DNA of 64,000 nt from Oscillospiraceae bacterium (lineage in GTDB: Bacteria; Bacillota; Clostridia; Oscillospirales; Oscillospiraceae). The position numbers and the translations under genes were made by a program. Under the pieces are notes generated by a model that had not been told where the DNA came from, did not search any database, and saw nothing but the letters and a program-made list of their open reading frames with translations. This document shows positions 1-64,000 of the stretch, piece after piece. Position 1 is the first letter of the stretch. Every line of letters begins with the position of its first letter. The stretch covers positions 29,068 to 93,067 of the forward strand of contig JAFQZI010000137.1 of NCBI GenBank assembly GCA_017406005.1, given 5' to 3'.

Positions 1-43
1 GTCTGTGGGGTCAGGGGTTTGCGGTTTGCCCGTAAAATTCCCT

Positions 44-80
44 TATAAAAATATTCAGGCGGCGCTTTCAGGCGCCGCCT
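44..80 (-). terminator. Rho-independent terminator at the end of the citC-citX transcript
   Basis: A 9-bp perfect GC-rich stem (57-65 with 72-80, loop TTTCAG) is followed on the minus strand by a T-rich run. It overlaps the end of the small broken reading frame at 68-181. Confidence 0.8.
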
Positions 81-181
81 TCCATATGAGGAATCGGGTT
101 GTGCACGGGGCAGCCTTTCTGGCACATGGGGTTTTTTCAGTTGAGGCAGCGGTTTGCCTCTGAAACAATATGTAATGCCAT
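68..181 (-). pseudogene. N-terminal fragment of a GltD/DPYD-like iron-sulfur flavoprotein subunit, with an in-frame UGA
   Basis: Starting at ATG 181, behind a good ribosome binding site (GAGAGGGG, 6 nt spacing), the minus strand reads MALHIVSEANRCLN, then UGA (139-137), then KNPMCQKGCPVHNPIPHM, and stops at a second UGA inside the terminator hairpin. The reading matches the N-terminal cysteine motif RCLNCKNPxCxxGCPVxxPIP of glutamate-synthase small subunits and the related Fer4_20/DPYD domain. The UGA falls exactly on the second cysteine. Full-length relatives continue for hundreds of residues, while this one ends after 37 codons. A decayed gene remnant is the simplest reading. A selenocysteine-containing peptide is possible but I see no convincing SECIS hairpin. 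It would be co-transcribed with citX, whose stop lies 22 nt upstream of this start. Confidence 0.55.
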
Positions 182-203
182 GGTTGTCCCCTCTCAGTTT
201 CAT

Positions 204-719
204 TCAGTTTTTAATGTTTTGATCTTCCCGGATCAGTTCTTTTACTTTACGAAACAGTTCCGCTGCACTGTGACGGCGTGATCTGGCGCATTCCTGTGCC
301 TGGCGGCTGCAGATCAGACAGGTACGATATCTTTTTCTTGACAGCTTTCGGCCATCCGGAGTGAGAACATCAATATCAAAAATACGCCCCAAGCTACTCC
401 CGTCTTCAATTTCGCACATCTGTTTTTTCAGAGAATCAGGGTCGGCATAGATGCTGGCAATCCATTCATCACCGGTTTTTTCATGGATCTCATATTCGCC
501 TGCAATCTCCAAGTTGTTCCCGGATAAAACAGACAGAATCTCGTCCTTCCCTGATAGAAAGGCAGCTCTGATTTCCGGATCTGTTTTAATCGGTCCCGGA
601 ATATTCAGACAAAATGACAAAATTGGATTTCCTTTGAATCTCTTCAACAGATCATTCTGCAGTTCCACTCGCCGGTCCCGACAAGCCATCATATCCTGTA
701 TGGTTACTTCGTTTGCCAT
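204..719 (-). CDS. citX: CitX, citrate lyase holo-[acyl-carrier protein] synthase
   Basis: CitX transfers the 2'-(5''-triphosphoribosyl)-3'-dephospho-CoA prosthetic group onto the serine of apo-CitD. The 171-residue length fits stand-alone CitX. The C-terminal half carries the family motifs GRIFDIDVL, a SRKRYRTCLICS segment and a cysteine/arginine/histidine-rich CARSRRHS. It is the last intact gene of the leftward LysR-citC-citX run, starting at ATG 719 some 9 nt after the citC stop. CitG, which makes the prosthetic-group precursor, is encoded at 8.2 kb on the other strand, so both maturation steps are present. Confidence 0.93.
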   Translation of the reverse strand: MANEVTIQDMMACRDRRVELQNDLLKRFKGNPILSFCLNIPGPIKTDPEIRAAFLSGKDEILSVLSGNNLEIAGEYEIHEKTGDEWIASIYADPDSLKKQMCEIEDGSSLGRIFDIDVLTPDGRKLSRKRYRTCLICSRQAQECARSRRHSAAELFRKVKELIREDQNIKN

Positions 720-728
720 AGGAATACC

Positions 729-1775
729 TCAGTAATGAACAACATTGCTTTCTGCCCTGATACGGGAAACAATCTGAGCAGCTTCTTCGCTTGCGAAATA
801 GCGATACGTTGTTTCCGGAACAAGCTCCTTAAATAACTCTATATCATTATCCTGGATTGCTTTACGGACGGTTGAAGCACTGATTGCCTCACCGTCCTTT
901 TCTTTTCTGGGGACGACAACACAACGAATTCCGTTTGCAGGCAGTTCTTTTTTCATAATTTCGTTGTAAATCCCGGTGACAAGGCTTCTGGGCTCTTCTC
1001 CGACATATCGAACGGTAATACCCAGTACGGCTGCAATGTGCGTAAAGATCGTCAGATCCAGAAGTGCGTGGCCTCGGATGACCGATTCCTCATCACGCTG
1101 AAAGTAGCTTGGGAATGTGGCATTACTGATGATATAAGGCCCGCTGTCATGAATAAACACATTCTTAAGATCCGCAATACCTTCTGCAATCAGGCGTTTT
1201 CTGACAGAATAAGGAATCAGACTGGCATCCTCGCTGACAGCGAAAAGATGAACCACATCATTTTCCAGGGCTGCCTGCTCCACCAGATAGCGGTGCCCTA
1301 AGGTGAAGGGATTGGCATTCATGACGATCGCTGCCACAGAAGATCCTTCTCTGTATTCTTTCTTCAGCCTGTCGAGATAATCCTGAAAACCGGTTTTGCT
1401 GTTTTCCATGAAAACAAGTTCGTCCTCAATGCGAACGATTTCGCGAAACCCCAGATCGGCAAAAAACTTGGCTGAATTACATTTTGTATAAAGATATAAA
1501 TGCACATTGCCCCTCTGGTACTGCATCTCAATCAGGTGAGAAACAACGGTATTCATCAGGCCTTCTCCCTGATGCTCATGGGACACTGCCATGCAGCGCA
1601 GTGTGTTTTTAAAGCAGCTCCCTGTGGCAATGACCTGATCATCGTCATCCACCACGGCACAGGTATAATCCAGATTTCCGTCCAGCCGTATGCCTTCCTG
1701 CTGTAGAAGAGAAACAACCTTTTCCTTCATCCGGCGGTCGGAAGGATAAACTGTTGTAATGCTGTATTCAGACAT
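729..1775 (-). CDS. citC: CitC, [citrate (pro-3S)-lyase] ligase
   Basis: CitC acetylates the thiol of the citrate lyase prosthetic group using ATP and acetate, which activates the enzyme. The protein has 348 residues. The first ~130 look like a GNAT-type acetyltransferase fold (AVSHEHQGEGLMNTVVSHL). The rest is a nucleotidyltransferase domain with NANPFTLGHRYLVE (HxGH-like) and ISASTVRKAI. The start chosen is ATG 1775, because GGGAGGA lies 6 nt upstream; an in-frame TTG at 1793 has no such site. It overlaps the end of the LysR gene by 8 nt, implying translational coupling, and is followed closely by citX. Confidence 0.95.
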   Translation of the reverse strand: MSEYSITTVYPSDRRMKEKVVSLLQQEGIRLDGNLDYTCAVVDDDDQVIATGSCFKNTLRCMAVSHEHQGEGLMNTVVSHLIEMQYQRGNVHLYLYTKCNSAKFFADLGFREIVRIEDELVFMENSKTGFQDYLDRLKKEYREGSSVAAIVMNANPFTLGHRYLVEQAALENDVVHLFAVSEDASLIPYSVRKRLIAEGIADLKNVFIHDSGPYIISNATFPSYFQRDEESVIRGHALLDLTIFTHIAAVLGITVRYVGEEPRSLVTGIYNEIMKKELPANGIRCVVVPRKEKDGEAISASTVRKAIQDNDIELFKELVPETTYRYFASEEAAQIVSRIRAESNVVHY

Positions 1776-2628
1776 GGCTTTCCTCCCTGACAAGATCGAT
1801 AAATGCCTTTACCTGAGGCAGATCATGAGCCTGATCTGTATACATCAGATAAGTAGAGCGTACAAATGGCTCTCCGTCCGAAAAGCTGAGCGGGCGGATA
1901 ATCCCTTCAAAGCTGTGAAGGCAGATTTCCGGAACAACAGCCCATCCGAGCCCGTTTTTTACCATTTCCACACAGGTCGAAATGTTATCCACAACGATCC
2001 CAGTGTTGGTAATATGAATATCATTCTCATGCAGCCACCTTGCAAGCTCTCTTTCAAAGGAGGCGTCTGTTCTCCGGCTGATGAAGGGGACCTGGTCCAG
2101 GTCTGAAAGCTCGAATTCCGTATTCATGATCGCGCATACCGGCTCTCTGCTGATCAGAATCCGATTTTCGTTCCAAAGAAATTCGCCTCTCAGGATAGCC
2201 ACATCGATGGACCCGTCCAGCACCTTCATATACTGATTTCGGCTGTGCCCGGAGATGATATGCGTGTTCACATGAGGATATTTCTTTTTGTACGTTCCAA
2301 GCAGGGCAGGCAGCCGGTACTGTGCAAAATTGATGGATACACCGGCGTTCAGCGTCCCGCAGATTTCATCCTTCCGGGTTGTCAGCTCCGCCCTCATGGC
2401 ATTCATGAGTGCGCCGGCCTTCCTCGTGTGCTCCAGGACCGTTTCTCCTTCCGGCGTGAAATGGATACCCTGCCTCGAACGGAGAAGAATTGTTACCCCC
2501 AGCTCCTCTTCTATAGTGACAATTCTTTTAGAAAGGGACGACTGGGTTATATACAGCCTGTCTGCAGCCTTTGTGATATTGCCTGTCTGGCTCAGGATAT
2601 CCAGAAGTTCAAAGTCTCTTTCTGTCAC
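1768..2628 (-). CDS. LysR-family regulator of the citrate-lyase locus
   Basis: This is a LysR-type regulator of 286 residues. The N-terminal winged helix-turn-helix is clear (TERDFELLDILSQTGNITKAA followed by LYITQSSLSKRI). The C-terminal part is the periplasmic-binding-protein-like effector domain. The start chosen is GTG 2628 with a perfect AGGAGG at 2635-2640; longer in-frame starts lack a ribosome binding site. It leads the leftward citC-citX transcript and is divergent from citDEF, the usual layout for a regulator controlling the divergent operon. The effector is unknown; citrate or a related tricarboxylate is an inference from position. Confidence 0.9.
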   Translation of the reverse strand: MTERDFELLDILSQTGNITKAADRLYITQSSLSKRIVTIEEELGVTILLRSRQGIHFTPEGETVLEHTRKAGALMNAMRAELTTRKDEICGTLNAGVSINFAQYRLPALLGTYKKKYPHVNTHIISGHSRNQYMKVLDGSIDVAILRGEFLWNENRILISREPVCAIMNTEFELSDLDQVPFISRRTDASFERELARWLHENDIHITNTGIVVDNISTCVEMVKNGLGWAVVPEICLHSFEGIIRPLSFSDGEPFVRSTYLMYTDQAHDLPQVKAFIDLVREESHV

Positions 2629-2699
2629 AGATGGCCTCCTTTGATTCAATAACGGAATGGAAAAATTCGATTTCAATTCTTATACACTTGCTAATATCA

Positions 2700-2728
2700 A
2701 TAGTAGCAAAGATTTAAATAGAATTCAA
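2700..2728 (-). promoter_or_regulatory. Predicted sigma-A promoter for LysR-citC-citX
   Basis: On the minus strand TTGAAT (2728-2723), a 17-nt spacer and TACTAT (2705-2700) lie about 70 nt upstream of the LysR GTG start. Confidence 0.55.
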
Positions 2729-2777
2729 GAGCTTTTATCATTCCAAATGCGACTGGAAAATGATGAAAACTATCAAT

Positions 2778-2806
2778 TTTACAAATGCTCAGTTTTGGTG
2801 TACAGT
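2778..2806 (+). promoter_or_regulatory. Predicted sigma-A promoter for citDEF
   Basis: TTTACA (2778-2783), a 17-nt spacer and TACAGT (2801-2806) precede citD. The -10 is weak, as expected for a LysR-activated promoter. The AT-rich region between the divergent starts (2629-2868) is where LysR would bind, but I could not define the site. Confidence 0.5.
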
Positions 2807-2868
2807 ACGTGACGAAAGCAAGACCCGTTAATAGCAAAAAACCCGAAAGGGATAACAGAGGAGGAAAA

Positions 2869-3171
2869 ATGGAAATTACAAAAACAGCAATTGCGGGAAC
2901 GTTAGAATCCAGCGATGCGCAGATCACCGTTGAACCGGCAGAAGAAGGTTTGAAAGTCAGCGTCAGCAGCACGGTGATGAATCAGTACGGCAGGCAGATC
3001 AGAGATTGCGCCTATAAAACCCTGGAGGATCTGGGCGTAAAAACAGGCAGAGTTTATATTGTAGATAAGGGTGCTCTGGAGTGCACACTGAAAGCCAGAA
3101 TCGAATGTGCGGTATTCCGCAGCAATGATGCCTCGGCAAAAAATATCCCCTGGGGAGGTGCAGTGAAATGA
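2869..3171 (+). CDS. citD: CitD, citrate lyase acyl carrier protein (gamma subunit)
   Basis: CitD carries the CoA-derived prosthetic group on which acetyl and citryl groups are exchanged during citrate cleavage. The protein has 100 residues, normal for the family. The motif AGTLESSD places a serine at residue 14, the known attachment position in Klebsiella CitD. The start is ATG 2869, with GAGGAGG just upstream; an earlier in-frame start at 2785 has no ribosome binding site. It overlaps citE by 4 nt (ATGA). The same subunit type also serves citramalate lyase, so the true substrate of the complex is not fixed by this gene. Confidence 0.95.
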   Translation: MEITKTAIAGTLESSDAQITVEPAEEGLKVSVSSTVMNQYGRQIRDCAYKTLEDLGVKTGRVYIVDKGALECTLKARIECAVFRSNDASAKNIPWGGAVK

Positions 3172-4079
3172 TTACACGCAAAAAACCTGAAAAGAACAGA
3201 CTGCGCAGAACAATGATGTTTATGAATGCGCAGAAACCCGGCCTCATCAAGGATGCCTATATTTACGGCACAGACAGCATCATCCTTGATCTGGAGGATG
3301 CCGTTGCAGAAAACCAGAAGGATGCCGCAAGATTTTCCCTTTACCAGGCGCTGAAAAATATCGATTACGGTGACACGGAAGTGATCGTCCGCATCAACGG
3401 GCTGGACACCCCGCACTGGGAGGAAGATATCCGTTGCGTTGTAGCCGGTGGAGCAGACGGAATCCGGATTGCGAAATGTGAAAGCGCAAATGATGTCCAC
3501 ACGGTGGAAGAGCATGTGCTTGCTGCCGAAAAGGAATTCGGTGTGGAGGAAGGCAGAACGCTTCTGATGGCAGCTCTTGAAAGCCCGAAAGGAATCCTCA
3601 ATGCGTATGAAATCTGCACAGCGTCCCCGAGAATGTTCGGCGTGGCGATTTCCGGCGGAGATTTCCGAAAGAGCATGCATGTCCGCATTGAAGAAGGCGG
3701 CATTGAAATGCTCACCGCCCGGGGCATGATGCTTCTGGCAGCGAGGGCAGCCGGAATCCAGTGCTTTGACACGATGTTCCCGAATATTGACGACATGGAA
3801 GGCTTCAAAGCGGAAGTGATCCAGAATCGCAAGATGGGCTTTGACGGCAAGAGCATCGTCAACCCGAGACAGATTGAGTTCGTCCACAAAACCTTTGCCC
3901 CGACGGAGAAGGAAATCGCCTATGCGGAAAAACTGGTTCGCGGCTGCCAGGCGCAGGCCGATGCCGGAATCGGCGTCTACACGGTAGACGGAAAAATGGT
4001 TGATATCCCGTTCTTCGAAGATGCGAAACGCGTGATCCGCTTAGCCAAAGCCTGTGGCGTTTACCACGGCGATCTTTAA
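3168..4079 (+). CDS. citE: CitE, citrate lyase beta subunit (citryl-ACP lyase)
   Basis: CitE cleaves citryl-ACP into acetyl-ACP and oxaloacetate. The 303-residue protein is an HpcH/HpaI-type TIM barrel. Visible family motifs are MNAQKPGLIKDA near the N-terminus, the acidic metal-site stretch ILDLEDAV, AALESPKG and FGVAISGGDF. It is translationally coupled to citD through an ATGA overlap and followed by citF after 16 nt, the standard DEF order. A citramalyl lyase activity in the same architecture cannot be excluded. Confidence 0.95.
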   Translation: MITRKKPEKNRLRRTMMFMNAQKPGLIKDAYIYGTDSIILDLEDAVAENQKDAARFSLYQALKNIDYGDTEVIVRINGLDTPHWEEDIRCVVAGGADGIRIAKCESANDVHTVEEHVLAAEKEFGVEEGRTLLMAALESPKGILNAYEICTASPRMFGVAISGGDFRKSMHVRIEEGGIEMLTARGMMLLAARAAGIQCFDTMFPNIDDMEGFKAEVIQNRKMGFDGKSIVNPRQIEFVHKTFAPTEKEIAYAEKLVRGCQAQADAGIGVYTVDGKMVDIPFFEDAKRVIRLAKACGVYHGDL

Positions 4080-4095
4080 TGAGGAGGACAGACAG

Positions 4096-5664
4096 ATGAT
4101 AAATGCAGTTGGCAGAGATATTCCTGATTATCTTCTTGTAAACGGCCGTGAGGTATACCAGGGCAAGAATTACAGAGACGGCAAGACAGTGAAAAAGGCT
4201 TCTCCCGTAACCGTTAAGCATGAAAAGCCGGAGGAGAACAAGCTCTGTGCCTCCATCCGTGAAGCTTGTGAAAAATGCGGGGCTCATGACGGGATGACTT
4301 TCTCCTTCCATACGGAGTTTCGTGACGGGGATTATGTGGCAGCAATGGTCTGCAAGGTGCTGGTGGAAGAGATGGGTCTGAAGGATCTCCATGTGGCAGC
4401 TACCTCTCTGGGGACAGCCCAGAACATCTTCGCCGATTATATGGAACGGGGCATTATCGTAGAAGCTCAGACCTCCGGTGTCCGCGGAAGAATCGGTGAA
4501 GTAATTTCCGGCGGAAAGCTGAAGAATCCTGCGATCATCCGCAGCCACGGCGGACGCCCGAGAGCTGTTGAAGCTGGTGAAGTGCATATCGATATCGCCT
4601 TTCTGGCAGCAGCTACTTCGGATAACTGCGGCAATGCAAAAGGAACCGGCGGAAAGAACAACTGCGGATCCATGGGCTTTGCAATGCACGATGCGAAATA
4701 TGCCGACCACACCGTTATTGTAACCGATACGCTGGTACCTTTCCCCAACGTTCCGTGCAGTATCTCTTCTGTAGATGTTGATGCAGTCTGTGTGGTTGAT
4801 GCCATCGGCGATGCGGCAAAAATCTCCACAAAGGAAGCCCGTATCACGAACAATCCCAGGGAACTGATGATGGCTGAAAATGTTACAAAGGTTATCGCTG
4901 CTACTCCGTATTTCAAAGACGGTTTCTCCTTCCAGACAGGTGTCGGCGGGCCTTCTCTTGCTGTAAACCGCTATCTTGAAGAAATTATGACCGAAAAGGG
5001 AATCAAGATCAGCTTTACGCTGGGCGGTACAACGGGTGCAGTCTGTGCTCTGCAGGATAAGGGCCTCGTCGGAAAAATCTGCGACACGCAGGACTTTGAC
5101 CAGGTAGCTGCAAAGCATCTGGCCGAGCATCCGGAAAACCATGTGGAGCTTGACCTGAACCAGTATGCCAGCGCAGGAAACAAAGGCGCATATGTCAACA
5201 AGCTGGACTATGTTGTGCTCTCTGCTCTCGAAGTTGATACCAAATTCAATGTCAACGTGATCACCGGATCCGACGGCGTGCTCCGCGGTGCACCGGGCGG
5301 CCATCCGGATGCAGCGGCAGGCTCCAAGTGCTGCATCATCGTCACACCTCTGACGCGCGGCAGGATGGCAACAGTCTGCGATGATGTTGTCACTGTCACA
5401 ACCCCGGGAGACTGCGTGGATGTGGTTGTAACGGATTACGGTATTGCCGTCAATCCGGCAAGGCAGGATCTGATTGCATGCCTGGATGAGGCAGGGATCA
5501 GCCATGTTACGATTGAAACACTGCGGGATAAGGCGTATAGTCTTGTTGGGACACCTGATAAACTGGAATGGGAAGACCAGGTTGTTGCAATCGTAGAAGC
5601 CAGAGACGGAACGATCCTTGATGTTGTCCGCAAGGTAAAGCCCCTTGTTCTTGATGAAAATTAA
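4096..5664 (+). CDS. citF: CitF, citrate lyase alpha subunit (citrate:acetyl-ACP transferase)
   Basis: CitF exchanges the acetyl group on the carrier protein for citrate, forming citryl-ACP. The 522-residue length is typical. The sequence is full length, with the conserved C-terminal stretch GVLRGAPGGHPDAAAGSK and the mid-protein GGKNNCGSMGF region. The start is ATG 4096, preceded by GAGGAGG; an earlier frame extension to 4054 overlaps citE and lacks a site. Next comes a dicarboxylate-type carrier after 23 nt, so uptake and cleavage are probably co-expressed. No oxaloacetate decarboxylase genes lie in this window. Confidence 0.95.
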   Translation: MINAVGRDIPDYLLVNGREVYQGKNYRDGKTVKKASPVTVKHEKPEENKLCASIREACEKCGAHDGMTFSFHTEFRDGDYVAAMVCKVLVEEMGLKDLHVAATSLGTAQNIFADYMERGIIVEAQTSGVRGRIGEVISGGKLKNPAIIRSHGGRPRAVEAGEVHIDIAFLAAATSDNCGNAKGTGGKNNCGSMGFAMHDAKYADHTVIVTDTLVPFPNVPCSISSVDVDAVCVVDAIGDAAKISTKEARITNNPRELMMAENVTKVIAATPYFKDGFSFQTGVGGPSLAVNRYLEEIMTEKGIKISFTLGGTTGAVCALQDKGLVGKICDTQDFDQVAAKHLAEHPENHVELDLNQYASAGNKGAYVNKLDYVVLSALEVDTKFNVNVITGSDGVLRGAPGGHPDAAAGSKCCIIVTPLTRGRMATVCDDVVTVTTPGDCVDVVVTDYGIAVNPARQDLIACLDEAGISHVTIETLRDKAYSLVGTPDKLEWEDQVVAIVEARDGTILDVVRKVKPLVLDEN

Positions 5665-5687
5665 CGTGATTCGGGAGGATTGATGAA

Positions 5688-6947
5688 ATGGCATTATCAG
5701 TAATATCGCTTTTGTGCTTGGTAGGGGCAATTGTCTTCGGGTTTGTGCGGAAAACAAACGTAGGTCTCGTAAGTCTTGGCTTAGCTCTGGTTCTGGGAAC
5801 CATCGGCGGAATGAGCGCAGGGGATATCTATAAAGGATTCCCCTATAAGCTCTTCCTGACATTGATGGGAACGATGCTCTTCTTCGCACTCCTTCAGGAA
5901 AACGGCACACTGGAAAAAGTGTCCCAGCTGATGACCGGTTTGTGCGGGAAGAAAAAGTTCCTGATCCCGATCATTATCTATGTCGTCAGTTTTGTATTGT
6001 CCGCTGCCGGCCCCGGAGCGATCAGCGTTCAGACGGTTATGGTACTCTTTGCAGTTCCGCTTGGTATTCACGCGGGAATCAACCCCATTCTGATGGGCGC
6101 CATGGCGATCCTCGGAGCAGTGGGAGGAACGGCTTCTCCCATTGCCCTGACCGGGATTATTGTGGAAGACCTTCTCGCCGATATGGGTTATTCAGGGCAC
6201 GGAATGCAGATATTCCTTGGAGTTACAGTTGCAAATTTCGTCTGCGCGGTTGTGACCTATATCGTGTTCAAAGGCTGGAAGCAGGGTATGGCTGAAGATG
6301 AGGCAGAAACAGAGAAGGAAAAAGTCCGCTTCACAAGCAAGCAAATCATCAGCGTAATCGCGTTGCTTGTCATGGTTGTAGCTGTGGTTGGGTTCTCCTA
6401 TGACGTGGGCCTTGTGTGCCTGACACTGTCTCTGGTTCTGATTATCCTGAATGCGGCGGATGAAAAGAAGTCTGTGAAGATGATTCCGTGGAACACGCTG
6501 ATTCTGATTGCAGGTGTCAGTGTTCTGATGAATATTACAAAGACCCTTGGCGGCATCGATCTGCTGGCAGATCTGCTGGCTTCCCTCATGACGGCTAGGA
6601 CCGCAGCTCCGATTATCGGCCTCACGGGTGGAATTATGTCCTGGTTCTCGAGTGCCAACGGTGTTGTCTTCCCGACACTGATACCCGCTGTACCCAGTAT
6701 TGCAGAGCAGGTGGGTGGTTCTTCCATCCTCCAGATGGTGGTTGCCATTGTATGCTCGGCAACGGTTGCCGGTATCAGCCCGCTCTCTACCGGAGGCAGC
6801 CTTGTTCTGGCAAGCTACTCTCAGGAGAAGAACCCGGATCCGAAGGAAGAATCCAGCATCTTTATCCGGCTCTTCGCCTTGTCTTTCGGCTGCGTTGCTA
6901 CCGTGTTTGTCCTGACGCTTGTCGGTTTGCTCAGTTTCCTGGGTTAA
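5688..6947 (+). CDS. MatC/IT-superfamily carboxylate carrier
   Basis: This is an integral membrane carrier of 419 residues with about 11-12 hydrophobic segments and a charged central loop (EDEAETEKEK, near residue 205) separating two halves. The N-terminal half resembles the dicarboxylate carrier MatC_N domain (AAGPGAISVQTVM, GAVGGTASPIALTG). The C-terminal half repeats the fold (SSANGVVFPTLIP, AGISPLSTGGSL). It lies directly after citDEF and should import the lyase substrate. It is not of the usual CitS or CitM types, so the substrate could be citrate or another di- or tricarboxylate. Confidence 0.8.
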   Translation: MALSVISLLCLVGAIVFGFVRKTNVGLVSLGLALVLGTIGGMSAGDIYKGFPYKLFLTLMGTMLFFALLQENGTLEKVSQLMTGLCGKKKFLIPIIIYVVSFVLSAAGPGAISVQTVMVLFAVPLGIHAGINPILMGAMAILGAVGGTASPIALTGIIVEDLLADMGYSGHGMQIFLGVTVANFVCAVVTYIVFKGWKQGMAEDEAETEKEKVRFTSKQIISVIALLVMVVAVVGFSYDVGLVCLTLSLVLIILNAADEKKSVKMIPWNTLILIAGVSVLMNITKTLGGIDLLADLLASLMTARTAAPIIGLTGGIMSWFSSANGVVFPTLIPAVPSIAEQVGGSSILQMVVAIVCSATVAGISPLSTGGSLVLASYSQEKNPDPKEESSIFIRLFALSFGCVATVFVLTLVGLLSFLG

Positions 6948-6959
6948 GGAGGAAGCAAT

Positions 6960-8003
6960 ATGTACGCGTATATCGGCTGCAGAACGACAAAAGAGCGCAA
7001 TGCCCGAGGGAAAGGGATCAGTGTCTATCAGGTCTTCGGGGATGAGTGGCAGCTCCAGAGCATCCTTGAAGGGGAAATCAATCCTTCTTATCTGTGCCTC
7101 AACAAAAAACAGGACCGCCTTTATGCGATCCATGGAGATTACAGTGAAGTCAGCGCGTATGCTGTCGGGGAAAACGGGTCTCTCACCAGGCTCGGAACAA
7201 CCGGTACCCACGGAACAAATCCAGTACACCTGGTCCTGAGCCCCAGTGAGAAATGGCTGTATGTTGCCAATCTGCAGACTGGGTCCGTGTCTGTAATCCC
7301 TGTCCAGGAAGATGGGTCTCTCGGCTTTATCCGGCACCTCCGTTTTATCAGCGGGAACGGAGGCCCGGGATATGTCTCCCATCCTCATCAGGTACAACTG
7401 GACAGAACCGGGAAGTGGCTGTTTGTTCCGACACAGGGCAGGCTTCAGGGTGTGGGAAAACTGACAGTTTTCCGGATCCATGAAGAAGACGGGACGCTCG
7501 AAGAAACCTTTGTGGCAAAGGGCCGGACCGGGGCAGAACCGAGGCACTGTGTGCTTCATCCCAACAACCGCTGGCTCTATCTGATCAACGAGAAAGACAG
7601 CACAATTGTTTTCTACCACTTTGATGAGGGAACAGGCAGCCTGAACCCCCAGCAGATGATCACCACGCTCCCGGAGGATTTCTTCGGAGACGGCTGGGCA
7701 AGCGGGATTATCATTGCGGAGGACGGGAAAACGCTGTATGCCTCCAACCGCAAACATGACAGCATCACGGTTTATCATCTGGATCAGGAAACGGGCAGGA
7801 TGACCTGGCTGCAAAATATCAAAACCGGTGGAGGACAGCCGAGATTCCTTACGCTGTCTCCGGACGGAAAGAAAGTCATTGCTGCGAATGAGACCACGGA
7901 CACGCTGACGGTATTTGATGTGGATCCGGAGAATGGAACTCTCGCGGTCGAAAAAATGATAGATACGGAAAGCCCTGTTTGCCTCGTATTCAAAACCCGA
8001 TAA
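6960..8003 (+). CDS. Seven-bladed beta-propeller lactonase (6-phosphogluconolactonase family), first copy
   Basis: This 347-residue protein belongs to the Lactonase/YbhE-like beta-propeller family. Repeats of the blade type are visible (HLVLSPSEKWLYVANLQTGSVSV, HPHQVQLDRTGKWLFV, RHCVLHPNNRWLYLINE, GKTLYASNRKHDSITVY, PRFLTLSPDGKKVIAAN). There is no signal peptide, so it acts in the cytoplasm. It follows the carrier after 12 nt with AGGAGG upstream. A sugar-acid lactonase inside a citrate-lyase operon is unexpected and hints that the operon handles a lactone or a lactonisable hydroxy acid. A second, diverged copy lies at 15470-16459. Confidence 0.85.
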   Translation: MYAYIGCRTTKERNARGKGISVYQVFGDEWQLQSILEGEINPSYLCLNKKQDRLYAIHGDYSEVSAYAVGENGSLTRLGTTGTHGTNPVHLVLSPSEKWLYVANLQTGSVSVIPVQEDGSLGFIRHLRFISGNGGPGYVSHPHQVQLDRTGKWLFVPTQGRLQGVGKLTVFRIHEEDGTLEETFVAKGRTGAEPRHCVLHPNNRWLYLINEKDSTIVFYHFDEGTGSLNPQQMITTLPEDFFGDGWASGIIIAEDGKTLYASNRKHDSITVYHLDQETGRMTWLQNIKTGGGQPRFLTLSPDGKKVIAANETTDTLTVFDVDPENGTLAVEKMIDTESPVCLVFKTR

Positions 8004-8013
8004 TTGAATAAAA

Positions 8014-8080
8014 AAAACAGACAGATAAAACGAAAAACCATTCCTGTAGGGAATGGAAAGACATGAAATCTGTCTGTTTT
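8014..8080 (+). terminator. Nested two-stem hairpin after the lactonase gene
   Basis: A 13-bp perfect outer stem (8014-8026 with 8068-8080, arm AAAACAGACAGAT) encloses a second 7-bp stem (8038-8044 with 8050-8056). It has T-rich or A-rich flanks on both sides. It probably ends or attenuates the citDEF transcript before citG. Confidence 0.7.
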
Positions 8081-8159
8081 ACTTTACGATAGCATTATGG
8101 TTTAATATATGCAGATATGTGCAGAATACAGAAAGCCGGCAAGAGAGGAAGTGATCATA

Positions 8160-9035
8160 ATGAGGCAGGACACCAGAATATTAACAACTGACAGAATTAC
8201 GGACATAGCTATTGCAGCAACAGAAGCATTGCTTCTGGAGGTTGCCGCAACGCCGAAGCCCGGCCTTGTAGATCGCCACAATTCAGGTTCTCACACCGAT
8301 ATGGATATCACGACCTTTGAGACCAGCGCCATCGCTCTTTCTCCGTATTTCTACAGGTTTGCCCTTTACGGTGCTGAGAGTAGAGACCGGGAACCGGAAG
8401 ACCTGCTTACTTCCGCACGCACTATAGGGATTCATGCCGAACAGGCGATGTTCCTGGCAACAAACGGGGTAAATACTCATAAAGGAGCAATCTTTTCCGG
8501 AGGTATCCTCTGTGTTGCATACGGGTACCTGGGAGAAGCAGCCAATGACATTCTGCTGTTGCAGGAGGTCTGCAGACGTATTGCTCAGCCAGTGATGGAG
8601 GATCTGCAAAAGATTGATTCTGCTTCTGCAACGGCGGGAGAAAGGCTGTTTTTGGATCATGGCGTTCTTGGGATCCGCGGGGAGGCAGCGCAGGGGTTTC
8701 CCACTGTATTTCAGGTTGCTGCTCCTGCTATGAGAAGATTTCTGCAGCAGGGCTATTCACGGAATGATGCCGGGATTCTCACCCTGATCCATATCATGGC
8801 GGAGCTTCCGGACACCAACGTAATGCACCGTTCCAGCTATGAGGAAGCGGTTGATCTTCAAAAGAGAATGAAAAATCTGGCAGAAAGCGGGCTGGAAAAT
8901 CTGCCCTATCTGGAAATTCTGGAAGAGCTCGACCGGGAATTTATTCACCGGAATATCAGCCCCGGAGGATGCGCGGATCTTCTGGCTATGACCTACTTTG
9001 TTCTTTCAATGGAAAAGTATCTGCAATTGCAATAA
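8160..9035 (+). CDS. citG: CitG, triphosphoribosyl-dephospho-CoA synthase
   Basis: CitG condenses ATP with dephospho-CoA to form the precursor of the citrate lyase prosthetic group, which CitX then attaches to CitD. The 291-residue protein carries the signature TPKPGLVDRHNSGSHTDM at residues 31-48. I chose ATG 8160, about 10 nt after AGAGGA; an in-frame GTG at 8151 is an alternative. It is separated from the lactonase by the nested hairpin, so its expression may depend on read-through or on its own weak promoter. Confidence 0.93.
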   Translation: MRQDTRILTTDRITDIAIAATEALLLEVAATPKPGLVDRHNSGSHTDMDITTFETSAIALSPYFYRFALYGAESRDREPEDLLTSARTIGIHAEQAMFLATNGVNTHKGAIFSGGILCVAYGYLGEAANDILLLQEVCRRIAQPVMEDLQKIDSASATAGERLFLDHGVLGIRGEAAQGFPTVFQVAAPAMRRFLQQGYSRNDAGILTLIHIMAELPDTNVMHRSSYEEAVDLQKRMKNLAESGLENLPYLEILEELDREFIHRNISPGGCADLLAMTYFVLSMEKYLQLQ

Positions 9036-9062
9036 TTCTCTGTTTTAATCAGAAAAGCATAA

Positions 9063-9133
9063 CGGGACAAAAGGACAAAATTCACTCAGGGCTGTCACAA
9101 AGCTTCTGTGGGAATATTGTCCTTTTTGTCCCG
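9063..9133 (+). terminator. Long imperfect inverted repeat between citG and lrgA
   Basis: CGGGACAAAAGGACAA (9063-9078) pairs with TTGTCCTTTTTGTCCCG (9117-9133) with one bulged base and a 38-nt loop. It can act as a citG terminator or as an operator just upstream of the lrgA promoter. There is no classic T-run after it. Confidence 0.45.
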
Positions 9134-9146
9134 GATAAAATTTCGG

Positions 9147-9176
9147 TTTACAGCGTTGTCGGAATCGTACTATAAT
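9147..9176 (+). promoter_or_regulatory. Predicted sigma-A promoter for lrgAB-glycerate kinase
   Basis: TTTACA (9147-9152), an 18-nt spacer and a consensus TATAAT (9171-9176) lie about 30 nt upstream of the lrgA start, so the leader is very short. Confidence 0.7.
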
Positions 9177-9206
9177 GAAATTCAGAAAAATCTGGAGGAG
9201 ATGTCT

Positions 9207-9563
9207 ATGAAATACATCTGGCAGATGACCGTCATTCTCTCTGTTACCTGCGTGGCAGAGCTTCTGAAATATTTCATTCCGCTCCCCATACCGGCGAGCA
9301 TCTACGGGCTTGTGCTGATGTTCCTGCTGCTTGTTACGGGAATCGTAAAGCTGCCGCAGGTAAAGGAGACGGCGGAGTTCCTCATCGAGATCATGACGAT
9401 CATGTTTATCCCGGCAACTGTGGGGTTGATGGAAAACTGGGATGTGCTCCAGCCGATTCTGCTGCCTTTGATTGTGATAATTCCGGTGACGACGGTACTT
9501 GTGATGGGTGTAACCGGACGCACAGCACAACGGATTCTGCGAAGAGGAGAGAAAGAAAAATGA
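9207..9563 (+). CDS. lrgA: LrgA/CidA-family membrane protein
   Basis: This small membrane protein has 118 residues and four hydrophobic segments, normal for LrgA/CidA. The family stretch IPLPIPASIYGLVLMFLLL and the PATVGLMENW segment are present. The start is ATG 9207 with GGAGGAG 6 nt upstream. It overlaps lrgB by 4 nt (ATGA). LrgA and LrgB form a two-component membrane system first linked to autolysis. Homologues are now known as pyruvate transporters in Bacillus and as the plant plastid glycolate/glycerate carrier PLGG1, an LrgAB fusion. The glycerate kinase gene downstream favours a transport role here. Confidence 0.85.
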   Translation: MKYIWQMTVILSVTCVAELLKYFIPLPIPASIYGLVLMFLLLVTGIVKLPQVKETAEFLIEIMTIMFIPATVGLMENWDVLQPILLPLIVIIPVTTVLVMGVTGRTAQRILRRGEKEK

Positions 9564-10252
9564 ATGAACTGGTTCTTTCTTCCACGACCTTCGGGGTGGT
9601 GATCAGCTTCCTCTGCTATGCTGTAGGCTTTGCACTGAAGAAGAGATTCAAGATCGCAATTTTCAATCCGCTGCTGATTGCAATTCTCCTGGTTATTGCG
9701 GTGCTAAAGCTTTTTCGTATTGAATACAGCAGTTATTATGCCAGTGCGAAGTATCTGAGTTATCTGCTTACACCGGCTACGGTCTGCCTTGCAGTTCCCC
9801 TGTATACACAGCTGGAAAAACTTCGTCAAAATCTGCCGGCTATCCTCTGTGCATTGGTGGTCGGCGTGCTGACAAGCCTCGTATCCGTGCTGGCTCTCTC
9901 CGCCTTATTCAGGCTTTCTCACCAGGAATATGTCACATTGCTTCCGAAGTCGATCACATCGGCCATCGGGATGGGAGTTTCGGAAGAGCTTGGCGGCTAT
10001 TCTTCTATCACAGTGGCAGTGATTATCATCTCGGGGATTCTCGGCAACGTTTCGGGTGATCTTGTGTGCAAATTGTTCCGCATTACGGAACCGATTGCGA
10101 AAGGGCTTGGCATGGGGGCGGCATCGCACGCCATCGGCACGGCACGGGCTATGGAATGGGGAGAACTGGAAGGAGCCATGAGTAGCCTTGCTATTGTGGT
10201 TTCCGGTTTGCTGACAGTAGTCGGGGCATCCGTTTTCGCGAATTTGTTATAA
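9560..10252 (+). CDS. lrgB: LrgB-family membrane protein, probable glycerate or related acid transporter subunit
   Basis: The LrgB protein has 230 residues and 6-8 hydrophobic segments. Family motifs are visible: LPKSITSAIGMGVSEELGG and the C-terminal GMGAASHAIGTARAMEWGE. It is translationally coupled to lrgA and followed 28 nt later by glycerate kinase. LrgB homologues are the main membrane body of this carrier family. A specific substrate of glycerate or glycolate is inferred from the operon and from the plant homologue PLGG1, not shown by the sequence. Confidence 0.87.
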   Translation: MNELVLSSTTFGVVISFLCYAVGFALKKRFKIAIFNPLLIAILLVIAVLKLFRIEYSSYYASAKYLSYLLTPATVCLAVPLYTQLEKLRQNLPAILCALVVGVLTSLVSVLALSALFRLSHQEYVTLLPKSITSAIGMGVSEELGGYSSITVAVIIISGILGNVSGDLVCKLFRITEPIAKGLGMGAASHAIGTARAMEWGELEGAMSSLAIVVSGLLTVVGASVFANLL

Positions 10253-10280
10253 CAACAGGATTGTTCAGGGAGATAGAAAA

Positions 10281-11444
10281 ATGAAGTTTTTATTTGCCTC
10301 GGATTCTTTTAAGGGGACGCTAACCAGCGAACAGACAGTGGAACTTCTGGCAAAAGCAGCCAGAGAAGTTTTCGGAGATATTGAATACAGCGGTGTGCCG
10401 GTTGCGGACGGAGGAGAAGGAACCGTTGCTGCTGTGGTTGCTGCAGAGCACGGGGTGTGGATGGAAGCGGAAGTCTACGGCCCGCTGATGGAAAAAAGAA
10501 AAGCCAGCTATGGAAAGCTGGACGAAAAACGTGCAGTTCTGGAAATGGCAACAGCATCCGGCCTGCCGTTAGTTCCTGTGCATCTGCGCAATCCTCTTCT
10601 GACGACCACTTACGGGACCGGAGAGCTCATCCGCCATGCGCTGGATCAGGGGTTTACGGATCTCTCCATAGCAATCGGCGGAAGTGCGACTAATGACGGC
10701 GGAATGGGTTGTGCCAGAGCATTGGGCGTCCGATTCCTGGACGGTAACGGGAATGCCCTGGAGGGCAGAGGGGAAGACCTTGAAAAAGTCAGCAGGATCG
10801 ACATCTCGGGGCTGGATCCTCGAATCAGAAACACGAAAATCACAGTAATGTGCGATGTGACGAACCCGTTATGCGGAGAAAACGGAGCGACCTATACTTT
10901 CGGTGCGCAGAAAGGCGCAACACCGGAGATGCAGGCAAGGATGGAAGCCGGTATGGTGAATTACCGGGATGTGATTCGCAGACAGTTCGATGTAGATCCT
11001 GATCAGATCAGGGGAGCCGGTGCTGCAGGAGGTTTGGGGATTGCCCTGACGGTTTTCCTCGGAGGGGAAATGAAGTCCGGTATCGAAACAGTGCTTGACC
11101 TGATCGGCTTTGATGAACGGCTGGAGGGAACCGATCTCGTGGTAACCGGAGAAGGACAGACGGACTGGCAGAGCTGTTTCGGGAAAGTCATGCAGGGCGT
11201 GGGAAAACGTGCCAAAGCAAAAGGCGTTACAGCCGTCGGGCTCAGTGGATCGCTCGGCAGGGATGCTGCACAGATTTTTAACCACGGCATTGCTTCTTTG
11301 ATGACGACTGTGGATGCTCCCATGCCTCTGGAAGAAGCGCTTGAAAGAGCGGAGGAATTATACTATCTCGGCGCGGTGCGGATGTTTCGCTTCCTGAAAG
11401 CCGGAATGATGCTCAAGGAGAGGTCTGCGTCATCTTCTCTTTGA
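10281..11444 (+). CDS. Glycerate kinase (GarK/GlxK family)
   Basis: This enzyme phosphorylates D-glycerate with ATP; this family usually makes 2-phosphoglycerate, which enters lower glycolysis. The 387-residue protein is full length. It starts FLFASDSFKGTLTSEQ, contains PVADGGEGTVAAV and the IGGSATNDGGMGCARALG loop, and ends its core with VVTGEGQTDWQSCFGK, all typical of the family. The start ATG 10281 has GGGAG upstream. It is the last gene of the lrgAB operon and converges on the RraA gene at 11541, with a bidirectional terminator between them. Confidence 0.93.
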   Translation: MKFLFASDSFKGTLTSEQTVELLAKAAREVFGDIEYSGVPVADGGEGTVAAVVAAEHGVWMEAEVYGPLMEKRKASYGKLDEKRAVLEMATASGLPLVPVHLRNPLLTTTYGTGELIRHALDQGFTDLSIAIGGSATNDGGMGCARALGVRFLDGNGNALEGRGEDLEKVSRIDISGLDPRIRNTKITVMCDVTNPLCGENGATYTFGAQKGATPEMQARMEAGMVNYRDVIRRQFDVDPDQIRGAGAAGGLGIALTVFLGGEMKSGIETVLDLIGFDERLEGTDLVVTGEGQTDWQSCFGKVMQGVGKRAKAKGVTAVGLSGSLGRDAAQIFNHGIASLMTTVDAPMPLEEALERAEELYYLGAVRMFRFLKAGMMLKERSASSSL

Positions 11445-11490
11445 ACAGATTTAAAAAATACGAATAGTATTCTGTTATAAAAACAAAAAG

Positions 11491-11530
11491 ACCGCATACT
11501 GCCATATGAACGTGTCCGGCAGTATGCGGT
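11491..11530. terminator. Bidirectional terminator between glycerate kinase and RraA genes
   Basis: A 13-bp stem (11491-11503 with 11518-11530) is followed by TTTT on the plus strand. AAAAA precedes it, giving a T-run on the minus strand. It serves two convergent operons. Confidence 0.8.
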
Positions 11531-11540
11531 TTTCTGATGG

Positions 11541-12473
11541 TTAAAGGGCTGACTGGGTATCGTTCGGGTCTCCGTTCCGAGCCATCTCGTATTCATGGCT
11601 CCAGTCGATGTCACGATATTCTTTGCCGCGTGGATCCGTTTTGATAAAGTCCACCAGCAGATCCAGCATCTCCTCTGTCCAGGTGTTCAGATCAATTTGT
11701 GCCGTGGTAAAACGGTTTGCCGTGATCATTTCAAACCCGAAGATGTCTTTAATCTGTGTTTTGGCTCCGTTTTCGACGACTTCAACAACAAGCTGGGGAG
11801 GAATGAACAGAACCCCTCCGCTGCATCCATAGACAATGTCACCCGGAAGACACAGGGCAGCGTGCTCTCCATCGCCCAGCCGAACCGGGGCATTGAAACC
11901 AAGCATTACAAAGTCACGGATCGGGGTCGGATCAATTCCTCTGTAGTAGACATTGATTCCATCGACTTTCTGCATCTGCTCAATATCCCGAATGCCGCCC
12001 CAAATCACTGCTCCGCCGGAATGTGTTTTTGTTTTAATAGCCGTAGTCAGATTGCCGCCGACAAAGGTCCCTTTGTAAATCTTGTCAAACATATCAATTA
12101 CGGCGACATCCCGGTCAATCAGAGAATCAATCACCCACTGGTTCGGGGTTCCGGAAAAACCCTGGCTTTTTGCCTGAGCCATGGAAGCGGCATAATAATC
12201 AGGCCTTTTCGGTCCGTAAGAAGCGGTTACAGCCCGGCCGATCATTTTACAGTTCAGATCACCGTTATCTTTGAATTCGGGATGGAGGCATTTCATCTGG
12301 AGAAACTGATTTTCATATCCCTGCACAAAAATCGGTTTCCAGAGTTCTTCCAGGGTCATTTTACGGATTTCATCAAGGTATTTGTCCGGCACAAACGGTC
12401 TCCCGTCAGGCAGCCGCTCTCCTCTCCATTCGGGTGTAAGCGCAATAACATCTTCCGGCTTGTTAAAATACAT
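11541..12473 (-). CDS. RraA-family protein (aldolase/decarboxylase-like), long variant with altered active-site motif
   Basis: This 310-residue protein belongs to the RraA/HMG-CHA aldolase family (PF03737). Members cleave 4-hydroxy-2-oxo acids to pyruvate or decarboxylate oxaloacetate. It is longer than the ~240-residue copies at 19067 and 22900, with an extra ~70-residue N-terminal segment and an extended C-terminus. The usual DGGxRD motif reads WGGIRD here, so the first aspartate is replaced by tryptophan while the RD pair is kept. It starts at ATG 12473 with AGGAGG. It ends the leftward transcript after the enolase-superfamily gene and the YcxB-like gene, suggesting it acts on the dehydratase product. 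Exact reaction unknown. Confidence 0.8.
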   Translation of the reverse strand: MYFNKPEDVIALTPEWRGERLPDGRPFVPDKYLDEIRKMTLEELWKPIFVQGYENQFLQMKCLHPEFKDNGDLNCKMIGRAVTASYGPKRPDYYAASMAQAKSQGFSGTPNQWVIDSLIDRDVAVIDMFDKIYKGTFVGGNLTTAIKTKTHSGGAVIWGGIRDIEQMQKVDGINVYYRGIDPTPIRDFVMLGFNAPVRLGDGEHAALCLPGDIVYGCSGGVLFIPPQLVVEVVENGAKTQIKDIFGFEMITANRFTTAQIDLNTWTEEMLDLLVDFIKTDPRGKEYRDIDWSHEYEMARNGDPNDTQSAL

Positions 12474-12494
12474 CTTTTCCTCCTGTTCCGTCTT

Positions 12495-13109
12495 TTACCG
12501 ATGGTTGTCTTTCAACCGTTCTCCTTCAAAGTGAGATGTTCTGTTTCCGAACAACTCCCGCAGATTATCAATATTGAAACTCCAGAATGAGGAAGGTCTG
12601 GTCCATTTACAGCCCGCCTTTTCCGAAAGCAGATTTTTCAGCCCGGTAAGTCCTCCGTCACCATAAACAGAAGAAGCATTCACCATATAGGCAGATTCTT
12701 TGGAGATATATAAATACAGGTATTTTTTGTCGTCGATCAGTTTGATCAGATTCTGATAGGAGATTTCTTTGCTTTTTTCACTGTCCTTAAAACCTGTGGA
12801 AGAAAAATAATACTCAGAGGAAGGGAACCTGTTGTTCATCTGGGCGATTATTTTTTTTGCATTGCTTTTCGGCCTTACGTTTAATCCGGCTATCATCACA
12901 CAGCCAAGGAACAGACAAAAATATGAGGTGATCATGCCCGAACTGAAGGTGAAGACACCATAGGCAATCAATGCCAGAGAAATCAGAATCAAGGTAATCT
13001 TTTTCCCGATCTGAAAAGTGTTGTACTGCATTAGTACCAGCTTTTCAATTGTTTCGGCATTGTGCTTCATCACGGCAGTATAAAGCACTTTTTGCTGCGG
13101 GCTGCCCAT
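12495..13109 (-). CDS. YcxB-like membrane protein
   Basis: The 204-residue protein has two adjacent membrane segments around residues 30-75 (ITLILISLALIAYGVF and YFCLFLGCVMIAGL). A soluble C-terminal domain resembles the YcxB-like domain (YYFSSTGFKDSEKSKEISYQNLIKLIDDK). No enzymatic role is known for the family. The start is ATG 13109, preceded by GGGGAG; an upstream in-frame extension to 13199 runs into the dehydratase gene. It sits between the dehydratase and RraA genes in one transcript. Why a membrane protein of this type is in a sugar-acid operon is unclear. Confidence 0.7.
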   Translation of the reverse strand: MGSPQQKVLYTAVMKHNAETIEKLVLMQYNTFQIGKKITLILISLALIAYGVFTFSSGMITSYFCLFLGCVMIAGLNVRPKSNAKKIIAQMNNRFPSSEYYFSSTGFKDSEKSKEISYQNLIKLIDDKKYLYLYISKESAYMVNASSVYGDGGLTGLKNLLSEKAGCKWTRPSSFWSFNIDNLRELFGNRTSHFEGERLKDNHR

Positions 13110-13141
13110 GGCGGTTTCTCTCCCCTCAGTTTTCTCGGAAT

Positions 13142-14491
13142 TCAACTCCAGATTCTGTCGTTGGAAAATTCGCGGTTCCACTCCTCCGTGGATTCCCACA
13201 TCCCGGGGATATTTGTATTGATATGCTCGGCGAGAAGTTCTTCATTCAGACTCTCGATCCCGAGCCCCGGCCCGTCCGGCACATTGTAAAAGCCGTTTTC
13301 CATGATTGGCTTATCTCCGTAAAGGTGAACCATATCTTTCCACCAGGGGATCTCCACTGAATGATATTCTGCTGCAAGCACATTGTGCATTGCTGCTGCC
13401 GTATGGATTGCGGCAAGGCATCCGACAGGACTTTCAGCCATATGCACAGCAACTGCAACACCGTTTTCATCCGCCATATCTGCGATTTTTTTCAGTTCCA
13501 GCGCACCGCCGCAGGTAAGGATATCCGGATGGATCACAGAAACGCCGCCGCCTTTCACAAGCGGTTCAAAGCTTTCTTTCAGGTAGATATCTTCACCGGT
13601 GCAGACAGGGATTGTTGTTGAAGCGCGCAGACGCTGATACTGTTCGGTATACATCCAGGGAGCGAGGTCTTCAACCCAGGCGAGGTTGTATTTTTCCATC
13701 CTGCGGCAGAAACGAATACAGCTCTCGAGCTGGACGTGACCGAAATGATCTACCGCCAGTGGTACTTCATACCCAATGATCTCCCTGATTTCTTTTACAT
13801 ATTCTTCCAGGTAATCAAAGCCTTTTTCCGTAATCTGAATGCCTGTATTGGGATGGCTTGTGGTGACGATCTGATAACTTATCTGATGCTTCACCATATC
13901 CTGCGTTACAGATCCTCCCTGAACATTCAGAATGTGGCTGGCATACTTCTTCATATCGTCTATGAATCCGAGAGGGGCACAGATTGCTCCGGGAATGTCC
14001 ATCAGAAGGCCGATGCCGAGATCCATTTTCAGAAAGGTAAATCCCATATCCATTCTGCGCTTCAGAGCAAGCCCCATCGCATGGCCGGATTTATCCTTCC
14101 CGTCCACATCGGTATCACAGTAAACACGTATCTTATCTCTGTATTTTCCGCCGAGGAGCTGCCATAAAGGAACACCCCATGCTTTTCCGGCAAGATCCCA
14201 TAAAGCGATCTCAATTCCGCTCACACCGCCGCCCTGACGGGAAGGACCGCCGAACTGCTTGATTTTATGAAAAATCCGGTCTACATCACAGGGGTTTTCG
14301 CCCAGTATTCGGCTTTTCAGCATCAGCGCATATGTCTTGGAGGAAGCATCTCTGACCTCACCGTATCCAATAAGCCCCTGGTTGGTATAAAGCTTTATCA
14401 ATGTGCAGCGCTTCGGAGCTCCGTCTATATCGCAGAAGCGTATATCCGTAATCCGAAGGCTGGACGGATCAATTCCTTTACTTGGTGCCAT
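13142..14491 (-). CDS. Mandelate racemase/muconate lactonizing enzyme family protein, probable sugar-acid dehydratase
   Basis: This enolase-superfamily enzyme has 449 residues. The capping-domain region is N-terminal (residues 1-130) and the barrel follows. Likely Mg ligands are Asp248 (VDHFGH), Glu274 (WVEDLAP) and Glu300 (TGEDIY). Further acid/base candidates are Lys155 (FLKMD), His252 and His350 (VHMAESPVG). This pattern suits acid-sugar dehydratases such as the galactonate/mannonate group, which produce 2-keto-3-deoxy acids. It is the first gene of the leftward operon, divergent from the SDR-lactonase-aldolase/kinase operon that could supply aldonates and use the product. The exact sugar acid cannot be told. 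Confidence 0.87.
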   Translation of the reverse strand: MAPSKGIDPSSLRITDIRFCDIDGAPKRCTLIKLYTNQGLIGYGEVRDASSKTYALMLKSRILGENPCDVDRIFHKIKQFGGPSRQGGGVSGIEIALWDLAGKAWGVPLWQLLGGKYRDKIRVYCDTDVDGKDKSGHAMGLALKRRMDMGFTFLKMDLGIGLLMDIPGAICAPLGFIDDMKKYASHILNVQGGSVTQDMVKHQISYQIVTTSHPNTGIQITEKGFDYLEEYVKEIREIIGYEVPLAVDHFGHVQLESCIRFCRRMEKYNLAWVEDLAPWMYTEQYQRLRASTTIPVCTGEDIYLKESFEPLVKGGGVSVIHPDILTCGGALELKKIADMADENGVAVAVHMAESPVGCLAAIHTAAAMHNVLAAEYHSVEIPWWKDMVHLYGDKPIMENGFYNVPDGPGLGIESLNEELLAEHINTNIPGMWESTEEWNREFSNDRIWS

Positions 14492-14571
14492 AGCTTCTTC
14501 TCCTTACTTGTTTCTGTTGTGCTTTTCGTCATTTAGCCTAAATATCAGGCGTAGACTTTAACTCAGTTTAT

Positions 14572-14601
14572 ATATTATTACCCCGATCTTAAGGATGTCA
14601 A
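14572..14601 (-). promoter_or_regulatory. Predicted promoter for the dehydratase-YcxB-RraA operon
   Basis: On the minus strand TTGACA (14601-14596), an 18-nt spacer and TAATAT (14577-14572). A palindromic operator (14606-14620) begins 4 bp upstream of the -35. Confidence 0.65.
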
Positions 14602-14605
14602 TATA

Positions 14606-14620
14606 TTTCCCATTGTGAAA
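14606..14620. promoter_or_regulatory. Operator of the TTTC-N7-GAAA regulon (dehydratase side)
   Basis: The 15-mer TTTCCCATTGTGAAA matches 12 of 15 positions of the window consensus TTTCTTATTATGAAA. It lies 4 bp from the leftward -35 box, and its centre is 31 bp from a second copy. Confidence 0.6.
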
Positions 14621-14636
14621 TAAATTGGGAAAAGCA

Positions 14637-14651
14637 TTTCATATTACGAAA
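14637..14651. promoter_or_regulatory. Operator of the TTTC-N7-GAAA regulon (SDR side)
   Basis: TTTCATATTACGAAA is a near-perfect palindrome; its reverse complement matches 13 of 15 consensus positions. It lies 5 bp upstream of the rightward TTGACA box at 14657, mirroring the other operator. Confidence 0.7.
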
Positions 14652-14656
14652 AATGA

Positions 14657-14684
14657 TTGACACTTTCTGCCTCGATGGTATTAT
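14657..14684 (+). promoter_or_regulatory. Predicted promoter for the SDR-lactonase-aldolase/kinase operon
   Basis: TTGACA (14657-14662), a 16-nt spacer and TATTAT (14679-14684), about 36 nt upstream of the SDR start. Confidence 0.7.
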
Positions 14685-14720
14685 TATTTTTAAGAAATCA
14701 TAGGATGAGAGGCACAGGAT

Positions 14721-15473
14721 ATGTTTGATCTTCATGGAAAAACAGCACTTGTTACCGGATCGAACCGAGGCATCGGGAGGTCAATCCTTCTCGCATTCGC
14801 GGAATACGGAGCAGATGTCATTCTGCATTGCCGTAAGCCAAATGATCGTGCAGACCAGGTGCTTGAACAGGCAAAATCTTATGGGGTTGCTTGTCAGGCT
14901 GTCTATACGGATCTGTCTGAATCTGACGGGCCGCAAAAGCTTTACGATGGAGTGAAAGCACTGGGTCTGCAGGTGGATATCCTGGTACTCGGGGCATCTG
15001 TCGAAATCCGCAATGACTGGACTGCAATTACGGACGAGGAATTTGATCTCCAGGTTAACACCAATCTCCGCGCACCGATGAAGCTGATGCAGCTGTTTAT
15101 TCCGGAGATGCAGAAAAGGCATTGGGGCAGGGTGATTACTATGGGCAGTGTCCAGCAGGTGAAGCCTATTCCACCGCTGATGGTTTATTCTGCACTGAAA
15201 GCGGCACAGTATAACATGGTGCTTTCGCTTGCTCCACAGATTGCACCGGATGGGGTTACCATCAACAATCTTGCTCCCGGGGCGATCCGGACAGATCGCA
15301 ATGCGGAGGCACTGTCCGACCCGGCTTATGAGGCGCATGTCCGGTCTTTGATTCCTGTCCGTTATATTGGGCAGCCTGATGATATTGCGGCGATAGCCGT
15401 CTATCTGGCGAGTGAAGAAAGCAAGTATATGACCGGGGAAAACATCATCATTGCCGGAGGAAAAGACCTTTGA
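14721..15473 (+). CDS. Short-chain dehydrogenase/reductase, probable sugar or aldonate dehydrogenase
   Basis: This classical SDR has 250 residues. It shows the cofactor loop TGSNRGIG (residues 12-19), the catalytic serine in MGSVQQ, the YSALK catalytic Tyr/Lys pair and the NLAPGAIRTDRN segment. It opens the rightward sugar-acid operon and overlaps the lactonase gene by a TTGA junction, so the two are translationally coupled. A dehydrogenase followed by a lactonase is the classic pair for oxidising a sugar to its lactone and then its acid. Substrate not determined. Confidence 0.88.
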   Translation: MFDLHGKTALVTGSNRGIGRSILLAFAEYGADVILHCRKPNDRADQVLEQAKSYGVACQAVYTDLSESDGPQKLYDGVKALGLQVDILVLGASVEIRNDWTAITDEEFDLQVNTNLRAPMKLMQLFIPEMQKRHWGRVITMGSVQQVKPIPPLMVYSALKAAQYNMVLSLAPQIAPDGVTINNLAPGAIRTDRNAEALSDPAYEAHVRSLIPVRYIGQPDDIAAIAVYLASEESKYMTGENIIIAGGKDL

Positions 15474-16459
15474 GGACCGTTTATATTGCTTCCCGCGATG
15501 AAAAAGGCGGAATTCTGCGGTGTGCCCTTTCCGAGGACGGGCAGCTAAGCCTGCTGGATACAACACCGGTTGACCGCCCGGCTTATCTCTGCAGAGACAA
15601 GAACAAACTCTATGTCCTTTTGAGAGAGCCTTTTCAGCTGATGAGCGGGCTCAGCACCTATCAGATCAACCCAGATGGCGCCTTATCTCTTACAGGAGAG
15701 CTGAAAAGCACCCACGGGCTTTATACCGCACATCTTTATGCCCGCGAAGGAAAAGTCTGGGTTGCGAATTATATAGACGGAACTGTGGCTTTGCTTCAGA
15801 TGGAAAGGGATAACACACCCGTTCAGGATAAAGTTATTGCTTTTACAGGCAGCGGACCGGATAAAAAAAGACAGCTGAGTTCCCATCCGCATTGCATTGT
15901 GCCAACGCCGGATGGAAAATACCTCTGCGTTAATGATCTCGGGACAGATCGGATCTATGTGATGAGCCCGGAGCTGGAGCTGATTTTTGTCTGCCAGCTT
16001 CCCTCCGGCTGCGGGCCGAGGCATCTTGTTTTTTCCCGTGACGGAACAGTTGCCTTCTCTTCCAATGAGATGGGATCTTCAGTTTCTGTTTTACGGTACC
16101 TCGACGGCACGTTAAAACATATTTATACAGTCTCCACGCTTCCGGCAGAGTATCAGGGAATCAGTACTGCAGCAGGAATCCTGCTCTCCGAGGGCGGTAA
16201 TCAGCTTTACGTATCCAACAGAGGGCATGACAGTGTATCTGTTTTTCGTGTTGCCGGCGAAGAGCTGACACTGGAGGGATTCATTCCCTGTTTCGGCATC
16301 TCTCCCAGAGAAATTGCCCTCGCAGGAGATTTCCTCCTTTGCGGGAATGAGCGCTCTGACAATATCACTGTTTTTTCCCTGAGAGATGGAATCCCCTCTG
16401 CTCCCGTTTGCGATTACCAAGTAAAAATGCCATGGTGTATCATTGCAAATCAGCAATAA
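15470..16459 (+). CDS. Beta-propeller lactonase (6-phosphogluconolactonase family), second copy
   Basis: This is a 329-residue cytoplasmic beta-propeller of the Lactonase family. Blade-type repeats include HPHCIVPTPDGKYLCVNDLG, RHLVFSRDGTVAFSSNE, GNQLYVSNRGHDSVSVF and FGISPREIALAGDFLLCGNE. The start is TTG 15470, overlapping the SDR stop (TTGA), with GGAGGAAAA about 9 nt upstream; no ATG is better placed. It most likely hydrolyses the lactone made by the coupled SDR. It is a diverged paralogue of the copy at 6960-8003, sharing the HPHQ/HPHC and SNRxHDS motifs. Confidence 0.87.
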   Translation: MRTVYIASRDEKGGILRCALSEDGQLSLLDTTPVDRPAYLCRDKNKLYVLLREPFQLMSGLSTYQINPDGALSLTGELKSTHGLYTAHLYAREGKVWVANYIDGTVALLQMERDNTPVQDKVIAFTGSGPDKKRQLSSHPHCIVPTPDGKYLCVNDLGTDRIYVMSPELELIFVCQLPSGCGPRHLVFSRDGTVAFSSNEMGSSVSVLRYLDGTLKHIYTVSTLPAEYQGISTAAGILLSEGGNQLYVSNRGHDSVSVFRVAGEELTLEGFIPCFGISPREIALAGDFLLCGNERSDNITVFSLRDGIPSAPVCDYQVKMPWCIIANQQ

Positions 16460-16504
16460 TATCCCTATCTTCTGCGTTGATTATTCATAAAACGGAGAAT
16501 TGAA

Positions 16505-17278
16505 ATGATCAGTGCTTTTCCGACAACAAAAGCATACTTTATTGCAGGATTGAGTCTCAGCTTTCTGATTTCTGCAGGCATGATCCATGATGGTAGAAGT
16601 TTGCCGGCAGCATTTCTTGGTTTCTTGTTTGGGGTTTCTATTTCCTGGCTTATCTCTTCTCTGATTGCCTTGACAAATCATAGAAAGCTTTTGAACATCC
16701 TTTACAGAGAAATGAAACCGAAAGACTTCATTGCAGTCTATTATCCTGTTGCAAAAAACGATAAATTAAGAAAAAACATTCATTTCAGCATGATGTGTTT
16801 TTTAAGTAATGCATATTCTGCTGCTGGAGAATATGATATTGCAATGGAAGTTTTGAATTCGATTCAGGTTTTAGACAGCAGGAAGCAACAACAAAGCAAA
16901 GCTATCCTGACAGGAAACCGATGTGATATTTATTGTGCGATGGAAAATATCGTTCTCGCGAAAAAAGAGTATTCTGATCTGAAAACAATGGTTAATGCCG
17001 GGGAAACGTCTCAGAAATCGATACTTGACCTTTTGAAAGTAAAAATAAACTTGCTAGAAGAAAATGTTTCAGAAGAGGACTGTGAGATTGTTCGTTCAAC
17101 CCTGAAAGGAAATCTCACCCCCCTTTTCCAGCTGCAACTTCGCTATCTGCTTGCGCAGCTCTATGAGCAACAAGGAGAATATGAATTTGCACAGACTTAC
17201 TATGAAGAAACTGCAAACGGAAACGAACAGCTTGCAATCGTGAGGAAAGCAAAGATACATTTGAACAAGGGAGTTTAA
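16505..17278 (+). CDS. Membrane-anchored TPR-like protein of unknown function
   Basis: The 257-residue protein begins with two hydrophobic segments (about residues 8-25 and 32-55). A helical C-terminal region follows with tetratricopeptide-like signals (LSNAYSAAGEYDIAMEVLNSI, LAQLYEQQGEYEFAQTYYEET). I do not recognise a named family. It lies 45 nt after the lactonase and 35 nt before the aldolase/kinase fusion, inside the catabolic operon. Such proteins often scaffold protein contacts. No catalytic motif is visible. Confidence 0.65.
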   Translation: MISAFPTTKAYFIAGLSLSFLISAGMIHDGRSLPAAFLGFLFGVSISWLISSLIALTNHRKLLNILYREMKPKDFIAVYYPVAKNDKLRKNIHFSMMCFLSNAYSAAGEYDIAMEVLNSIQVLDSRKQQQSKAILTGNRCDIYCAMENIVLAKKEYSDLKTMVNAGETSQKSILDLLKVKINLLEENVSEEDCEIVRSTLKGNLTPLFQLQLRYLLAQLYEQQGEYEFAQTYYEETANGNEQLAIVRKAKIHLNKGV

Positions 17279-17313
17279 TAAATCTTCACATTTTCAGAAA
17301 AGGAGAGCAGAAG

Positions 17314-19023
17314 ATGGATATTTTTGAAAAAATCACAGCAAGCGGAATTTTACCAGTCATCAAAGTGGAGAATATTGATTATGCTGTTCCTCTGGCAGAT
17401 GCTTTGCGAAACGGTGGTATCAATGCGATTGAAGTGACTGCCAGGAATGAAATTGCTTTCGATGCGATCAAAAAGATAAGGCAGACATTTCCAGATATGG
17501 TTATTGGGGCTGGCACGATTATCAACAAGGAATTGGTAGACAAAGCTGTAGACGCCGGAGCAGATTTTTGTGTAGCACCGGGTTTTCATCCTGAAGTCAC
17601 AGAATATAGCAAGGAAAAGAAGATGCCGTTTGTTCCGGGGTGCTCAACACCATCAGAAATTGAGAACGCTGTTGCATCGGGTTTTTCTGTTATAAAATTC
17701 TTCCCTGCGGAAGCAGCCGGCGGAGTCGCAGCGTTAAAGCTTATCAACGGACCATTCCCGAATGTGAAGTTTATTCCGACTGGCGGTCTAACCTACGATA
17801 ACATTGGCAATTATTTGAAGCTAAAGTGTGTAGCTGCATGTGGCGGCAGTTTTATGGCGAAATCAGATACGATTAAGAATGCTGATTGGAGCACAATTAC
17901 CAGACAATGTGAAAAGGCGCTAAGAATATCTCGACAGGCAAGAGGTCAGGAGAAACCTCGCTGCAATCAAAGCGAATATGAAGCAATTTCTGCTGCTACA
18001 GGGAAAACTGTGGTTGGGTTTGGAGATATGCTGGTATCTTTCTCTCCGGATGGTTACCGCCGGTTTATTCAGGCAGATCACATGAACGTGAATTATACCG
18101 GAGCAGAAGCAAATGTTTTAGCATCACTTAGCTGTTTCGGAATGAAAACGGAGTTCGTTACACGCATTCCGAATAATGCAATCAGCATCTGCGCAGTTTC
18201 TTTCCTGAAACGCTTCAATATAGGAACTGGTAAAATCGTATATGGCGGAGACAGGATAGGAGTTATTTATACAGAGCGGGGTGCATCACAGAGGCCTTCC
18301 AACGTTGTTTATGATCGAAAACATACTGCAATATGTGAAGCAAAGCCGGAAGACTTTAATTGGGACGATATATTCCAAGACGCTGGATGGTTCCATTTTA
18401 CCGGGATTGCGGCAGGCTTGAGTGACAGTATGTCAGAGTGCTGCCTTGCTGCATGCAAGGCCGCTAAGGCGAAAGGAGTCATTATATCGTGTGATCTGAA
18501 TTACCGAAAAAAGCTGTGGTCACAAGAAAAAGCAAGATCTGTTATGGAAGAATTAGTCAGTTATGCTGATGTAGTTATAGCAAATGAAGAGGACGCAGAC
18601 AAAGTTCTTGGAATATCTTCTCCTGATACCGATGTGGAAACAGGAAAGCTGAATGAAAAGGGATATATCAGCGTGGCAAAACAGATTTGCGCAGGATATG
18701 GAGTCAAACAGGTAGCCATTACTTTACGGAAAAGTCTCTCTGCATCAGATAATATGTGGAGCGCCATGCTCTACGATGGTCAGAATGCGTATTTTTCAAG
18801 AGAGTATAAAATTCATATCGTGAACAGAGTCGGAGGCGGAGATTCCTTTACAGCAGGGCTTATTTACGCACTGGCAAATCATTATCCGCCACAGAGAACA
18901 ATTGAATTTGCCGCTGCGGCTTCCTGCCTGAAGCACAGCATAGAGGAAGATTTCAATCTTGTTAGTTTAGAAGAGGTTGAAGCGCTTGTGGCAGGAAGCG
19001 GATCCGGACGGGTACAAAGATAG
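17314..19023 (+). CDS. Fused KDPG aldolase - 2-keto-3-deoxygluconate kinase
   Basis: This 569-residue protein joins two consecutive enzymes of the 2-keto-3-deoxygluconate (KDG) pathway. Residues 1-~212 are a KDPG/KHG aldolase with Glu40 (AIEVTAR) and the Schiff-base Lys128 (VIKFFPAEAAGG). After a polar linker, residues ~231-569 form a PfkB-type kinase with YTGAEANVLASL, YTERGASQRPSN and the catalytic GGGD at 507-510. The order aldolase-kinase is the reverse of the reaction order (kinase first). KDG would become KDPG, then pyruvate plus glyceraldehyde-3-phosphate. It can serve both the upstream dehydratase and the UxaC/UxuB/UxuA genes at 26.8-29.9 kb, which otherwise lack these last steps. Confidence 0.92.
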   Translation: MDIFEKITASGILPVIKVENIDYAVPLADALRNGGINAIEVTARNEIAFDAIKKIRQTFPDMVIGAGTIINKELVDKAVDAGADFCVAPGFHPEVTEYSKEKKMPFVPGCSTPSEIENAVASGFSVIKFFPAEAAGGVAALKLINGPFPNVKFIPTGGLTYDNIGNYLKLKCVAACGGSFMAKSDTIKNADWSTITRQCEKALRISRQARGQEKPRCNQSEYEAISAATGKTVVGFGDMLVSFSPDGYRRFIQADHMNVNYTGAEANVLASLSCFGMKTEFVTRIPNNAISICAVSFLKRFNIGTGKIVYGGDRIGVIYTERGASQRPSNVVYDRKHTAICEAKPEDFNWDDIFQDAGWFHFTGIAAGLSDSMSECCLAACKAAKAKGVIISCDLNYRKKLWSQEKARSVMEELVSYADVVIANEEDADKVLGISSPDTDVETGKLNEKGYISVAKQICAGYGVKQVAITLRKSLSASDNMWSAMLYDGQNAYFSREYKIHIVNRVGGGDSFTAGLIYALANHYPPQRTIEFAAAASCLKHSIEEDFNLVSLEEVEALVAGSGSGRVQR

Positions 19024-19066
19024 AAACAAACAAAAACTGAAATAAATTATTTCGAAAGGAGAAAAA

Positions 19067-19813
19067 ATGAGCGATCAGCTTCAAGACACCTATGAAATTA
19101 GACCTTTGTATGAAGCTTGTCCAAAAGAATGGAGAGACAGGATACCGGAGTTAGCAGAACGGTATAAAAAACTTTATACTGCATTGGTCTATGATATTAT
19201 GGCAGAGCAGTACAATCTCCCGGGGCGCTCGCTAAAACCGGGTATAGGACCTCTCGAAAGAGGAGAACGGAACGGAAAGCTTGCGGGCCCGGCATTTACA
19301 TCTCGCAGATGTACGACACCGAATACGGATCCGGCGATCCATAATATCCGCCTTGGGCAAATGAAGAGCATGTGCCAGGGGTGCGTTTTTGTTTCAGACG
19401 TCCAGGGGAACAGAAATTGCGGCCAGTTCGGAGAGATAACCGCTACAGCAATGAGAGCAGCTGGTTGTGTTGGGGCTGTCATTGATGGATCTACCAGAGA
19501 TTCAGACTATCTCATTGCAATGGGATTTCCGACTTTTGTTAGATGGTGCAGTCCTGTGGAAGGGCTGACGCGATCCATAATCGTTGACTATATGATTCCC
19601 ATTTATGTAGATGGGGTGGACGGAATGCTTCGTATTGACCCAGGTGACTGGATGTTTGGAGACGGAGATGGAGTTGTCGTTGTCCCAAAAGAGATTGTTG
19701 TTCCTGTGTTGGAAAAAGCAGAGAAGAATTTCAACGATGAAAAATTAAGCCGTCGCGCTATGGCGGAAGGAATGAATCCGTTCGAAGTATATAATAAGTA
19801 TGGGAGATTTTAA
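19067..19813 (+). CDS. RraA-family aldolase/decarboxylase-like protein, second copy
   Basis: The 248-residue protein is of the RraA/HMG-CHA aldolase family. It retains the full active-site signature VIDGSTRD, where the Arg-Asp pair binds substrate and metal in characterised aldolases. An unusual pair of cysteines flanks the centre (KSMCQGCVFV). Family members split 4-hydroxy-2-oxo acids or decarboxylate oxaloacetate, and some have only a regulatory role (RNase E inhibition in E. coli). Position between the aldolase/kinase fusion and TRAP transporter 1 supports a catabolic role. Substrate unknown. Confidence 0.85.
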   Translation: MSDQLQDTYEIRPLYEACPKEWRDRIPELAERYKKLYTALVYDIMAEQYNLPGRSLKPGIGPLERGERNGKLAGPAFTSRRCTTPNTDPAIHNIRLGQMKSMCQGCVFVSDVQGNRNCGQFGEITATAMRAAGCVGAVIDGSTRDSDYLIAMGFPTFVRWCSPVEGLTRSIIVDYMIPIYVDGVDGMLRIDPGDWMFGDGDGVVVVPKEIVVPVLEKAEKNFNDEKLSRRAMAEGMNPFEVYNKYGRF

Positions 19814-19892
19814 AAAATCAAGAGAAAGAAGCAAGTAGAATACCAAGTTTATTGCCAACCCAAAAATGAATAAAAATATCAAGTTTTCTGGG

Positions 19893-19921
19893 TTTACATT
19901 TCGTCTGATATTTAGTATTAT
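19893..19921 (+). promoter_or_regulatory. Predicted internal promoter for TRAP transporter 1
   Basis: TTTACA (19893-19898), a 17-nt spacer and TATTAT (19916-19921) lie in the 168-nt gap between RraA and dctP. No TTTC-N7-GAAA operator is present here. Confidence 0.5.
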
Positions 19922-19981
19922 TAAAACAGTTCCATCGCAAATGCGACAGACAAAAAATAATAAAAAAGGAGAAAAAAGAAA

Positions 19982-20971
19982 ATGAAAAAAATCCTTGCAA
20001 TGATCCTCGCGTTTGTCATGATTTTTGCACTTTCTGCTGCTGCGTGTGCTGATTATGACAAGATTACTTTGAAATTTGGAACGTCTTCCGGAGAAACCAG
20101 TCTTACTGCAATTGCATTTAATGAGTGGGGTAAGAGACTCAGTGAGGCTTCCGATGGCGCAGTGAAGGTTGATGTTTATTGCTCTTCTGTCTTAGGGAAT
20201 AACACAGAGATGACACAGGGAGCACAGCTTGGAACCATCGATTTCGTTGTAATTCAGCCTGCAGGAATTGCGGATATGGGTGCGAAAAAAATGAACCTTT
20301 TGTCACTCCCGTATCTGTTTAAAAACTATGACCAGTATTACAACACATTGTTCTCTGAAATCGGAGAGGAACTGCTACAGGACGTAACAGATAACGTTTC
20401 CGGACTGATTGGGTTTTCCTACTTGCCAGATGGCGGGCGTGATTACTTTACAAAAGGTAAGGCAATTACGAGCATTGATGATATAAAGGGCATGAAGCTT
20501 CGTATCCAGACGTATGCTATTGACAGTGCTACCGCCGAAGCGATTGGTTTTTCCGCAACACCGACAGCATTTTCTGAACTCTATTCTGCTCTCCAGACTG
20601 GTGTTGTTGAAGGAGCAGAACAGCCACTTTCCGGTATTGACGGAAATGCTTTCTATGAAGTTTGTGATAACCTTACTCTTGACAACCACACCTACAATAT
20701 CCCGGTTCTTCTTGTTAGTGAAAAAACCTGGAATAAACTGAATGAAGAAACCCAGACTCTTTTGAAAGAGAAATGGACTGAGACCGTTGAGGAATTTTAC
20801 AGACCTCAGCATGCTGATTATGAAGCAGGTCTTCTTGAAAAATTCCAGGAGAAGGGGATGTCAGTGCACGAAATTACTGACTATGAAAAATGGGTTGAAG
20901 CAGTTAAACCTGTCTGGGCAGAATTTGGCGCAGGTCTGGAAGATTTAATTGCAGAAGTTCAGGCAAAATAA
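19982..20971 (+). CDS. dctP: TRAP transporter solute-binding protein (DctP family), system 1
   Basis: This extracytoplasmic binding protein has 329 residues. An N-terminal signal peptide (MKKILAMILAFVMIF, cut near the AAACAD region) is followed by a DctP-type domain. The family's substrate-contact region is visible (GMKLRIQTYAIDSATAEAIG, with the arginine that binds the carboxylate, and SELYSALQTGVVEGAEQPLSG). There is no canonical lipobox, although a cysteine lies near the cleavage region. It belongs with DctQ and DctM downstream and should bind an organic or sugar acid. The neighbouring KDG-pathway genes point to a sugar acid. Confidence 0.93.
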   Translation: MKKILAMILAFVMIFALSAAACADYDKITLKFGTSSGETSLTAIAFNEWGKRLSEASDGAVKVDVYCSSVLGNNTEMTQGAQLGTIDFVVIQPAGIADMGAKKMNLLSLPYLFKNYDQYYNTLFSEIGEELLQDVTDNVSGLIGFSYLPDGGRDYFTKGKAITSIDDIKGMKLRIQTYAIDSATAEAIGFSATPTAFSELYSALQTGVVEGAEQPLSGIDGNAFYEVCDNLTLDNHTYNIPVLLVSEKTWNKLNEETQTLLKEKWTETVEEFYRPQHADYEAGLLEKFQEKGMSVHEITDYEKWVEAVKPVWAEFGAGLEDLIAEVQAK

Positions 20972-20993
20972 AGATAATTGTTCCTACAGTTTC

Positions 20994-21026
20994 AGACGGG
21001 GGGTACGGTTCCTGTATCCCCCGTCT
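20994..21026 (+). terminator. Intercistronic hairpin between dctP and dctQ (system 1)
   Basis: A strong stem (AGACGGGGG 20994-21002 with CCCCCGTCT 21018-21026, extended inward by a G-T pair and three Watson-Crick pairs) has no T-run. It more likely protects or attenuates mRNA than ends transcription, giving more binding protein than permease. Confidence 0.55.
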
Positions 21027-21079
21027 ACAAATAGATGGATTCTGCCAGAATGATAAAAAACTGTGAAAGGGGGAGAGAA

Positions 21080-21610
21080 ATGATTAAAGAGAAATCGTGG
21101 TATAAAACCCTTCTGAAAATAGCAGAGACATATAACAAGATTATTACTTTTCTGTGTGTAATACTCTTGACAGCACAGACGATTTCTATCCTTATTATGG
21201 TTTTTGGCAGGTATATCTTTAATCATGTTCCAAAGTGGAGCGAACAATTTGCTCTTTTTTGTATGATCTGGTTTGCTATGTTCAGCATAGCATTAGCGGT
21301 TCGTGACGATTCCCATGTAAAAATGGAAGTGATTGACAATATTGTTTCAGAGAAAGCATTGCTGTATTTCAAGCTGTTTGGAATGCTCTGTAATACGATA
21401 TTTGGGTTTGTTATGGTTTTCTGGGGAATGAAGTTGGTTATTCTGACATGGCCTACAAAATTATCCGCTTTCAGAATTTCAACAGGCATTCAATATTTCT
21501 CAGCTGTAGCAGGGGGCTTTTTCATCATCACCAACGCTATTGTCTTCTGCATTGAGATGTTTGTAAATTACCATGATACCCATCTTGCTGAAAGGAAGGT
21601 GACTTCCTGA
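21080..21610 (+). CDS. dctQ: TRAP transporter small permease (DctQ family), system 1
   Basis: This small membrane subunit has 176 residues and four predicted membrane helices. It shows the DctQ signatures VFGRYIFNHVPKWSEQFALF and ALAVRDDSHVKMEVI. DctQ pairs with DctM to form the sodium-driven transporter. The start is ATG 21080 with AAGGGGGAGAG just upstream; the in-frame extension to 21035 lacks a site. Its stop overlaps the dctM start (TGATG). Confidence 0.92.
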   Translation: MIKEKSWYKTLLKIAETYNKIITFLCVILLTAQTISILIMVFGRYIFNHVPKWSEQFALFCMIWFAMFSIALAVRDDSHVKMEVIDNIVSEKALLYFKLFGMLCNTIFGFVMVFWGMKLVILTWPTKLSAFRISTGIQYFSAVAGGFFIITNAIVFCIEMFVNYHDTHLAERKVTS

Positions 21611-22896
21611 TGTCTACTGAAACAATTGCCATTACTATTTTAATCGGAGTTTTTCTGGTTCTTTTGTTTTTGAGGGTCAGTGTGGCGGTGGCTATGGGAA
21701 TTGCTGCCATTTGCACTTATCTTTATTTGCAACTTCCGCTTGAATTGATTGTTCAGTATACGGTTGGAGGGGTAAATAACTTTACCTTTATGGCAGTACC
21801 GTTTTTTATTCTCGGCGGAGAATTAATTAACCAGGGAGGCATTGGAGACCGGTTGATCAAACTTGCTGATGAGCTTGTAGGCTGGCTGCATGGCGGTGCT
21901 GCCATGGTAAATGTTCTGGCATCTATGTTTTTCGGGGGAATATCCGGCTCTCCTAATGCAGATATCGCTGCTCTTGGCCCGATAGAAATCAAGCTAATGG
22001 AAAGCCAAGGCTTTTCAAAAGAATACTCGACGGGATTAACCTGCGCGACAGCAGTCCAGGGAATGCTGATACCACCAAGCCATAACCTTGTGATTTATGC
22101 AGTCGCAGCGGGGAATGTTTCAATTGGTGCATTATTTCTGGCTGGGCTGCCAGCGGGTATATTTCTTGGCATCATGTTAGGGATATTCTCGTTTATCTAT
22201 GCGAAGCGACGGGGCTACGCCTGCGGTCATCAATTTAAGCTGAAAAAGGCATGGAAAGCCTTTTTATCGGCTTTTGGCGGGCTCATGACGATAATTATTA
22301 TTTTTGCCGGAGTCTCATTTGGTATCATGACCGCAACGGAGTCTGCAGCGGTTGCTGCTTTGTGGAGCTTTATTTGTGCCTTTTTCATTTATCGAGAGAT
22401 CCCGTTGAAGAAGTATTATAGTATTGCTTCCGCCTCTATTAAGACACTCTCAACCATTATGGTTCTGCTTGCTATAGCAAACGCATTTGGATGGGTTGTT
22501 GCGTATCTTCGTATACCAAATAAAATTGCTGGTGCTATTCTAGGCATTACAGACAGTAAAATCCTAATTATTATTTTACTTAACCTTGTAGTTCTTTTCC
22601 TCGGATGCATTATGTCTATTAGTTCTATTTTGCTCATTCTGACACCTATCGTTGTTCCTATCCTCCGTGGGATCGATTATAATCTCGTACAATGGGGAAT
22701 TGTAATGATTTTAAATCTGGGAATAGGATTGCTTACACCTCCCGTAGGTGCCGCTCTATATGTGGGCTCAGCAGTATCCGGGATGGGCGTAGGGAGAACA
22801 GCAAAAGCTCTTTTACCATTTTATCTAATGATGGTTCTTACTCTGATTATGCTTGCCTTTGTTCCGGGGCTTACACGGGTTTTTGGAGCGTGGTGA
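21610..22896 (+). CDS. dctM: TRAP transporter large permease (DctM family), system 1
   Basis: This is the main transport subunit, with 428 residues and about 12 membrane segments. It carries DctM motifs such as FMAVPFFILGGELIN, FFGGISGSPNADIAALGPIEI, PPSHNLVIYAVAAG and LNLGIGLLTPPVGAALYVG. It is coupled to dctQ by overlap and followed after 3 nt by an RraA-family gene, so transporter and enzyme are made from one message. Confidence 0.95.
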   Translation: MSTETIAITILIGVFLVLLFLRVSVAVAMGIAAICTYLYLQLPLELIVQYTVGGVNNFTFMAVPFFILGGELINQGGIGDRLIKLADELVGWLHGGAAMVNVLASMFFGGISGSPNADIAALGPIEIKLMESQGFSKEYSTGLTCATAVQGMLIPPSHNLVIYAVAAGNVSIGALFLAGLPAGIFLGIMLGIFSFIYAKRRGYACGHQFKLKKAWKAFLSAFGGLMTIIIIFAGVSFGIMTATESAAVAALWSFICAFFIYREIPLKKYYSIASASIKTLSTIMVLLAIANAFGWVVAYLRIPNKIAGAILGITDSKILIIILLNLVVLFLGCIMSISSILLILTPIVVPILRGIDYNLVQWGIVMILNLGIGLLTPPVGAALYVGSAVSGMGVGRTAKALLPFYLMMVLTLIMLAFVPGLTRVFGAW

Positions 22897-22899
22897 AAA

Positions 22900-23610
22900 A
22901 TGAATCTGGAAAAATATGAAAAAATAATGAGTGAAGCGATGGAGAGGAAACCTTTTCCCATCTCTGACATCGAATTATGTACCAGATACGAAAAGGTCTT
23001 TACTGCAGCAGTTAACGATGTTTTGCGGGAAGAAGGCCTGATTGCCCAAACACTTCCCAACGATATCCTGCCGTTAAGAGAGGAAATGAAAGTCTGCGGA
23101 ACAGCTTTTACAGTAACAGGATGCCAGAGCCTTGCCATAAAAAACGAGATGGAAGAGCGAGCTCGAATGCTTGAGTCAATCGAACCAGGGAACATTGTTG
23201 TTTGGGATACCGGGAGAGATACAATTTCAGCCCAATGGGGAGAAATGATGACAAAAGTTTCCAAAAAAAGAGGATGCAGAGGTGCTGTTGTTGACGGAGG
23301 CGTTCGAGATACAAACAAAGTATTAGCCCAAGATTTTCCGGTTTTCTGCCGGTATCGGAGCTCTAATGGAATGCTCGGACGATTCAGAATAACGGCATGG
23401 CAGGTACCGATTATGATTGGAGAAGTTCGGATCTATCCGGGAGATATTGTGTTCGGAGATATCGATGGAGTTATCATAATCCCAAGGAAACTGGCATATG
23501 ATGTTTTGCTTCGAGCGGAAACAATTCGAGACAGTGAGATAGGAATTTCCGAAATGATAGACTCTGGAATGTCGCCTTCTCAGGTTGTGGAAGGCGGAGG
23601 GTATTTTTAA
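22900..23610 (+). CDS. RraA-family aldolase/decarboxylase-like protein, third copy
   Basis: The 236-residue RraA-family protein has the complete signature VVDGGVRD and the C-terminal VFGDIDGVIIIPR typical of the fold. It begins 3 nt after dctM, so it is tightly linked to transport. Three RraA relatives within 12 kb suggest either different substrates or hetero-oligomers. Likely reactions are aldol cleavage of a 4-hydroxy-2-oxo acid or decarboxylation. The sequence cannot decide. Confidence 0.84.
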   Translation: MNLEKYEKIMSEAMERKPFPISDIELCTRYEKVFTAAVNDVLREEGLIAQTLPNDILPLREEMKVCGTAFTVTGCQSLAIKNEMEERARMLESIEPGNIVVWDTGRDTISAQWGEMMTKVSKKRGCRGAVVDGGVRDTNKVLAQDFPVFCRYRSSNGMLGRFRITAWQVPIMIGEVRIYPGDIVFGDIDGVIIIPRKLAYDVLLRAETIRDSEIGISEMIDSGMSPSQVVEGGGYF

Positions 23611-23640
23611 CATGCTAAACAGGAAAGGAAGAAATGATAT

Positions 23641-24363
23641 ATGAGAAGCCTAAAAGGTTTGACAATCGTAATGATGGGAGCGACGGGAGGAATGGGCACA
23701 GCTACTGCGCTTCAACTCGCTTCCCCGGGCGTTAATATCGCATTTTGTTCTTCTAATGAAGAGAGAGTATGTGTGCTAAAGAAAAGACTTGCCGATACAG
23801 GAGCAACTGTTTTTGGAGCGGTCGTTGATGTTACAGACTGTGAACAGATCAATCTTTTCATGAATTCCGTCTCTGAAAGGTTTGGACATGTTGATGTGCT
23901 GATCAATTTTGCAGGCCTTTCCATTACAGCAAAACTAAACGATTTCACAGAGGATCAGTTTCATACTGTGATGGACGTCAATGTAAAGGGAATGGTGTTT
24001 TCAACAAAAGCTTTTGCCTCCCATGTTGATCCTGAAAGAGGGGCACTTGTCATCAATATAGGATCTATGGCAGCAAAGAGAGCAAATCAGAATGCGCCAC
24101 ATTACAGCGCTGCAAAGGCGGCAGTGAATATGTTTACCGACGGATTTGCGCAACAGATGAAATCTCAAAATATTCGGTTCACAGTTCTGAATCCCGGACC
24201 GACAGACACCACATTCTTTGAAGGAAGAATTCCGCCGGAAAAGAGAACCGATTTTATGAAAGCCACCGATATTGCAGAAGTGATCGAATTCGTCATTACC
24301 AGAGATTCCAATATCAATTTCCATGATATTTCTTTTGACAGCTTTGCTTTCTTCAAGCGATAG
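23641..24363 (+). CDS. Short-chain dehydrogenase/reductase
   Basis: This classical SDR has 240 residues, with the cofactor loop GATGGMGTATAL, the NFAGLS strand, the catalytic serine in NIGSMAAKR, the HYSAAKAAV Tyr/Lys motif and NPGPTDTTFF after the active site. It follows the third RraA gene by 30 nt and precedes the toroid protein. It is probably an oxidoreductase for a sugar acid or keto acid carried by TRAP system 1. The substrate is not evident. Confidence 0.85.
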   Translation: MRSLKGLTIVMMGATGGMGTATALQLASPGVNIAFCSSNEERVCVLKKRLADTGATVFGAVVDVTDCEQINLFMNSVSERFGHVDVLINFAGLSITAKLNDFTEDQFHTVMDVNVKGMVFSTKAFASHVDPERGALVINIGSMAAKRANQNAPHYSAAKAAVNMFTDGFAQQMKSQNIRFTVLNPGPTDTTFFEGRIPPEKRTDFMKATDIAEVIEFVITRDSNINFHDISFDSFAFFKR

Positions 24364-24384
24364 AAGAGAAGTGGAGTAATAATT

Positions 24385-25548
24385 ATGATATATCGTGAAG
24401 GCGAGACGGAAGGATACCTCCAGCTGAAAAAAATGGCGCTTTCTTTTGTTGAACAAATGAAAGTCGGGGAAGAGCCAGGAGCATATAAAAAAGAAGCATG
24501 TGAAACAACCCCAAGCACTTATGGGGCATATCATGCGGCAATTATTCTTTCTTTGTTTAATGAGTTAGGAAAAAAAGATGGCCAATATCTTGATCTGTGG
24601 GCTCAGAGAATAAACAAATTGCAATGTGCTAATGGCTATTTCTCAAACCGAATTGAGGATAAAAACAGAGAACGGGGAATTAATGAGCTCGATTCGGTTT
24701 GGCATTTTACTCGCGGGATGCTCTGGACACTGTATGTTCTCGGCAGGAAGCCGGAAAAAGAACTGCTTTTTCTTGACCGGTTTCTAAACAAAGAGACGAT
24801 GTACCGTTATGTAAAGGCATATGATTGGAGCAATTCATGGGCGGCGGGGAATCAGATCTGCGCATTAAGCACAGCTATGTTTGCATTGAGGGATTTTTAC
24901 CAGGTGCCATATGTGGATGATGTTTTGGAATATGGTATGTTCCCTGCGCTTGAGGAGTTGCTGGATGATAAGACGGGATATTGGGGATGCCAGCTTGGTG
25001 CAGATTTGAGGAATGGACAATTTGGGACGATTCACGTTCTCCCAACATACTTTATGCAGGGATGGGAATACAGATTCCCTGAACAAAGTGTCGACTCTAC
25101 GTTGGCTTGTCAGAATCCGGACGGATCATTTTGGCCGTGCGGGTCAGACTGTCCGGATTTTGATGGTGCTTATATGCTATATAACCTTAGTCTTCTTACG
25201 GATTACAGAAAGGAGGATATGGTAAAGGCGGCGCAGTCCTATCTGCAGCATGCGAAAATGCATTTTTCAGATGATGGAGTGGGGTTTACAATTCACAGGA
25301 AAGACAGCTTACCTACTCAATGGAAATCGCGTCCACATTTCATATGGAAAGATGGAGACGAAAAAGCCCGAGAAGAGATCCGGGATGAAGATCCCTCCAG
25401 AGATAAAATCATGCTGGGAAGCTGGTTTTATCCACAGTCCATTGCTTTGATTTCTGGAATGCTGGGAAATACGGGGTTTGAAGGACCTTGGAGACTGACA
25501 CGAGGATGTCTTCATGAGTGCAATGTAGATGAAGAGCCTTGCTTCTGA
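24385..25548 (+). CDS. Uncharacterised protein with alpha/alpha-toroid (QW-like) repeats
   Basis: I do not recognise the family of this 387-residue protein. It has no signal peptide. It contains helix-rich repeats ending in glycine/aromatic turns similar to the QW motifs of prenyltransferase/squalene-cyclase folds: LQCANGYFSNR (79-89), DDKTGYWGCQ (194-203) and CQNPDGSFWPCG (242-253). Such six-barrel toroids also occur in glycoside hydrolases and polysaccharide lyases. Conserved-looking Asp, Glu, His and Trp residues (ELDSVWHFTRGM near 101-112) could form an active site. It is the last enzyme-like gene of the TRAP 1 operon, so a role in sugar-acid release or modification is plausible. Confidence 0.55.
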   Translation: MIYREGETEGYLQLKKMALSFVEQMKVGEEPGAYKKEACETTPSTYGAYHAAIILSLFNELGKKDGQYLDLWAQRINKLQCANGYFSNRIEDKNRERGINELDSVWHFTRGMLWTLYVLGRKPEKELLFLDRFLNKETMYRYVKAYDWSNSWAAGNQICALSTAMFALRDFYQVPYVDDVLEYGMFPALEELLDDKTGYWGCQLGADLRNGQFGTIHVLPTYFMQGWEYRFPEQSVDSTLACQNPDGSFWPCGSDCPDFDGAYMLYNLSLLTDYRKEDMVKAAQSYLQHAKMHFSDDGVGFTIHRKDSLPTQWKSRPHFIWKDGDEKAREEIRDEDPSRDKIMLGSWFYPQSIALISGMLGNTGFEGPWRLTRGCLHECNVDEEPCF

Positions 25549-25570
25549 AATGATAATACGTTACAATATG

Positions 25571-25602
25571 AGCTGCCTTTCCCGGCAGCTTATTCTTTAT
25601 TT
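25571..25602 (+). terminator. Hairpin terminator after the toroid gene
   Basis: AGCTGCC (25571-25577) pairs with GGCAGCT (25584-25590), followed by a T-rich tract. It lies immediately before the AraC start. Confidence 0.6.
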
Positions 25603-25618
25603 ACGGAGAAATTCTGAC

Positions 25619-26770
25619 ATGGAGGAAATTGCACAAAAAACAAAGCTCCTCTTAAAAGATATGGAGCAGAATATTCGAAGGCTGATTTTTTCTTATATGA
25701 TTATTGGCCGCTTTCCAAACGACTGGTCGTTTGAAGCGTATAACGATTACCTTGCAGCCCGTAGCGTTACTCTCCGCTGTTTTATTTTCTGGTTGGATAA
25801 AATGGATGCAGACGTCTTAAACCGCAGACAGATTTCAACTATGATTGAAGAGAAATATCCCTATGTGTGCGCGAGAGTATATGATACTTTCATAGTATGT
25901 CTCAGTTTTGATAGAGCAGACCGGCCGGAAATAAGATCCGACGGAATAAAGGAAATTATCCTGAGTGAAACCGCATATCCATTTATACAGTGTTTTGAAA
26001 GTGAGCCGCTAACGGATTTGTGGCAAATGGTCAGCACCTATCATGCATTATGTGCAACAGCCGAAAAAACAACCGTTCCAGATCGAGGCGGACGAACTAT
26101 TCGCCTGTACGCACTGGAACGGGAAGTGTTGGATGATACGATTGAATATGAAAGTGATAGTATCAGAGCTGCCCTGGAAGAAATTGCACGATTGATCGAT
26201 AGAATTAACCGACATGATTGGATTAAAGATCAGAGCTATTTCTGCTTTCTGTGGCGATACATTGACAGGGGGATCTTTCAGAGATGCGGAAAGCGGGCAT
26301 CTATCGAGGAGAAGAATTCAATCGATCAAGAACTGCAATCTGCGGAAGGCCTGGATGATGCGGTCAATATTTTATGTGGTTTTATTGAAGCAGACGCCCG
26401 GGCAGTTGGCCTGTTGAACAGCAATAACAAATCCAGCAGTTATCATCGGATCATTGAAATGGCAAAGCAGTATATTATCGAAAACTGTGCTGGAGATGTT
26501 TCCCTGGAAAGAGTGGCAAGGGAAGTCGGTTTTTCCAGCTTTTACCTGAGTAAACTATTCAAAAAAGAAGAAGGGGTAAATTATAAAGATTATGTAATAT
26601 CTGTTCGCATGGAAAAGGCTAAACAACTGATTCTGGAGGGAAGATTGAACGTCAGCGAAGTAGCAGTTGCGGTCGGGTATAATAACAATACCTATTTTGG
26701 GAAAGCCTTTAAAAACTATTTTAATGTCACGGCAAAGGACATGAGACTTTACAGGAGAAGCAGAGAATAG
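25619..26770 (+). CDS. AraC-family transcriptional regulator
   Basis: The protein has 383 residues. The C-terminal ~105 residues form a complete AraC double helix-turn-helix (DVSLERVAREVGFSSFYLSKLF and LNVSEVAVAVGYNNNTYFGKAF). The long N-terminal region (~270 residues) is helical and not recognised as a known effector domain. The start chosen is ATG 25619 with GGAG 10 nt upstream; the in-frame extension to 25529 overlaps the previous gene and the hairpin. It ends the TRAP 1 operon region and converges on uxuA. Target genes are unknown, with the TRAP 1 or uxu operons the obvious candidates. Confidence 0.87.
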   Translation: MEEIAQKTKLLLKDMEQNIRRLIFSYMIIGRFPNDWSFEAYNDYLAARSVTLRCFIFWLDKMDADVLNRRQISTMIEEKYPYVCARVYDTFIVCLSFDRADRPEIRSDGIKEIILSETAYPFIQCFESEPLTDLWQMVSTYHALCATAEKTTVPDRGGRTIRLYALEREVLDDTIEYESDSIRAALEEIARLIDRINRHDWIKDQSYFCFLWRYIDRGIFQRCGKRASIEEKNSIDQELQSAEGLDDAVNILCGFIEADARAVGLLNSNNKSSSYHRIIEMAKQYIIENCAGDVSLERVAREVGFSSFYLSKLFKKEEGVNYKDYVISVRMEKAKQLILEGRLNVSEVAVAVGYNNNTYFGKAFKNYFNVTAKDMRLYRRSRE

Positions 26771-26779
26771 AGTACAATT

Positions 26780-27730
26780 CTAACCGTTCTCAACCGTCTC
26801 AAGAATACCTTTCAGGTACCCGATCGCATAGAGACGACCCAGGGCATCATAACCTTGATTTACCATTGTCTCGCCAACAAGTGTAGGTACATGGTCAACA
26901 CGAATGGGGACATCAATACCGCAATTTGAATACAGCTTCATAATCTTAGGCATATCCAGATCACCATTATCATGAAAGGTCTCATGGAAATCTGTTTTTG
27001 TGCCGGTAACGTTCCTGAAATGAATAAACATTATTTTGTCAGCCAATGCCGGAATGACTTTATAAAGATCTTCACCCATAATGTAGTAACAAGCCTGGCA
27101 GAAGGTTACGCCGAGATAGGGGCTTTCTACGATATCCCGGACAGCATGTCGTATATTATTATATGAAATCATAATATGCGAAACATCTCCAAGCTTCTGC
27201 AAAGGAGGATCATCGGGATGCAGAGCGAGTCTTATCCCATATTTTTCTGCTTCCGGAATCACAGCTTTGATGAAATAAGTATAATTGGTCCACAATTCTT
27301 CTGAGGAGATAGACGCAGTGATAGGCTGGTACTCATCCAATTTGAACCCGGTAACCCTTGCGCCACCACGCTCCAGAATGTTATTTCTTGTTCTTGTCCA
27401 TCCCACATAAGCCATCCAGTTAAAACAGATTGTACGGATATCCAGCTCGTCCATAATGGGAAACATCTTCAAGACCTTTTCGATGCATTCATCACGCATG
27501 CTGTCACCGGCTTTGATATGATCGTGGAGTGAGTTGGGCATGGGTTCTATAATAATAGGTTTTATTCCATAATCGACAAAACGTTTGTGAACGGGCAGCC
27601 AATCTGACCGACAAGAAGGATCAAAGCCGGGATCCTCTGGAAGCCGGATCACACCATGCCTTACACCGAGCTGGCGGCCTATCTCCCATGTAGAATCGGG
27701 GGTTGAGCGATAATAGTCTGTAAGTATCAT
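26780..27730 (-). CDS. uxuA: Mannonate dehydratase-like protein (UxuA family, short form)
   Basis: UxuA dehydrates D-mannonate to 2-keto-3-deoxygluconate. The chosen ATG 27730 (CAGGAG upstream) gives 316 residues, shorter than the ~350-395 of typical UxuA. Recognisable motifs are LALHPDDPP, GVTFCQACYYIMG, MFIHFRNVTG, FHETFHDNGDLDM and PIRVDHVPTL, which supply the metal-binding His, Cys and Asp residues of the family. It is the third gene of a leftward uxaC-uxuB-uxuA operon, with a 4-nt gap after uxuB. Its product would be used by the fused KDG kinase/KDPG aldolase at 17314. Confidence 0.85.
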   Translation of the reverse strand: MILTDYYRSTPDSTWEIGRQLGVRHGVIRLPEDPGFDPSCRSDWLPVHKRFVDYGIKPIIIEPMPNSLHDHIKAGDSMRDECIEKVLKMFPIMDELDIRTICFNWMAYVGWTRTRNNILERGGARVTGFKLDEYQPITASISSEELWTNYTYFIKAVIPEAEKYGIRLALHPDDPPLQKLGDVSHIMISYNNIRHAVRDIVESPYLGVTFCQACYYIMGEDLYKVIPALADKIMFIHFRNVTGTKTDFHETFHDNGDLDMPKIMKLYSNCGIDVPIRVDHVPTLVGETMVNQGYDALGRLYAIGYLKGILETVENG

Positions 27731-27734
27731 TGTA

Positions 27735-28586
27735 TTATACTCCTGCATGAGCCTGGAATCCGCCATCAACGGCAACAGTTTGGCCAGTAACGTATGCTGA
27801 CAGACGATCGTCAAGCAGCCAGTCAATTGTACCCAGTAAATCCTCAGGATTTCCAAATCGACCGGATGGCGTTTGCCTGATTACGCTCTTCCCACGTTCT
27901 GTTAGACCGATTTCCGGACTTCCAAGGATTTTGATACTACGGTCATTAATAAAAAAACCTGGCGCGACTGCATTGACACGGATCCCCGCATTTGCGAAAT
28001 AAACGGCTAAAAACTCGGTTAAGTTTACAATACCTGCTTTAGCTATTGCATAAGCAGGGACTCTGGTGAGGGGCCTGTAAGAATTCATAGATGCGAAGTT
28101 AATTACAGCTCCAGCATTTTCCGCAGCCATCTGTTTGCCGAAAACACGCATGGGAACGACAGTCCCAATAGTATTCGTCCGCACAACGCTTTCAAAAATA
28201 TCCATGTCAAGATCAAAAAAGCCTCGCATTTCTTCGGGCTTTTCGTCGCTTAATTCCAAGGGGTCAAAATAATAGTTTGTCGTAATAGCTTTGTTGTTAT
28301 TCCCGCCAGCACCATTAATCAGGAATCTGCAGGATCCCCATTCTTCCTTCACTTCATCGGCGACTTTTTGTAAGGACTTCTCATCACAAACATCGGCGGT
28401 TTTGATCATACATGTTCCATTAACAGCATGAATCGAATCGGCTGTTTTTTTTAGTTTTTCAAAAGTTCTGCCAATAAGAACAACGTAACAGCCTCTTTCT
28501 GCCAGGTGTTTTGCGATGACAGAGCAAAGCTTCCCTCCGGCTCCGGTTACTACAGCGACCTTTCTTTCAAAATAAATATCACCCAT
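27735..28586 (-). CDS. uxuB: SDR-type D-mannonate oxidoreductase (fructuronate reductase)
   Basis: This is an SDR of 283 residues with TGAGGKLCSVIAKHL at the cofactor site, a long loop with INGAGGNNNKAITTN, catalytic Ser in NFASMNSYRP and YAIAKAGIVN as Tyr/Lys motif. The NGAGGNN insertion and the overall length match the SDR-type fructuronate reductases of Firmicutes (Bacillus YjmF type), not the long-chain UxuB of E. coli. Position between uxaC and uxuA supports fructuronate to mannonate reduction. Confidence 0.87.
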   Translation of the reverse strand: MGDIYFERKVAVVTGAGGKLCSVIAKHLAERGCYVVLIGRTFEKLKKTADSIHAVNGTCMIKTADVCDEKSLQKVADEVKEEWGSCRFLINGAGGNNNKAITTNYYFDPLELSDEKPEEMRGFFDLDMDIFESVVRTNTIGTVVPMRVFGKQMAAENAGAVINFASMNSYRPLTRVPAYAIAKAGIVNLTEFLAVYFANAGIRVNAVAPGFFINDRSIKILGSPEIGLTERGKSVIRQTPSGRFGNPEDLLGTIDWLLDDRLSAYVTGQTVAVDGGFQAHAGV

Positions 28587-28603
28587 CGTTTAGTCCTCCC
28601 TTA

Positions 28604-29941
28604 TTATTCGATCAATCGATTTGCATTTTCATAGCATATTGCGCGGACAAGTTCGCATAGAATCTCAAAATCGTTCGGAAACTCACCAAGCTCAGATTTT
28701 TGGCCAATCCAGCCACATAGCATCCGTCTGAAATAATCATGCCTTGATAGAGAAAAAAGGCTTCTGGAATCAGTAGTCATCCCGACAAAGGTACCTAAAA
28801 CGCTGTAGGAACTAAAAATATCCAGCATTTCACGCATGCCCTGCAGATGATCACACCACCACCAGGCAGGTCCTTGCATAACACCGCGGAAGGAACCGCT
28901 TAAAACGGAAAACATAGCATTATCTGAAGGATTTAATGTATAAAGGATTATACGAGGTAATCCTTCGCGCCCTAGTTCGATATCGTCTAACATCTGCACA
29001 AGAGATTCAATGTTGACTGAATTACCGATACAAGCAAAGCCGCCGGCTCCTCCAGCTGCATTGCGCAATTTTGTGCTGGTATATCGTTGTGCGCCAATAT
29101 GCAGTTGCATAGTCCAGTTTCTTTGAGCATATTGCCCGGCAAGAAATCTTAAGAGTGCTGAAGATAGTTGAATTTTATCAGATACGCTTAAGACTTCATC
29201 TGAAAGCATTCTTTTGAATCGTTCATCACTCCTGCCATCGTCTTTTTGATATCTGAAACCATTATCCAAAGCGTGATCGCTGAATCTGCAATTTGCCTCC
29301 TGGAATGCATTTAAGCGATGGATTACTGCAGATTGGAAAGACTCTAAATCATTTATCTCTATTCCGGTTAATGCAGAAAGCTTTTTTATAAAACTTGGAG
29401 ATGGTGTAATGAGATCATCCCCACGAAGAGAAGGTGCCAAACTTTGTATCGAGAAAAAAGCAGAAAGATTATCGAGGATAGAAGCACAAGGTGCAGCGTA
29501 TTTTATCGAAAACCGATTATAAATCCTAAGGCTGGAGAAAGCTTTTGTCTGAAGCATTTCATTTGCTTCAGACCAAATTAATTCGGAATTGTTTTTGCAA
29601 ATTGGAGTTTGAATTTTAAATATTTTTTTTAATTCCAATCTGGACCAATCGTAAAGAGGATTTCCAATAAGCTTGGGATAGATTTCACACCAAGCATTAA
29701 ACTTTTCTCTGTCGGATGCATTTCCGGTAATGAGGTTTTCATCAATACCGCAAATACGCATAGCTCTATGCTTATAAGGATCGTTTAACAGCCATGCTTC
29801 TGAAATGTTCTTATACATCCTGTCTTCAGCGAGATCTTTCACTGACAAATGGTTGTGGTAGTCAATTAAAGGTAAGTCAGCTGCAATGGTATAATACAGA
29901 CGTTCTGCCATAGAGGTAGATAGTAAGAATTGATTATACAT
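28604..29941 (-). CDS. uxaC: UxaC, glucuronate (uronate) isomerase
   Basis: UxaC converts glucuronate to fructuronate and galacturonate to tagaturonate. The 445-residue protein is slightly shorter than the usual ~465. It shows the amidohydrolase-type metal site DYHNHLS near residue 28, MQLHIGAQRYTSTKLR and the C-terminal MTTDSRSLFSLSRHDYFRR. The start ATG 29941 has GGAGGT upstream. It is the first gene of the leftward uxa/uxu operon and lies next to the IclR gene. Only the glucuronate branch (uxuB, uxuA) is seen here. Confidence 0.93.
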   Translation of the reverse strand: MYNQFLLSTSMAERLYYTIAADLPLIDYHNHLSVKDLAEDRMYKNISEAWLLNDPYKHRAMRICGIDENLITGNASDREKFNAWCEIYPKLIGNPLYDWSRLELKKIFKIQTPICKNNSELIWSEANEMLQTKAFSSLRIYNRFSIKYAAPCASILDNLSAFFSIQSLAPSLRGDDLITPSPSFIKKLSALTGIEINDLESFQSAVIHRLNAFQEANCRFSDHALDNGFRYQKDDGRSDERFKRMLSDEVLSVSDKIQLSSALLRFLAGQYAQRNWTMQLHIGAQRYTSTKLRNAAGGAGGFACIGNSVNIESLVQMLDDIELGREGLPRIILYTLNPSDNAMFSVLSGSFRGVMQGPAWWWCDHLQGMREMLDIFSSYSVLGTFVGMTTDSRSLFSLSRHDYFRRMLCGWIGQKSELGEFPNDFEILCELVRAICYENANRLIE

Positions 29942-29974
29942 TTTGCTACCTCCGCGATGATATAAGATACGATT

Positions 29975-30002
29975 ATTCTATCTTAAAACTGCTTTTTTTC
30001 AA
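29975..30002 (-). promoter_or_regulatory. Predicted promoter for uxaC-uxuB-uxuA
   Basis: On the minus strand TTGAAA (30002-29997), a 16-nt spacer and TAGAAT (29980-29975). I looked for the TTTC-N7-GAAA operator upstream and found only a TTTC half-site, so this operon may be controlled differently. Confidence 0.55.
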
Positions 30003-30067
30003 TGTATGATAGTTGTAGAAAATAGTGTTTTTTTGTCTAATGAAGTAACTATAAAGCAGTCATGTTT

Positions 30068-30805
30068 TTATTCAAATGCTTTTCTACGGCTGATTTCTGC
30101 CGCTGCGATTTTTCCGGATTTAATCACTTTTTCCCGGTATTCCGGGCTGTCTTTCAGATCAGAATACAAGACGCCGAGAGAAGCAATGTTTTTTTCACCA
30201 TCCATGACTTTAAAAGCGTAAGACTGATGCTTATCTGCCGGGACTGAACAGTGGGAGTATCCACGCATACGGATTTTTTTCAGTTCCGCTTCAAGATCCG
30301 GCGTCATGACGTCCTTTTTCGATTCGTCAGCCCTTTTTGCAAGAGTATAGTGAAAGGTTTCAGCGTCCATGAAAGCCATCAACAACCTTCCGGTTGCTGT
30401 AGTTTCCAAATCCCCTTGAATCATGGAGCCGTCGCTCATCGGAAGAATATTATCAGGATCAATATGGAGAATGATATATTTTCTGCCGTTGCAAACAACA
30501 GATAGAAAGACTGCTGTATCAAGTTGGTTATGAAGCCACTTCAAGATGGGGTAGGAAAGTTTTGAAAGAGAATTATAATAGCTTCCATATCGAGAGAGCA
30601 TGTAAGACCATGGACCAAGGCGATATCCCTCTTTTCTCGATACCCGCTCAACATACAGTTCCTCACACATTGTATCTACGATATGGGAACAGGTAGATTT
30701 ATTAAGGTTTGTTTTTTCGGCGAGTTCAGCAAGAGAGATGGGAGTTTCTCCGGAATTTGACAGGATTGTGAGGATATCCATGGCTTTTTTTACGGATTTG
30801 ATCAT
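30068..30805 (-). CDS. IclR-family regulator, copy 1
   Basis: This 245-residue IclR-type regulator has an N-terminal winged helix (SLAELAEKTNLNKSTCSHIV) and a C-terminal effector domain. It is a close paralogue of the regulator at 44776: both share ERVSRKEGYRLGPW, CNGRK, IQGxxETTA, QSxAFKV and EISRR, and similar recognition helices. The start ATG 30805 aligns with the paralogue start; a GTG at 30814 is possible. Its own promoter overlaps a TTTC-N7-GAAA operator, suggesting autorepression. It lies between uxaC and TRAP system 2. IclR relatives such as KdgR sense KDG; the effector here is unknown. Confidence 0.92.
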   Translation of the reverse strand: MIKSVKKAMDILTILSNSGETPISLAELAEKTNLNKSTCSHIVDTMCEELYVERVSRKEGYRLGPWSYMLSRYGSYYNSLSKLSYPILKWLHNQLDTAVFLSVVCNGRKYIILHIDPDNILPMSDGSMIQGDLETTATGRLLMAFMDAETFHYTLAKRADESKKDVMTPDLEAELKKIRMRGYSHCSVPADKHQSYAFKVMDGEKNIASLGVLYSDLKDSPEYREKVIKSGKIAAAEISRRKAFE

Positions 30806-30833
30806 AAAACACACAACTTTTCCAATAGAATTA

Positions 30834-30848
30834 TTTCATAATTTGAAA
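30834..30848. promoter_or_regulatory. Operator overlapping the iclR copy 1 promoter
   Basis: TTTCATAATTTGAAA; the reverse complement matches the consensus TTTCTTATTATGAAA at 13 of 15 positions. It overlaps the -10 box and transcription start of iclR, a geometry expected for repression. Confidence 0.7.
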
Positions 30849-30875
30849 TATACATCAACATAGTATTTCCGTCAA
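30847..30875 (-). promoter_or_regulatory. Predicted promoter of iclR copy 1
   Basis: On the minus strand TTGACG (30875-30870), a 17-nt spacer and TATATT (30852-30847), 42 nt upstream of the start codon. Confidence 0.65.
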
Positions 30876-31008
30876 TGAATTGCAGAGATTTCATTATTGG
30901 TTATTATAAACAAAAAACAGTACCTACTTTTGTGCAAAGTGCTGAAACAGATCTCATAATAAAGCAGAATTCTCAAATAGTAATGTAAATTATTTACCAT
31001 AGAAATAA

Positions 31009-31023
31009 TTTCATGATAAGAAA
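31009..31023. promoter_or_regulatory. Operator upstream of TRAP system 2
   Basis: TTTCATGATAAGAAA; its reverse complement matches 14 of 15 consensus positions. It ends 4 bp before the TTGACT box at 31028, the same geometry as at five other promoters. Confidence 0.7.
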
Positions 31024-31027
31024 TTTA

Positions 31028-31059
31028 TTGACTTTTCAGTGTTGTAGAAGCATTATAAT
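31028..31059 (+). promoter_or_regulatory. Predicted promoter for TRAP system 2
   Basis: TTGACT (31028-31033) is followed by CATTAT at 17 nt or consensus TATAAT (31054-31059) at 20 nt. The non-ideal spacing fits an activator-dependent promoter. Confidence 0.5.
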
Positions 31060-31154
31060 ATAGGATTGATAGAATGTCTGTTTGGTTTTATCGTGCATAA
31101 AGCACGCTAAAATAATACCCGAAAACCGGGAAATAAAAGAAAAGGAGCAAAAAA

Positions 31155-32150
31155 ATGAAAAAACTCATCGCATTCGCACTTGTCCTGACGCTTATTTTGT
31201 CACTGGGTATAACCAGCGCATTTGCAAAGTCTGACTCTGTTGTACTTCGTTTCGCATTTTCTGAAGCACCAGAATCACAGACGGCAAAAATCATGGCAAC
31301 CGTAAAAGAAAACGTTGAAGCAAGGACGGAAGGCCGTGTTATTATTGAGCCTCACTGGGCAAATGAGCTTGGCTCTATTGCTGACGCCATTGAGCAGATT
31401 ACACTTGGTGGAAATATTGTTTCTTCTACCTCTGCTTCTTCCTGGGCACCGTATGGCTGTGATGATATGACAGCAATGGACTCCATGTTTGCTTTCTCGT
31501 CCACGGATGAAATTGCGAGATTTAATGAATCCGATATGTGGAAGGCAATGGTTAAAGAGATGGAGGAAAAGGGCAATATTCACATGATCTGCATGAACTG
31601 GGCAGCTGCTCCGCGTGTAATCATTGCCAACAAGCCGATCAACTCTGTGGAAGACCTGAAGGGCTTCCTGGTTCGTGTTCCGACCAACACCTATGCAGCA
31701 TGGTTCTCTGCACTTGGCGCAGCACCGGTTTCCGGAATCCCGTTTGCGGAAGTGTACACCAATATTGAATCCGGTGTTATTGAAGGCGCAGAAGCACCGT
31801 TTGCAACCCTTTCTGACTACTCTGTATACGAAGTTGCAAAATATGCATTTACTTCAAACCACACCTATGCTGCAGCTTGCTTTGGTACTTCTACAGCGAT
31901 CTGGAACCTGCTTTCTCCGGAGGATCAGGCAGTTGTAACAGAGGAGCTCACTGCCGGCGGTAAAGAGTTTACTGCTATGTGCGCAGCATCCAACGAAGAG
32001 TATATGAAGGCATTTGAAGAAGCCGGAGTTACCATTGTAGTTCCTTCTGAGGCAGATAAAGAAGCCTTTGCAGCAGCTGCTGCTGAAGCAGCAGTTACAC
32101 TCGGTCTCCGTGAAGGAGTTATGGACGAGATTAAAGCTGCAGCTAACTAA
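31155..32150 (+). CDS. dctP: TRAP transporter solute-binding protein (DctP family), system 2
   Basis: The binding protein has 331 residues, a Sec signal peptide (MKKLIAFALVLTLILSLG, cleavage after SAFA) and a DctP fold. Characteristic are GFLVRVPTNTYAAWFSALGA with the carboxylate-binding arginine and AEVYTNIESGVIEGAEAPFATL. No lipobox cysteine is present. Its place beside the uxaC/uxuBA operon and an IclR regulator makes a hexuronate (glucuronate) the most likely ligand, by inference only. Confidence 0.93.
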   Translation: MKKLIAFALVLTLILSLGITSAFAKSDSVVLRFAFSEAPESQTAKIMATVKENVEARTEGRVIIEPHWANELGSIADAIEQITLGGNIVSSTSASSWAPYGCDDMTAMDSMFAFSSTDEIARFNESDMWKAMVKEMEEKGNIHMICMNWAAAPRVIIANKPINSVEDLKGFLVRVPTNTYAAWFSALGAAPVSGIPFAEVYTNIESGVIEGAEAPFATLSDYSVYEVAKYAFTSNHTYAAACFGTSTAIWNLLSPEDQAVVTEELTAGGKEFTAMCAASNEEYMKAFEEAGVTIVVPSEADKEAFAAAAAEAAVTLGLREGVMDEIKAAAN

Positions 32151-32171
32151 TTAACACCATATTATCCTATG

Positions 32172-32201
32172 AAGGGGAAGGGGAATACCCCTTCCCCTTT
32201 T
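32172..32201 (+). terminator. Strong hairpin between dctP and dctQ (system 2)
   Basis: A 12-bp perfect stem (32172-32183 with 32188-32199, loop AATA) is followed by only a short T-tract. It probably terminates part of the transcripts, so that dctP is made in excess over the permeases. Confidence 0.7.
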
Positions 32202-32255
32202 AAAAAACAATTTATAGCTATCTACCTTGATTAGATGTCGGAAAGGAGTGAAACA

Positions 32256-32864
32256 GTGAATAAAGTCTTAAAAGGACTAAAATGGTTCATTCTGCATATA
32301 GAAGAAGTTATCGCATGCATTGCGCTGAGCATTATGCTCTGTGTTATCTTTTTCAACGTTATCATGCGATATATTTTCAGAAATCCGCTTAACTGGTCAG
32401 ACGAACTATCAATGATTTGTCTTGCCTATGTTACATTTGTGGGTGGGGCAGCAGCGTATAAGAAAAACCTTCATTTCGGCATTGATATTATTCTTGATAA
32501 ATTGCCAGAGAAAGCCAGAATGGGAATCCGAATTATAACGAATTTTGTTTTTATCATTTTGTTCGGATATACGTGTTATCTTGGATGGGTACTTACGAAA
32601 GGTGCTGTTAAGAAGTTCAATTATTCCGGCTGGTCTTATAAGATTATGGATTTTGCACTTCCTCTTGGTTTCCTTAGTATGTGTATTTATGCTGTTCGCT
32701 TTTTCATTATGGCATTTACAGATCCCAAAGCATATAAACATCGTTATGAACAAACATATGAAGAAGAAAATGTGGATAATGAGTTAATCAAAACCAGTGA
32801 AGAGATGTTTCGAAAAGCGGAAGCAATCGATGCAGATGAAGGAGAAAGGAGGAATGAGAAGTAA
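32256..32864 (+). CDS. dctQ: TRAP transporter small permease (DctQ family), system 2
   Basis: This is a 202-residue membrane protein with four membrane helices. DctQ features are FNVIMRYIFRNPLNWSDELSM and GGAAAYKKNLHFGIDII. A charged C-terminal tail of ~45 residues (YEEENVDNELIKTSEE) is longer than usual. The start is GTG 32256 with AGGAG 7 nt upstream; the earlier in-frame ATG 32235 has no site. Its stop overlaps the dctM start. Confidence 0.9.
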   Translation: MNKVLKGLKWFILHIEEVIACIALSIMLCVIFFNVIMRYIFRNPLNWSDELSMICLAYVTFVGGAAAYKKNLHFGIDIILDKLPEKARMGIRIITNFVFIILFGYTCYLGWVLTKGAVKKFNYSGWSYKIMDFALPLGFLSMCIYAVRFFIMAFTDPKAYKHRYEQTYEEENVDNELIKTSEEMFRKAEAIDADEGERRNEK

Positions 32865-34159
32865 TGTCGGGTATGACAGTTTGGCCATTAATTGTGGTAA
32901 TGATTCTCTTCTTTCTTGGGATTCCATGCTCTTTTGCAATGATGATAGTGTGCATTCCTTATTTCCTTTCTGACCCGTATATTTCTGCAACAGTAATTGC
33001 ACAGAAACTTATAGCGCAGTGTGAGTCCCAGTCATTATTGGCAATTCCGTTTTTTATTACAGCAGGCTCTATTATGAACTATTCCGGAATCTCGGAGAAA
33101 CTTCTGGAATTTGCTGACGGGCTTGTCGGTCACCTGACAGGAGGCTTGGGCCATGTAAATGTTCTGCTATCGACACTGATGGGTGGAATATCCGGATCCG
33201 GGGCTGCTGACTGTGCGATGGAGTGTAAGGTTCTTGTCCCTGAAATGTTGAAATATGGGTATTCAAAGCCGTATTCTGCAGCAGTAACTGCCTCTACTGC
33301 CTGTATTACGCCTATTATTCCGCCTGGAATTAATCTGGTTTTATTTGCCTGTTTATGTGAATGCTCTGTCGGGCGTTTGTTAGCTGCCGGATATTTACCT
33401 GGCTTGCTTTTGTGCCTTGGGATGATGCTTGTAAACCATATAATATCCAAGAAGCGTGGATATAAAGGGCACAGAAAAAACATGATGTCGGCGAAAGATC
33501 TCGGTAAGCTGTTTTTGAAATCTCTATGGGCTCTTTTTCTTCCCTTTGGCCTTATAATGGCGCTTCGTTTGGGAGTATGTACTGCTACGGAGGGCGGAGT
33601 ATTAATGGCTTTTTATTCTCTTTTTGTAGGAAAGTTCGTCTACAAAAAGCTTGAATTAAAAAAAATTCCGCAAATGCTTCAAGATGCAGTCAATTCCACA
33701 GCGCCTGTTATGATGGTGCTATGTGCAGCAAATCTTTTCAGTTATTATATGAGCTGGGAAACGATTCCTGCAAAGCTGACGAAATTTCTCATTGCAGCGA
33801 CGGGAAACAAATATGTGTTTTTGCTGTTTTGTAATATCTTGTTCCTGGTGATTGGCTGCTTCATGGACGCAATGGCTGCTATGATTGTCATTGCACCATT
33901 GCTGGCACCGGTTGTTAAAGCGTTGGGGATAAACATAGTTCATTTCGGCTTGATGATGTGTCTGAATGTTGGACTGGCTGCAATAACGCCACCATTCGGG
34001 ACATATATTTTCCTCGTTTCAGGATTGCTGAAGATGAAAACGGCAGATATGATAAAAGAAATATGGCCATTTATAGGAATAGCAATCGTTGTTCTTCTCC
34101 TGGTTACTTATGTTCCATGGTTTTCCCTTGCGATACCAAACCTGATGTATGGAGCATAA
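32864..34159 (+). CDS. dctM: TRAP transporter large permease (DctM family), system 2
   Basis: The main transport subunit has 431 residues and about 12 membrane segments. DctM signatures are LLAIPFFITAGSIMN, LMGGISGSGAADCAMECKVL, IIPPGINLVLFACLC and LNVGLAAITPPFGTYIFLV. It overlaps dctQ by one base. It is followed after 18 nt by an acyltransferase-like gene, which seems to belong to the same transcript. Confidence 0.95.
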   Translation: MSGMTVWPLIVVMILFFLGIPCSFAMMIVCIPYFLSDPYISATVIAQKLIAQCESQSLLAIPFFITAGSIMNYSGISEKLLEFADGLVGHLTGGLGHVNVLLSTLMGGISGSGAADCAMECKVLVPEMLKYGYSKPYSAAVTASTACITPIIPPGINLVLFACLCECSVGRLLAAGYLPGLLLCLGMMLVNHIISKKRGYKGHRKNMMSAKDLGKLFLKSLWALFLPFGLIMALRLGVCTATEGGVLMAFYSLFVGKFVYKKLELKKIPQMLQDAVNSTAPVMMVLCAANLFSYYMSWETIPAKLTKFLIAATGNKYVFLLFCNILFLVIGCFMDAMAAMIVIAPLLAPVVKALGINIVHFGLMMCLNVGLAAITPPFGTYIFLVSGLLKMKTADMIKEIWPFIGIAIVVLLLVTYVPWFSLAIPNLMYGA

Positions 34160-34177
34160 CATTGAAGGTAAGAACGC

Positions 34178-35266
34178 TTGGAAAAGATTTTTTGTGATCT
34201 TGAAAAAGAGGTCGATAATGAATTCCGGGAAAAAGGGACATTCTTTCTGGAGCGGGAGTATATTCTTTCGCTGCAGGAGGAGTTGAATGTTTTCCCACGA
34301 ATAATAAACGATCTTCTTACTGCTTCAGACAGGATCAGAAAAGACAAGGAAGCAGCACGATATGCGTTGCTTGTCTATAGAGCGATGAAAGACAGGGAAG
34401 CTTTCAAAAAGAATCTGCCCCTGGTGGATTTCCCTGAAGATCATCCCTTTTTACCGCTTTTTTGCCTGCTGCCGAGCATCAGACCGACGTTTCGTTTCTT
34501 AAAAGAAAAAAGTGTTCCGCAGGATATAATAGCGAAGACATTAAGCCAATACGAAACCTGTGTGTTTCTCTATTCTGAGAGGTATAATCGCTTAGGCCTT
34601 AATAAACGCTATTTTGACTGGCTGCAGTATTATGTGGATTGTGAAATCCTCGATATCGACAGACTTCGTTTTGAAATGAAGCGGTTGTATGACCCTGTTT
34701 CGCTTGTTGAAGATCGAAGAACAGAAACCCGATTTCTGCTGTATCATGATCCGCAGAATCTTCCTGATCATGAAAGCAAATGCGGAATTGAAGGGAGACC
34801 TGTTTCAGCAGATGGCCAGATTGGCAGTGAAACAGAACATTACCCGGAAGACAGATATCGGATATTAATTCGTCCGGGAGACCAATGCCTCGGTGTGCAT
34901 ATTCCGGAAGAAGGAGAATTTTCAGAATCAGCTTGCGAAGAAAGCTATAAAAGAGCAAAAAGTGTGTTTGCTTCCTGCTTCCCGGAATTTGATTATAAGG
35001 GATTTCATTGCGAGTCCTGGATGATGGCGCCTCAACTGAAACAGTACCTGAAGCCGGGATCAAATATACTCTCGTTTTCCGGAAAGTTTTTGAAATATCC
35101 GATCCCGTCAGAAGGGAAAGATGTTTTGAATTTTGTTTTTCTGCTGAAGTTTACTTCCTATGATGATTTACCCGAAGATACTTCTCTTCAAAGGAACTTA
35201 AAGAGATTATATCAGTCCGGCGGGAAGCTGTATGAATATGGGGGATTGAGATATATTGCCGGATAA
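34178..35266 (+). CDS. Acyltransferase-like protein (GNAT_C-type domain), function unknown
   Basis: This 362-residue soluble protein resembles the family annotated as acyltransferase-domain proteins, with a helical N-terminal domain and a GNAT-like C-terminal domain. The C-terminal signature is visible as GDQCLGVHIPEEGEFSESAC, then FDYKGFHCESWMMAP and LKPGSNILSFSGKF. No substrate is known for this family. The start is TTG 34178 with only a weak AAGG upstream, so the N-terminus is uncertain. It ends the TRAP 2 transcript and is followed by a terminator shared with the convergent DUF624 gene. Confidence 0.7.
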   Translation: MEKIFCDLEKEVDNEFREKGTFFLEREYILSLQEELNVFPRIINDLLTASDRIRKDKEAARYALLVYRAMKDREAFKKNLPLVDFPEDHPFLPLFCLLPSIRPTFRFLKEKSVPQDIIAKTLSQYETCVFLYSERYNRLGLNKRYFDWLQYYVDCEILDIDRLRFEMKRLYDPVSLVEDRRTETRFLLYHDPQNLPDHESKCGIEGRPVSADGQIGSETEHYPEDRYRILIRPGDQCLGVHIPEEGEFSESACEESYKRAKSVFASCFPEFDYKGFHCESWMMAPQLKQYLKPGSNILSFSGKFLKYPIPSEGKDVLNFVFLLKFTSYDDLPEDTSLQRNLKRLYQSGGKLYEYGGLRYIAG

Positions 35267-35275
35267 TAAAATTTA

Positions 35276-35315
35276 GAGGTCGGATGTCTGAGATCCGGCC
35301 TCAATCTTTTTGGGC
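35276..35315 (+). terminator. Terminator of the TRAP 2 operon
   Basis: GAGGTCGGAT (35276-35285) pairs with ATCCGGCCTC (35293-35302, G-T/mismatch once), followed by a run of T at 35307-35311. It overlaps the last codon of the convergent gene. Confidence 0.65.
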
Positions 35316-35957
35316 TTCTTCTATTTGTTTTTGTTCGATGCCCTTAAAAATCCGCACGAACATCTTCGTTTTTATTAATGCTATCGTAGAAAAGCCAACG
35401 GACATCCAGAAAAAAATTCCGGTGTAAATTGTATATTTGTTCAGAAGAGTAAGCCAAACTGCAACGGCTGTAATCGCTATCATCAGGATTGCACGAGGAA
35501 ACTGTGCAATTGCCATCAGAGCAGCATTCTTTATCGTCGTGTGGAATTTTGTGCTGAATCTGGACAGATATGGGAAAACAAACTGAAGAGTGAGGACAAA
35601 CAGAAGGACAACAGTTCCTGTTGCAACAAACAATGCTGTTCGAAGTGTCTGTGCTTCCATGCTGGCGATGATTCGGACATCAAGCAATAAAATGCTTCCG
35701 AAAAGCAAAGCCAGAACCCAGATTTCAAACCCCTGAAGCAGATTCTGTTTGAAAGAATGGAAATAGCTTTTGAGCACAGAGATTTCTTCATTCTTCTCGT
35801 CCTGAATGATTTTCAGCGCTACGTAATACATGGAAGTCCAGGCGACACCTATCGTAATAACCGGCAAACAGGTGACTAAAAAGAGGATATTCAGGATCAT
35901 AATATCTGCAAATCTGGTTAAAAATGCATGGAGCATGCTATCCGAATTGTATTTCAC
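35301..35957 (-). CDS. DUF624 (YesL-like) membrane protein
   Basis: This 218-residue membrane protein has about five hydrophobic segments and resembles the YesL/DUF624 family. The family is typically found beside CUT1-type sugar ABC importers in Firmicutes and has no proven function. It starts with GTG 35957, with GAGGATGAG about 12 nt upstream. It lies downstream of the binding-protein gene but after a strong terminator, so it may have its own promoter or be read through at low level. Confidence 0.82.
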   Translation of the reverse strand: MKYNSDSMLHAFLTRFADIMILNILFLVTCLPVITIGVAWTSMYYVALKIIQDEKNEEISVLKSYFHSFKQNLLQGFEIWVLALLFGSILLLDVRIIASMEAQTLRTALFVATGTVVLLFVLTLQFVFPYLSRFSTKFHTTIKNAALMAIAQFPRAILMIAITAVAVWLTLLNKYTIYTGIFFWMSVGFSTIALIKTKMFVRIFKGIEQKQIEEAQKD

Positions 35958-36050
35958 AGTATCACACTCATCCTCAGTTCTATAATTCGGGGAACTTCCT
36001 TAACAGTTTAACACAAAAAAGAAGAGGATAAAACAGAAAAATCGCTATAA

Positions 36051-36083
36051 TAAAAACGGGAGGGGCATTTTGTGCTCCTCCCG
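36051..36083 (-). terminator. Terminator after the ABC binding-protein gene
   Basis: An 11-bp stem (36057-36067 with 36073-36083, one G-T pair) is followed on the minus strand by TTTTT. It ends the long leftward glycan operon just before DUF624. Confidence 0.75.
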
Positions 36084-36102
36084 CTCGTTACATAGGAAAG
36101 CT

Positions 36103-37461
36103 TTACTTGATGGACGCCATGTAGTCGTCGATATTTGCCTGCCAGTTTGTAATAGCTTCTTCCGGAGTGATGTTGCCGTAGACAAGATCCTTCAGAACAG
36201 TCACGAGGTAGGTCGAGAATGTGCCAAAGTTGACGTTGTCATACCATACGTTTGTGGTGTTGCAGAAACCATCGGGAAGCGTCTCAAGAACCTGCATCGG
36301 GGCATTGGCCTTGTCACCCATTTTCTCTTTCAGGAGTTCCATGCCATAACCGCAGTTTGGAATTCCGCCTGTTGCCAGGGTCCATTCAACAGCCTTTTCA
36401 TTCGTAGTGACGAATTTGATGAACTCCCAGGCCCAGTCTTTGTGTTCACTGGTGTTGCAAATCGTCATGTTGTAGCTGCCGAAATAGGTGGATTGTGCAC
36501 CGGCCGAATCGCCTTCTTCAATGACCGGCAGAGGAATGAATGCAAAGTGGTCATCAATACCGGCTGCGACAGCTTTCCGATACTGGTCATAAGCGAGTGT
36601 TCTCCAGCGAATAGCAGTGTCATTGTCAGGATTCAGGTCCATATTCACATTGACGCCTTCTCTGACGTTCGGTGCACAGCATTCTGCCAGCTTCTGAATC
36701 TTGGTAAAGATGTCGAGCATCTTCTCGCCCGTAACATCAATTGTTGATTCCTCTGCTGTCTTGCCGTATGTGATAGGTGCGGCACCGTATGCCATTGCGA
36801 GCTGATAATAGTTCTGGAAAATATTCTGGTTGTGCGTGTAGCAGAGCTGCACACCGTAGGTCTGCTTGCCGGTTACAGGATCTGTTCCCGTGCATTTCTC
36901 CGCGATTGCAATCAGGTCATCCCAGGTCCAGGAGGCATCGGGAACTTCCACACCGTAATGGGAAAGAATATCGGTGTCGATATAAGCGATGGACGGCTCA
37001 ATTACGTACTGGATGCCGGCAACCATTGTCTTGTCCAGTTCCCCAAAGCGCTTGTTTTCTGTTGCGAAGATCTTGCTTGCATAGTCGGGATCTGCTGCGA
37101 GATAGTCATCAAGAGGCTCACAGAGTTCGGTAAGAGTTGCACCATGCAGAATGATGTCAACACCGCCGGAGAGAACTGCAGTCTGGATAGAAGTCAGCCA
37201 GCTGTCCCACGGGCAGGTTTCAACAACGATTTCCACATTCGGATGGAGCTCGTTCCAGTAGCCAATCAGCTCATTGTAGCCGGGCATTTCCACACCGGAA
37301 ACGAGATCTGTTACACCGTTCGGGCCGACGTCAACAAAGTTTGCCGTGCCGTAAAGGTGCAACGTTACTTTTTCGTCTTCGGAAAGGGCAAAAGCAGAGC
37401 TGCCTATGCACATTACGAAGAGCATTGCGAGGACGAGGGTCAGTGCAAGTGTTTTCTTCAT
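36103..37461 (-). CDS. CUT1-type ABC transporter sugar-binding protein
   Basis: The extracytoplasmic binding protein has 452 residues, with a Sec signal peptide (MKKTLALTLVLAMLFVM, cleavage after SAFA) and a type-1 solute-binding fold. Visible segments are LHLYGTANFVDV, NELHPNVEIVVETC, EPLDDYLAADPDY and the C-terminal NTSEHKDWAWEFIKFV typical of the MalE-like family. There is no lipobox. The start is ATG 37461 with AAAGGAGT upstream. It follows two permease genes, and no ATPase gene is present in the operon. The substrate is probably an oligosaccharide with amino sugars, judged from the GH20 gene upstream. Confidence 0.9.
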   Translation of the reverse strand: MKKTLALTLVLAMLFVMCIGSSAFALSEDEKVTLHLYGTANFVDVGPNGVTDLVSGVEMPGYNELIGYWNELHPNVEIVVETCPWDSWLTSIQTAVLSGGVDIILHGATLTELCEPLDDYLAADPDYASKIFATENKRFGELDKTMVAGIQYVIEPSIAYIDTDILSHYGVEVPDASWTWDDLIAIAEKCTGTDPVTGKQTYGVQLCYTHNQNIFQNYYQLAMAYGAAPITYGKTAEESTIDVTGEKMLDIFTKIQKLAECCAPNVREGVNVNMDLNPDNDTAIRWRTLAYDQYRKAVAAGIDDHFAFIPLPVIEEGDSAGAQSTYFGSYNMTICNTSEHKDWAWEFIKFVTTNEKAVEWTLATGGIPNCGYGMELLKEKMGDKANAPMQVLETLPDGFCNTTNVWYDNVNFGTFSTYLVTVLKDLVYGNITPEEAITNWQANIDDYMASIK

Positions 37462-37520
37462 AGTCTTTACTCCTTTTTTGAAATATTTATTTGTCACGCT
37501 TTTGCGTGAAAAATACAGGT

Positions 37521-38348
37521 TTATTGTTTGATGCCTGATACAGCAATACTTGCGACGATATGCTTCTGGAGGATAAGATACAGGATCGTAAGAGGAATAG
37601 CACTCATTACTGATACTGCCATTCTCGGACCGTAATAGAAGCTCTCCTGCTGGGCATTAAACATTGCGACGCCGACAGATATCATCTGCTTTGAATAATC
37701 TTTGATTACGACGAGAGGCCAGAGATAAGCATTCCAGTTGGAGATGATCTGCAGAATTGCCAGTGTAGACATGATCGGCTTTGACAGAGGGACAATAACG
37801 CTCCAGAATACTCTCCATTCACTTCCTCCGTCGATATAGACGGATTCTGCCAGAGAATCGGGAATGGAACTGATATAAGAGCGGGCGAAAAAGGTTCCGT
37901 AGACATAGGCAAACTGTCCCAGAATCAGCGGCCACCAGGTGTTGAGCAGTTTCCAGTTTCGATACTGCAGGTAAAGAGGAACCAGCCTTGATTCAAAAGG
38001 AACCATCATTACTGCCAGCATGAAAATGAACCAGAATTTCTTGCCGACGAATTTCAGCTTTGCGAAAGCAAAACCGCACATCATGGAGAACAAAACTGCC
38101 AGTGATGTGTTGATTGCGACGATGATGACAGTATTTTTAAAATACTGCATGAGATCGATCATCTTAAAAGACGCAGTGTAATTAAACATGGTCGGTTTAT
38201 GCGGCCAAAGGGAGAAAGGAGGAAGAGAAGTGGTTGCGGCTCTATCGAAGGACATGACAATCGACCAGAGCAACGGGGTAATGACAATCAGAAAAATAAT
38301 CAGTAATACAAGCGCGGTAATCGCTTTTTTTATTTTTGCTCTCTTCAT
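37521..38348 (-). CDS. CUT1-type ABC transporter permease (MalG-like)
   Basis: This 275-residue inner-membrane permease has six predicted helices. The EAA loop that contacts the ATPase is clear (IPDSLAESVYIDGGSEWRVFW followed by VIVPLSKPIM), and the C-terminus matches MalG relatives. It lies 3 nt downstream of the partner permease, and its stop is 59 nt before the binding-protein start. Confidence 0.93.
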   Translation of the reverse strand: MKRAKIKKAITALVLLIIFLIVITPLLWSIVMSFDRAATTSLPPFSLWPHKPTMFNYTASFKMIDLMQYFKNTVIIVAINTSLAVLFSMMCGFAFAKLKFVGKKFWFIFMLAVMMVPFESRLVPLYLQYRNWKLLNTWWPLILGQFAYVYGTFFARSYISSIPDSLAESVYIDGGSEWRVFWSVIVPLSKPIMSTLAILQIISNWNAYLWPLVVIKDYSKQMISVGVAMFNAQQESFYYGPRMAVSVMSAIPLTILYLILQKHIVASIAVSGIKQ

Positions 38349-38351
38349 GTT

Positions 38352-39269
38352 CTACACCTCATCGCTCAGGAAACCGGTCATTTTTACATTGATCATGGTA
38401 AATGCAAAAACGAGAACGAAAAGGATCATTGCTCCGGCGGAGGAAATTCCGTAGTTGGGAGTTTCAAAACTATACTGGAAAATATACATCAGTATTGTCT
38501 GCAGGCTTCCTCCGGCACCTCCAGATGTGTTGCTGCCGCTGATGATATAAATATCGGTGAATCGGGCCAGACCGTTGATCATACCGGTAACGAACAGAAG
38601 TGAAAAACACGCTTTCATGTTAGGGATCGTAATGTGAAGCATTTTCTGAAAAGAGGATGCTCCATCAAGTGCTGCGGCTTCATAGAGATCTGTAGGAATA
38701 GCCTGAAGGCTTGCAAGGTTTATCAGCATGGAATAGCCTGCGTTCATCCAAACCCACAAGATGGTTGCCCCGAACTTTGCGTATTTCGGATTTGACAGCC
38801 ATCCGATTGTAACCGGATGCCCAATGAGCTTGCCTAAAAAACTGTTCAGCAATCCGCCGTTGCCCATCAGCACGACCTGGAAAATCAGATAGACGCTGAC
38901 ACCTGTAATGATGTTGGGAAGATAGAATCCGACCCGGAAGAACTCTTGCGTCCTTCCTCTGCCAAGGCTGTTGATCAAAACGGCAAGGATAAACCCGACG
39001 GGTATCGTCAGCAGGCCCAGAACCGCCAGAATGATCGTATTGGATATTGCTCTCCAAAATGCCTTTTGAGAAAACAGCATTTTATAATTAGCGAGACCGA
39101 CAAACTCTTCTCCGTAACCGACCAAGCCGACCTTATATGTGCTGTATTTGATGGTGGTTAACATCGGGATATATACCAGAACAAACAGCGTAATAAGGCT
39201 GATGATAATAAACGAATACGCAACAAGCTGGTTTCGTACAATTCGTTTTGTTATCTTTGGCCGCTTCAT
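38352..39269 (-). CDS. CUT1-type ABC transporter permease (MalF-like)
   Basis: This 305-residue permease has six membrane segments and the EAA loop ALQAIPTDLYEAAALDGASS followed by FQKMLHITIPNMK. It pairs with the MalG-like protein encoded next. Upstream by 22 nt is the GH20 gene, so import and hydrolysis are in one transcript. Confidence 0.93.
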   Translation of the reverse strand: MKRPKITKRIVRNQLVAYSFIIISLITLFVLVYIPMLTTIKYSTYKVGLVGYGEEFVGLANYKMLFSQKAFWRAISNTIILAVLGLLTIPVGFILAVLINSLGRGRTQEFFRVGFYLPNIITGVSVYLIFQVVLMGNGGLLNSFLGKLIGHPVTIGWLSNPKYAKFGATILWVWMNAGYSMLINLASLQAIPTDLYEAAALDGASSFQKMLHITIPNMKACFSLLFVTGMINGLARFTDIYIISGSNTSGGAGGSLQTILMYIFQYSFETPNYGISSAGAMILFVLVFAFTMINVKMTGFLSDEV

Positions 39270-39291
39270 CTTTTCACCTCCGCTTCAAATA

Positions 39292-40698
39292 TTATGCCAG
39301 TGGCTGCGCCTGCTTAAAAATCTGACTGTCCGTCCATCCGGCTTCTGCATAGTTACCATGCACAAAGTATACTTTACGCAATAAAGTTGCTGTTTCTGTT
39401 TGTATTTCGTTTTTTGCAGTTCCCGCCCAGGGAGAATGATATGCACCGCAAAGAACTGCTGCCGTTATGACCTGTGTCATCTTTTCGGATAATGTATGCC
39501 ACGTTGTTACCAGAATACCCAGTAAATTATTGTCACGAATTGTGTCTGCAAAAGCTTTACAATTCTCCGAACGATACCAGGGAGTGCCGAGAACATCAAA
39601 ACCCTGATCCCTTAGATAAAGGCTGGTTTTTACCGGAGGCTGAAAAACATCATAGTGCCAGTCTGCAATGATGGTATCTTTAGGAATGCATTCTGCCATT
39701 TTTCTTGCATTTTCCGGTGTATCACACCCGCAGAAGTATGGCTTTTCAACACCGCATGCTTCCGGATTCAGCAGCATGTCTCCCCAGATGATCGGTCTCT
39801 TGCCTTCCGATTTCACTTCCTCCAGAAGGTTATGCAGATATTGCCGCATTTTAGCCTGGTTTTCATCCCCGGATTCATACGAATATACTTCATCACAGCC
39901 CAGATGCATATACTCGGAATGAGGGAAGAGTTCATACAATTCTCCCCGAATATTCTTCAGAAGAGCATGTGTCTCGGAGCTCTCTATATTCCAGGACCAA
40001 CCGTCTGCAGCGAACAGGGTTGCCAGTCGGGGATTCTGATCCAGCACAACATGTTTTCCACCGCTGACCCTGCATCCCGAAGCATGACCGAGATGATTGA
40101 ACATAGGAATTGCATGCATACCCATGTTTTCAATTTCCCGGATCAAAACTTTCAGCTGGTCTTTTGAGAATGCATTTTCCCATGCGAGTTCTTTCAGGCA
40201 ATCATATTTCAGCATTCCCCAGAATTCAAGGATAACGTGTGTATACTGCATAACGCCTGCCAGCCGGACAAACTTGCGGATAAAAGAAGTGGAGGTTTCC
40301 GGGAAGACACAAAAATGAATCATTCGCGTTCCGATCGTATAATGGCTGGACAGGCTGCATACCGCAATACGGAAACGCTCTTGCCCTTCTGTCAGAGAAA
40401 CCGCCTCGATCCGCAGCATCAGCGTCATTAATCCCCGAACAAGGCTCTCATAGTTTTCAGCAAAAATTCCGATTCCCGATTCTGTAACTTCAATTGCGTA
40501 TTCCTGTCCTTTTTGCAGAACGGGATATTCTGCTTTCCCTGTTTTGAATCCGAAACAGTCCGGTTCGCTCTCTGAAACTGTCAAAAAGCCTGCGTGAAAG
40601 CAAAACCCGTTCCATAGGTCTTGGATGGTTTTGTTGTTTAATCCCGGGCAACCGGATGCGAGGGTGTCCTTTTCAAAGTAAAAATAACCCTTTTCCAT
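39292..40698 (-). CDS. Cytoplasmic GH20-family beta-N-acetylhexosaminidase-like enzyme
   Basis: This 468-residue glycoside hydrolase has the GH20 catalytic pair Asp269-Glu270 in HLGCDEVYS, preceded by IPMFNHLGHASG and followed by RPIIWGDMLLNPE. The N-terminal ~110 residues match the small GH20b-type domain. GH20 enzymes remove terminal GlcNAc or GalNAc by substrate-assisted catalysis. There is no signal peptide, so it acts on imported oligosaccharides. It stands between Gfo/Idh-type genes and the ABC importer. Which hexosamine linkage it cleaves cannot be deduced. Confidence 0.87.
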   Translation of the reverse strand: MEKGYFYFEKDTLASGCPGLNNKTIQDLWNGFCFHAGFLTVSESEPDCFGFKTGKAEYPVLQKGQEYAIEVTESGIGIFAENYESLVRGLMTLMLRIEAVSLTEGQERFRIAVCSLSSHYTIGTRMIHFCVFPETSTSFIRKFVRLAGVMQYTHVILEFWGMLKYDCLKELAWENAFSKDQLKVLIREIENMGMHAIPMFNHLGHASGCRVSGGKHVVLDQNPRLATLFAADGWSWNIESSETHALLKNIRGELYELFPHSEYMHLGCDEVYSYESGDENQAKMRQYLHNLLEEVKSEGKRPIIWGDMLLNPEACGVEKPYFCGCDTPENARKMAECIPKDTIIADWHYDVFQPPVKTSLYLRDQGFDVLGTPWYRSENCKAFADTIRDNNLLGILVTTWHTLSEKMTQVITAAVLCGAYHSPWAGTAKNEIQTETATLLRKVYFVHGNYAEAGWTDSQIFKQAQPLA

Positions 40699-40739
40699 AG
40701 AGAACCTTTCTATCCGAACGGTACAGACAGATGCACGAT

Positions 40740-41813
40740 TTACATATAAACCGGCTTGCCTGATGCAATGGAGTCATAGCAGCGAACCATCGCCTCAACA
40801 GTTCTCTTATGCCACTCCAGATTGATTTTGGGCTGTTTGTTGTTTATGATGCAGTCATAAAACTCATCCATCATGCCGATCCACTCATCAAAGTAGGTAT
40901 ACTGAATCGTATATCTGTTGTTTGGCCCGCCATTGAAATAGACATTGGGACCGAAACAGTCAGCCTGAAGGACCCCTTTGGTTCCGACGATAGAGTAGTT
41001 CACTTCCATACGTTTTGGAAATACTTCCCAACCCGGACCGGGGCGGGATATATGCTCTTCATGCCGGCACCAGGATGGGTCAAGAAGGAACTTGCAGCCG
41101 TTTTTCATCCTTCCTGTCACATAAAGCACATCTTCTTCCGGGATATCCCGAATATTATCTGTGACATCGGCGAATACATAGTCAAAATCACTCCCAGTGA
41201 TCCAGCGAAGCGTATCAAAAATATGGGGATGATCGCTCAAGGCACCGCCTCTGAAACGGGGATCTCCTTCCCGCAGAGGAATCTTTTTTCCGTAGGATAT
41301 TTCTGGATCGCCCTGCCAGGGAAAAGCCCAGACCGGAGAAAGGGTAATGTTTGTAGCATTAAAGGAAATTACATCTCCGATGGCACCGGATTGGACCAGA
41401 TCCTGAACGCGTCGGGTAGTGGGATTGTACGTCATCTCCAGCTCGACCTGACAGAGAACGCCAGCGTCTTTTACCATTTTGATCATGCGGTCGTATTCTT
41501 CGAGATCAAAGGTAGGAATCTTCATGGACAGCATGTGTTTTCCGTACTTGCAGCACAGCTCCATATCACCATAGTGCCGGAAGTTCTCAGATGCGATGAT
41601 AACGCCGTCTATTTCCGGATGTTCAATCAGCATCTGCTCTGTGGAGCGATAAATGGGCACATCATATCCGTAAAGCTTAAAGTCTTCTTCCACGGCTTCT
41701 GTAGCGCAGGACACGGCAACCCAATTCAATTTAGCGTTGTCATGGAGCGTCTGATAATACTTACGCACGTGTGCATGTGTAAGAGACGCAATTGCAACAT
41801 TAATCTGTTTCAT
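40740..41813 (-). CDS. Gfo/Idh/MocA-family oxidoreductase with degenerate dinucleotide motif
   Basis: The 357-residue protein has the Gfo/Idh/MocA layout. The C-terminal signature GGALSDHPHIFDTLRWITG is clear and the usual EKP motif appears as MKIP. The N-terminal Rossmann loop normally reads GxGxxG but here is ASLTHAHV, so the cofactor site is unusual. Members oxidise sugars, inositols or act as NAD-dependent glycosidases (GH109). It abuts the upstream gene with no gap (TGA then ATG), implying that the two proteins work together. Confidence 0.83.
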   Translation of the reverse strand: MKQINVAIASLTHAHVRKYYQTLHDNAKLNWVAVSCATEAVEEDFKLYGYDVPIYRSTEQMLIEHPEIDGVIIASENFRHYGDMELCCKYGKHMLSMKIPTFDLEEYDRMIKMVKDAGVLCQVELEMTYNPTTRRVQDLVQSGAIGDVISFNATNITLSPVWAFPWQGDPEISYGKKIPLREGDPRFRGGALSDHPHIFDTLRWITGSDFDYVFADVTDNIRDIPEEDVLYVTGRMKNGCKFLLDPSWCRHEEHISRPGPGWEVFPKRMEVNYSIVGTKGVLQADCFGPNVYFNGGPNNRYTIQYTYFDEWIGMMDEFYDCIINNKQPKINLEWHKRTVEAMVRCYDSIASGKPVYM

Positions 41814-42593
41814 TCAGCACCTGACCTCCACATACTCTAAAACTTTTGTTGCTTCTTCTGCAGCTCTGTAAACTGACACAAGATGTTTTCCCTGTTCCTG
41901 CAAAGCGGGTATTGTATCGGGGTTGGCTAAAACACCTAGTATGAACCGGATGCAGTCTGCCTGTGTGTTATCAAGCCCATACAATTCGTTATCGATTTCG
42001 TTATAGCGGTCCACTTCCCGCCCCTTTATCACATAAATCGGATATTGCTGCATCTGAGTATCGACGACAACATCAGATGCTATCCCTGTACGGGCAATGA
42101 CTTCGTGCAACAGAACAGGCTCGCTGCCTTCCGGAGAGAAACCGAGTTCCATGCTGATTTTCAGCTTTGCCGCAGAAACAATGCAGTTCGTATAAACATC
42201 AGAGCTGAAATCTGCAAAGATCTTATCGATTTTTTCTCCCGTAATGATTTCAACCAGGTCACTTTCGTATGCCAGAATATTCATCAGGGAACTGTTAAAC
42301 TCATCTTTCGGGACAATATGATGAATCCGCATGCCTCGTACGTCTTCAATCATTTTTGTTTTCAGGATGTTCTTCAGCTCTATATACTTGCGTTTGTTGC
42401 GCCAATGCAGCAAAGGAACTGCAGTTTTGCCGGCAGAAGCTTCATATTTTGCCAGATCAAAAAAGAACGAATAGCTCCCTTTATCACACTGAAGACAGAT
42501 TTCCCCCTCTTTCAATTCTACCTGTATATCGCTTGCCGCGGAGTACTTGTCTGCCAGCTCTTTTAAGTAGGGGACGAACAGTTTATCATCCAT
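41814..42593 (-). CDS. Uncharacterised protein resembling a Gfo/Idh/MocA C-terminal domain without a Rossmann half
   Basis: I do not firmly recognise this 259-residue protein. From about residue 110 it has the sequence rhythm of the Gfo/Idh substrate domain (YESDLVEIITGEKIDKIFAD, then SMELGFSPEGSEP, DVVVDTQMQQYPIYVIKG and the end SVYRAAEEATKVLEYVEV). The first ~100 residues lack a nucleotide-binding glycine motif. It directly precedes, with zero spacing, a complete Gfo/Idh protein, so it may be an inactive partner subunit or a sensor of the same substrate. Function unknown. Confidence 0.55.
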   Translation of the reverse strand: MDDKLFVPYLKELADKYSAASDIQVELKEGEICLQCDKGSYSFFFDLAKYEASAGKTAVPLLHWRNKRKYIELKNILKTKMIEDVRGMRIHHIVPKDEFNSSLMNILAYESDLVEIITGEKIDKIFADFSSDVYTNCIVSAAKLKISMELGFSPEGSEPVLLHEVIARTGIASDVVVDTQMQQYPIYVIKGREVDRYNEIDNELYGLDNTQADCIRFILGVLANPDTIPALQEQGKHLVSVYRAAEEATKVLEYVEVRC

Positions 42594-42640
42594 ACTAAAA
42601 ATCCTCCTGATTTATAACTATAACCAAAATCCGAATCAGT

Positions 42641-43672
42641 TTATTTCTTCAGAACCCGTTTATAATTCCTGCCGATATGATCCCAAAGAGCCAGGGCATC
42701 TTTTGCTGCGACCACTGTCCCGTAACCTCCGCGATAGGTCCAGGTAGCGAGCCGGTCAACGCCCATCTCTTCATACAGATCCACAACATGATCAATCTGG
42801 CTGAAATCGGCAGGGCGGTTATTATAACCCATAAGCCAGCGTTCTGATTCTTTTCCGTATTTTTTTGCCATTCTGACACAGCGTTCTGTCACATCCCGGA
42901 AGAAACTCTCCGGAAGCGTCCAGTTGATGATCGTGGTTGAAAATACATCAAAATACGGGCAGGCTGCGACCATATCCCAATTGTCGTATCCTCTGAGCTC
43001 TGTCACATAGTAGGTCTGTAGTGTTGCATGGACGCAGCATGTGATCTCCAGCTTCGGGTTGTACTCCTTTAACGCTTTGGACACCATTGTCAGGGTTTCA
43101 AGGGCTTCTCTCCAGCGGAATTGCTTCACGTCGTCATTCATGAATTTCGGCATTTCATAGCCGTAATACGCTTCAAATTTTCTCATGCACTCCGGGCAGC
43201 GGCAAGCCCAGTCATCCCCGGCACCACCGGTGATAGAGGCATAAGATTTTGGATAGGCATAATGAGGCTCATCCCAGAAGAAGCCGTCAACTTCGGTTTC
43301 TCTTGCAAGCTTCAGACAACGAGCCATGAAATAGTCGCGAAAAGAATTTGTGTTAAAACACGCTGCCGGGAGGACCTCCCCGGTATAGGCAGAGACCTGT
43401 CGATGGTGTATGTTGTTCTGGAGAAACAGAGAGACGTTTTCTCCGCCGAAATACTTCCCGATTCCCCAGGTGTCCGCAATGACGCGAAGCCCTAATTCAT
43501 GGGCTTTTTTTACGATGGCATTGATGTTGGGAAACCAGAAGTCCATATCGAATTCTGTCAGGGCAAGGATCACCGTATCGCAGCCATGCTCGATCATTTC
43601 TTTAAAGTCAGCTTCCGCGTGTTCGACATAGTTCATGCCGTAATAGCTGACTGCGGTGTGTTTAATCGCCAT
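42641..43672 (-). CDS. Putative TIM-barrel glycoside hydrolase-like protein
   Basis: This 343-residue soluble protein has barrel-like strands (DTVILALTEFDMDFWFPN, GLRVIADTWGIGKYFG). A likely acidic active site lies in DGFFWDEPHYAY, and the cysteine-containing segment WACRCPECMRKFEAYYG resembles the Cys cluster seen in GH42 and related hydrolases. Tryptophan/tyrosine-rich loops would fit a sugar cleft. I cannot assign a family. It starts at ATG 43672 with GGAGAAG and follows the SIS gene by 14 nt in the glycan operon. Probably a cytoplasmic glycosidase. Confidence 0.6.
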   Translation of the reverse strand: MAIKHTAVSYYGMNYVEHAEADFKEMIEHGCDTVILALTEFDMDFWFPNINAIVKKAHELGLRVIADTWGIGKYFGGENVSLFLQNNIHHRQVSAYTGEVLPAACFNTNSFRDYFMARCLKLARETEVDGFFWDEPHYAYPKSYASITGGAGDDWACRCPECMRKFEAYYGYEMPKFMNDDVKQFRWREALETLTMVSKALKEYNPKLEITCCVHATLQTYYVTELRGYDNWDMVAACPYFDVFSTTIINWTLPESFFRDVTERCVRMAKKYGKESERWLMGYNNRPADFSQIDHVVDLYEEMGVDRLATWTYRGGYGTVVAAKDALALWDHIGRNYKRVLKK

Positions 43673-43686
43673 TTCTTCTCCTTAAA

Positions 43687-44442
43687 TCAGAGCATTTTCA
43701 CTCTGGGGCTGTATTTTTTCAGATTCTTTGCATTGAATTCGTCTCCGCCCGGGACGTTAGCGCTTCTCCAGAATGGCGGTTCAATGCCCATTTCGAGACA
43801 GGCTTTTGCACATTCAATTTCAAGCCGATGCACGATATAAAAATCCGTCATGTTGGATATTGGACCGATTGGGGTATCAAATCCTTCCAGATTAATCACA
43901 GTGTCTCCGAACGGATTATAGTCGTCGATGCATACATCCGCAAAATCAAAGAGGTTTTTACGGGAAGAATGCCTCAATTCATAATCCTTCGGAACCTTTT
44001 CCTGCCAGTCGGAAGAAGAAACGGCTATTATTTTTACACCCCGCTCTTTTGCTTCCATTGCAGCATCGATGGTTGCCGCATTTGTTCCGATGTTGTGATA
44101 AATGATTAGGACATCACCTTCCTGCAGGTTATAGTAGTCCATGATTGCCCGCCCATAGTTTTCACAACGCTCCAGCGCAAGATACTTTTGAGCCTGATTG
44201 AATACGGATAGTCCGGTTTCCATACATGGATTGATGTTGCACAATCCCCCTGCCCGGAAAAACATCTCTCCGACAGGGAGTGTTGTGTGGCCACCGCCAC
44301 CATATACATTGATCAAACGGTCTTCTTTAACAGCTTCTGCCATTAACTGACCTGCAGCTTTCATGTTTTCGTACTGTTCTTCTTCAATTCTGGTGATTAA
44401 ATCTACAACTTGTCCGTAATATCCGTTTGAGTTGTCTCTCAT
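43687..44442 (-). CDS. SIS-domain sugar isomerase-like protein, first gene of the glycan operon
   Basis: The 251-residue protein has one SIS domain, with NVYGGGGHTTLPVGEMFFRAGGL near residue 45 and IIYHNIGTNAATIDAAMEAKERG as the phosphosugar-type loop. It is a paralogue of the SIS protein at 46457 (shared FxRAGGL, DVCIDxxxPxGD and SGNIPGG/SANVPGG segments). Members bind phosphorylated amino sugars as isomerases, deaminases or regulators. It starts at ATG 44442 with GGGAGGA and leads the leftward operon through the ABC importer genes. Confidence 0.82.
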   Translation of the reverse strand: MRDNSNGYYGQVVDLITRIEEEQYENMKAAGQLMAEAVKEDRLINVYGGGGHTTLPVGEMFFRAGGLCNINPCMETGLSVFNQAQKYLALERCENYGRAIMDYYNLQEGDVLIIYHNIGTNAATIDAAMEAKERGVKIIAVSSSDWQEKVPKDYELRHSSRKNLFDFADVCIDDYNPFGDTVINLEGFDTPIGPISNMTDFYIVHRLEIECAKACLEMGIEPPFWRSANVPGGDEFNAKNLKKYSPRVKML

Positions 44443-44482
44443 ATGATTTCCTCCCTTTTGATTATTTGTATGATAATCTATT

Positions 44483-44515
44483 ATAATAGTTTGACAGTTT
44501 TCCGGTCGAAGTCAA
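44483..44515 (-). promoter_or_regulatory. Predicted promoter of the leftward glycan operon
   Basis: On the minus strand TTGACT (44515-44510) is followed by AACTAT at 18 nt or TATTAT at 21 nt. The poor -10/spacer combination suggests dependence on an activator. Confidence 0.45.
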
Positions 44516-44519
44516 CAAT

Positions 44520-44534
44520 TTTCTTATTATGAAA
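44520..44534. promoter_or_regulatory. Operator of the glycan operon
   Basis: TTTCTTATTATGAAA equals the consensus I derived from the eight window copies. It lies 4 bp upstream of the leftward TTGACT box. Confidence 0.72.
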
Positions 44535-44701
44535 AATCCGTTTTTGACCTTTTTCTGGTCCGTTTTTCTTTATTTATACAGATTACTTTTCCTTTTTAGC
44601 AGGATTCGTCACTATGCACAAAAAACAGCCTTCATTTTTGTTGATTTTGACAATTGTATTTTCCCGGGAAAACAGTATATTTTTACCTGCTAAAATCCTT
44701 T

Positions 44702-44716
44702 TTTCGTATTATGAAA
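44702..44716. promoter_or_regulatory. Operator upstream of iclR copy 2
   Basis: TTTCGTATTATGAAA, 14 of 15 consensus positions, lies 60 nt upstream of the iclR start. The TATTAT within it could be the -10 of the iclR promoter (TTTACC 19 nt upstream), so bound protein would repress. Confidence 0.65.
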
Positions 44717-44775
44717 AACCATCTCCGGACGGAAATGGTTTTTTGACTCTTTTTTGCTATTTCAGGGGAAAATTT

Positions 44776-45525
44776 ATGGTTAATTCAGTAAAAAAGGCAA
44801 CAGATATTTTGCAAATCCTCTCGAATAACCCAGGAACCTGTCTCACGTTGGGTTCTATCTCACAATTATCCGGCATCAACGAATCTACTTGCGCACATAT
44901 TGTGAATTCTCTTTGCGAAACTTTTTTTATTGAAAGAGTTTCCAGAAAAGAAGGTTACCGGCTTGGCCCCTGGGCCTATATGCTGTCCAGGAAAGAGCGG
45001 TACCAGGAAGCGCTGATCAAGATTTCGGAACCGATCCTGACCTGGCTGCATGAACAGCTAAATGTGACCGTGTTTCTCGATGTTATCTGCAACGGAAGAA
45101 AGTTTGTGCTTTTCTATATTGACGATGAACACAGACTTCTGAACAGCGGAGACAGCATTATTCAGGGAAAAATGGAAACGACAGCTTCCGGCTTGCTTCA
45201 TATGGCCTATATGGATAAAGAAGATCTTCGCAAGGTTCTCTCCAGAGAGATAAATTGTTCCGATACGGCACAGACCGTTCTGCCCTACTCGGATCTTGAC
45301 TTGACCCTGTTAAAAATCAGGAGCACAGGCTATATCCATGTAGAAAACAACATTCTCCATGAACAGTCTTTTGCATTCAAAGTCTCGGACGGATTTCGGA
45401 ATATCGCTGCCATCGGAGTCGTTTATTCCAATGCGATTGAAAATCCGGAATTTCACAAAAAAGTGATGAAACTCGGAAAGCAGGCCAGTGCCGAGATCAG
45501 CAGAAGATTGCCATTTGCAAGATAA
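44776..45525 (+). CDS. IclR-family regulator, copy 2
   Basis: The 249-residue IclR-type regulator has an N-terminal helix-turn-helix (TLGSISQLSGINESTCAHIV) and an IclR effector domain. It is clearly paralogous to the regulator at 30068, including an identical 14-residue stretch ERVSRKEGYRLGPW. The start is ATG 44776 with AGGGGAAA upstream; the open frame extends to 44614, but that part covers the operator and promoter region. It is divergent from the SIS/GH20/ABC operon. Along with copy 1 it is the best candidate for binding the eight TTTC-N7-GAAA sites. Confidence 0.93.
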   Translation: MVNSVKKATDILQILSNNPGTCLTLGSISQLSGINESTCAHIVNSLCETFFIERVSRKEGYRLGPWAYMLSRKERYQEALIKISEPILTWLHEQLNVTVFLDVICNGRKFVLFYIDDEHRLLNSGDSIIQGKMETTASGLLHMAYMDKEDLRKVLSREINCSDTAQTVLPYSDLDLTLLKIRSTGYIHVENNILHEQSFAFKVSDGFRNIAAIGVVYSNAIENPEFHKKVMKLGKQASAEISRRLPFAR

Positions 45526-45552
45526 TATTACCTATACTGCCGTTAACTTAAT

Positions 45553-45608
45553 AAAAAAACAGACCGGACTGTGAAATGACCCATACAGTCATTACAGAGT
45601 CCGGTCTG
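45553..45608 (-). terminator. Nested hairpin terminator between iclR copy 2 and the PfkB gene
   Basis: An 11-bp stem (45560-45570 with 45598-45608, arm CAGACCGGACT) encloses a smaller AATGAC/GTCATT stem. On the minus strand it is followed by seven T. The design resembles the nested hairpin at 8014-8080. Confidence 0.75.
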
Positions 45609-45617
45609 AGGAGAAGC

Positions 45618-46460
45618 CTATTCCAGCATATATCGATACGGTAAAGAGGGCATTACAAATGCCTGTTCCACACTCTTTGCCGCTGCTTTCTGTGCGAACC
45701 GGGCTGCTTCCAGCAAATCTTTCCCTTCTCCGATTGCAACAGCAAGGGCGGCGGTAAAGCAATCTCCCGCACCTGTTGTGTCTTTAGCAGTCACCTTCAC
45801 AGCAGGAAGATATGTTTCGACACCCCTGTCTTTTACCAGAGCACCTTTACTCCCGAGCGTAATTACTTCCCGGTCTGTTTCTGTACCGATCATTTTTGAT
45901 TCGCTCTCATTAGGCGTGATGCAGAAGAAATGGTTTATAAACTCTTTGCTGCAGAGATGCGCCGGAGCGGGATTCAGGATCAGTTTTACCCCATGTTTTT
46001 CCGCGAGGACAATAGCTGCTTCATTGGCGGCAGAAGGAACCTCAAAATTCAAAAGAACGATGTCACTTTTCTCAAATACAGGCTCCAGCGAGGATACAAA
46101 ATCTGCAGAGAGTAGATCTGCCGCACCGCGAAAAACAGTGACCTGGTTTTCTCCGTTTTCATCCGTAAGGATAGAAGCAAAAGCTGTTGCGTCTTTCACG
46201 ATTTGAATATGCGGGGCAATTCCTTCTTCAAGAAGAAACTCACTGCATGCTTTCCCATCTTCATCCTCTCCACAAGCGGCGATAAAGTGTACTTCCGCTC
46301 CCAGCCTTGCGGCAGCAACCGCCTGATTGTATCCTTTTCCTCCCGGTTCAATATGGATTGCAGAGGCATGCAGGGTTTCGCCGGGATGATGGAAATGATT
46401 CACCTGCAGGAAAACAGATCTCCCACACAAACCGAGTATAGTAATGACAGGGCGTTTCAT
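45618..46460 (-). CDS. PfkB-family sugar kinase (ribokinase-like)
   Basis: This 280-residue kinase has the ribokinase signatures HIEPGGKGYNQAVAAARLG near residue 36 and TTGAGDCFTAALAVAIGEG near the C-terminus, with the catalytic Asp in GAGD. Inner motifs ILNPAPAH and TPNESE match ribokinase. It overlaps the upstream SIS gene by ATGA, so the kinase and SIS protein are made together. The substrate is likely a sugar or amino sugar released by the neighbouring glycosidases, not proven to be ribose. Confidence 0.88.
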   Translation of the reverse strand: MKRPVITILGLCGRSVFLQVNHFHHPGETLHASAIHIEPGGKGYNQAVAAARLGAEVHFIAACGEDEDGKACSEFLLEEGIAPHIQIVKDATAFASILTDENGENQVTVFRGAADLLSADFVSSLEPVFEKSDIVLLNFEVPSAANEAAIVLAEKHGVKLILNPAPAHLCSKEFINHFFCITPNESESKMIGTETDREVITLGSKGALVKDRGVETYLPAVKVTAKDTTGAGDCFTAALAVAIGEGKDLLEAARFAQKAAAKSVEQAFVMPSLPYRYMLE

Positions 46461-47188
46461 AGACAATGTATCCTTTTCTGGTATCGTTCAATGAGGGATT
46501 GATTATACTCTGCGCCTCCGGGAATATTCCCGCTCAGATAGACTGGGACGTTAAGCCCTTCTTTTAAAGCGAATTCCGTTCCTTCCGCCAGGATGCTGTT
46601 TATGATATAGGTGGAGGCTACAGTAGAAACAGGTGTCATTTTTACCGGAAGGCCTTCCGGCTGAAGGCAGGCATCTCCGTGAGGCACAGCATTGTCAATA
46701 CACACATCGCACACATCCTGCAGATGTTTGCCAACAGCATTATGAGGAGCCTGAGAAAGATAATGATCCGATGCAATGCCGACGACAGGAATACCCCGTT
46801 CCCGAACTGCAGAGGCAAATTCTACAGGAACCGCATTGATGCCGGAAGAGGAAACACAAATCAACATATCTTTCCCGGTGAGATTCTCAGCCTGAGAAAT
46901 GTTCCTGTAATATCCGTCCTTCTTCTCAAGCCTGCTGCTTTCGGAAGCACTTTGATGCAGCATGAGCGGCTCATTAAAAACAGGTGCAACACAAGCAAGG
47001 CCACCGGCCCGGTAAAAGGTTTCCTCTGCAAGCATGTGGGAGTGCCCGCATCCGAAGACGTAAATAAGCCCATCGTTTTGTATGACGTTTTTTACGAATC
47101 CTGCAGCAAGAAGGATTTTGTCCCGCTGTGTGCTGCGAATTCGTTCAATAGTTGCTGTCAGAACAGCGGCATAATCATCCAGTAGCAT
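46457..47188 (-). CDS. SIS-domain protein of the UPF0309 type
   Basis: The 243-residue protein has the UPF0309 features IRSTQRDKILLAA, YVFGCGHSHMLAEETFYRAGGL and ICVSSSGINAVPVEFASAVRERG. SIS domains bind phosphosugars, and this subfamily has no firmly established reaction. It is a diverged copy of the SIS protein at 43687. It is coupled to a PfkB kinase and has its own promoter with a regulon operator 4 bp from the -35. The pair may phosphorylate and isomerise an amino sugar. Confidence 0.85.
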   Translation of the reverse strand: MLLDDYAAVLTATIERIRSTQRDKILLAAGFVKNVIQNDGLIYVFGCGHSHMLAEETFYRAGGLACVAPVFNEPLMLHQSASESSRLEKKDGYYRNISQAENLTGKDMLICVSSSGINAVPVEFASAVRERGIPVVGIASDHYLSQAPHNAVGKHLQDVCDVCIDNAVPHGDACLQPEGLPVKMTPVSTVASTYIINSILAEGTEFALKEGLNVPVYLSGNIPGGAEYNQSLIERYQKRIHCL

Positions 47189-47242
47189 AGTGTGCCCTTT
47201 CCGTCAGTGAGTTTTCGACTATATCTTTAGCGTTCTATAAAT

Positions 47243-47271
47243 ATAATGTGTGCCTTGCTGAAAAAAGTCAA
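47243..47271 (-). promoter_or_regulatory. Predicted promoter of the SIS-PfkB operon
   Basis: On the minus strand TTGACT (47271-47266), a 17-nt spacer and CATTAT (47248-47243). An alternative TTATAT lies at 19 nt. Confidence 0.5.
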
Positions 47272-47275
47272 TCAA

Positions 47276-47290
47276 TTTCTTGTCAGGAAA
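47276..47290. promoter_or_regulatory. Operator of the SIS-PfkB operon
   Basis: TTTCTTGTCAGGAAA matches 12 of 15 consensus positions and lies 4 bp upstream of the leftward TTGACT box. Confidence 0.55.
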
Positions 47291-47331
47291 AGCATTTTTC
47301 AGGATAGAAAATCAGATTACTGTTTTTTGCT

Positions 47332-47346
47332 TTTCGGAATATGAAA
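47332..47346. promoter_or_regulatory. Operator of the lactate operon
   Basis: TTTCGGAATATGAAA matches 12 of 15 consensus positions and ends exactly 4 bp before TTGACA at 47351. Confidence 0.6.
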
Positions 47347-47350
47347 ACTA

Positions 47351-47379
47351 TTGACAGAACGCAATATTCCGGAAATAAT
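47351..47379 (+). promoter_or_regulatory. Predicted promoter for glcD-etfB-etfA-larA
   Basis: TTGACA (47351-47356), a 17-nt spacer and AATAAT (47374-47379), 45 nt upstream of the glcD start. Confidence 0.65.
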
Positions 47380-47423
47380 ATATCATATATTGGCAAACAG
47401 ATAAAAATATAAGGGAGGGTATT

Positions 47424-48869
47424 ATGGCAAAGTATAACAGACTGACGCCGGAAGCCGCGGAGCTCTTGCAGGCAATTGTGGGAAAACAGCGGTTTTCTGC
47501 AGGTGACGGCGTCAAACCGGATTATGCGCATGACGAAATGCCGATCTACGGCAGATATCTGCCGGAGGCAGTTTGTCTTGCAGAAACAACAGAAGAAATA
47601 GCGGCTATTATGAAGGTCTGCAATGAGAGGAAGATCCCCGTTACCGTGAGAGGAGCGGGCACCGGGCTCGTAGGAGGGTGCGTTCCGGTACATGGCGGAA
47701 TTGTTGTTTCCACGGAGAGAATGAACCGGATCTTAGAGTACGACATGAGAAACCTCTGCGTCAAGATCCAGCCGGGTGTGCTTTTGTGCGATCTTGCTGC
47801 GGACGCGCTTGCGCACGGTGTGATGTATCCCCCCGATCCCGGCGAAAAGACGGCGACGGTCGGCGGAAATGTCAGCACCAATGCAGGAGGGATGAAAGCG
47901 GTCAAGTACGGCGTCACAAGGGATTATGTGATGGCAATGACAGTCGTTCTCCCGAACGGTGAAATCATCAAGCTCGGAAAAAGCGTCTGCAAGACCTCTT
48001 CCGGCTACAGCCTTCTCCACCTGATGATCGGGTCCGAAGGAACACTCGGCATCATCACGGAGCTCACGCTGAAGCTGATTCCGAAACCGGAAAAAGATGT
48101 GACACTTATGCTTCCTTTCCAGGATATTGCGACGGCGATTGCGGCTGTCCCGGCTATCAAGCTTGCCAATCTGGATCCGCAGTCGATCGAATTTGCAGAG
48201 CGTGATGTTATTGATTCTTCGGCTGAATTTACGGGCAACCATATCTTCCCGACTGTTGTCAACGGGAAAGAAGCCGGTGCCTATATTCTGGTAACACTTG
48301 TCGGGAACAATGAGCAGGAACTCCTACCGAAAATGGACCGCCTTGGGGAAGTGGCCGAAAAAGCCGGGGCGTATGATACGCTTGTAATCTGGACGGATAC
48401 GCTGAAAAAAGACGTCTGGGCAGCCAGAAGCGCTTTCCTGACGGTCATTGAGGCACAGTCGAAGCTTCTGGATGAGATGGATGTTGTGGTGCCGGTGGAT
48501 AAAATTGCGCCTTTCCTTGTCTATGTGCATGAAGAAGCAGACAAACAGGGGGTCTATATCAAGTCCTTCGGACATGCGGGAGATGGAAATCTGCACATTT
48601 ACTGCTGTTCCAACGATCTGGAAGAAGACGAGTTCAAACGGCGCGTCAAAAAACTGATGGATGCCAGCTATGCCAAGTGCACCGAGTTTGAAGGACAGGT
48701 TTCCGGTGAGCATGCCATCGGCCATGCGAAGAAACAGTATCTCCGCGAATCGGTCGGAGAAACGGCATACGGTTTGATGGGACAGATTAAGATGGTATTT
48801 GACCCGTATGAAATTCTGAATCCCGGAAAAGTCTGCCACGACCTGGAAGGGGGTGCAGAAGCATGCTGA
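47424..48869 (+). CDS. FAD-linked lactate/glycolate dehydrogenase (GlcD family), EtfAB-linked
   Basis: This 481-residue flavoprotein oxidises a 2-hydroxy acid, most likely lactate, to the keto acid. The FAD-binding half shows VTVRGAGTGLVGGCVPVHGG and DPGEKTATVGGNVSTNAGG. The C-terminal half ends with GEHAIGHAKKQYL and ILNPGKVCHD. The co-operonic EtfB and EtfA make it equivalent to the electron-confurcating lactate dehydrogenase complex of Acetobacterium woodii, in which NAD reduction by lactate is driven by ferredoxin. LarA downstream lets both lactate isomers be used. A lactate permease is not seen here. Confidence 0.9.
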   Translation: MAKYNRLTPEAAELLQAIVGKQRFSAGDGVKPDYAHDEMPIYGRYLPEAVCLAETTEEIAAIMKVCNERKIPVTVRGAGTGLVGGCVPVHGGIVVSTERMNRILEYDMRNLCVKIQPGVLLCDLAADALAHGVMYPPDPGEKTATVGGNVSTNAGGMKAVKYGVTRDYVMAMTVVLPNGEIIKLGKSVCKTSSGYSLLHLMIGSEGTLGIITELTLKLIPKPEKDVTLMLPFQDIATAIAAVPAIKLANLDPQSIEFAERDVIDSSAEFTGNHIFPTVVNGKEAGAYILVTLVGNNEQELLPKMDRLGEVAEKAGAYDTLVIWTDTLKKDVWAARSAFLTVIEAQSKLLDEMDVVVPVDKIAPFLVYVHEEADKQGVYIKSFGHAGDGNLHIYCCSNDLEEDEFKRRVKKLMDASYAKCTEFEGQVSGEHAIGHAKKQYLRESVGETAYGLMGQIKMVFDPYEILNPGKVCHDLEGGAEAC

Positions 48870-49657
48870 ATATTCTGTGCTGTGTAAAACAGGTTCCCGA
48901 TGTGAATCTGGTTAAAATCGATCCCGAAACCGGAAGCCTGATCCGGCAGGGAGTTCCTTCCATTCTGAACCCGTTGGATGCCAATGCTCTGGAAGCAGCA
49001 GTAATGACAAAAGAGCGGTACGGAGGGGAAGTCACCTGCATCACGATGGGCCCTGATATGGCTGAAGAAGCTCTGCGGGAATGCCTGGCAGCAGGTGCTG
49101 ACAAGGCAGTCATTCTCTCGGACAGAGCGTTCGCCAATGCCGACACGCTGGCGACCAGCTATGTCATTACCTCTGCTGCAAACCAGCTGGGGCAGTTTGA
49201 TCTCATTTTCTGCGGGAAGGAGTCTCTTGACGGGGCTACCGGGCAAATGGCCAGCCAGCTCGCCGAACGTTTTGATGCCAGCCTGCTCAGCGGTGTGCTG
49301 ACCGTGTGCAAAGTCGATGAAAACGGAAAGACCGTAATCGTTGAGCGGGAACTGGAAACCGGTGTTGAGAAAACACAGGCAACCCTCCCCGCCCTTATCA
49401 CGGTGGAAAAGACGAATTACCATCCCCGTATCCCAAATCTGAAGAGCTGGAAAGCTTCCCGGACAGCAGAGATCGTTCGGTATAATTCCAGAACGATTCC
49501 GGACCTCGACCCTGCACAGATCGGTGATCCGGGCTCCCCCACGAAAGTGCCGAGAACTTATCCTCCCGAAGTCGGAGAAACCGGAATGATCCTTCAGGAA
49601 GGCAGCCCCGAAAAAGATGTGGACAAACTCCTTTCCCTTCTGGAAGGCGTAATTTGA
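48863..49657 (+). CDS. etfB: EtfB, electron transfer flavoprotein beta subunit
   Basis: The 264-residue ETF beta subunit shows NILCCVKQVPDVNLVKID at its N-terminus and GKESLDGATGQMASQLAE in the nucleotide-binding domain. It overlaps glcD by 7 nt. In bifurcating ETFs the beta subunit binds an extra FAD near NADH. With GlcD and EtfA it should form the lactate-oxidising complex. Confidence 0.94.
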   Translation: MLNILCCVKQVPDVNLVKIDPETGSLIRQGVPSILNPLDANALEAAVMTKERYGGEVTCITMGPDMAEEALRECLAAGADKAVILSDRAFANADTLATSYVITSAANQLGQFDLIFCGKESLDGATGQMASQLAERFDASLLSGVLTVCKVDENGKTVIVERELETGVEKTQATLPALITVEKTNYHPRIPNLKSWKASRTAEIVRYNSRTIPDLDPAQIGDPGSPTKVPRTYPPEVGETGMILQEGSPEKDVDKLLSLLEGVI

Positions 49658-49667
49658 GGAGGGCGAC

Positions 49668-50684
49668 ATGAAGAAATCAGATTATCAGGATATGTGGGTA
49701 TACATTGAGCACGACGGAAAGGCCATCCACCCTGTCTCACTGGAACTCTGCTCCGAAGTTCGTAAACTCTGCGATGCCTCCGGGGATAAACTTGCAGCCG
49801 TAATCGTAAACGATCTGCCGCAGGAAGAAGTGGATAAGATCCTTGAAGCCGGTGTTGAAAAGCTGATCCTTGTGTCCGGCACGGGCTATGAAACGTTCAG
49901 CGTGGATGCCTATAGCCATCTTTTCACGGTGTTGTGCAAAAAATATATGCCATCGGCTGTTTTTGTCGGCGGAACGATTGCAGGGAGGGATTTTGCACCC
50001 CGCTTTGCCTGTCGGCTGCGGACCGGCTGCACTTCCGACGCCACCCAGCTCGTCTATGACGAAAAAACAGGAGATATTGAATTCGTTGAGCCCGCAGTAG
50101 GCGGGAAGATGATGGCAGTGATTACCGTGCCCGTGCTGCGGCCTCAGGTCGGAACGATTCGTCCCGGAACATTCAAATACCAGCCGACCTGGCGGAGAGA
50201 CTGTGAAGTGATCCGGGAGACGGTCGACTTCCCGCTGGATCAGATTCGGACGAAGATCCTCTCGTTTACGGCGGAGGAATTCGATGACAGCCTCAACATC
50301 GGAGATGCGGAAGTCGTCGTTTGTGTCGGAAGCGGAATCAAAGGTTCGGATTCTCTCCCGCGCTACCGGAAGCTGGCGTCATTGCTTGGCGGTAAAGTCG
50401 GCTGCACAAGGCCCGTCTTCGACCGCGGGATTCTGCCTTTCAAGCTGGTCATCGGGCAGTCCGGTGTTGTGGTGAAGCCCAAACTTTATATCGCATTCGG
50501 TGTCTCCGGTGCAGTGAATCACGTTACGGGAATTACCGACAGTGACAAAATTGTTGCCGTCAACAAGGATCCGGATGCCGCCATTTTCCATTACTGCGAT
50601 TACGGTATTGTTGGGGACATGGACGAGATTTGTGACCTGATGATATCCCGTCTGGAAGCAGGTCAGGCAGAGGCTGCCATATGA
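49668..50684 (+). CDS. etfA: EtfA, electron transfer flavoprotein alpha subunit
   Basis: The 338-residue ETF alpha subunit carries the C-terminal FAD domain signature: VVCVGSGIKG, GCTRPVFDRGILPFKLVIGQ, YIAFGVSGAVNHVTGI and VNKDPDAAIFHYCDYGIVGD. The N-terminus has no ferredoxin-like extension, so electrons must pass through separate ferredoxin. Its start is 10 nt after etfB and its end overlaps larA by 4 nt (ATGA). Confidence 0.95.
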   Translation: MKKSDYQDMWVYIEHDGKAIHPVSLELCSEVRKLCDASGDKLAAVIVNDLPQEEVDKILEAGVEKLILVSGTGYETFSVDAYSHLFTVLCKKYMPSAVFVGGTIAGRDFAPRFACRLRTGCTSDATQLVYDEKTGDIEFVEPAVGGKMMAVITVPVLRPQVGTIRPGTFKYQPTWRRDCEVIRETVDFPLDQIRTKILSFTAEEFDDSLNIGDAEVVVCVGSGIKGSDSLPRYRKLASLLGGKVGCTRPVFDRGILPFKLVIGQSGVVVKPKLYIAFGVSGAVNHVTGITDSDKIVAVNKDPDAAIFHYCDYGIVGDMDEICDLMISRLEAGQAEAAI

Positions 50685-51931
50685 AGATACCTTACGGAAA
50701 GTCCTTCCTCTCTTTCGAAGAGGCAGAATGCGCTGTTCTGCAGTCAAGAATCGGAGAATTAAAAGCGGAAGCTGACGGATTGGAAATCGTTCGGCAGGCC
50801 ATGGAAAACCCGATCGATTCTCCGCGCCTGTATGAGCTCGCGAAAGGGAAAAAGACCTGTACCATCATTATTTCAGATCACACACGGCCGGTTCCCAGCA
50901 AAGATATTCTTCCCAATATGCTCAAAGAACTGCGGGAAGGGAATCCCGAAATTGCCGTTACGCTGCTTGTCGCCACCGGCTTCCATCGGCTGAGCACGGA
51001 AGCTGAGCTGGAGGCGAAAGTCGGGAAGGATATTATGGCATCCTGCCGCATCGCTGTCCATGATTGCCGCGATGCGAATGCCAATGTTTCCATCGGAACC
51101 CTTCCATCCGGGGCACCGCTTGTTCTTGACCGGCTGGCGGTGGAGACCGATCTGCTGATTGCGGAAGGATTCATTGAGCCGCATTTCTTTGCCGGCTTTT
51201 CAGGAGGGCGCAAAAGCGTCCTTCCCGGGGTATGCGATCAGATAACTGTTCTGGGCAATCACTGCAGCCGATTTATCGATTCTGCCTACAGCCGCACCGG
51301 AATTCTCGACGGGAACCCCATTCATGCGGATATGGTTGCCGCGGCGGAAATGGCAAAGCTTTCCTATATCGTGAATGTTGTGATCGATGAAGAGAAGTGG
51401 ACCGTTGCGGCTTTTGCCGGAAATCCCATCACGGCCCATCGCGCCGGCTGCGATTTCCTCCTCTCCTATGCGCAGGTTTCTCCGATCTTTTCCGATATTG
51501 TCATTACCAGCAATGGGGGAGCGCCGCTCGACCAGAATCTCTATCAGTGTGTCAAGGGAATGACGGCAGCCGAAGCCACCTGCCGTGAAGGCGGGACGAT
51601 TATCCTCTGTGCCGAATGTGCCGATGGGCATGGGGGAGAAGGGTTCTACAATGCTCTGAAAGACTGCGCGAGTCCGGAAGCATTGTATGCAGAGCAGATG
51701 GCCACTCCACAGGACAAGACCGTTCCCGATCAATGGGAAAGCCAGATTCTTGCCCGCATCCTGATGCATTATCGGGTCATCATGGTTTCCAGACCGGAGA
51801 TGAAACAGATCGTTGAAGACATGAAAATGATTTATGCATCATCTGTCGAAGAAGCAGTCAGCCTTGCGCGATCCTTTGGCGGAAAGAGCATCACTGTCAT
51901 TCCGAACGGTATTTCCGTTATCGTGAGGTAA
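50681..51931 (+). CDS. larA: LarA, nickel-pincer-dependent lactate racemase family protein
   Basis: LarA interconverts D- and L-lactate (or another 2-hydroxy acid) with a covalently bound nickel-pincer nucleotide. The 416-residue protein keeps all four key residues at a constant offset of 6 from Lactobacillus plantarum LarA: His102, His168, Lys178 (pincer attachment) and His194 (nickel ligand). They lie in TGFHR, EPHFFAGFSGGRKSVLPG and LGNHC. It is the last gene of the glcD-etfBA operon. The cofactor biosynthesis genes larB, larC and larE are not in this window. Confidence 0.92.
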   Translation: MKIPYGKSFLSFEEAECAVLQSRIGELKAEADGLEIVRQAMENPIDSPRLYELAKGKKTCTIIISDHTRPVPSKDILPNMLKELREGNPEIAVTLLVATGFHRLSTEAELEAKVGKDIMASCRIAVHDCRDANANVSIGTLPSGAPLVLDRLAVETDLLIAEGFIEPHFFAGFSGGRKSVLPGVCDQITVLGNHCSRFIDSAYSRTGILDGNPIHADMVAAAEMAKLSYIVNVVIDEEKWTVAAFAGNPITAHRAGCDFLLSYAQVSPIFSDIVITSNGGAPLDQNLYQCVKGMTAAEATCREGGTIILCAECADGHGGEGFYNALKDCASPEALYAEQMATPQDKTVPDQWESQILARILMHYRVIMVSRPEMKQIVEDMKMIYASSVEEAVSLARSFGGKSITVIPNGISVIVR

Positions 51932-51945
51932 AAAACACTTCCCTC

Positions 51946-51974
51946 TTGTGAAAAAGACGGCTATATGATATGAT
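51946..51974 (+). promoter_or_regulatory. Predicted promoter for the DegV-family gene
   Basis: TTGTGA (51946-51951), a 17-nt spacer and TATGAT (51969-51974). Confidence 0.6.
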
Positions 51975-52027
51975 GCACAGTAGAGTGCAAAGATTCTGTT
52001 AAAAGAAAACGCGAGGGAGAATACCGT

Positions 52028-52882
52028 ATGGTACGCCTGATAACGGATTCGGCAGCCGATATGGAAGCCGAGGACTATGAAAGAAACGGGATTATCTGTA
52101 TCCCTATTTCTGTGGCCTTTGGTGAAACAGTATATTATGAAAATGTCAGCCTGACGAAGACGGAGTTTTATCGGTTGCAGGAGACGGAAAAAGAATTTCC
52201 CAAAACTGCCCAGCCGACGCCTCAGTCGTATCTTGATGCGTTCCAGGATGCCAAAGATGCCGGTGATCAGGTGGTCTTTCTCTCTATGTCATCCGGGATC
52301 AGCGGGGCATACCAGAGTGCTGTTCTGGCAAAGAATATTCTCGAGTTTTCTGATTGCTATGTGATTGACACCTGCACGGCTACCGGCGGACAGCGGATTC
52401 TTCTTGAACACGCTGTTTTGCTGCGGGATGTGGGGCTCAGCGCAACGGCGATTGTCGAGGCTATCGAGAATCTGAAAAAAAGAATTGTGATCTATGCCTG
52501 CATGGATACATTGGAATGCCTGCGCAGAGGCGGCAGAATTTCCCGCAAAGCGTATGCGCTCGGCACTCTTGCCAATATCAAGCCGATCCTTTATGTGACG
52601 CACGAAGGACAGGTTACCGTTCCGGGCCGTGCACAGGGAATGCGGCGCGGTATGAGCTACATGCTGAAAAAAATCGAGGACTGCCCTCCTGATCCTGCTT
52701 TTCCAATCCATGTCATGTATACGAGTGATCCGGAAATCGGAAAACGCTTTGCAGACTATCTGGACAAGAATCAGGTTTCGAACATTGCGCTTCAGCTGTG
52801 GCAGGTAGGCGCGGCGATCGGTGCCCATGTCGGGCCGGGAGCCTGCGGGTATGCCTACGTAGCACAAAAAGAATCAGAGTAA
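52028..52882 (+). CDS. DegV-family fatty-acid-binding protein
   Basis: The 284-residue DegV/EDD-fold protein binds a fatty acid, usually to present it to the FakA kinase. Typical segments are LITDSAADM at the N-terminus, TAQPTPQSY, FLSMSSGISGAYQSA (the ligand-contact loop) and CMDTLECLRRGGRIS. It stands alone with its own promoter and a terminator after it. No FakA gene is nearby. Confidence 0.93.
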   Translation: MVRLITDSAADMEAEDYERNGIICIPISVAFGETVYYENVSLTKTEFYRLQETEKEFPKTAQPTPQSYLDAFQDAKDAGDQVVFLSMSSGISGAYQSAVLAKNILEFSDCYVIDTCTATGGQRILLEHAVLLRDVGLSATAIVEAIENLKKRIVIYACMDTLECLRRGGRISRKAYALGTLANIKPILYVTHEGQVTVPGRAQGMRRGMSYMLKKIEDCPPDPAFPIHVMYTSDPEIGKRFADYLDKNQVSNIALQLWQVGAAIGAHVGPGACGYAYVAQKESE

Positions 52883-52913
52883 ATCTTTTTTCAAGATTAT
52901 AAGAGATCCGGGA

Positions 52914-52943
52914 AGCACCGCATTCTGTGCTCCCCGGATCTTT
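52914..52943. terminator. Terminator between degV and desulfoferrodoxin genes
   Basis: AGATCCGGG...AGCAC pairs with GTGCT...CCCGGATCT across a short loop, ending in TTT. It is placed between two convergent genes. Confidence 0.75.
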
Positions 52944-52965
52944 GCAATGTATTTTGTCAGTTTTG

Positions 52966-53340
52966 TCAGCAGTCTGCTTTCCACAGACCGTGGAGGTTGC
53001 AGTATTCATATGCAGCAACAGCTTCATCTCCGTCAGTCAGGGCAAAGACTGCAACAGGTTTTTCACCGGGCTTCAGAGTCTTGCGCTGCCGGCCCTGTTT
53101 GGTTTCCAGCATAATCCACTCGATGTAATGCGCCTCAAGCATGGGGTGCTCCACAGATCCGACAGCAACCGTGACGAGGTTGCCTTCTTTTTTGATAACG
53201 GGAACGTGCTTTTCACCGGCTCCGTCAGAAGTGTTGGGGACAAGTGCTTTCATTTCTTCGCCGCAGCATACGCAGCGGACTCCGGAATCATGAAGGTGCG
53301 CGATAATATTTCCGCAGTGCTCACATTTGTAGATCGTCAT
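52966..53340 (-). CDS. dfx: Desulfoferrodoxin (2Fe superoxide reductase)
   Basis: This enzyme reduces superoxide to peroxide in anaerobes. The 124-residue protein has an N-terminal desulforedoxin-like domain with Cys6, Cys9 and the Cys25-Cys26 pair (YKCEHCG, RCVCCGEEM). The C-terminal active-site domain carries EKHVPVI, VEHPMLEAHYIEWI and YCNLHGLWK, providing the His and Cys iron ligands. The start ATG 53340 follows AAAAGGAG. It is monocistronic with its own promoter, which supports an anaerobic, oxygen-exposed lifestyle. Confidence 0.96.
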   Translation of the reverse strand: MTIYKCEHCGNIIAHLHDSGVRCVCCGEEMKALVPNTSDGAGEKHVPVIKKEGNLVTVAVGSVEHPMLEAHYIEWIMLETKQGRQRKTLKPGEKPVAVFALTDGDEAVAAYEYCNLHGLWKADC

Positions 53341-53449
53341 GGTCTTCTCCTTTTTAAAGTTTTTATAGATGATTTTCAAACATCCTGTTCGGATGATGAT
53401 TACGACTCAGACTTTCCGGAAAAGGGTATTCCGTAAAAATGCTGATAAT

Positions 53450-53479
53450 ATTATAGCGTGCACTGCGCAGTTACGTCAA
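53450..53479 (-). promoter_or_regulatory. Predicted promoter for desulfoferrodoxin
   Basis: On the minus strand TTGACG (53479-53474), an 18-nt spacer and consensus TATAAT (53455-53450). Confidence 0.7.
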
Positions 53480-53520
53480 GCGTGAAAGAGAATGTTTATG
53501 CGGAAGTATTGACAAAATGA

Positions 53521-53565
53521 CAAAACCCTCCGCGCAGACTGCCGAAAAACAATCTTTGCGAAGGG
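53521..53565 (-). terminator. Probable terminator after the XRE gene
   Basis: An imperfect stem joins CCCT...CGC (53526 on) with GCG...AGGG (to 53565), and TTTTG follows on the minus strand. Confidence 0.5.
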
Positions 53566-53586
53566 CTTGGCCACCTGTTATTCTTT

Positions 53587-53778
53587 TTATTCCCAGAAAA
53601 GCTCGTCCAGTGTTTTGTCAAGTGCTTTACAGATCGCAATGCACAGGTTGATGGTAGGGTTATAATCACCTTTCTCTATGGCACTGATCGTCTGGCGGGA
53701 CACATTACAGAGAGCGGCAAGCTGCTCCTGTGACAGGTCCTTTGCGGCACGTGCCGACTTTAATCGGAGATTCTTCAT
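53587..53778 (-). CDS. Small XRE-family DNA-binding protein
   Basis: This 63-residue protein is a single Cro/C1-type helix-turn-helix (LSQEQLAALCNVSRQTISAIEKGDYNPT). It overlaps the upstream membrane-protein gene by ATGA, a common Firmicutes pairing of a small XRE repressor with a multi-helix membrane protein. It probably represses its own operon. Ligand or signal unknown. Confidence 0.92.
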   Translation of the reverse strand: MKNLRLKSARAAKDLSQEQLAALCNVSRQTISAIEKGDYNPTINLCIAICKALDKTLDELFWE

Positions 53779-54293
53779 TCTTCTGCCTCACGTTTCTCCA
53801 GGAGCTGCTTTACCAGCAGTTCTGTGCCGATAACGACCATCAAGATCAATACCATCAGGTTGATTGCTGGCACGGGGGACTCTCCTTGCTGAAATAATCC
53901 ACCGTGCGTTATGGCTCCGATTACAGGGATTGCATTCAGAATACCGCATACGAGGAAGAGAATTCCATAACGTTTGCGATTGTTGTTCAGGCCCCAGTAA
54001 ACATCCTTCCAGATGCAGTAAGAGGCGAGCACAAGGCTGCCGAGGCAAATCCCCGCAAAGTGAAGAAGATAACCCGGAAACGGAAGCGGTAATTCACAGA
54101 GATCAAGTATGAACAGGAGAACTTCAAAGATCATCAGGGTATAAAAAGCATACTGATATGCCTTTCCGCGGAGTTCCTTCTGCCTTTCGTCATACTGAGT
54201 TTTGGTTTTGTGGTTCGTGTTGGAAAACTTGTAGAATACAATTACGAGAATAATCCCAAGCAGGATTCCGATGATATAGCCGATAGATTTCAT
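53775..54293 (-). CDS. Small multi-helix membrane protein paired with the XRE regulator
   Basis: The 172-residue protein has four or five hydrophobic helices (IGYIIGILLGIILVIVFY at the N-terminus) and a YDERQKELRGKAYQYAF loop, seen in membrane proteins that accompany small XRE regulators. The start is ATG 54293 with AAAGGG upstream; the in-frame extension to 54416 crosses the promoter. No enzymatic motif is visible. Function unknown. Confidence 0.78.
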   Translation of the reverse strand: MKSIGYIIGILLGIILVIVFYKFSNTNHKTKTQYDERQKELRGKAYQYAFYTLMIFEVLLFILDLCELPLPFPGYLLHFAGICLGSLVLASYCIWKDVYWGLNNNRKRYGILFLVCGILNAIPVIGAITHGGLFQQGESPVPAINLMVLILMVVIGTELLVKQLLEKREAEE

Positions 54294-54324
54294 TTGGTTT
54301 ACCCCTTTCTCTGAGTACACCCGG

Positions 54325-54353
54325 AGTATAGCACAGCAATAGCAGATTGTCAA
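54325..54353 (-). promoter_or_regulatory. Predicted promoter for the membrane protein-XRE pair
   Basis: On the minus strand a consensus TTGACA (54353-54348), a 17-nt spacer and TATACT (54330-54325). Confidence 0.75.
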
Positions 54354-54377
54354 GTATATTTTACAAAATAATTGATA

Positions 54378-54420
54378 AAAAAGACGAATTGCGCCTGGGA
54401 AAAGATTCAGGCGCAATTCG
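54378..54420 (-). terminator. Terminator after the DUF2804 gene
   Basis: A 13-bp perfect stem (54385-54397 with 54408-54420) with a 10-nt loop is followed on the minus strand by CTTTTTT. Confidence 0.85.
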
Positions 54421-54451
54421 AGCAGAATAAGATACTTTAAAAACTGAACTG

Positions 54452-55525
54452 TTACCAGCGATTCTCTACATATTCGCAGAAGGCATATAGGTCACGGATC
54501 GTCAGAATCTGCCCGTCATCCAGGGTGACGGTCCCGTTCCAGAGGCCATGCACCTGATGGCTGTGCATCCGCATTGCCAGGATATTCAGATCACTGTGGT
54601 GATCGTAGAAAGGATCCATGGTGAGGTTAAAGCGGCCGTCTTCCGAGACAAACCGCCAGGGCTGCATGTACCGGTCTGGCTTGGGAAACGTCTCCACATC
54701 CACGGCACCGATTTTGTGTGCTTTGCCGTCATAGAAGACGCAGGTTTCGGTTGCGTTGCTTTCATCTCCGATGCCCCAGGTGATTTCAAAACCGAAGAGG
54801 TGCTCTTTCCCCTTCTCATCAAGAATTCTCCCGGATCCGTTTCCCCAATACCATACCAGGGAATATGGGGTACAGACCCGGCCCCAGTCCAGAATACAAA
54901 AGGTGTCGGTTTTAGAGAACGTTTGGATCCCCGCAGAAGAAGAAAAGCTTCCGGAGCAGGGCATGCAGTTCTGTTTTGTTGTCATGAAGTAGCGATCCGG
55001 AAACCCCTCAAAAGGCAGGACTGTAGTGATGTTTTCAAGCCCGGGCAGAATATCCATCTCAAATTCACAGCGTACATCCCCGTTCTCAAAACGAATGGTG
55101 CGGCGTTCTTCCCCGGTGTTGACCTCAAAAAGAGCTTTTCCGACGCGGAAGCTGACGTGGTTCGGAACGTCACCGCGGGGAGGAAGGATGTAACGATCTT
55201 TTCCACCCAAAAAAGGAGCCATACTCGAAGCGACGGTCTTCCCGGCTTTCAGATCAACCAGAACAGCAGATGCATACCCTCCAAGAGAAATGTTGGCAAA
55301 GCTGACCTGCGCCATAAAATTCCCGTCAGAGATCTGATAGAAGTCCCATTCCTTCCGGCGCAGTACATGTTTCACTTTGCTGCGGTCGTAGAGAAAAACG
55401 TTTTTTCTGGCCCATCCTTTTGCCAGCAGGGTTCCGTCTTCCGCGAGAAGAGGAGTCGCATCGGTATATTCTTTCTGCCGGCTGCTGTGTGCCCATTCCT
55501 GCCAGCCGCGATAGGTTTTTTCCAT
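54452..55525 (-). CDS. DUF2804 family protein
   Basis: This 357-residue soluble protein matches the DUF2804 family. Recognised segments are GWARKNVFLYDRSKVKH, WDFYQISDGNFMAQVSFANI, FSKTDTFCILDWGRVCTPY and the end SDLNILAMRMHSHQVHGLWNG. The fold of the family resembles lipocalin-like carotenoid/hydratase domains, but no function is proven. It is monocistronic, with a terminator downstream and its own promoter. Confidence 0.87.
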   Translation of the reverse strand: MEKTYRGWQEWAHSSRQKEYTDATPLLAEDGTLLAKGWARKNVFLYDRSKVKHVLRRKEWDFYQISDGNFMAQVSFANISLGGYASAVLVDLKAGKTVASSMAPFLGGKDRYILPPRGDVPNHVSFRVGKALFEVNTGEERRTIRFENGDVRCEFEMDILPGLENITTVLPFEGFPDRYFMTTKQNCMPCSGSFSSSAGIQTFSKTDTFCILDWGRVCTPYSLVWYWGNGSGRILDEKGKEHLFGFEITWGIGDESNATETCVFYDGKAHKIGAVDVETFPKPDRYMQPWRFVSEDGRFNLTMDPFYDHHSDLNILAMRMHSHQVHGLWNGTVTLDDGQILTIRDLYAFCEYVENRW

Positions 55526-55566
55526 AAAACAGCTCTCCTTTTGTATAATTCCTGTACTTTGAAAAC

Positions 55567-55595
55567 ATCATATCATAAAACTGCAGGAAGGACAA
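55567..55595 (-). promoter_or_regulatory. Predicted promoter for the DUF2804 gene
   Basis: On the minus strand TTGTCC (55595-55590), a 17-nt spacer and TATGAT (55572-55567). Confidence 0.5.
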
Positions 55596-55674
55596 CAAGA
55601 GATAGTGAAACAGGAACTGGCTCCAGCAGCACGGAATCGGAGTGTTCAGGAGAAAAACAGGATGAGGATAAGCC

Positions 55675-55703
55675 TTGTTTTTATATACTCTGCATGATAA
55701 AAT
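55675..55703 (+). promoter_or_regulatory. Predicted promoter for the VanX-like gene
   Basis: TTGTTT (55675-55680), a 17-nt spacer and TAAAAT (55698-55703). Confidence 0.5.
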
Positions 55704-55781
55704 ACATCATCAAACAGAACACGCTTTGTACGGACTTTTATGCCGGGGGTTCGTTGTTATAGAAAGAAAGGACTATGAAAA

Positions 55782-56426
55782 ATGGAAAAGGATCGGATGG
55801 ATCCATCAGGATTTGTCCTTTTGTCGGACTATGTGCCGGATATTGTACAGGAGATCCGGTACTATTCAACTTATAACTTTATCGGGGAGCGGATCGACGG
55901 ATATGAGGAACCCTGTGCACTGCTGACAAAAGAGGCAGCGCGGGCGCTGAAATCTGTCAGCAAAGAGCTGAATGTACAGGGCTATCGCCTGAAAGTGTTT
56001 GATGCCTATCGCCCGGCGTGTGCGGTAAAGCACTTTGTCCTGTGGGGGATTGAAGATCAGGATATCCGCATGAAGCCGTACTTCTATCCGGGTCTGGAAA
56101 AACAGGAGGTTTTTGAAAAAGGATATATCGCCAAACAGTCCAGCCACAGCCGGGGCAGTGCGATTGATCTCACGCTGCTGGATATGAAGACGGGGAAGGA
56201 AGTGGACATGGGGGGCCCGTTCGATCTCTTCGATGAGGTATCCCATCCGGACTATCAGGAGATTACAAAAGAACAGTTTGAAAACCGCATGATGCTGCAG
56301 CATGTGATGGTCCGTAACGGATTTCAGCCGATCTTCTGTGAATGGTGGCATTTTTCTCTGAAAGACGAGCCATATCCGAATACGTATTTTGAGTTTCCGG
56401 TCTCGTCAGATTATCTGAGGAAATAA
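55782..56426 (+). CDS. D-alanyl-D-alanine dipeptidase (VanX/DdpX, M15D)
   Basis: This zinc enzyme hydrolyses D-Ala-D-Ala. The 214-residue protein keeps the VanX catalytic set at a constant offset of 6: Arg77 (AYRP), His122 and Asp129 (SSHSRGSAIDLTL), Glu187 and His190 (CEWWHF). No vanA/vanH-type genes are nearby and there is no signal peptide, so a cell-wall recycling or D-Ala-D-Ala scavenging role is more likely than glycopeptide resistance. Confidence 0.93.
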   Translation: MEKDRMDPSGFVLLSDYVPDIVQEIRYYSTYNFIGERIDGYEEPCALLTKEAARALKSVSKELNVQGYRLKVFDAYRPACAVKHFVLWGIEDQDIRMKPYFYPGLEKQEVFEKGYIAKQSSHSRGSAIDLTLLDMKTGKEVDMGGPFDLFDEVSHPDYQEITKEQFENRMMLQHVMVRNGFQPIFCEWWHFSLKDEPYPNTYFEFPVSSDYLRK

Positions 56427-56448
56427 AAAACCGTCGAACCTTTTTCCC

Positions 56449-56484
56449 GGGGCTGTCCCTGTTTTGTGACAGCCCCGTTTTCCC
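56449..56484 (+). terminator. Terminator after the VanX-like gene
   Basis: GGGGCTGTC (56449-56457) pairs with GACAGCCCC (56468-56476), followed by GTTTTCC. Confidence 0.8.
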
Positions 56485-56544
56485 TGCCGGGGATCGCTAT
56501 AGGCGGAGAACGGGGTGCATTTTTGCCTGTGGCCTGATTCCCAC

Positions 56545-56573
56545 TTGACAGGGAAAGGGTTTTTGCATATAAT
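56545..56573 (+). promoter_or_regulatory. Consensus sigma-A promoter of the histidine operon
   Basis: Perfect TTGACA (56545-56550), a 17-nt spacer and perfect TATAAT (56568-56573). The leader to hisZ is only ~30 nt, so no T-box or attenuator fits. Confidence 0.88.
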
Positions 56574-56609
56574 ACTTTAGCTTGATAAATCGATGAAGTG
56601 AGGACAATC

Positions 56610-57740
56610 ATGGCAGACCAACTTCAGCAGCAGAGCGGGAAGCAGACAGAGGAAGAGAGCTTCCTTCCCGAAGAGAAGCTGCTTTTTCATCTCCGCAGAC
56701 TGTACAGGCAGTATGGATACCGCCCGTACAGAATGAGCAAGTTTGAAAAATATGAACTATATGCCGGGAATAAGGATTTTCTGGTCAGTGACAGGATTAT
56801 TACCTTTAATGATACAAACGGAGAGCTGCTTGCACTCAAGCCGGATGTAACGCTCTCCATTGTTAAAAGCGCACAGTTTCGTTCAAATCACGTTGAGAAG
56901 CTTTACTATCAGGAGAATGTTTATCGTCCGTCGGGCAGTTCTCACCAGTTTCGCGAAATCATGCAGTGCGGGCTGGAATGCATCGGCGATCTCGACAGCT
57001 ACGGGCTTTTTGAAGTTCTTGTTCTGGCAGATGAAAGCCTGCGTGCAGTGTCGGATGAGAGTGTCCTGAACTTTTCTCATCTGGGAATTCTGAAATCACT
57101 GTTCCGGGCGCTTGGTGCCGGAGATGCACAGCAGGTTCAGCTTCTTTCCCTGATTGCTGCACGCAATCTACACGAGCTTACTGAGCTCTTTGCCGCGCGC
57201 GGCTGGGAGAGCAGGCTCCTGCAGGACGTAAAAGCCTTGCTTGCCGGTTCCTGTACGCTGTCTCAGCTGCCGGATGAGCTGGAAGCACTTGGGCTCCCAT
57301 GGCTGGATAACGAAATCCTTCAGGAATTGAGGATGCTTGCGAAGCTTTCTTCACGTACGGAAGACCGTGCCCGGTTTGATTTTTCCGTCATTAACGATAT
57401 TCATTATTACAACGGGCTCGTCTTTCAGGGGTTTGTCCGCGGGATTTCGGAAAAGCTCCTGTCAGGAGGCCGCTATGACAGTCTGCTTGCCAGAATGGAC
57501 CGCAAAGGGGCAGCGGTTGGATTTGCTGTTTACCTTGGCCTGCTGGAACAGCTTCGCCAGACACAGGAGACCTTTGAGGCAGATGTACTGCTGCTCTATG
57601 ATGAGAAGACAGACCCGGAAACATTGCAGGCAACGGCCAAGGCACTGCGTGCAGAAGGGAAAAATGTAAACACCCAGCGCAGCAGCAAGGGGCGGTATGC
57701 TCAGGTTCTGGATCTGCGAGAGGAGGTGCGCAATGCTTAA
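56610..57740 (+). CDS. hisZ: HisZ, ATP phosphoribosyltransferase regulatory subunit
   Basis: HisZ is a histidyl-tRNA-synthetase-like protein that activates the short HisG and gives it feedback control by histidine. The 376-residue protein has class-II synthetase motifs (NDTNGELLALKPDVTLSIVK, YYQENVYRPSG, MQCGLECIGD, YYNGLVFQGFV, LLSGGRYDSLL). The start chosen is ATG 56610 with AGTGAGG upstream; a GTG at 56598 is in frame. It overlaps hisG by 8 nt. Confidence 0.93.
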   Translation: MADQLQQQSGKQTEEESFLPEEKLLFHLRRLYRQYGYRPYRMSKFEKYELYAGNKDFLVSDRIITFNDTNGELLALKPDVTLSIVKSAQFRSNHVEKLYYQENVYRPSGSSHQFREIMQCGLECIGDLDSYGLFEVLVLADESLRAVSDESVLNFSHLGILKSLFRALGAGDAQQVQLLSLIAARNLHELTELFAARGWESRLLQDVKALLAGSCTLSQLPDELEALGLPWLDNEILQELRMLAKLSSRTEDRARFDFSVINDIHYYNGLVFQGFVRGISEKLLSGGRYDSLLARMDRKGAAVGFAVYLGLLEQLRQTQETFEADVLLLYDEKTDPETLQATAKALRAEGKNVNTQRSSKGRYAQVLDLREEVRNA

Positions 57741-58374
57741 TATTGCGTTGCCGAAAGGGCGGCTCGGAGAAAAAGTCTACGGCATGCTCAAGCAGGCAGG
57801 ATATCCGTGCCCGACTTTGGAACAGCCGGATCGGCGCCTCATTTTTGAAAACCCGGAAAGTGGGGTGCGTTACTTCTGGGTAAAACCGCATGATGTGACG
57901 ATCTATGTGGAACGCGGAGCAGCCGATCTGGGTATTGCCGGGAAGGACATCATTCTGGAGTATTCTCCGGAACTGTATGAATTACTCGATCTGAAAGCCG
58001 GCAGGTGTCGGATGTGTGTTGCAGGGCCGGCGGATTTTCGGGATAATCGAAGCAGAATACTGCGTGTTGCCACAAAATTCCCTCGAATCGCAGGAGATTT
58101 TTACGCAGAGAAATCCAGGGATGTGGAACTGATCAAGCTCAACGGTTCCATTGAACTGGCTCCGATTCTCGGGCTTTCGGATGTAATAGTCGATATTGTG
58201 GAAACAGGCAGAACCCTTGCTGAAAACGGGTTGACCGTATTGGAAGAAGTCTGCCCGATCAGTGCAAGGCTGGTGGCCAACCCTGCAGCCTATCGTTTCC
58301 AGAGAAGAGAAATTGATATGCTGACAACACGGCTGGATGCGGAAATTCAGGCAAAAGCGGACAGGGAGAGATGA
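57733..58374 (+). CDS. hisG: HisG, ATP phosphoribosyltransferase catalytic subunit (short form)
   Basis: HisG joins ATP and PRPP, the first step of histidine synthesis. The 213-residue short form lacks the C-terminal regulatory domain and needs HisZ, which is encoded just upstream. Signatures are NIALPKGRLGEKVYGML, ERGAADLGIAGKDI and the PRPP loop LSDVIVDIVETGRTLAENGL. The start is ATG 57733, after AGGAGG. Confidence 0.96.
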   Translation: MLNIALPKGRLGEKVYGMLKQAGYPCPTLEQPDRRLIFENPESGVRYFWVKPHDVTIYVERGAADLGIAGKDIILEYSPELYELLDLKAGRCRMCVAGPADFRDNRSRILRVATKFPRIAGDFYAEKSRDVELIKLNGSIELAPILGLSDVIVDIVETGRTLAENGLTVLEEVCPISARLVANPAAYRFQRREIDMLTTRLDAEIQAKADRER

Positions 58375-58375
58375 T

Positions 58376-59662
58376 ATGATCAGAATCATAAAAGCGGATC
58401 AGATAACACCGGAAGAGTTGACAAAGCCTCGCGGCAGCCATGCGGATGTTTCTGAAACAGTATCGGAGATTCTGGCCACTGTGCGACGGGAAGGCGATGC
58501 CGCCTTGCTCCGATATACAGAGAAGTTTGATCATGTGCGTTTGCAAAACCTTGCCGTGTCTCCCGAGGAATATGAGGAAGGGCTTGCCCAGATAGAAGAG
58601 GAGTTCCTCACTGTGCTCAGAAAGGCGGCAGAGAACATTCGCCGCTATCATGAAGCGCAGAAGCGCAGCAATATCATGATTACCGAAGAGAACGGATCCG
58701 TGCTCGGAAAGATTTTCCGTCCGATTGAAAAAGTGGGTATGTATGTGCCGAACGGGACGGCTGCCTATCCTTCTACCGTGCTGATGGATCTGATTCCGGC
58801 CAGGATTGCGGGATGCGAAGAAATCATCATGGTCACCCCGCCGGACAGGAACGGAAGAGTGAATCCGGCGATTCTCGCCGCTGCACGTGTTGCGGGAATT
58901 GAAAAGATCTTTAAAGTCGGAGGAGCTCAGGCTATTGCAGCCCTTGCTTACGGCACCGAGAGTATCCCGGCAGTCTATAAAATCGTCGGACCGGGAAACG
59001 CATATGTGGCAGAGGCAAAAAAGCAGGTGCACGGGATTGTCTCGACAGACACTGTTGCCGGCCCGAGTGAGGTCCTCATTGTGGCGGATGAACGGAATGA
59101 TCCTTCTGTTCTGGCTGCCGATATGCTGGCGCAGGCGGAACATGATCCGGATGCTTCAGCCATGCTGGTCACGGGCAGCGAAGTGCTTGCCCGAGCTGTC
59201 GCGAATGAGATTGAACGCCAGCTCGCTGTTTTGCCGAGGCAAAAGATCGCCTCAGCTTCCATAGAGAATAACGGGATGATCCTCCTAACGGACGGGACGA
59301 TGGAGATGGCACTGGCTATTGCGAATCTGATTGCGCCGGAGCATCTGGAACTCTGTGTGGAGAACCCCATGCAACATCTCCCCCTCGTTCGCAATGCGGG
59401 ATCCATCTTCCTCGGGCGGTTCAGCCCGGAACCGTTGGGAGATTATATGGCGGGGCCGAATCATACCCTCCCGACGGGCGGGTCAGCGAGGTTCAGTTCT
59501 GCCCTCTCTGTGGATGATTTTGTTACGTCATCTCAGTTCACGTATTATACAGAGGAAGCACTGCGGGCTATTGCCCCGTCCATCGTGAAATTTGCGGAGA
59601 AAGAAGATCTGATCGGGCATGCACGCAGTATTCTTTCCCGCTTTCAGGAGGAAAGCTTATGA
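58376..59662 (+). CDS. hisD: HisD, histidinol dehydrogenase
   Basis: HisD performs the last two oxidations, from histidinol to histidine, with NAD. The 428-residue protein is full length and shows YVPNGTAAYPSTVLM, GGAQAIAALAYGTESIP, DTVAGPSEVLIVAD, AQAEHDPDASA and the zinc-site region GPNHTLPTGGSARFSS. The start ATG 58376 directly follows the hisG stop, and the gene overlaps hisC by ATGA. Confidence 0.97.
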   Translation: MIRIIKADQITPEELTKPRGSHADVSETVSEILATVRREGDAALLRYTEKFDHVRLQNLAVSPEEYEEGLAQIEEEFLTVLRKAAENIRRYHEAQKRSNIMITEENGSVLGKIFRPIEKVGMYVPNGTAAYPSTVLMDLIPARIAGCEEIIMVTPPDRNGRVNPAILAAARVAGIEKIFKVGGAQAIAALAYGTESIPAVYKIVGPGNAYVAEAKKQVHGIVSTDTVAGPSEVLIVADERNDPSVLAADMLAQAEHDPDASAMLVTGSEVLARAVANEIERQLAVLPRQKIASASIENNGMILLTDGTMEMALAIANLIAPEHLELCVENPMQHLPLVRNAGSIFLGRFSPEPLGDYMAGPNHTLPTGGSARFSSALSVDDFVTSSQFTYYTEEALRAIAPSIVKFAEKEDLIGHARSILSRFQEESL

Positions 59663-60723
59663 GCAGATTTTTTTCTTCCCGCTATGCATCTCTCACGCCC
59701 TATACCCCGGGAGAGCAGCCGCAGGAGCGGAAATATATTAAACTGAATACCAATGAGTCACCGTTTCCGCCCTCACCCGGAGTGCTGAAAGCTGTTTCCG
59801 AGGAAGCCCAGCGCCTGCAGCTCTATTCCGATCCGGAAAGCCGCCTTTTGAGAGAGGCGCTTGCAAAGCATTATGGCCTGCAGACAGAACAGCTTCTGGT
59901 TGGCAACGGGTCGGACGAGCTGCTGAATTTCGCTTTCATGGCTTTCTGTGATGAAAAGTGCCCTGCGTTTTTCCCGGATATTACCTATGGTTTTTATCCG
60001 GTCTATGCCAGCCTTAACCATATTCCGTATCAGGAGATTCCTCTCCGGGAGGATCTCACCTTCTCCTTTGAAGATCTTCCGAAGCAAGAGGGTACCGTGT
60101 TTCTGGCTAATCCCAATGCACCGACCGGCATAGCCAAGTCTGCGTCGGAAATAGAAGAACTCCTGAAAAAACGGCCTGATTCGGTTTTGGTGGTAGATGA
60201 AGCCTATGTGGATTTCGGAGCAGAGTCAGTTTTACCGCTGGTCAATCAATATGACAATCTTCTGGTAATTCAGACGTATTCCAAATCCCGTTCCATGGCG
60301 GGAGCGCGCCTGGGGTTTACAGCGGGCTGTGCGGAACTGATCCGGGATCTTAACACACTGAAGTATTCTACAAATCCTTATAACGTCAACCGTATGACGA
60401 GTGCTGCCGGTATTGCAGCTCTGCAGGAAGATTTGTATTATCAGAAAAATGCCCGTATCATCGGAGAAAACAGAAACTTTACCACGAATGCCCTACGGGA
60501 ACTCGGTTTCTTTGTTCCGGATTCCAAGGCAAACTTCATTTTTGCCCAGACAGAGCGGATAAACGGCGGAAAGCTTTACCGGGAGCTGAAAGAAAGAGGC
60601 ATTCTTGTCCGCCATTTTGACAAACCGCGTATTGAGAACTATGTGCGTATTACCATCGGTACCCGTGAGCAGATGGATGCACTGTTGCACGAGATAAAGG
60701 CTATTTTGGAGGAACAGACATGA
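59659..60723 (+). CDS. hisC: HisC, histidinol-phosphate aminotransferase
   Basis: This PLP enzyme transfers an amino group to imidazole-acetol phosphate. The 354-residue protein contains KLNTNESPFPPSPGV, VGNGSDELLNFAF, LANPNAPTGIAKS, VVDEAYVDFG and the PLP lysine in TYSKSRSMAGARLGF. It overlaps hisD and hisB by 4 nt each. Confidence 0.96.
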   Translation: MSRFFSSRYASLTPYTPGEQPQERKYIKLNTNESPFPPSPGVLKAVSEEAQRLQLYSDPESRLLREALAKHYGLQTEQLLVGNGSDELLNFAFMAFCDEKCPAFFPDITYGFYPVYASLNHIPYQEIPLREDLTFSFEDLPKQEGTVFLANPNAPTGIAKSASEIEELLKKRPDSVLVVDEAYVDFGAESVLPLVNQYDNLLVIQTYSKSRSMAGARLGFTAGCAELIRDLNTLKYSTNPYNVNRMTSAAGIAALQEDLYYQKNARIIGENRNFTTNALRELGFFVPDSKANFIFAQTERINGGKLYRELKERGILVRHFDKPRIENYVRITIGTREQMDALLHEIKAILEEQT

Positions 60724-61295
60724 TGGAACGGATCACTTCTGAAACACAAATTCAGCTCACATTGAACCTGCATGGCAGCGGAAGTGCGGAGATTGACACA
60801 GGATGCGGTTTCCTGAATCATATGCTTACCCTGTTTGCCCGTCACGGAAGCTTTGACCTCTCTGTACAGTGCAAAGGAGATACGGATGTGGATTATCACC
60901 ACACCACGGAGGATATCGCCATCTGCCTTGGGCAGGCATTCCGGGAAGCCATGGGCGATAAACGGGGCATTACCCGCTATGGCAGCATTCTTCTGCCTAT
61001 GGATGAGGCTCTTATGCTTTGCGCGGTTGATATCTCTGGGCGGGGTGGTTTCTACGGAGAACTTGCCATTCCGACGGAAAAAGTCGGTGAGTTTGACACA
61101 GAGCTGTGTGAGGAGTTTTTCATTGCCTTTGCACGGGAAGCGGGGCTCACACTGCATCTTCGCCAGATTGCAGGGAGGAATTCCCACCATATTATTGAAG
61201 CTTGTTTCAAAGCGGCAGCCCGCAGCCTGAAAACGGCACTCAGTCCGGATGAGGCAAATCCGGATGCAATACCGAGCACAAAGGGAGTGCTGTGA
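60720..61295 (+). CDS. hisB: HisB, imidazoleglycerol-phosphate dehydratase
   Basis: This manganese enzyme dehydrates imidazoleglycerol phosphate. The 191-residue protein is the single-domain form, with GCGFLNHMLTLFARHG, DYHHTTEDIAICLGQA and HIIEACFKAAARSL. It lacks the N-terminal histidinol-phosphatase domain of E. coli HisB, and no separate phosphatase gene is seen in the operon. Confidence 0.96.
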   Translation: MMERITSETQIQLTLNLHGSGSAEIDTGCGFLNHMLTLFARHGSFDLSVQCKGDTDVDYHHTTEDIAICLGQAFREAMGDKRGITRYGSILLPMDEALMLCAVDISGRGGFYGELAIPTEKVGEFDTELCEEFFIAFAREAGLTLHLRQIAGRNSHHIIEACFKAAARSLKTALSPDEANPDAIPSTKGVL

Positions 61296-61909
61296 TGCTA
61301 GCGATTGTTGATTACGGGGTAGGAAACCTGTTTTCCCTCTGCTCTTCTCTGAAGAGCCTGGATCAGCCGGCTGTCATCACATCCGATCCGAAGGAAATCA
61401 GCGCTGCGGAACGCGTGATTCTGCCGGGGGTAGGCGCATTCGGCGATGCGGCAGAGAAGCTTCGAAAAACCGGACTTGACGCGGTCGTGCTGGAGCAGGC
61501 AGAAAGCGGGAAACCACTGCTCGGCATCTGCCTCGGCATGCAGCTGCTGTTTGAAAAGAGTTATGAATTCGGAGAACATGCAGGCCTGGGGCTGCTTCGG
61601 GGCAGCATTGTGCCTATGAAGGGGACCATCCCGGAAGATCTGAAGATACCCCAGATGGGTTGGAATTCTCTGATTTTGAAACGCAGCCATCCTCTGCTGC
61701 GGGATGTGAAGGAAGGGGACTGTGTTTATTTTGTCCACTCTTACTATGCTGTCGGATGTGAAGACAGTTTGATAGCTTCCTGTGACTATGGCAGGGAGAT
61801 TACGGCTGCAGTTGCATCGGGCAATGTGATGGGCTGCCAATTTCACCCGGAGAAGAGCGGGAAAGTCGGGCTGTCGATCCTGAAAGCATTCTGTGAGGTG
61901 CCGGTATGA
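61295..61909 (+). CDS. hisH: HisH, imidazole glycerol phosphate synthase glutaminase subunit
   Basis: HisH releases ammonia from glutamine and passes it to HisF. The 204-residue class-I amidotransferase has IVDYGVGNLFSL, the oxyanion region VILPGVGAFGDAA, the nucleophile Cys in LLGICLGMQLLF, and His/Glu in GCQFHPEKSG. The ATG 61295, with AGGGAG 7 nt upstream, is preferred over an overlapping GTG at 61292. Confidence 0.96.
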   Translation: MLAIVDYGVGNLFSLCSSLKSLDQPAVITSDPKEISAAERVILPGVGAFGDAAEKLRKTGLDAVVLEQAESGKPLLGICLGMQLLFEKSYEFGEHAGLGLLRGSIVPMKGTIPEDLKIPQMGWNSLILKRSHPLLRDVKEGDCVYFVHSYYAVGCEDSLIASCDYGREITAAVASGNVMGCQFHPEKSGKVGLSILKAFCEVPV

Positions 61910-62625
61910 TTCTTTATCCTGCTATTGATCTCTATCAGGCACAGGCAGTCCGTCTGGAAAAGGGTCGGTTTGACCGTATGACGGTTTATGATAAAGACCC
62001 GGTTGACCGAGCTCTCCGCATGCGGGACGAAGGAGCCACGCATCTGCATCTTGTGGATCTGGAAGGGGCACGCTTCGGAAATACGGCAAATTTGACGGTG
62101 ATAGAGCAGATCGCGGCCCGGACAGGGATTTTTCTCGAGGCAGGAGGAGGCATCCGCAGCATGGAAGCGATCTGCCGATATCTTGATCTCGGTGTTTCCC
62201 GCGTTATTTTAGGCACTGCAGCTGTAGAAGATGAAGCGCTTTTGGAAAAAGCATTGGAACAATACGGGAAAGCTGTTGCTGTCGGGGTTGATCTTTTGGA
62301 TGGGATGGTCGCCGTGAAAGGCTGGGAAGAACAGAGCCGCTGGACGGCAGAAGATTTTTTTCAGCATCTGACGGAGCTGGGAGTACAGACTGTGATCTGT
62401 ACCGACATCTCAAGAGACGGAATGCTCGGCGGCAGCAACCATGCCCTTTATGAGGAGATGAACACTCGTTTTCCGATTGATCTGATAGCATCTGGCGGAG
62501 TGTCCAGCCTGGAGGATCTTCGTGCACTGAGAGAACTCGGAATGGCCGGTGCTATTCTCGGGAAAGCTTATTACAGCGGTGCTGTTTCCTTGCCGGATGC
62601 TTTGAAGGAGGCGGAAGCATGCTGA
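61906..62625 (+). CDS. hisA: HisA, ProFAR isomerase
   Basis: HisA opens and isomerises the ribose of ProFAR. The 239-residue TIM barrel has the first catalytic Asp in YPAIDLYQAQAVRL, HLVDLEGA, GGGIRSMEAICRYLDLGVSR and the second Asp region ICTDISRDGMLGG. It overlaps hisH by ATGA and hisF by 7 nt. Confidence 0.96.
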   Translation: MILYPAIDLYQAQAVRLEKGRFDRMTVYDKDPVDRALRMRDEGATHLHLVDLEGARFGNTANLTVIEQIAARTGIFLEAGGGIRSMEAICRYLDLGVSRVILGTAAVEDEALLEKALEQYGKAVAVGVDLLDGMVAVKGWEEQSRWTAEDFFQHLTELGVQTVICTDISRDGMLGGSNHALYEEMNTRFPIDLIASGGVSSLEDLRALRELGMAGAILGKAYYSGAVSLPDALKEAEAC

Positions 62626-63374
62626 AAAAACGAATTATCCCCTGTCTTGATGTCCGCAACGGACGTGTGGTCAAAGGGGTCAACTTTGAAGGGCTGAATG
62701 ATGTTTCCGATCCGGTAGAGCTGGCGTCATTTTATTCGGATGACGGAGCCGATGAACTGGTGTTCTATGACATCACGGCAAGCTTCGAAGGCCGGCGCCT
62801 TTTTACAGACTGTCTGCGTGCGGTTGCAGAGCATATTTTTATTCCGCTGACGGTCGGCGGGGGAATTAACACAATAGATGATTTCGACCGTGTGCTGAAA
62901 TGCGGGGCCGATAAGGTCAGCGTGAATTCCGGCGCACTGCGCAACCCTGCCCTCATTGCGGACGCTGCAAAAAAATACGGCAGCCAGTGTGTTGTGCTTT
63001 CAGCGGACGTCAAACGTGTGGATGGCGGATTTCGGGTTTATTCCCACGGAGGAAGGCAGGATACCGGGCTTGATGCCATTGAATGGATCCGCCGGGGAGT
63101 TGCACTCGGTGCAGGAGAGGTTGTTCTCAACTCCATTGATACAGACGGCGTGAAAAAAGGGTTTGATCTTGAAATGCTGCAGGCTCTTGATGTCAGTGTT
63201 CCGGTTGTGGCATCCGGCGGAGCAGGCGGGATTTCGGATTTTGTTGAACTGTTTCGTGAGGTGCCGAGTGTTGACGCGGGGCTTGCTGCATCTATTTTTC
63301 ATTTTGGGGAAGTTCGGATTCCTGCCTTGAAGCAGGTCCTTGCGGAGAACGGTATCCCGGTGAGGAGGAGTTAA
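62619..63374 (+). CDS. hisF: HisF, imidazole glycerol phosphate synthase cyclase subunit
   Basis: HisF uses ammonia from HisH to form imidazoleglycerol phosphate and AICAR. The 251-residue TIM barrel shows RIIPCLDVRNGRVVKGVNF with the first catalytic Asp, PLTVGGGINTIDDF, VVLSADVKRVDG, VLNSIDTDGVKKGFD with the second, and VVASGGAGGISDF. Confidence 0.97.
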   Translation: MLKKRIIPCLDVRNGRVVKGVNFEGLNDVSDPVELASFYSDDGADELVFYDITASFEGRRLFTDCLRAVAEHIFIPLTVGGGINTIDDFDRVLKCGADKVSVNSGALRNPALIADAAKKYGSQCVVLSADVKRVDGGFRVYSHGGRQDTGLDAIEWIRRGVALGAGEVVLNSIDTDGVKKGFDLEMLQALDVSVPVVASGGAGGISDFVELFREVPSVDAGLAASIFHFGEVRIPALKQVLAENGIPVRRS

Positions 63375-64000
63375 ATGATTGAGGTTTCGGAACTGAAATT
63401 TGATAAAGACGGGCTTATTCCTGCTGTTGTGACGGATGCAGACAGCGGAAAGGTCTTGACTCTTGCCTATATGAACCAGGAGAGCCTGGCGATTTCCCTG
63501 GAGAAAAAGCTGACCTGCTTCTGGAGCAGGTCCCGGCAGGAATTGTGGCTGAAGGGAGAAACGAGCGGGAATTATCAGCACATTGTTTCCATTACGGCTG
63601 ATTGTGACGGAGATGCGCTTCTTGTTAAAGTCCATAAGGATGGGCCTGCCTGCCACCTTGGAACAGACTCCTGTTTTTCCCGGCCGCTGCTGCAGGGTGA
63701 AGAAGAGGAAACGGAACCGTTTTCGCTCGATACACTCTATCAGCTTCTCATGTCCAGGAAAAAAGAGCTTCCGGAAGGATCTTATACCAGCTATCTCTTT
63801 CAGAAAGGGCTCGACAAGATTCTGAAAAAAGTGGGAGAAGAGTGCACGGAAGTCATTATTGCCGGGAAAGGCGGAGACCGTGCAGAAACGGTTTATGAAA
63901 CGGCAGATCTCGCTTACCATGTGCTTGTGATGATGGTGGAACTCGGGATCACCCCGGAGGAGATTCGCGCAGAGCTTGCTTCGCGCCATATCATTGATCA
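63375..64000 (+). CDS. hisIE: HisIE, bifunctional phosphoribosyl-AMP cyclohydrolase / phosphoribosyl-ATP pyrophosphatase (runs off the window end)
   Basis: The frame is open from ATG 63375, right after the hisF stop and behind GAGGAGG, to the last base, giving 208 codons without a stop. The first ~105 residues are HisI (VLTLAYMNQESL, FWSRSRQELWLKGETSGN, HKDGPACHLGTDSCFS). From about residue 120 a HisE domain follows (SYTSYLFQKGLDKILKKVGE, then ECTEVIIAGK, ETADLAYHVLVMM). The 3' end is cut by the window, so only a few C-terminal residues should be missing. Confidence 0.95.
   Translation, partial: MIEVSELKFDKDGLIPAVVTDADSGKVLTLAYMNQESLAISLEKKLTCFWSRSRQELWLKGETSGNYQHIVSITADCDGDALLVKVHKDGPACHLGTDSCFSRPLLQGEEEETEPFSLDTLYQLLMSRKKELPEGSYTSYLFQKGLDKILKKVGEECTEVIIAGKGGDRAETVYETADLAYHVLVMMVELGITPEEIRAELASRHIID

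Follow-up and report, generated by a model that had tools for sequence, protein, structure and literature searches.

The IclR and KdgR proteins of Escherichia coli are repressors that are released by a metabolite. Class II activators such as CRP bind a site that overlaps the -35 box, with its centre near -41.5, and the sites of AraC-type regulators are usually direct repeats. For group-1 IclR regulators, the parts of Suvorova and Gelfand (2021; PMC8222616) used here give the operator of subgroup iii as WTTYCRYW3RYGRAAW, describe control of the regulator itself plus one or two adjacent operons as general, and analyse operator position relative to the translation start; the part of PMC8579813 used here presents KdgR of C. 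bescii, also of the IclR family, as an inferred repressor.

The window (the whole stretch of 64,000 nucleotides analysed here) contains a well-supported local regulon whose promoters share one operator, set at an almost constant distance from their -35 boxes; it spans ~11.5 to 52 kb of the window (~40 kb) and comprises about eight transcription units. The genes of the cluster are:

11541..14491, minus strand: dehydratase operon (MR/MLE-type sugar-acid dehydratase, small protein, RraA-like protein)
14721..19813, plus strand: SDR operon (SDR dehydrogenase, lactonase, KDPG aldolase/sugar kinase fusion, RraA-like protein)
from 19982: TRAP 1, after the SDR operon
25529-26770: AraC-type regulator
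26780..29941, minus strand: genes downstream of iclR1, i.e. uxaC (28604-29941), D-mannonate oxidoreductase-like SDR (27735-28586) and uxuA-like mannonate dehydratase (26780 to ~27741)
30068..30805, minus strand: iclR1, IclR-family regulator (HTH_IclR and IclR_C)
31155..35266, plus strand: second TRAP transporter operon (DctP, 31155-32150; the rest named from likeness and order only)
36103..44442, minus strand: glycan operon (SIS protein first, 43687-44442; two proteins without Pfam match; GFO/IDH/MocA oxidoreductase; GH20-like protein; then genes that by eye resemble an ABC importer)
44776..45525, plus strand: iclR2, IclR-family regulator
45618..47188, minus strand: SIS-PfkB operon (SIS-domain protein, 46457-47188; PfkB-type kinase, 45618-46466)
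47424..51931, plus strand: lactate operon (GlcD-like FAD oxidase, EtfB-like protein (by eye), EtfA, nickel-dependent lactate racemase LarA)

Eight TTTC-N7-GAAA sites are present in the window, and six of them end 4 bp (n = 5) or 5 bp (n = 1) before a TTGACA or TTGACT box, on either strand, just as a sequence-only reading of this DNA had described. The sites, with counterparts in stretches from other genomes (L numbers), are:

14606..14620, minus strand: operator of the dehydratase operon, TTTCACAATGGGAAA, 4 bp before -35 TTGACA (14596..14601); -10 AATAAT (14574-14579), spacer 16; counterpart L067 9402, minus strand
14637..14651, plus strand: operator of the SDR operon, TTTCATATTACGAAA, 5 bp before -35 TTGACA (14657..14662); -10 TATTAT (14679-14684), spacer 16; counterpart L067 9419, plus strand, with gap 4
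30834..30848, minus strand: operator at iclR1, sharing the final 2 bp of the iclR1 -10 box (-35 TTGACG, 30870-30875; spacer 17; -10 TATATT, 30847-30852)
31009..31023, plus strand: operator of the second TRAP operon, TTTCATGATAAGAAA, 4 bp before -35 TTGACT (31028..31033); -10 CATTAT (31051-31056), spacer 17; counterparts L028 9801 and L029 9797, both minus strand
44520..44534, minus strand: operator of the SIS/glycan/ABC operon, TTTCATAATAAGAAA, 4 bp before -35 TTGACT (44510..44515); best -10 AACTAT (44486-44491, 3/6), spacer 18; counterpart L028 3520, minus strand
44702..44716, plus strand: operator at iclR2, TTTCGTATTATGAAA, between candidate promoters and the iclR2 start; L028 3692 is only partly alike
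47276..47290, minus strand: operator of the SIS-PfkB operon, TTTCCTGACAAGAAA, 4 bp before TTGACT (47266-47271); -10 CATTAT (47243-47248), spacer 17
47332..47346, plus strand: operator of the lactate operon, TTTCGGAATATGAAA, 4 bp before TTGACA (47351-47356); -10 AATAAT (47374-47379), spacer 17

Weak -10 boxes or odd spacing had also been noted for several of these promoters; this is borne out only in part, the best -10 box scoring 5/6 in three, 4/6 in two and 3/6 in one (glycan operon), with spacers of 16-18.

A search of the window with TTTCTTATTATGAAA (up to three mismatches) returned 17 rows at 12 places, with 3.76 rows expected and a maximum of 11 in 100 shuffles; the 12 places include all eight palindromes reported earlier, and the remaining four (19911, 20874, 34761, 61667) are not strict TTTC-N7-GAAA. 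Of the 14 strict TTTC-N7-GAAA matches in the window, 9 fall in its 5,634 non-coding bases (by the analysis's own gene list, from which two short ORFs in the interval 52.9-54.4 kb are omitted), and 1,000 shuffles of the non-coding blocks gave a mean of 0.35 and a maximum of 3. The ninth of these non-coding sites (19050) lies in a purine-rich stretch immediately 5' of a gene start.

Throughout the 3.52-Mb assembly, the palindrome occurs 19 times within 30 bp of TTGAC, and all six cases with a gap of 4-5 bp are inside the window; the 11 cases outside have gaps of 2, 11, 12, 12, 15, 16, 21, 21, 21, 26 and 27. Exact TTTCNTANTATGAAA is found at three places in the assembly, all in the window. With up to two mismatches, TTTCNTANTATGAAA gave 67+79 matches assembly-wide and the control 69+72, i.e. 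the relaxed motif alone is not enriched; among the 10 outside-window places inspected (of 15 with a locus), none has TTGAC at 4-5 bp, and seven are in ORFs of at least 184 aa and three are not. The lack of genome-wide enrichment (146 versus 141 control matches) is what fortuitous palindromes in AT-rich promoter DNA would give. Such an origin nevertheless has next to no probability and is already contradicted: the observed site count was reached by none of the 1,000 shuffles, the combination of site, 4-5 bp and TTGAC was observed six times (shuffles of non-coding blocks, mean 0.002, maximum 1), every gap 4-5 case of the assembly is in the window, and the site is conserved in other genomes, from whose sites a matrix recovers those of the window.

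Three other readings of the pattern were rejected. Duplicated promoters do not account for the fixed spacing, the pairwise identity downstream of the -35 box being 32% for the six promoters and 29% after shuffling; a longer operator that includes TTGAC does not fit, because TTGAC is missing from that place at the two iclR sites; and CodY and cre boxes differ in arm spacing.

Four other genomes with IclR relatives carry eight promoter-type sites, all with gap 4 (picked upstream of TTGA[CT] at gaps of 2-7; their other strict sites were listed only). The five stretches concerned (L028, L065-L068) hold 11 strict sites, comprising these eight, the two iclR sites of L028, and one coding site inside a uxuA-like ORF of L065. 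When a matrix built from the eight relatives' sites, with no window site included, is run on the window, all eight sites there are among its nine best matches, 47276 tying with a coding match; with the shared operator and spacing conserved in four other genomes, the local regulon proposed by the sequence-only reading is well supported. Operon structure varies among these stretches: L067 has the lactate genes behind the dehydratase operon, and L028 has SIS-PfkB behind the TRAP genes, whereas each has its own operator in the window. The operator is kept through operon rearrangement, which counts for the regulon explanation. In L065 and L066, a single operator lies 2 bp from the -35 box of iclR and 4 bp from that of a divergent operon, an arrangement that suits either an activator or a repressor role. 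An ORF in L028 (14078-15391) resembles the AraC-type regulator by eye.

Of 391 genomes scanned in the class, 25 gave a total of 28 matches. Those that lack these IclR relatives account for 22 matches, with gap 5 in three and gap 4 in one; two of these four (G052, G182) are within ORFs, the two with gap 5 in G310 and G065 are intergenic and resemble promoter sites, and no IclR-type gene was found beside the latter two. The operator layout is therefore not exclusive to this regulator. Gap-4 matches L070 (G052) and L069 (G429) were dropped from the promoter set as they are in ORFs, and gap-5 matches L059 (G429) and L064 (G401), in ORFs of 360 and 324 aa, are also outside it. Another regulator of the cluster, e.g. 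the AraC-type protein, might bind the palindrome, with the iclR genes as mere regulon members; the presence of that gene, its look-alike in L028 and the sites in G310 and G065 fit this. We consider it improbable, since the motif is a palindrome and not the usual direct repeat of AraC-type sites, it equals the published palindrome of group-1 IclR regulators, and it adjoins an iclR relative in both G401 and G092.

Further relatives at E 1e-40 were not found beyond the centre or own genome in 6 G092-family, 16 G401-family, 200 own-family and 398 phylum genomes (the family and phylum sets are drawn samples that count in the own or centre genome); the named relatives are Oscillospiraceae and Clostridiales MAGs. 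No close iclR1 relative was found in 24 same-genus genomes, two of which gave matches at 26-28%; the regulon may hence be acquired. A foreign contig or binning error was rejected, since a HisD-like protein on the same contig (window 58337-59662, named by eye) has matches in six of 12 same-genus genomes examined and is 72% identical to that of one of them, and that end of the contig thus fits the genus. The cluster is rare and modular.

Both IclR proteins pass the Pfam gathering cut-offs (HTH_IclR, 22 bits; IclR_C, 24 bits), IclR1 with 31.7 and 29.2 bits and IclR2 just so with 22.1 and 25.2 bits. They share 51% identity, and their recognition helices are almost alike, with S37, T38, C39 and H41 invariant across seven proteins; one contact position differs between the paralogues (Lys36 versus Glu36), so that two signals acting on one operator are as possible as one. 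The sites agree with the subgroup iii pattern at 81 of 98 core positions (RYWWWRY, 14 sites of window and relatives; position 11 at just 7 of 14), the core alone being a test of agreement because the TTTC and GAAA arms were set by the search pattern. The group-1 motif, the identity of the paralogues and the iclR relatives that accompany the site strongly suggest the IclR proteins as binders, as family knowledge would predict.

On balance we favour a self-contained sugar-acid regulon in which IclR1 and IclR2, both encoded within it, would bind the 15-bp TTTC-N7-GAAA as dimers, activate the catabolic operons and repress their own genes through one shared operator. At the catabolic operons, the dimer would lie immediately 5' of the -35 box, with 4-5 bp between core and box and a predicted centre of ~ -47, and, with a pathway metabolite bound, would aid binding of RNA polymerase; activation is suggested by this geometry, and gene content points to a hexuronate or 2-keto-3-deoxy sugar acid as the likeliest inducer. 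Repression would follow at iclR1, whose -10 box has its end covered by the palindrome, and at iclR2, where the palindrome lies between candidate promoters and gene. Autorepression had been proposed from overlap with both iclR promoters. At the sequence level it is supported for iclR1 by a site on the -10 box in the window and L028 that is also kept in L029 with one arm base changed; iclR2 is probably autorepressed too, its site being downstream of candidate promoters, although its promoter is ill defined.

The gap to the -35 box is 4 bp in 13 of 14 promoter-type sites (six in the window, eight in relatives) and 5 bp in one. In 13 of 14 promoters the -35 box scores 5/6 or 6/6, and in 13 of 14 the best -10 box scores 4/6 or 5/6, so that dependence on an activator is not required. 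Both proteins might be classical repressors at all sites, with a dimer beside the -35 box blocking sigma region 4 or trapping polymerase until released by the sugar-acid metabolite. The near-consensus -35 boxes, an IclR footprint that would reach beyond the 15-bp core toward the -35 box, the repressor position at iclR1 and the inferred repressor role of C. bescii KdgR (PMC8579813, in the part used here) favour this. We regard it as rather unlikely, if far from negligible: repression could be exerted from any place over the promoter, but in the spacer, on the -10 box or further downstream there is no catabolic site among the six, and the same gap recurs in 13 of 14 sites, those of relatives having been picked at gaps of 2-7 from TTGA[CT].

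Under the favoured activator-and-autorepressor scheme, a further and more tentative proposal is that the paralogue pair uses one operator in two position-set modes (activator 4 bp 5' of catabolic -35 boxes, repressor at its own genes), with portable operator-promoter modules that integrate two signals; evolution by portable modules would be indicated because operator and spacing survive operon splits and fusions. If the rigid spacing means activation, a positional code for such IclR regulators would follow (4 bp before the -35 box activates, on the -10 box represses), and the sign of regulation would be readable from sequence. Membership of the regulon (~eight transcription units) and its mode are open to direct test. 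The regulon also links genes for lactate oxidation and racemisation with the breakdown of sugar acids, as might be expected if 6-deoxy sugar acids or related compounds were split to pyruvate and lactate.

Compared with class II activators such as CRP, to which the sequence-only reading had likened the system, the site is near the -35 box at a fixed spacing (gap 4 in 13 of 14 promoters, gap 5 in one), and that part of the likeness stands; the core, however, ends 4-5 bp short of the -35 box in all 14, with a predicted centre of ~ -47 and not -41.5. With KdgR, a KDG-responsive IclR-family regulator of pectin and uronate use, the window regulon shares uronate and KDG/KDPG genes, but IclR1 and IclR2 each score 35.1 bits against the NCBIfam equivalog cut-off of 275, and the KdgR motif RWWGAAACGNCGTTTCAKKA (Table 1 of PMC8222616) has its GAAAC/GTTTC half-sites in the reverse arrangement. 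PobR and PcaU of Acinetobacter are IclR-family activators of catabolic genes, as proposed here; they serve aromatic-acid pathways, unlike the sugar acids here, and three-box operators are reported for them in the part of PMC8222616 used. The group-1 IclR operators of the same source share palindrome type, protein family and autoregulation with the window system, and a weak second palindrome at 47297, with its centre 21 bp from that of 47276, forms a pair at their tandem spacing; in contrast to the one or two adjacent operons general there, the window has eight sites spread over some eight transcription units, with an almost invariable spacing to the -35 box. IclR control of this kind is already known, and this cluster adds an example with an unusually rigid layout.

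All eight palindromes (TTTC-N7-GAAA, 15 bp) that the sequence-only reading had placed in the window were recovered by motif search; its claim that a site lies 4-5 bp from TTGACA or TTGACT at six catabolic operons also held, with a gap (bp between site end and TTGAC-type -35 box) of 4 at five of these operons and of 5 at one.

Operators in the window (position, strand, unit; catabolic sites read towards the promoter)
14606, minus strand, dehydratase operon, TTTCACAATGGGAAA
14637, plus strand, SDR operon, TTTCATATTACGAAA
31009, plus strand, second TRAP operon, TTTCATGATAAGAAA
44520, minus strand, glycan operon, TTTCATAATAAGAAA
47276, minus strand, SIS-PfkB operon, TTTCCTGACAAGAAA
47332, plus strand, lactate operon, TTTCGGAATATGAAA
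30834, minus strand, regulator gene iclR1, TTTCAAATTATGAAA
44702, plus strand, regulator gene iclR2, TTTCGTATTATGAAA

The sites at 14606 and 14637 are 31 bp (about three turns) apart. A weaker palindrome, TTTCAGGATAGAAAA (47297-47311; 13.2 bits), is centred 21 bp from the centre of the 47276 site, matching the spacing reported for tandem sites of IclR proteins.

With up to three mismatches, the motif gave 17 rows in the window versus 3.76 expected. Non-coding DNA, as defined by our own gene list, comprises 9% of window bases, yet holds nine of the 14 strict sites, versus a mean of 0.35 and a maximum of 3 in 1,000 shuffles of the non-coding blocks; for a site with TTGAC at 4-5 bp, six were observed versus a shuffle mean of 0.002. 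In the 3,519,115-base assembly, TTTC-N7-GAAA-N(0-30)-TTGAC occurs 19 times (eight in the window, 11 outside), and all six cases with gaps of 4-5 are inside the window. The motif with up to two mismatches was not enriched assembly-wide (146 versus 141 for the reversed control), and seven of ten examined places outside the window fall in ORFs of at least 184 aa. Since the loose motif resembles its control and the gap 4-5 cases are confined to the window, the signal lies in the strict motif and its spacing, not in the loose motif. In a weight-matrix scan of the window, all eight sites ranked within the top nine, as did a coding hit (13002), and the 47276 site scored, to one decimal, the same as the coding hit at 37371. 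The matrix was built from eight non-window sites chosen with fixed arms, so the 14 strict window sites are favoured by construction, and the added information is the ranking among them.

IclR relatives were sought over genome contigs with two peptide patterns. Clear relatives were found in Oscillospiraceae MAG RGIG2509 from goat jejunum (stretch L028, 82%) and in Clostridiales MAG SUG1290 (L029, 66%); the third match (L030, 27%) has one strict palindrome in its stretch, without a nearby TTGAC in the flanking sequence displayed. Among 391 genomes of the class, G092 and G401 also carry IclR relatives (36% identical). The gap was 4 at all eight promoter-type sites of four other genomes with IclR relatives.

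Promoter-type sites in other genomes
L028: TRAP and glycan, gap 4
L067 (genome of L028): dehydratase and SDR pair, gap 4
L029/L068: TRAP and uxuA-like operon, gap 4
L065 and L066: one divergent operon each, gap 4

The TRAP promoter of L029 has TTGATT in place of TTGAC. The five stretches L028 and L065-L068 contain 11 strict sites; the three not of promoter type comprise both iclR sites of L028 and an ORF-internal site in L065. For gaps of 0-30 in the four whole genomes, the further gap-4 match (L069, genome G429) and the two gap-5 matches (L059, G429; L064, G401) are ORF-internal. One operator serves two divergent promoters in L065 (11694-11708) and in L066 (2941-2955), 4 bp from TTGACA of a glycosidase-type operon and 2 bp from TTGAAC/TTGAAT of iclR. 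Conservation among the 14 promoter-type sites (window, L028, L065-L068) is higher in the promoter-distal half (TTTCAT) than in the proximal one, and position 11 is nearly random.

Gene order suggests modular evolution. In L067 the dehydratase operon is followed directly by the lactate genes; in the window these lie 33 kb from that operon as a unit of their own, under the operator at 47332. The TRAP genes of L028 are followed by SIS and PfkB, and in L029 the TRAP, SIS, PfkB and glycan genes are codirectional downstream of a single strict site, interrupted once by a gap of about 275 bp; in the window, the TRAP, SIS-PfkB and glycan groups are each under a separate operator. The local IclR-type regulon is judged to be real and conserved.

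The units encode a galactonate-dehydratase-like enzyme, SDR, lactonase, a KDPG aldolase/sugar kinase fusion and RraA-like proteins; two TRAP transporters, UxaC, mannonate oxidoreductase and a UxuA-like protein; SIS and PfkB proteins; a GH20-like protein accompanied by likely ABC genes; and proteins of the GlcD-like, EtfA and LarA types. The fusion scored above its NCBIfam cut-off and LarA above its equivalog cut-off; the dehydratase, UxaC and most other enzymes were below equivalog cut-offs, so their substrate assignments are provisional. From this gene content, a uronate or KDG-type compound is the natural guess for the inducer. For the uxuA-like gene, the mechanically called ORF (26780-27856) begins too early; the start in its relatives is the methionine of MILTDYY, near 27741.

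Regulators in the window
30068-30805, IclR1, passes Pfam cut-offs for HTH_IclR and IclR_C
44776-45525, IclR2, passes the same cut-offs narrowly

The two proteins are 51% identical. Recognition-helix residues S37, T38, C39 and H41 are invariant in seven proteins, whereas position 36, aligned with TtgV Arg47, is Lys in five of the seven; IclR2 and its L028 counterpart have Glu there (codon 36 at 30698-30700 in iclR1, Lys; 44881-44883 in iclR2, Glu), so IclR1 and IclR2 may prefer different flanks.

At the iclR1 promoter (TTGACG-17-TATATT), the operator starts at the end of the -10 box, sharing its last two bases, a position expected of a repressor; L028 and L029 keep TTGACT-17-TATATTTCA at the equivalent place, with a single altered arm base in the L029 operator. 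At iclR2, the site lies 20 bp past a TATATT and 5 bp past a TAAAAT, and this promoter is poorly conserved. At the catabolic promoters, the sites precede the -35 box at almost uniform spacing; assuming a spacer of 17 and a typical distance to the transcription start, the operator core is predicted at about -54 to -40 (centre -47). An IclR dimer upstream of the -35 box would touch polymerase and activate the catabolic promoters. Of the class II-type activator proposed earlier, the placement stands, as it suits an activator touching polymerase, but the predicted centre is slightly upstream of classical class II. A repressor at the same sites would instead hinder sigma region 4; activation appears to be the better reading of the catabolic sites. 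The -35 boxes of the 14 promoters match at six of six bases in eight, five in five and four in one. Their best -10 boxes, some of which had been called weak, are imperfect rather than weak (5/6 in eight, 4/6 in five), with a single box at 3/6.

Across the 391 class genomes, TTTCAYRNTRNGAAA-N(0-30)-TTGAC matched 28 times, in 25 genomes; six matches have gap 4 and four have gap 5, and no other gap occurs more than three times. Six of these ten gap 4-5 matches belong to the window's own genome, G092 and G401, and four to genomes without these IclR relatives. Two of the four (G052, G182) are ORF-internal; those of G310 (L075 1463-1477) and G065 (L077 1541-1555) are intergenic and end 5 bp before a promoter-like TTGACA. 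A model search found no HTH_IclR gene on the contig of the G310 site and none near the G065 site (nearest on that contig, 266 kb away). The layout is concentrated in genomes with these regulators, yet not exclusive to them; as the intergenic gap-5 cases are two of 22 matches outside IclR-bearing genomes, the odds of the explanations were left unchanged.

No IclR regulator at a fixed 4 bp from the -35 box was found in the literature covered (including passages of PMC8579813, PMC4340878, PMC13273656 and PMC8222616), which is no proof of absence. The palindrome matches subgroup iii of IclR group 1 in PMC8222616. IclR-type control itself is already known; the operator placement is unusually rigid.
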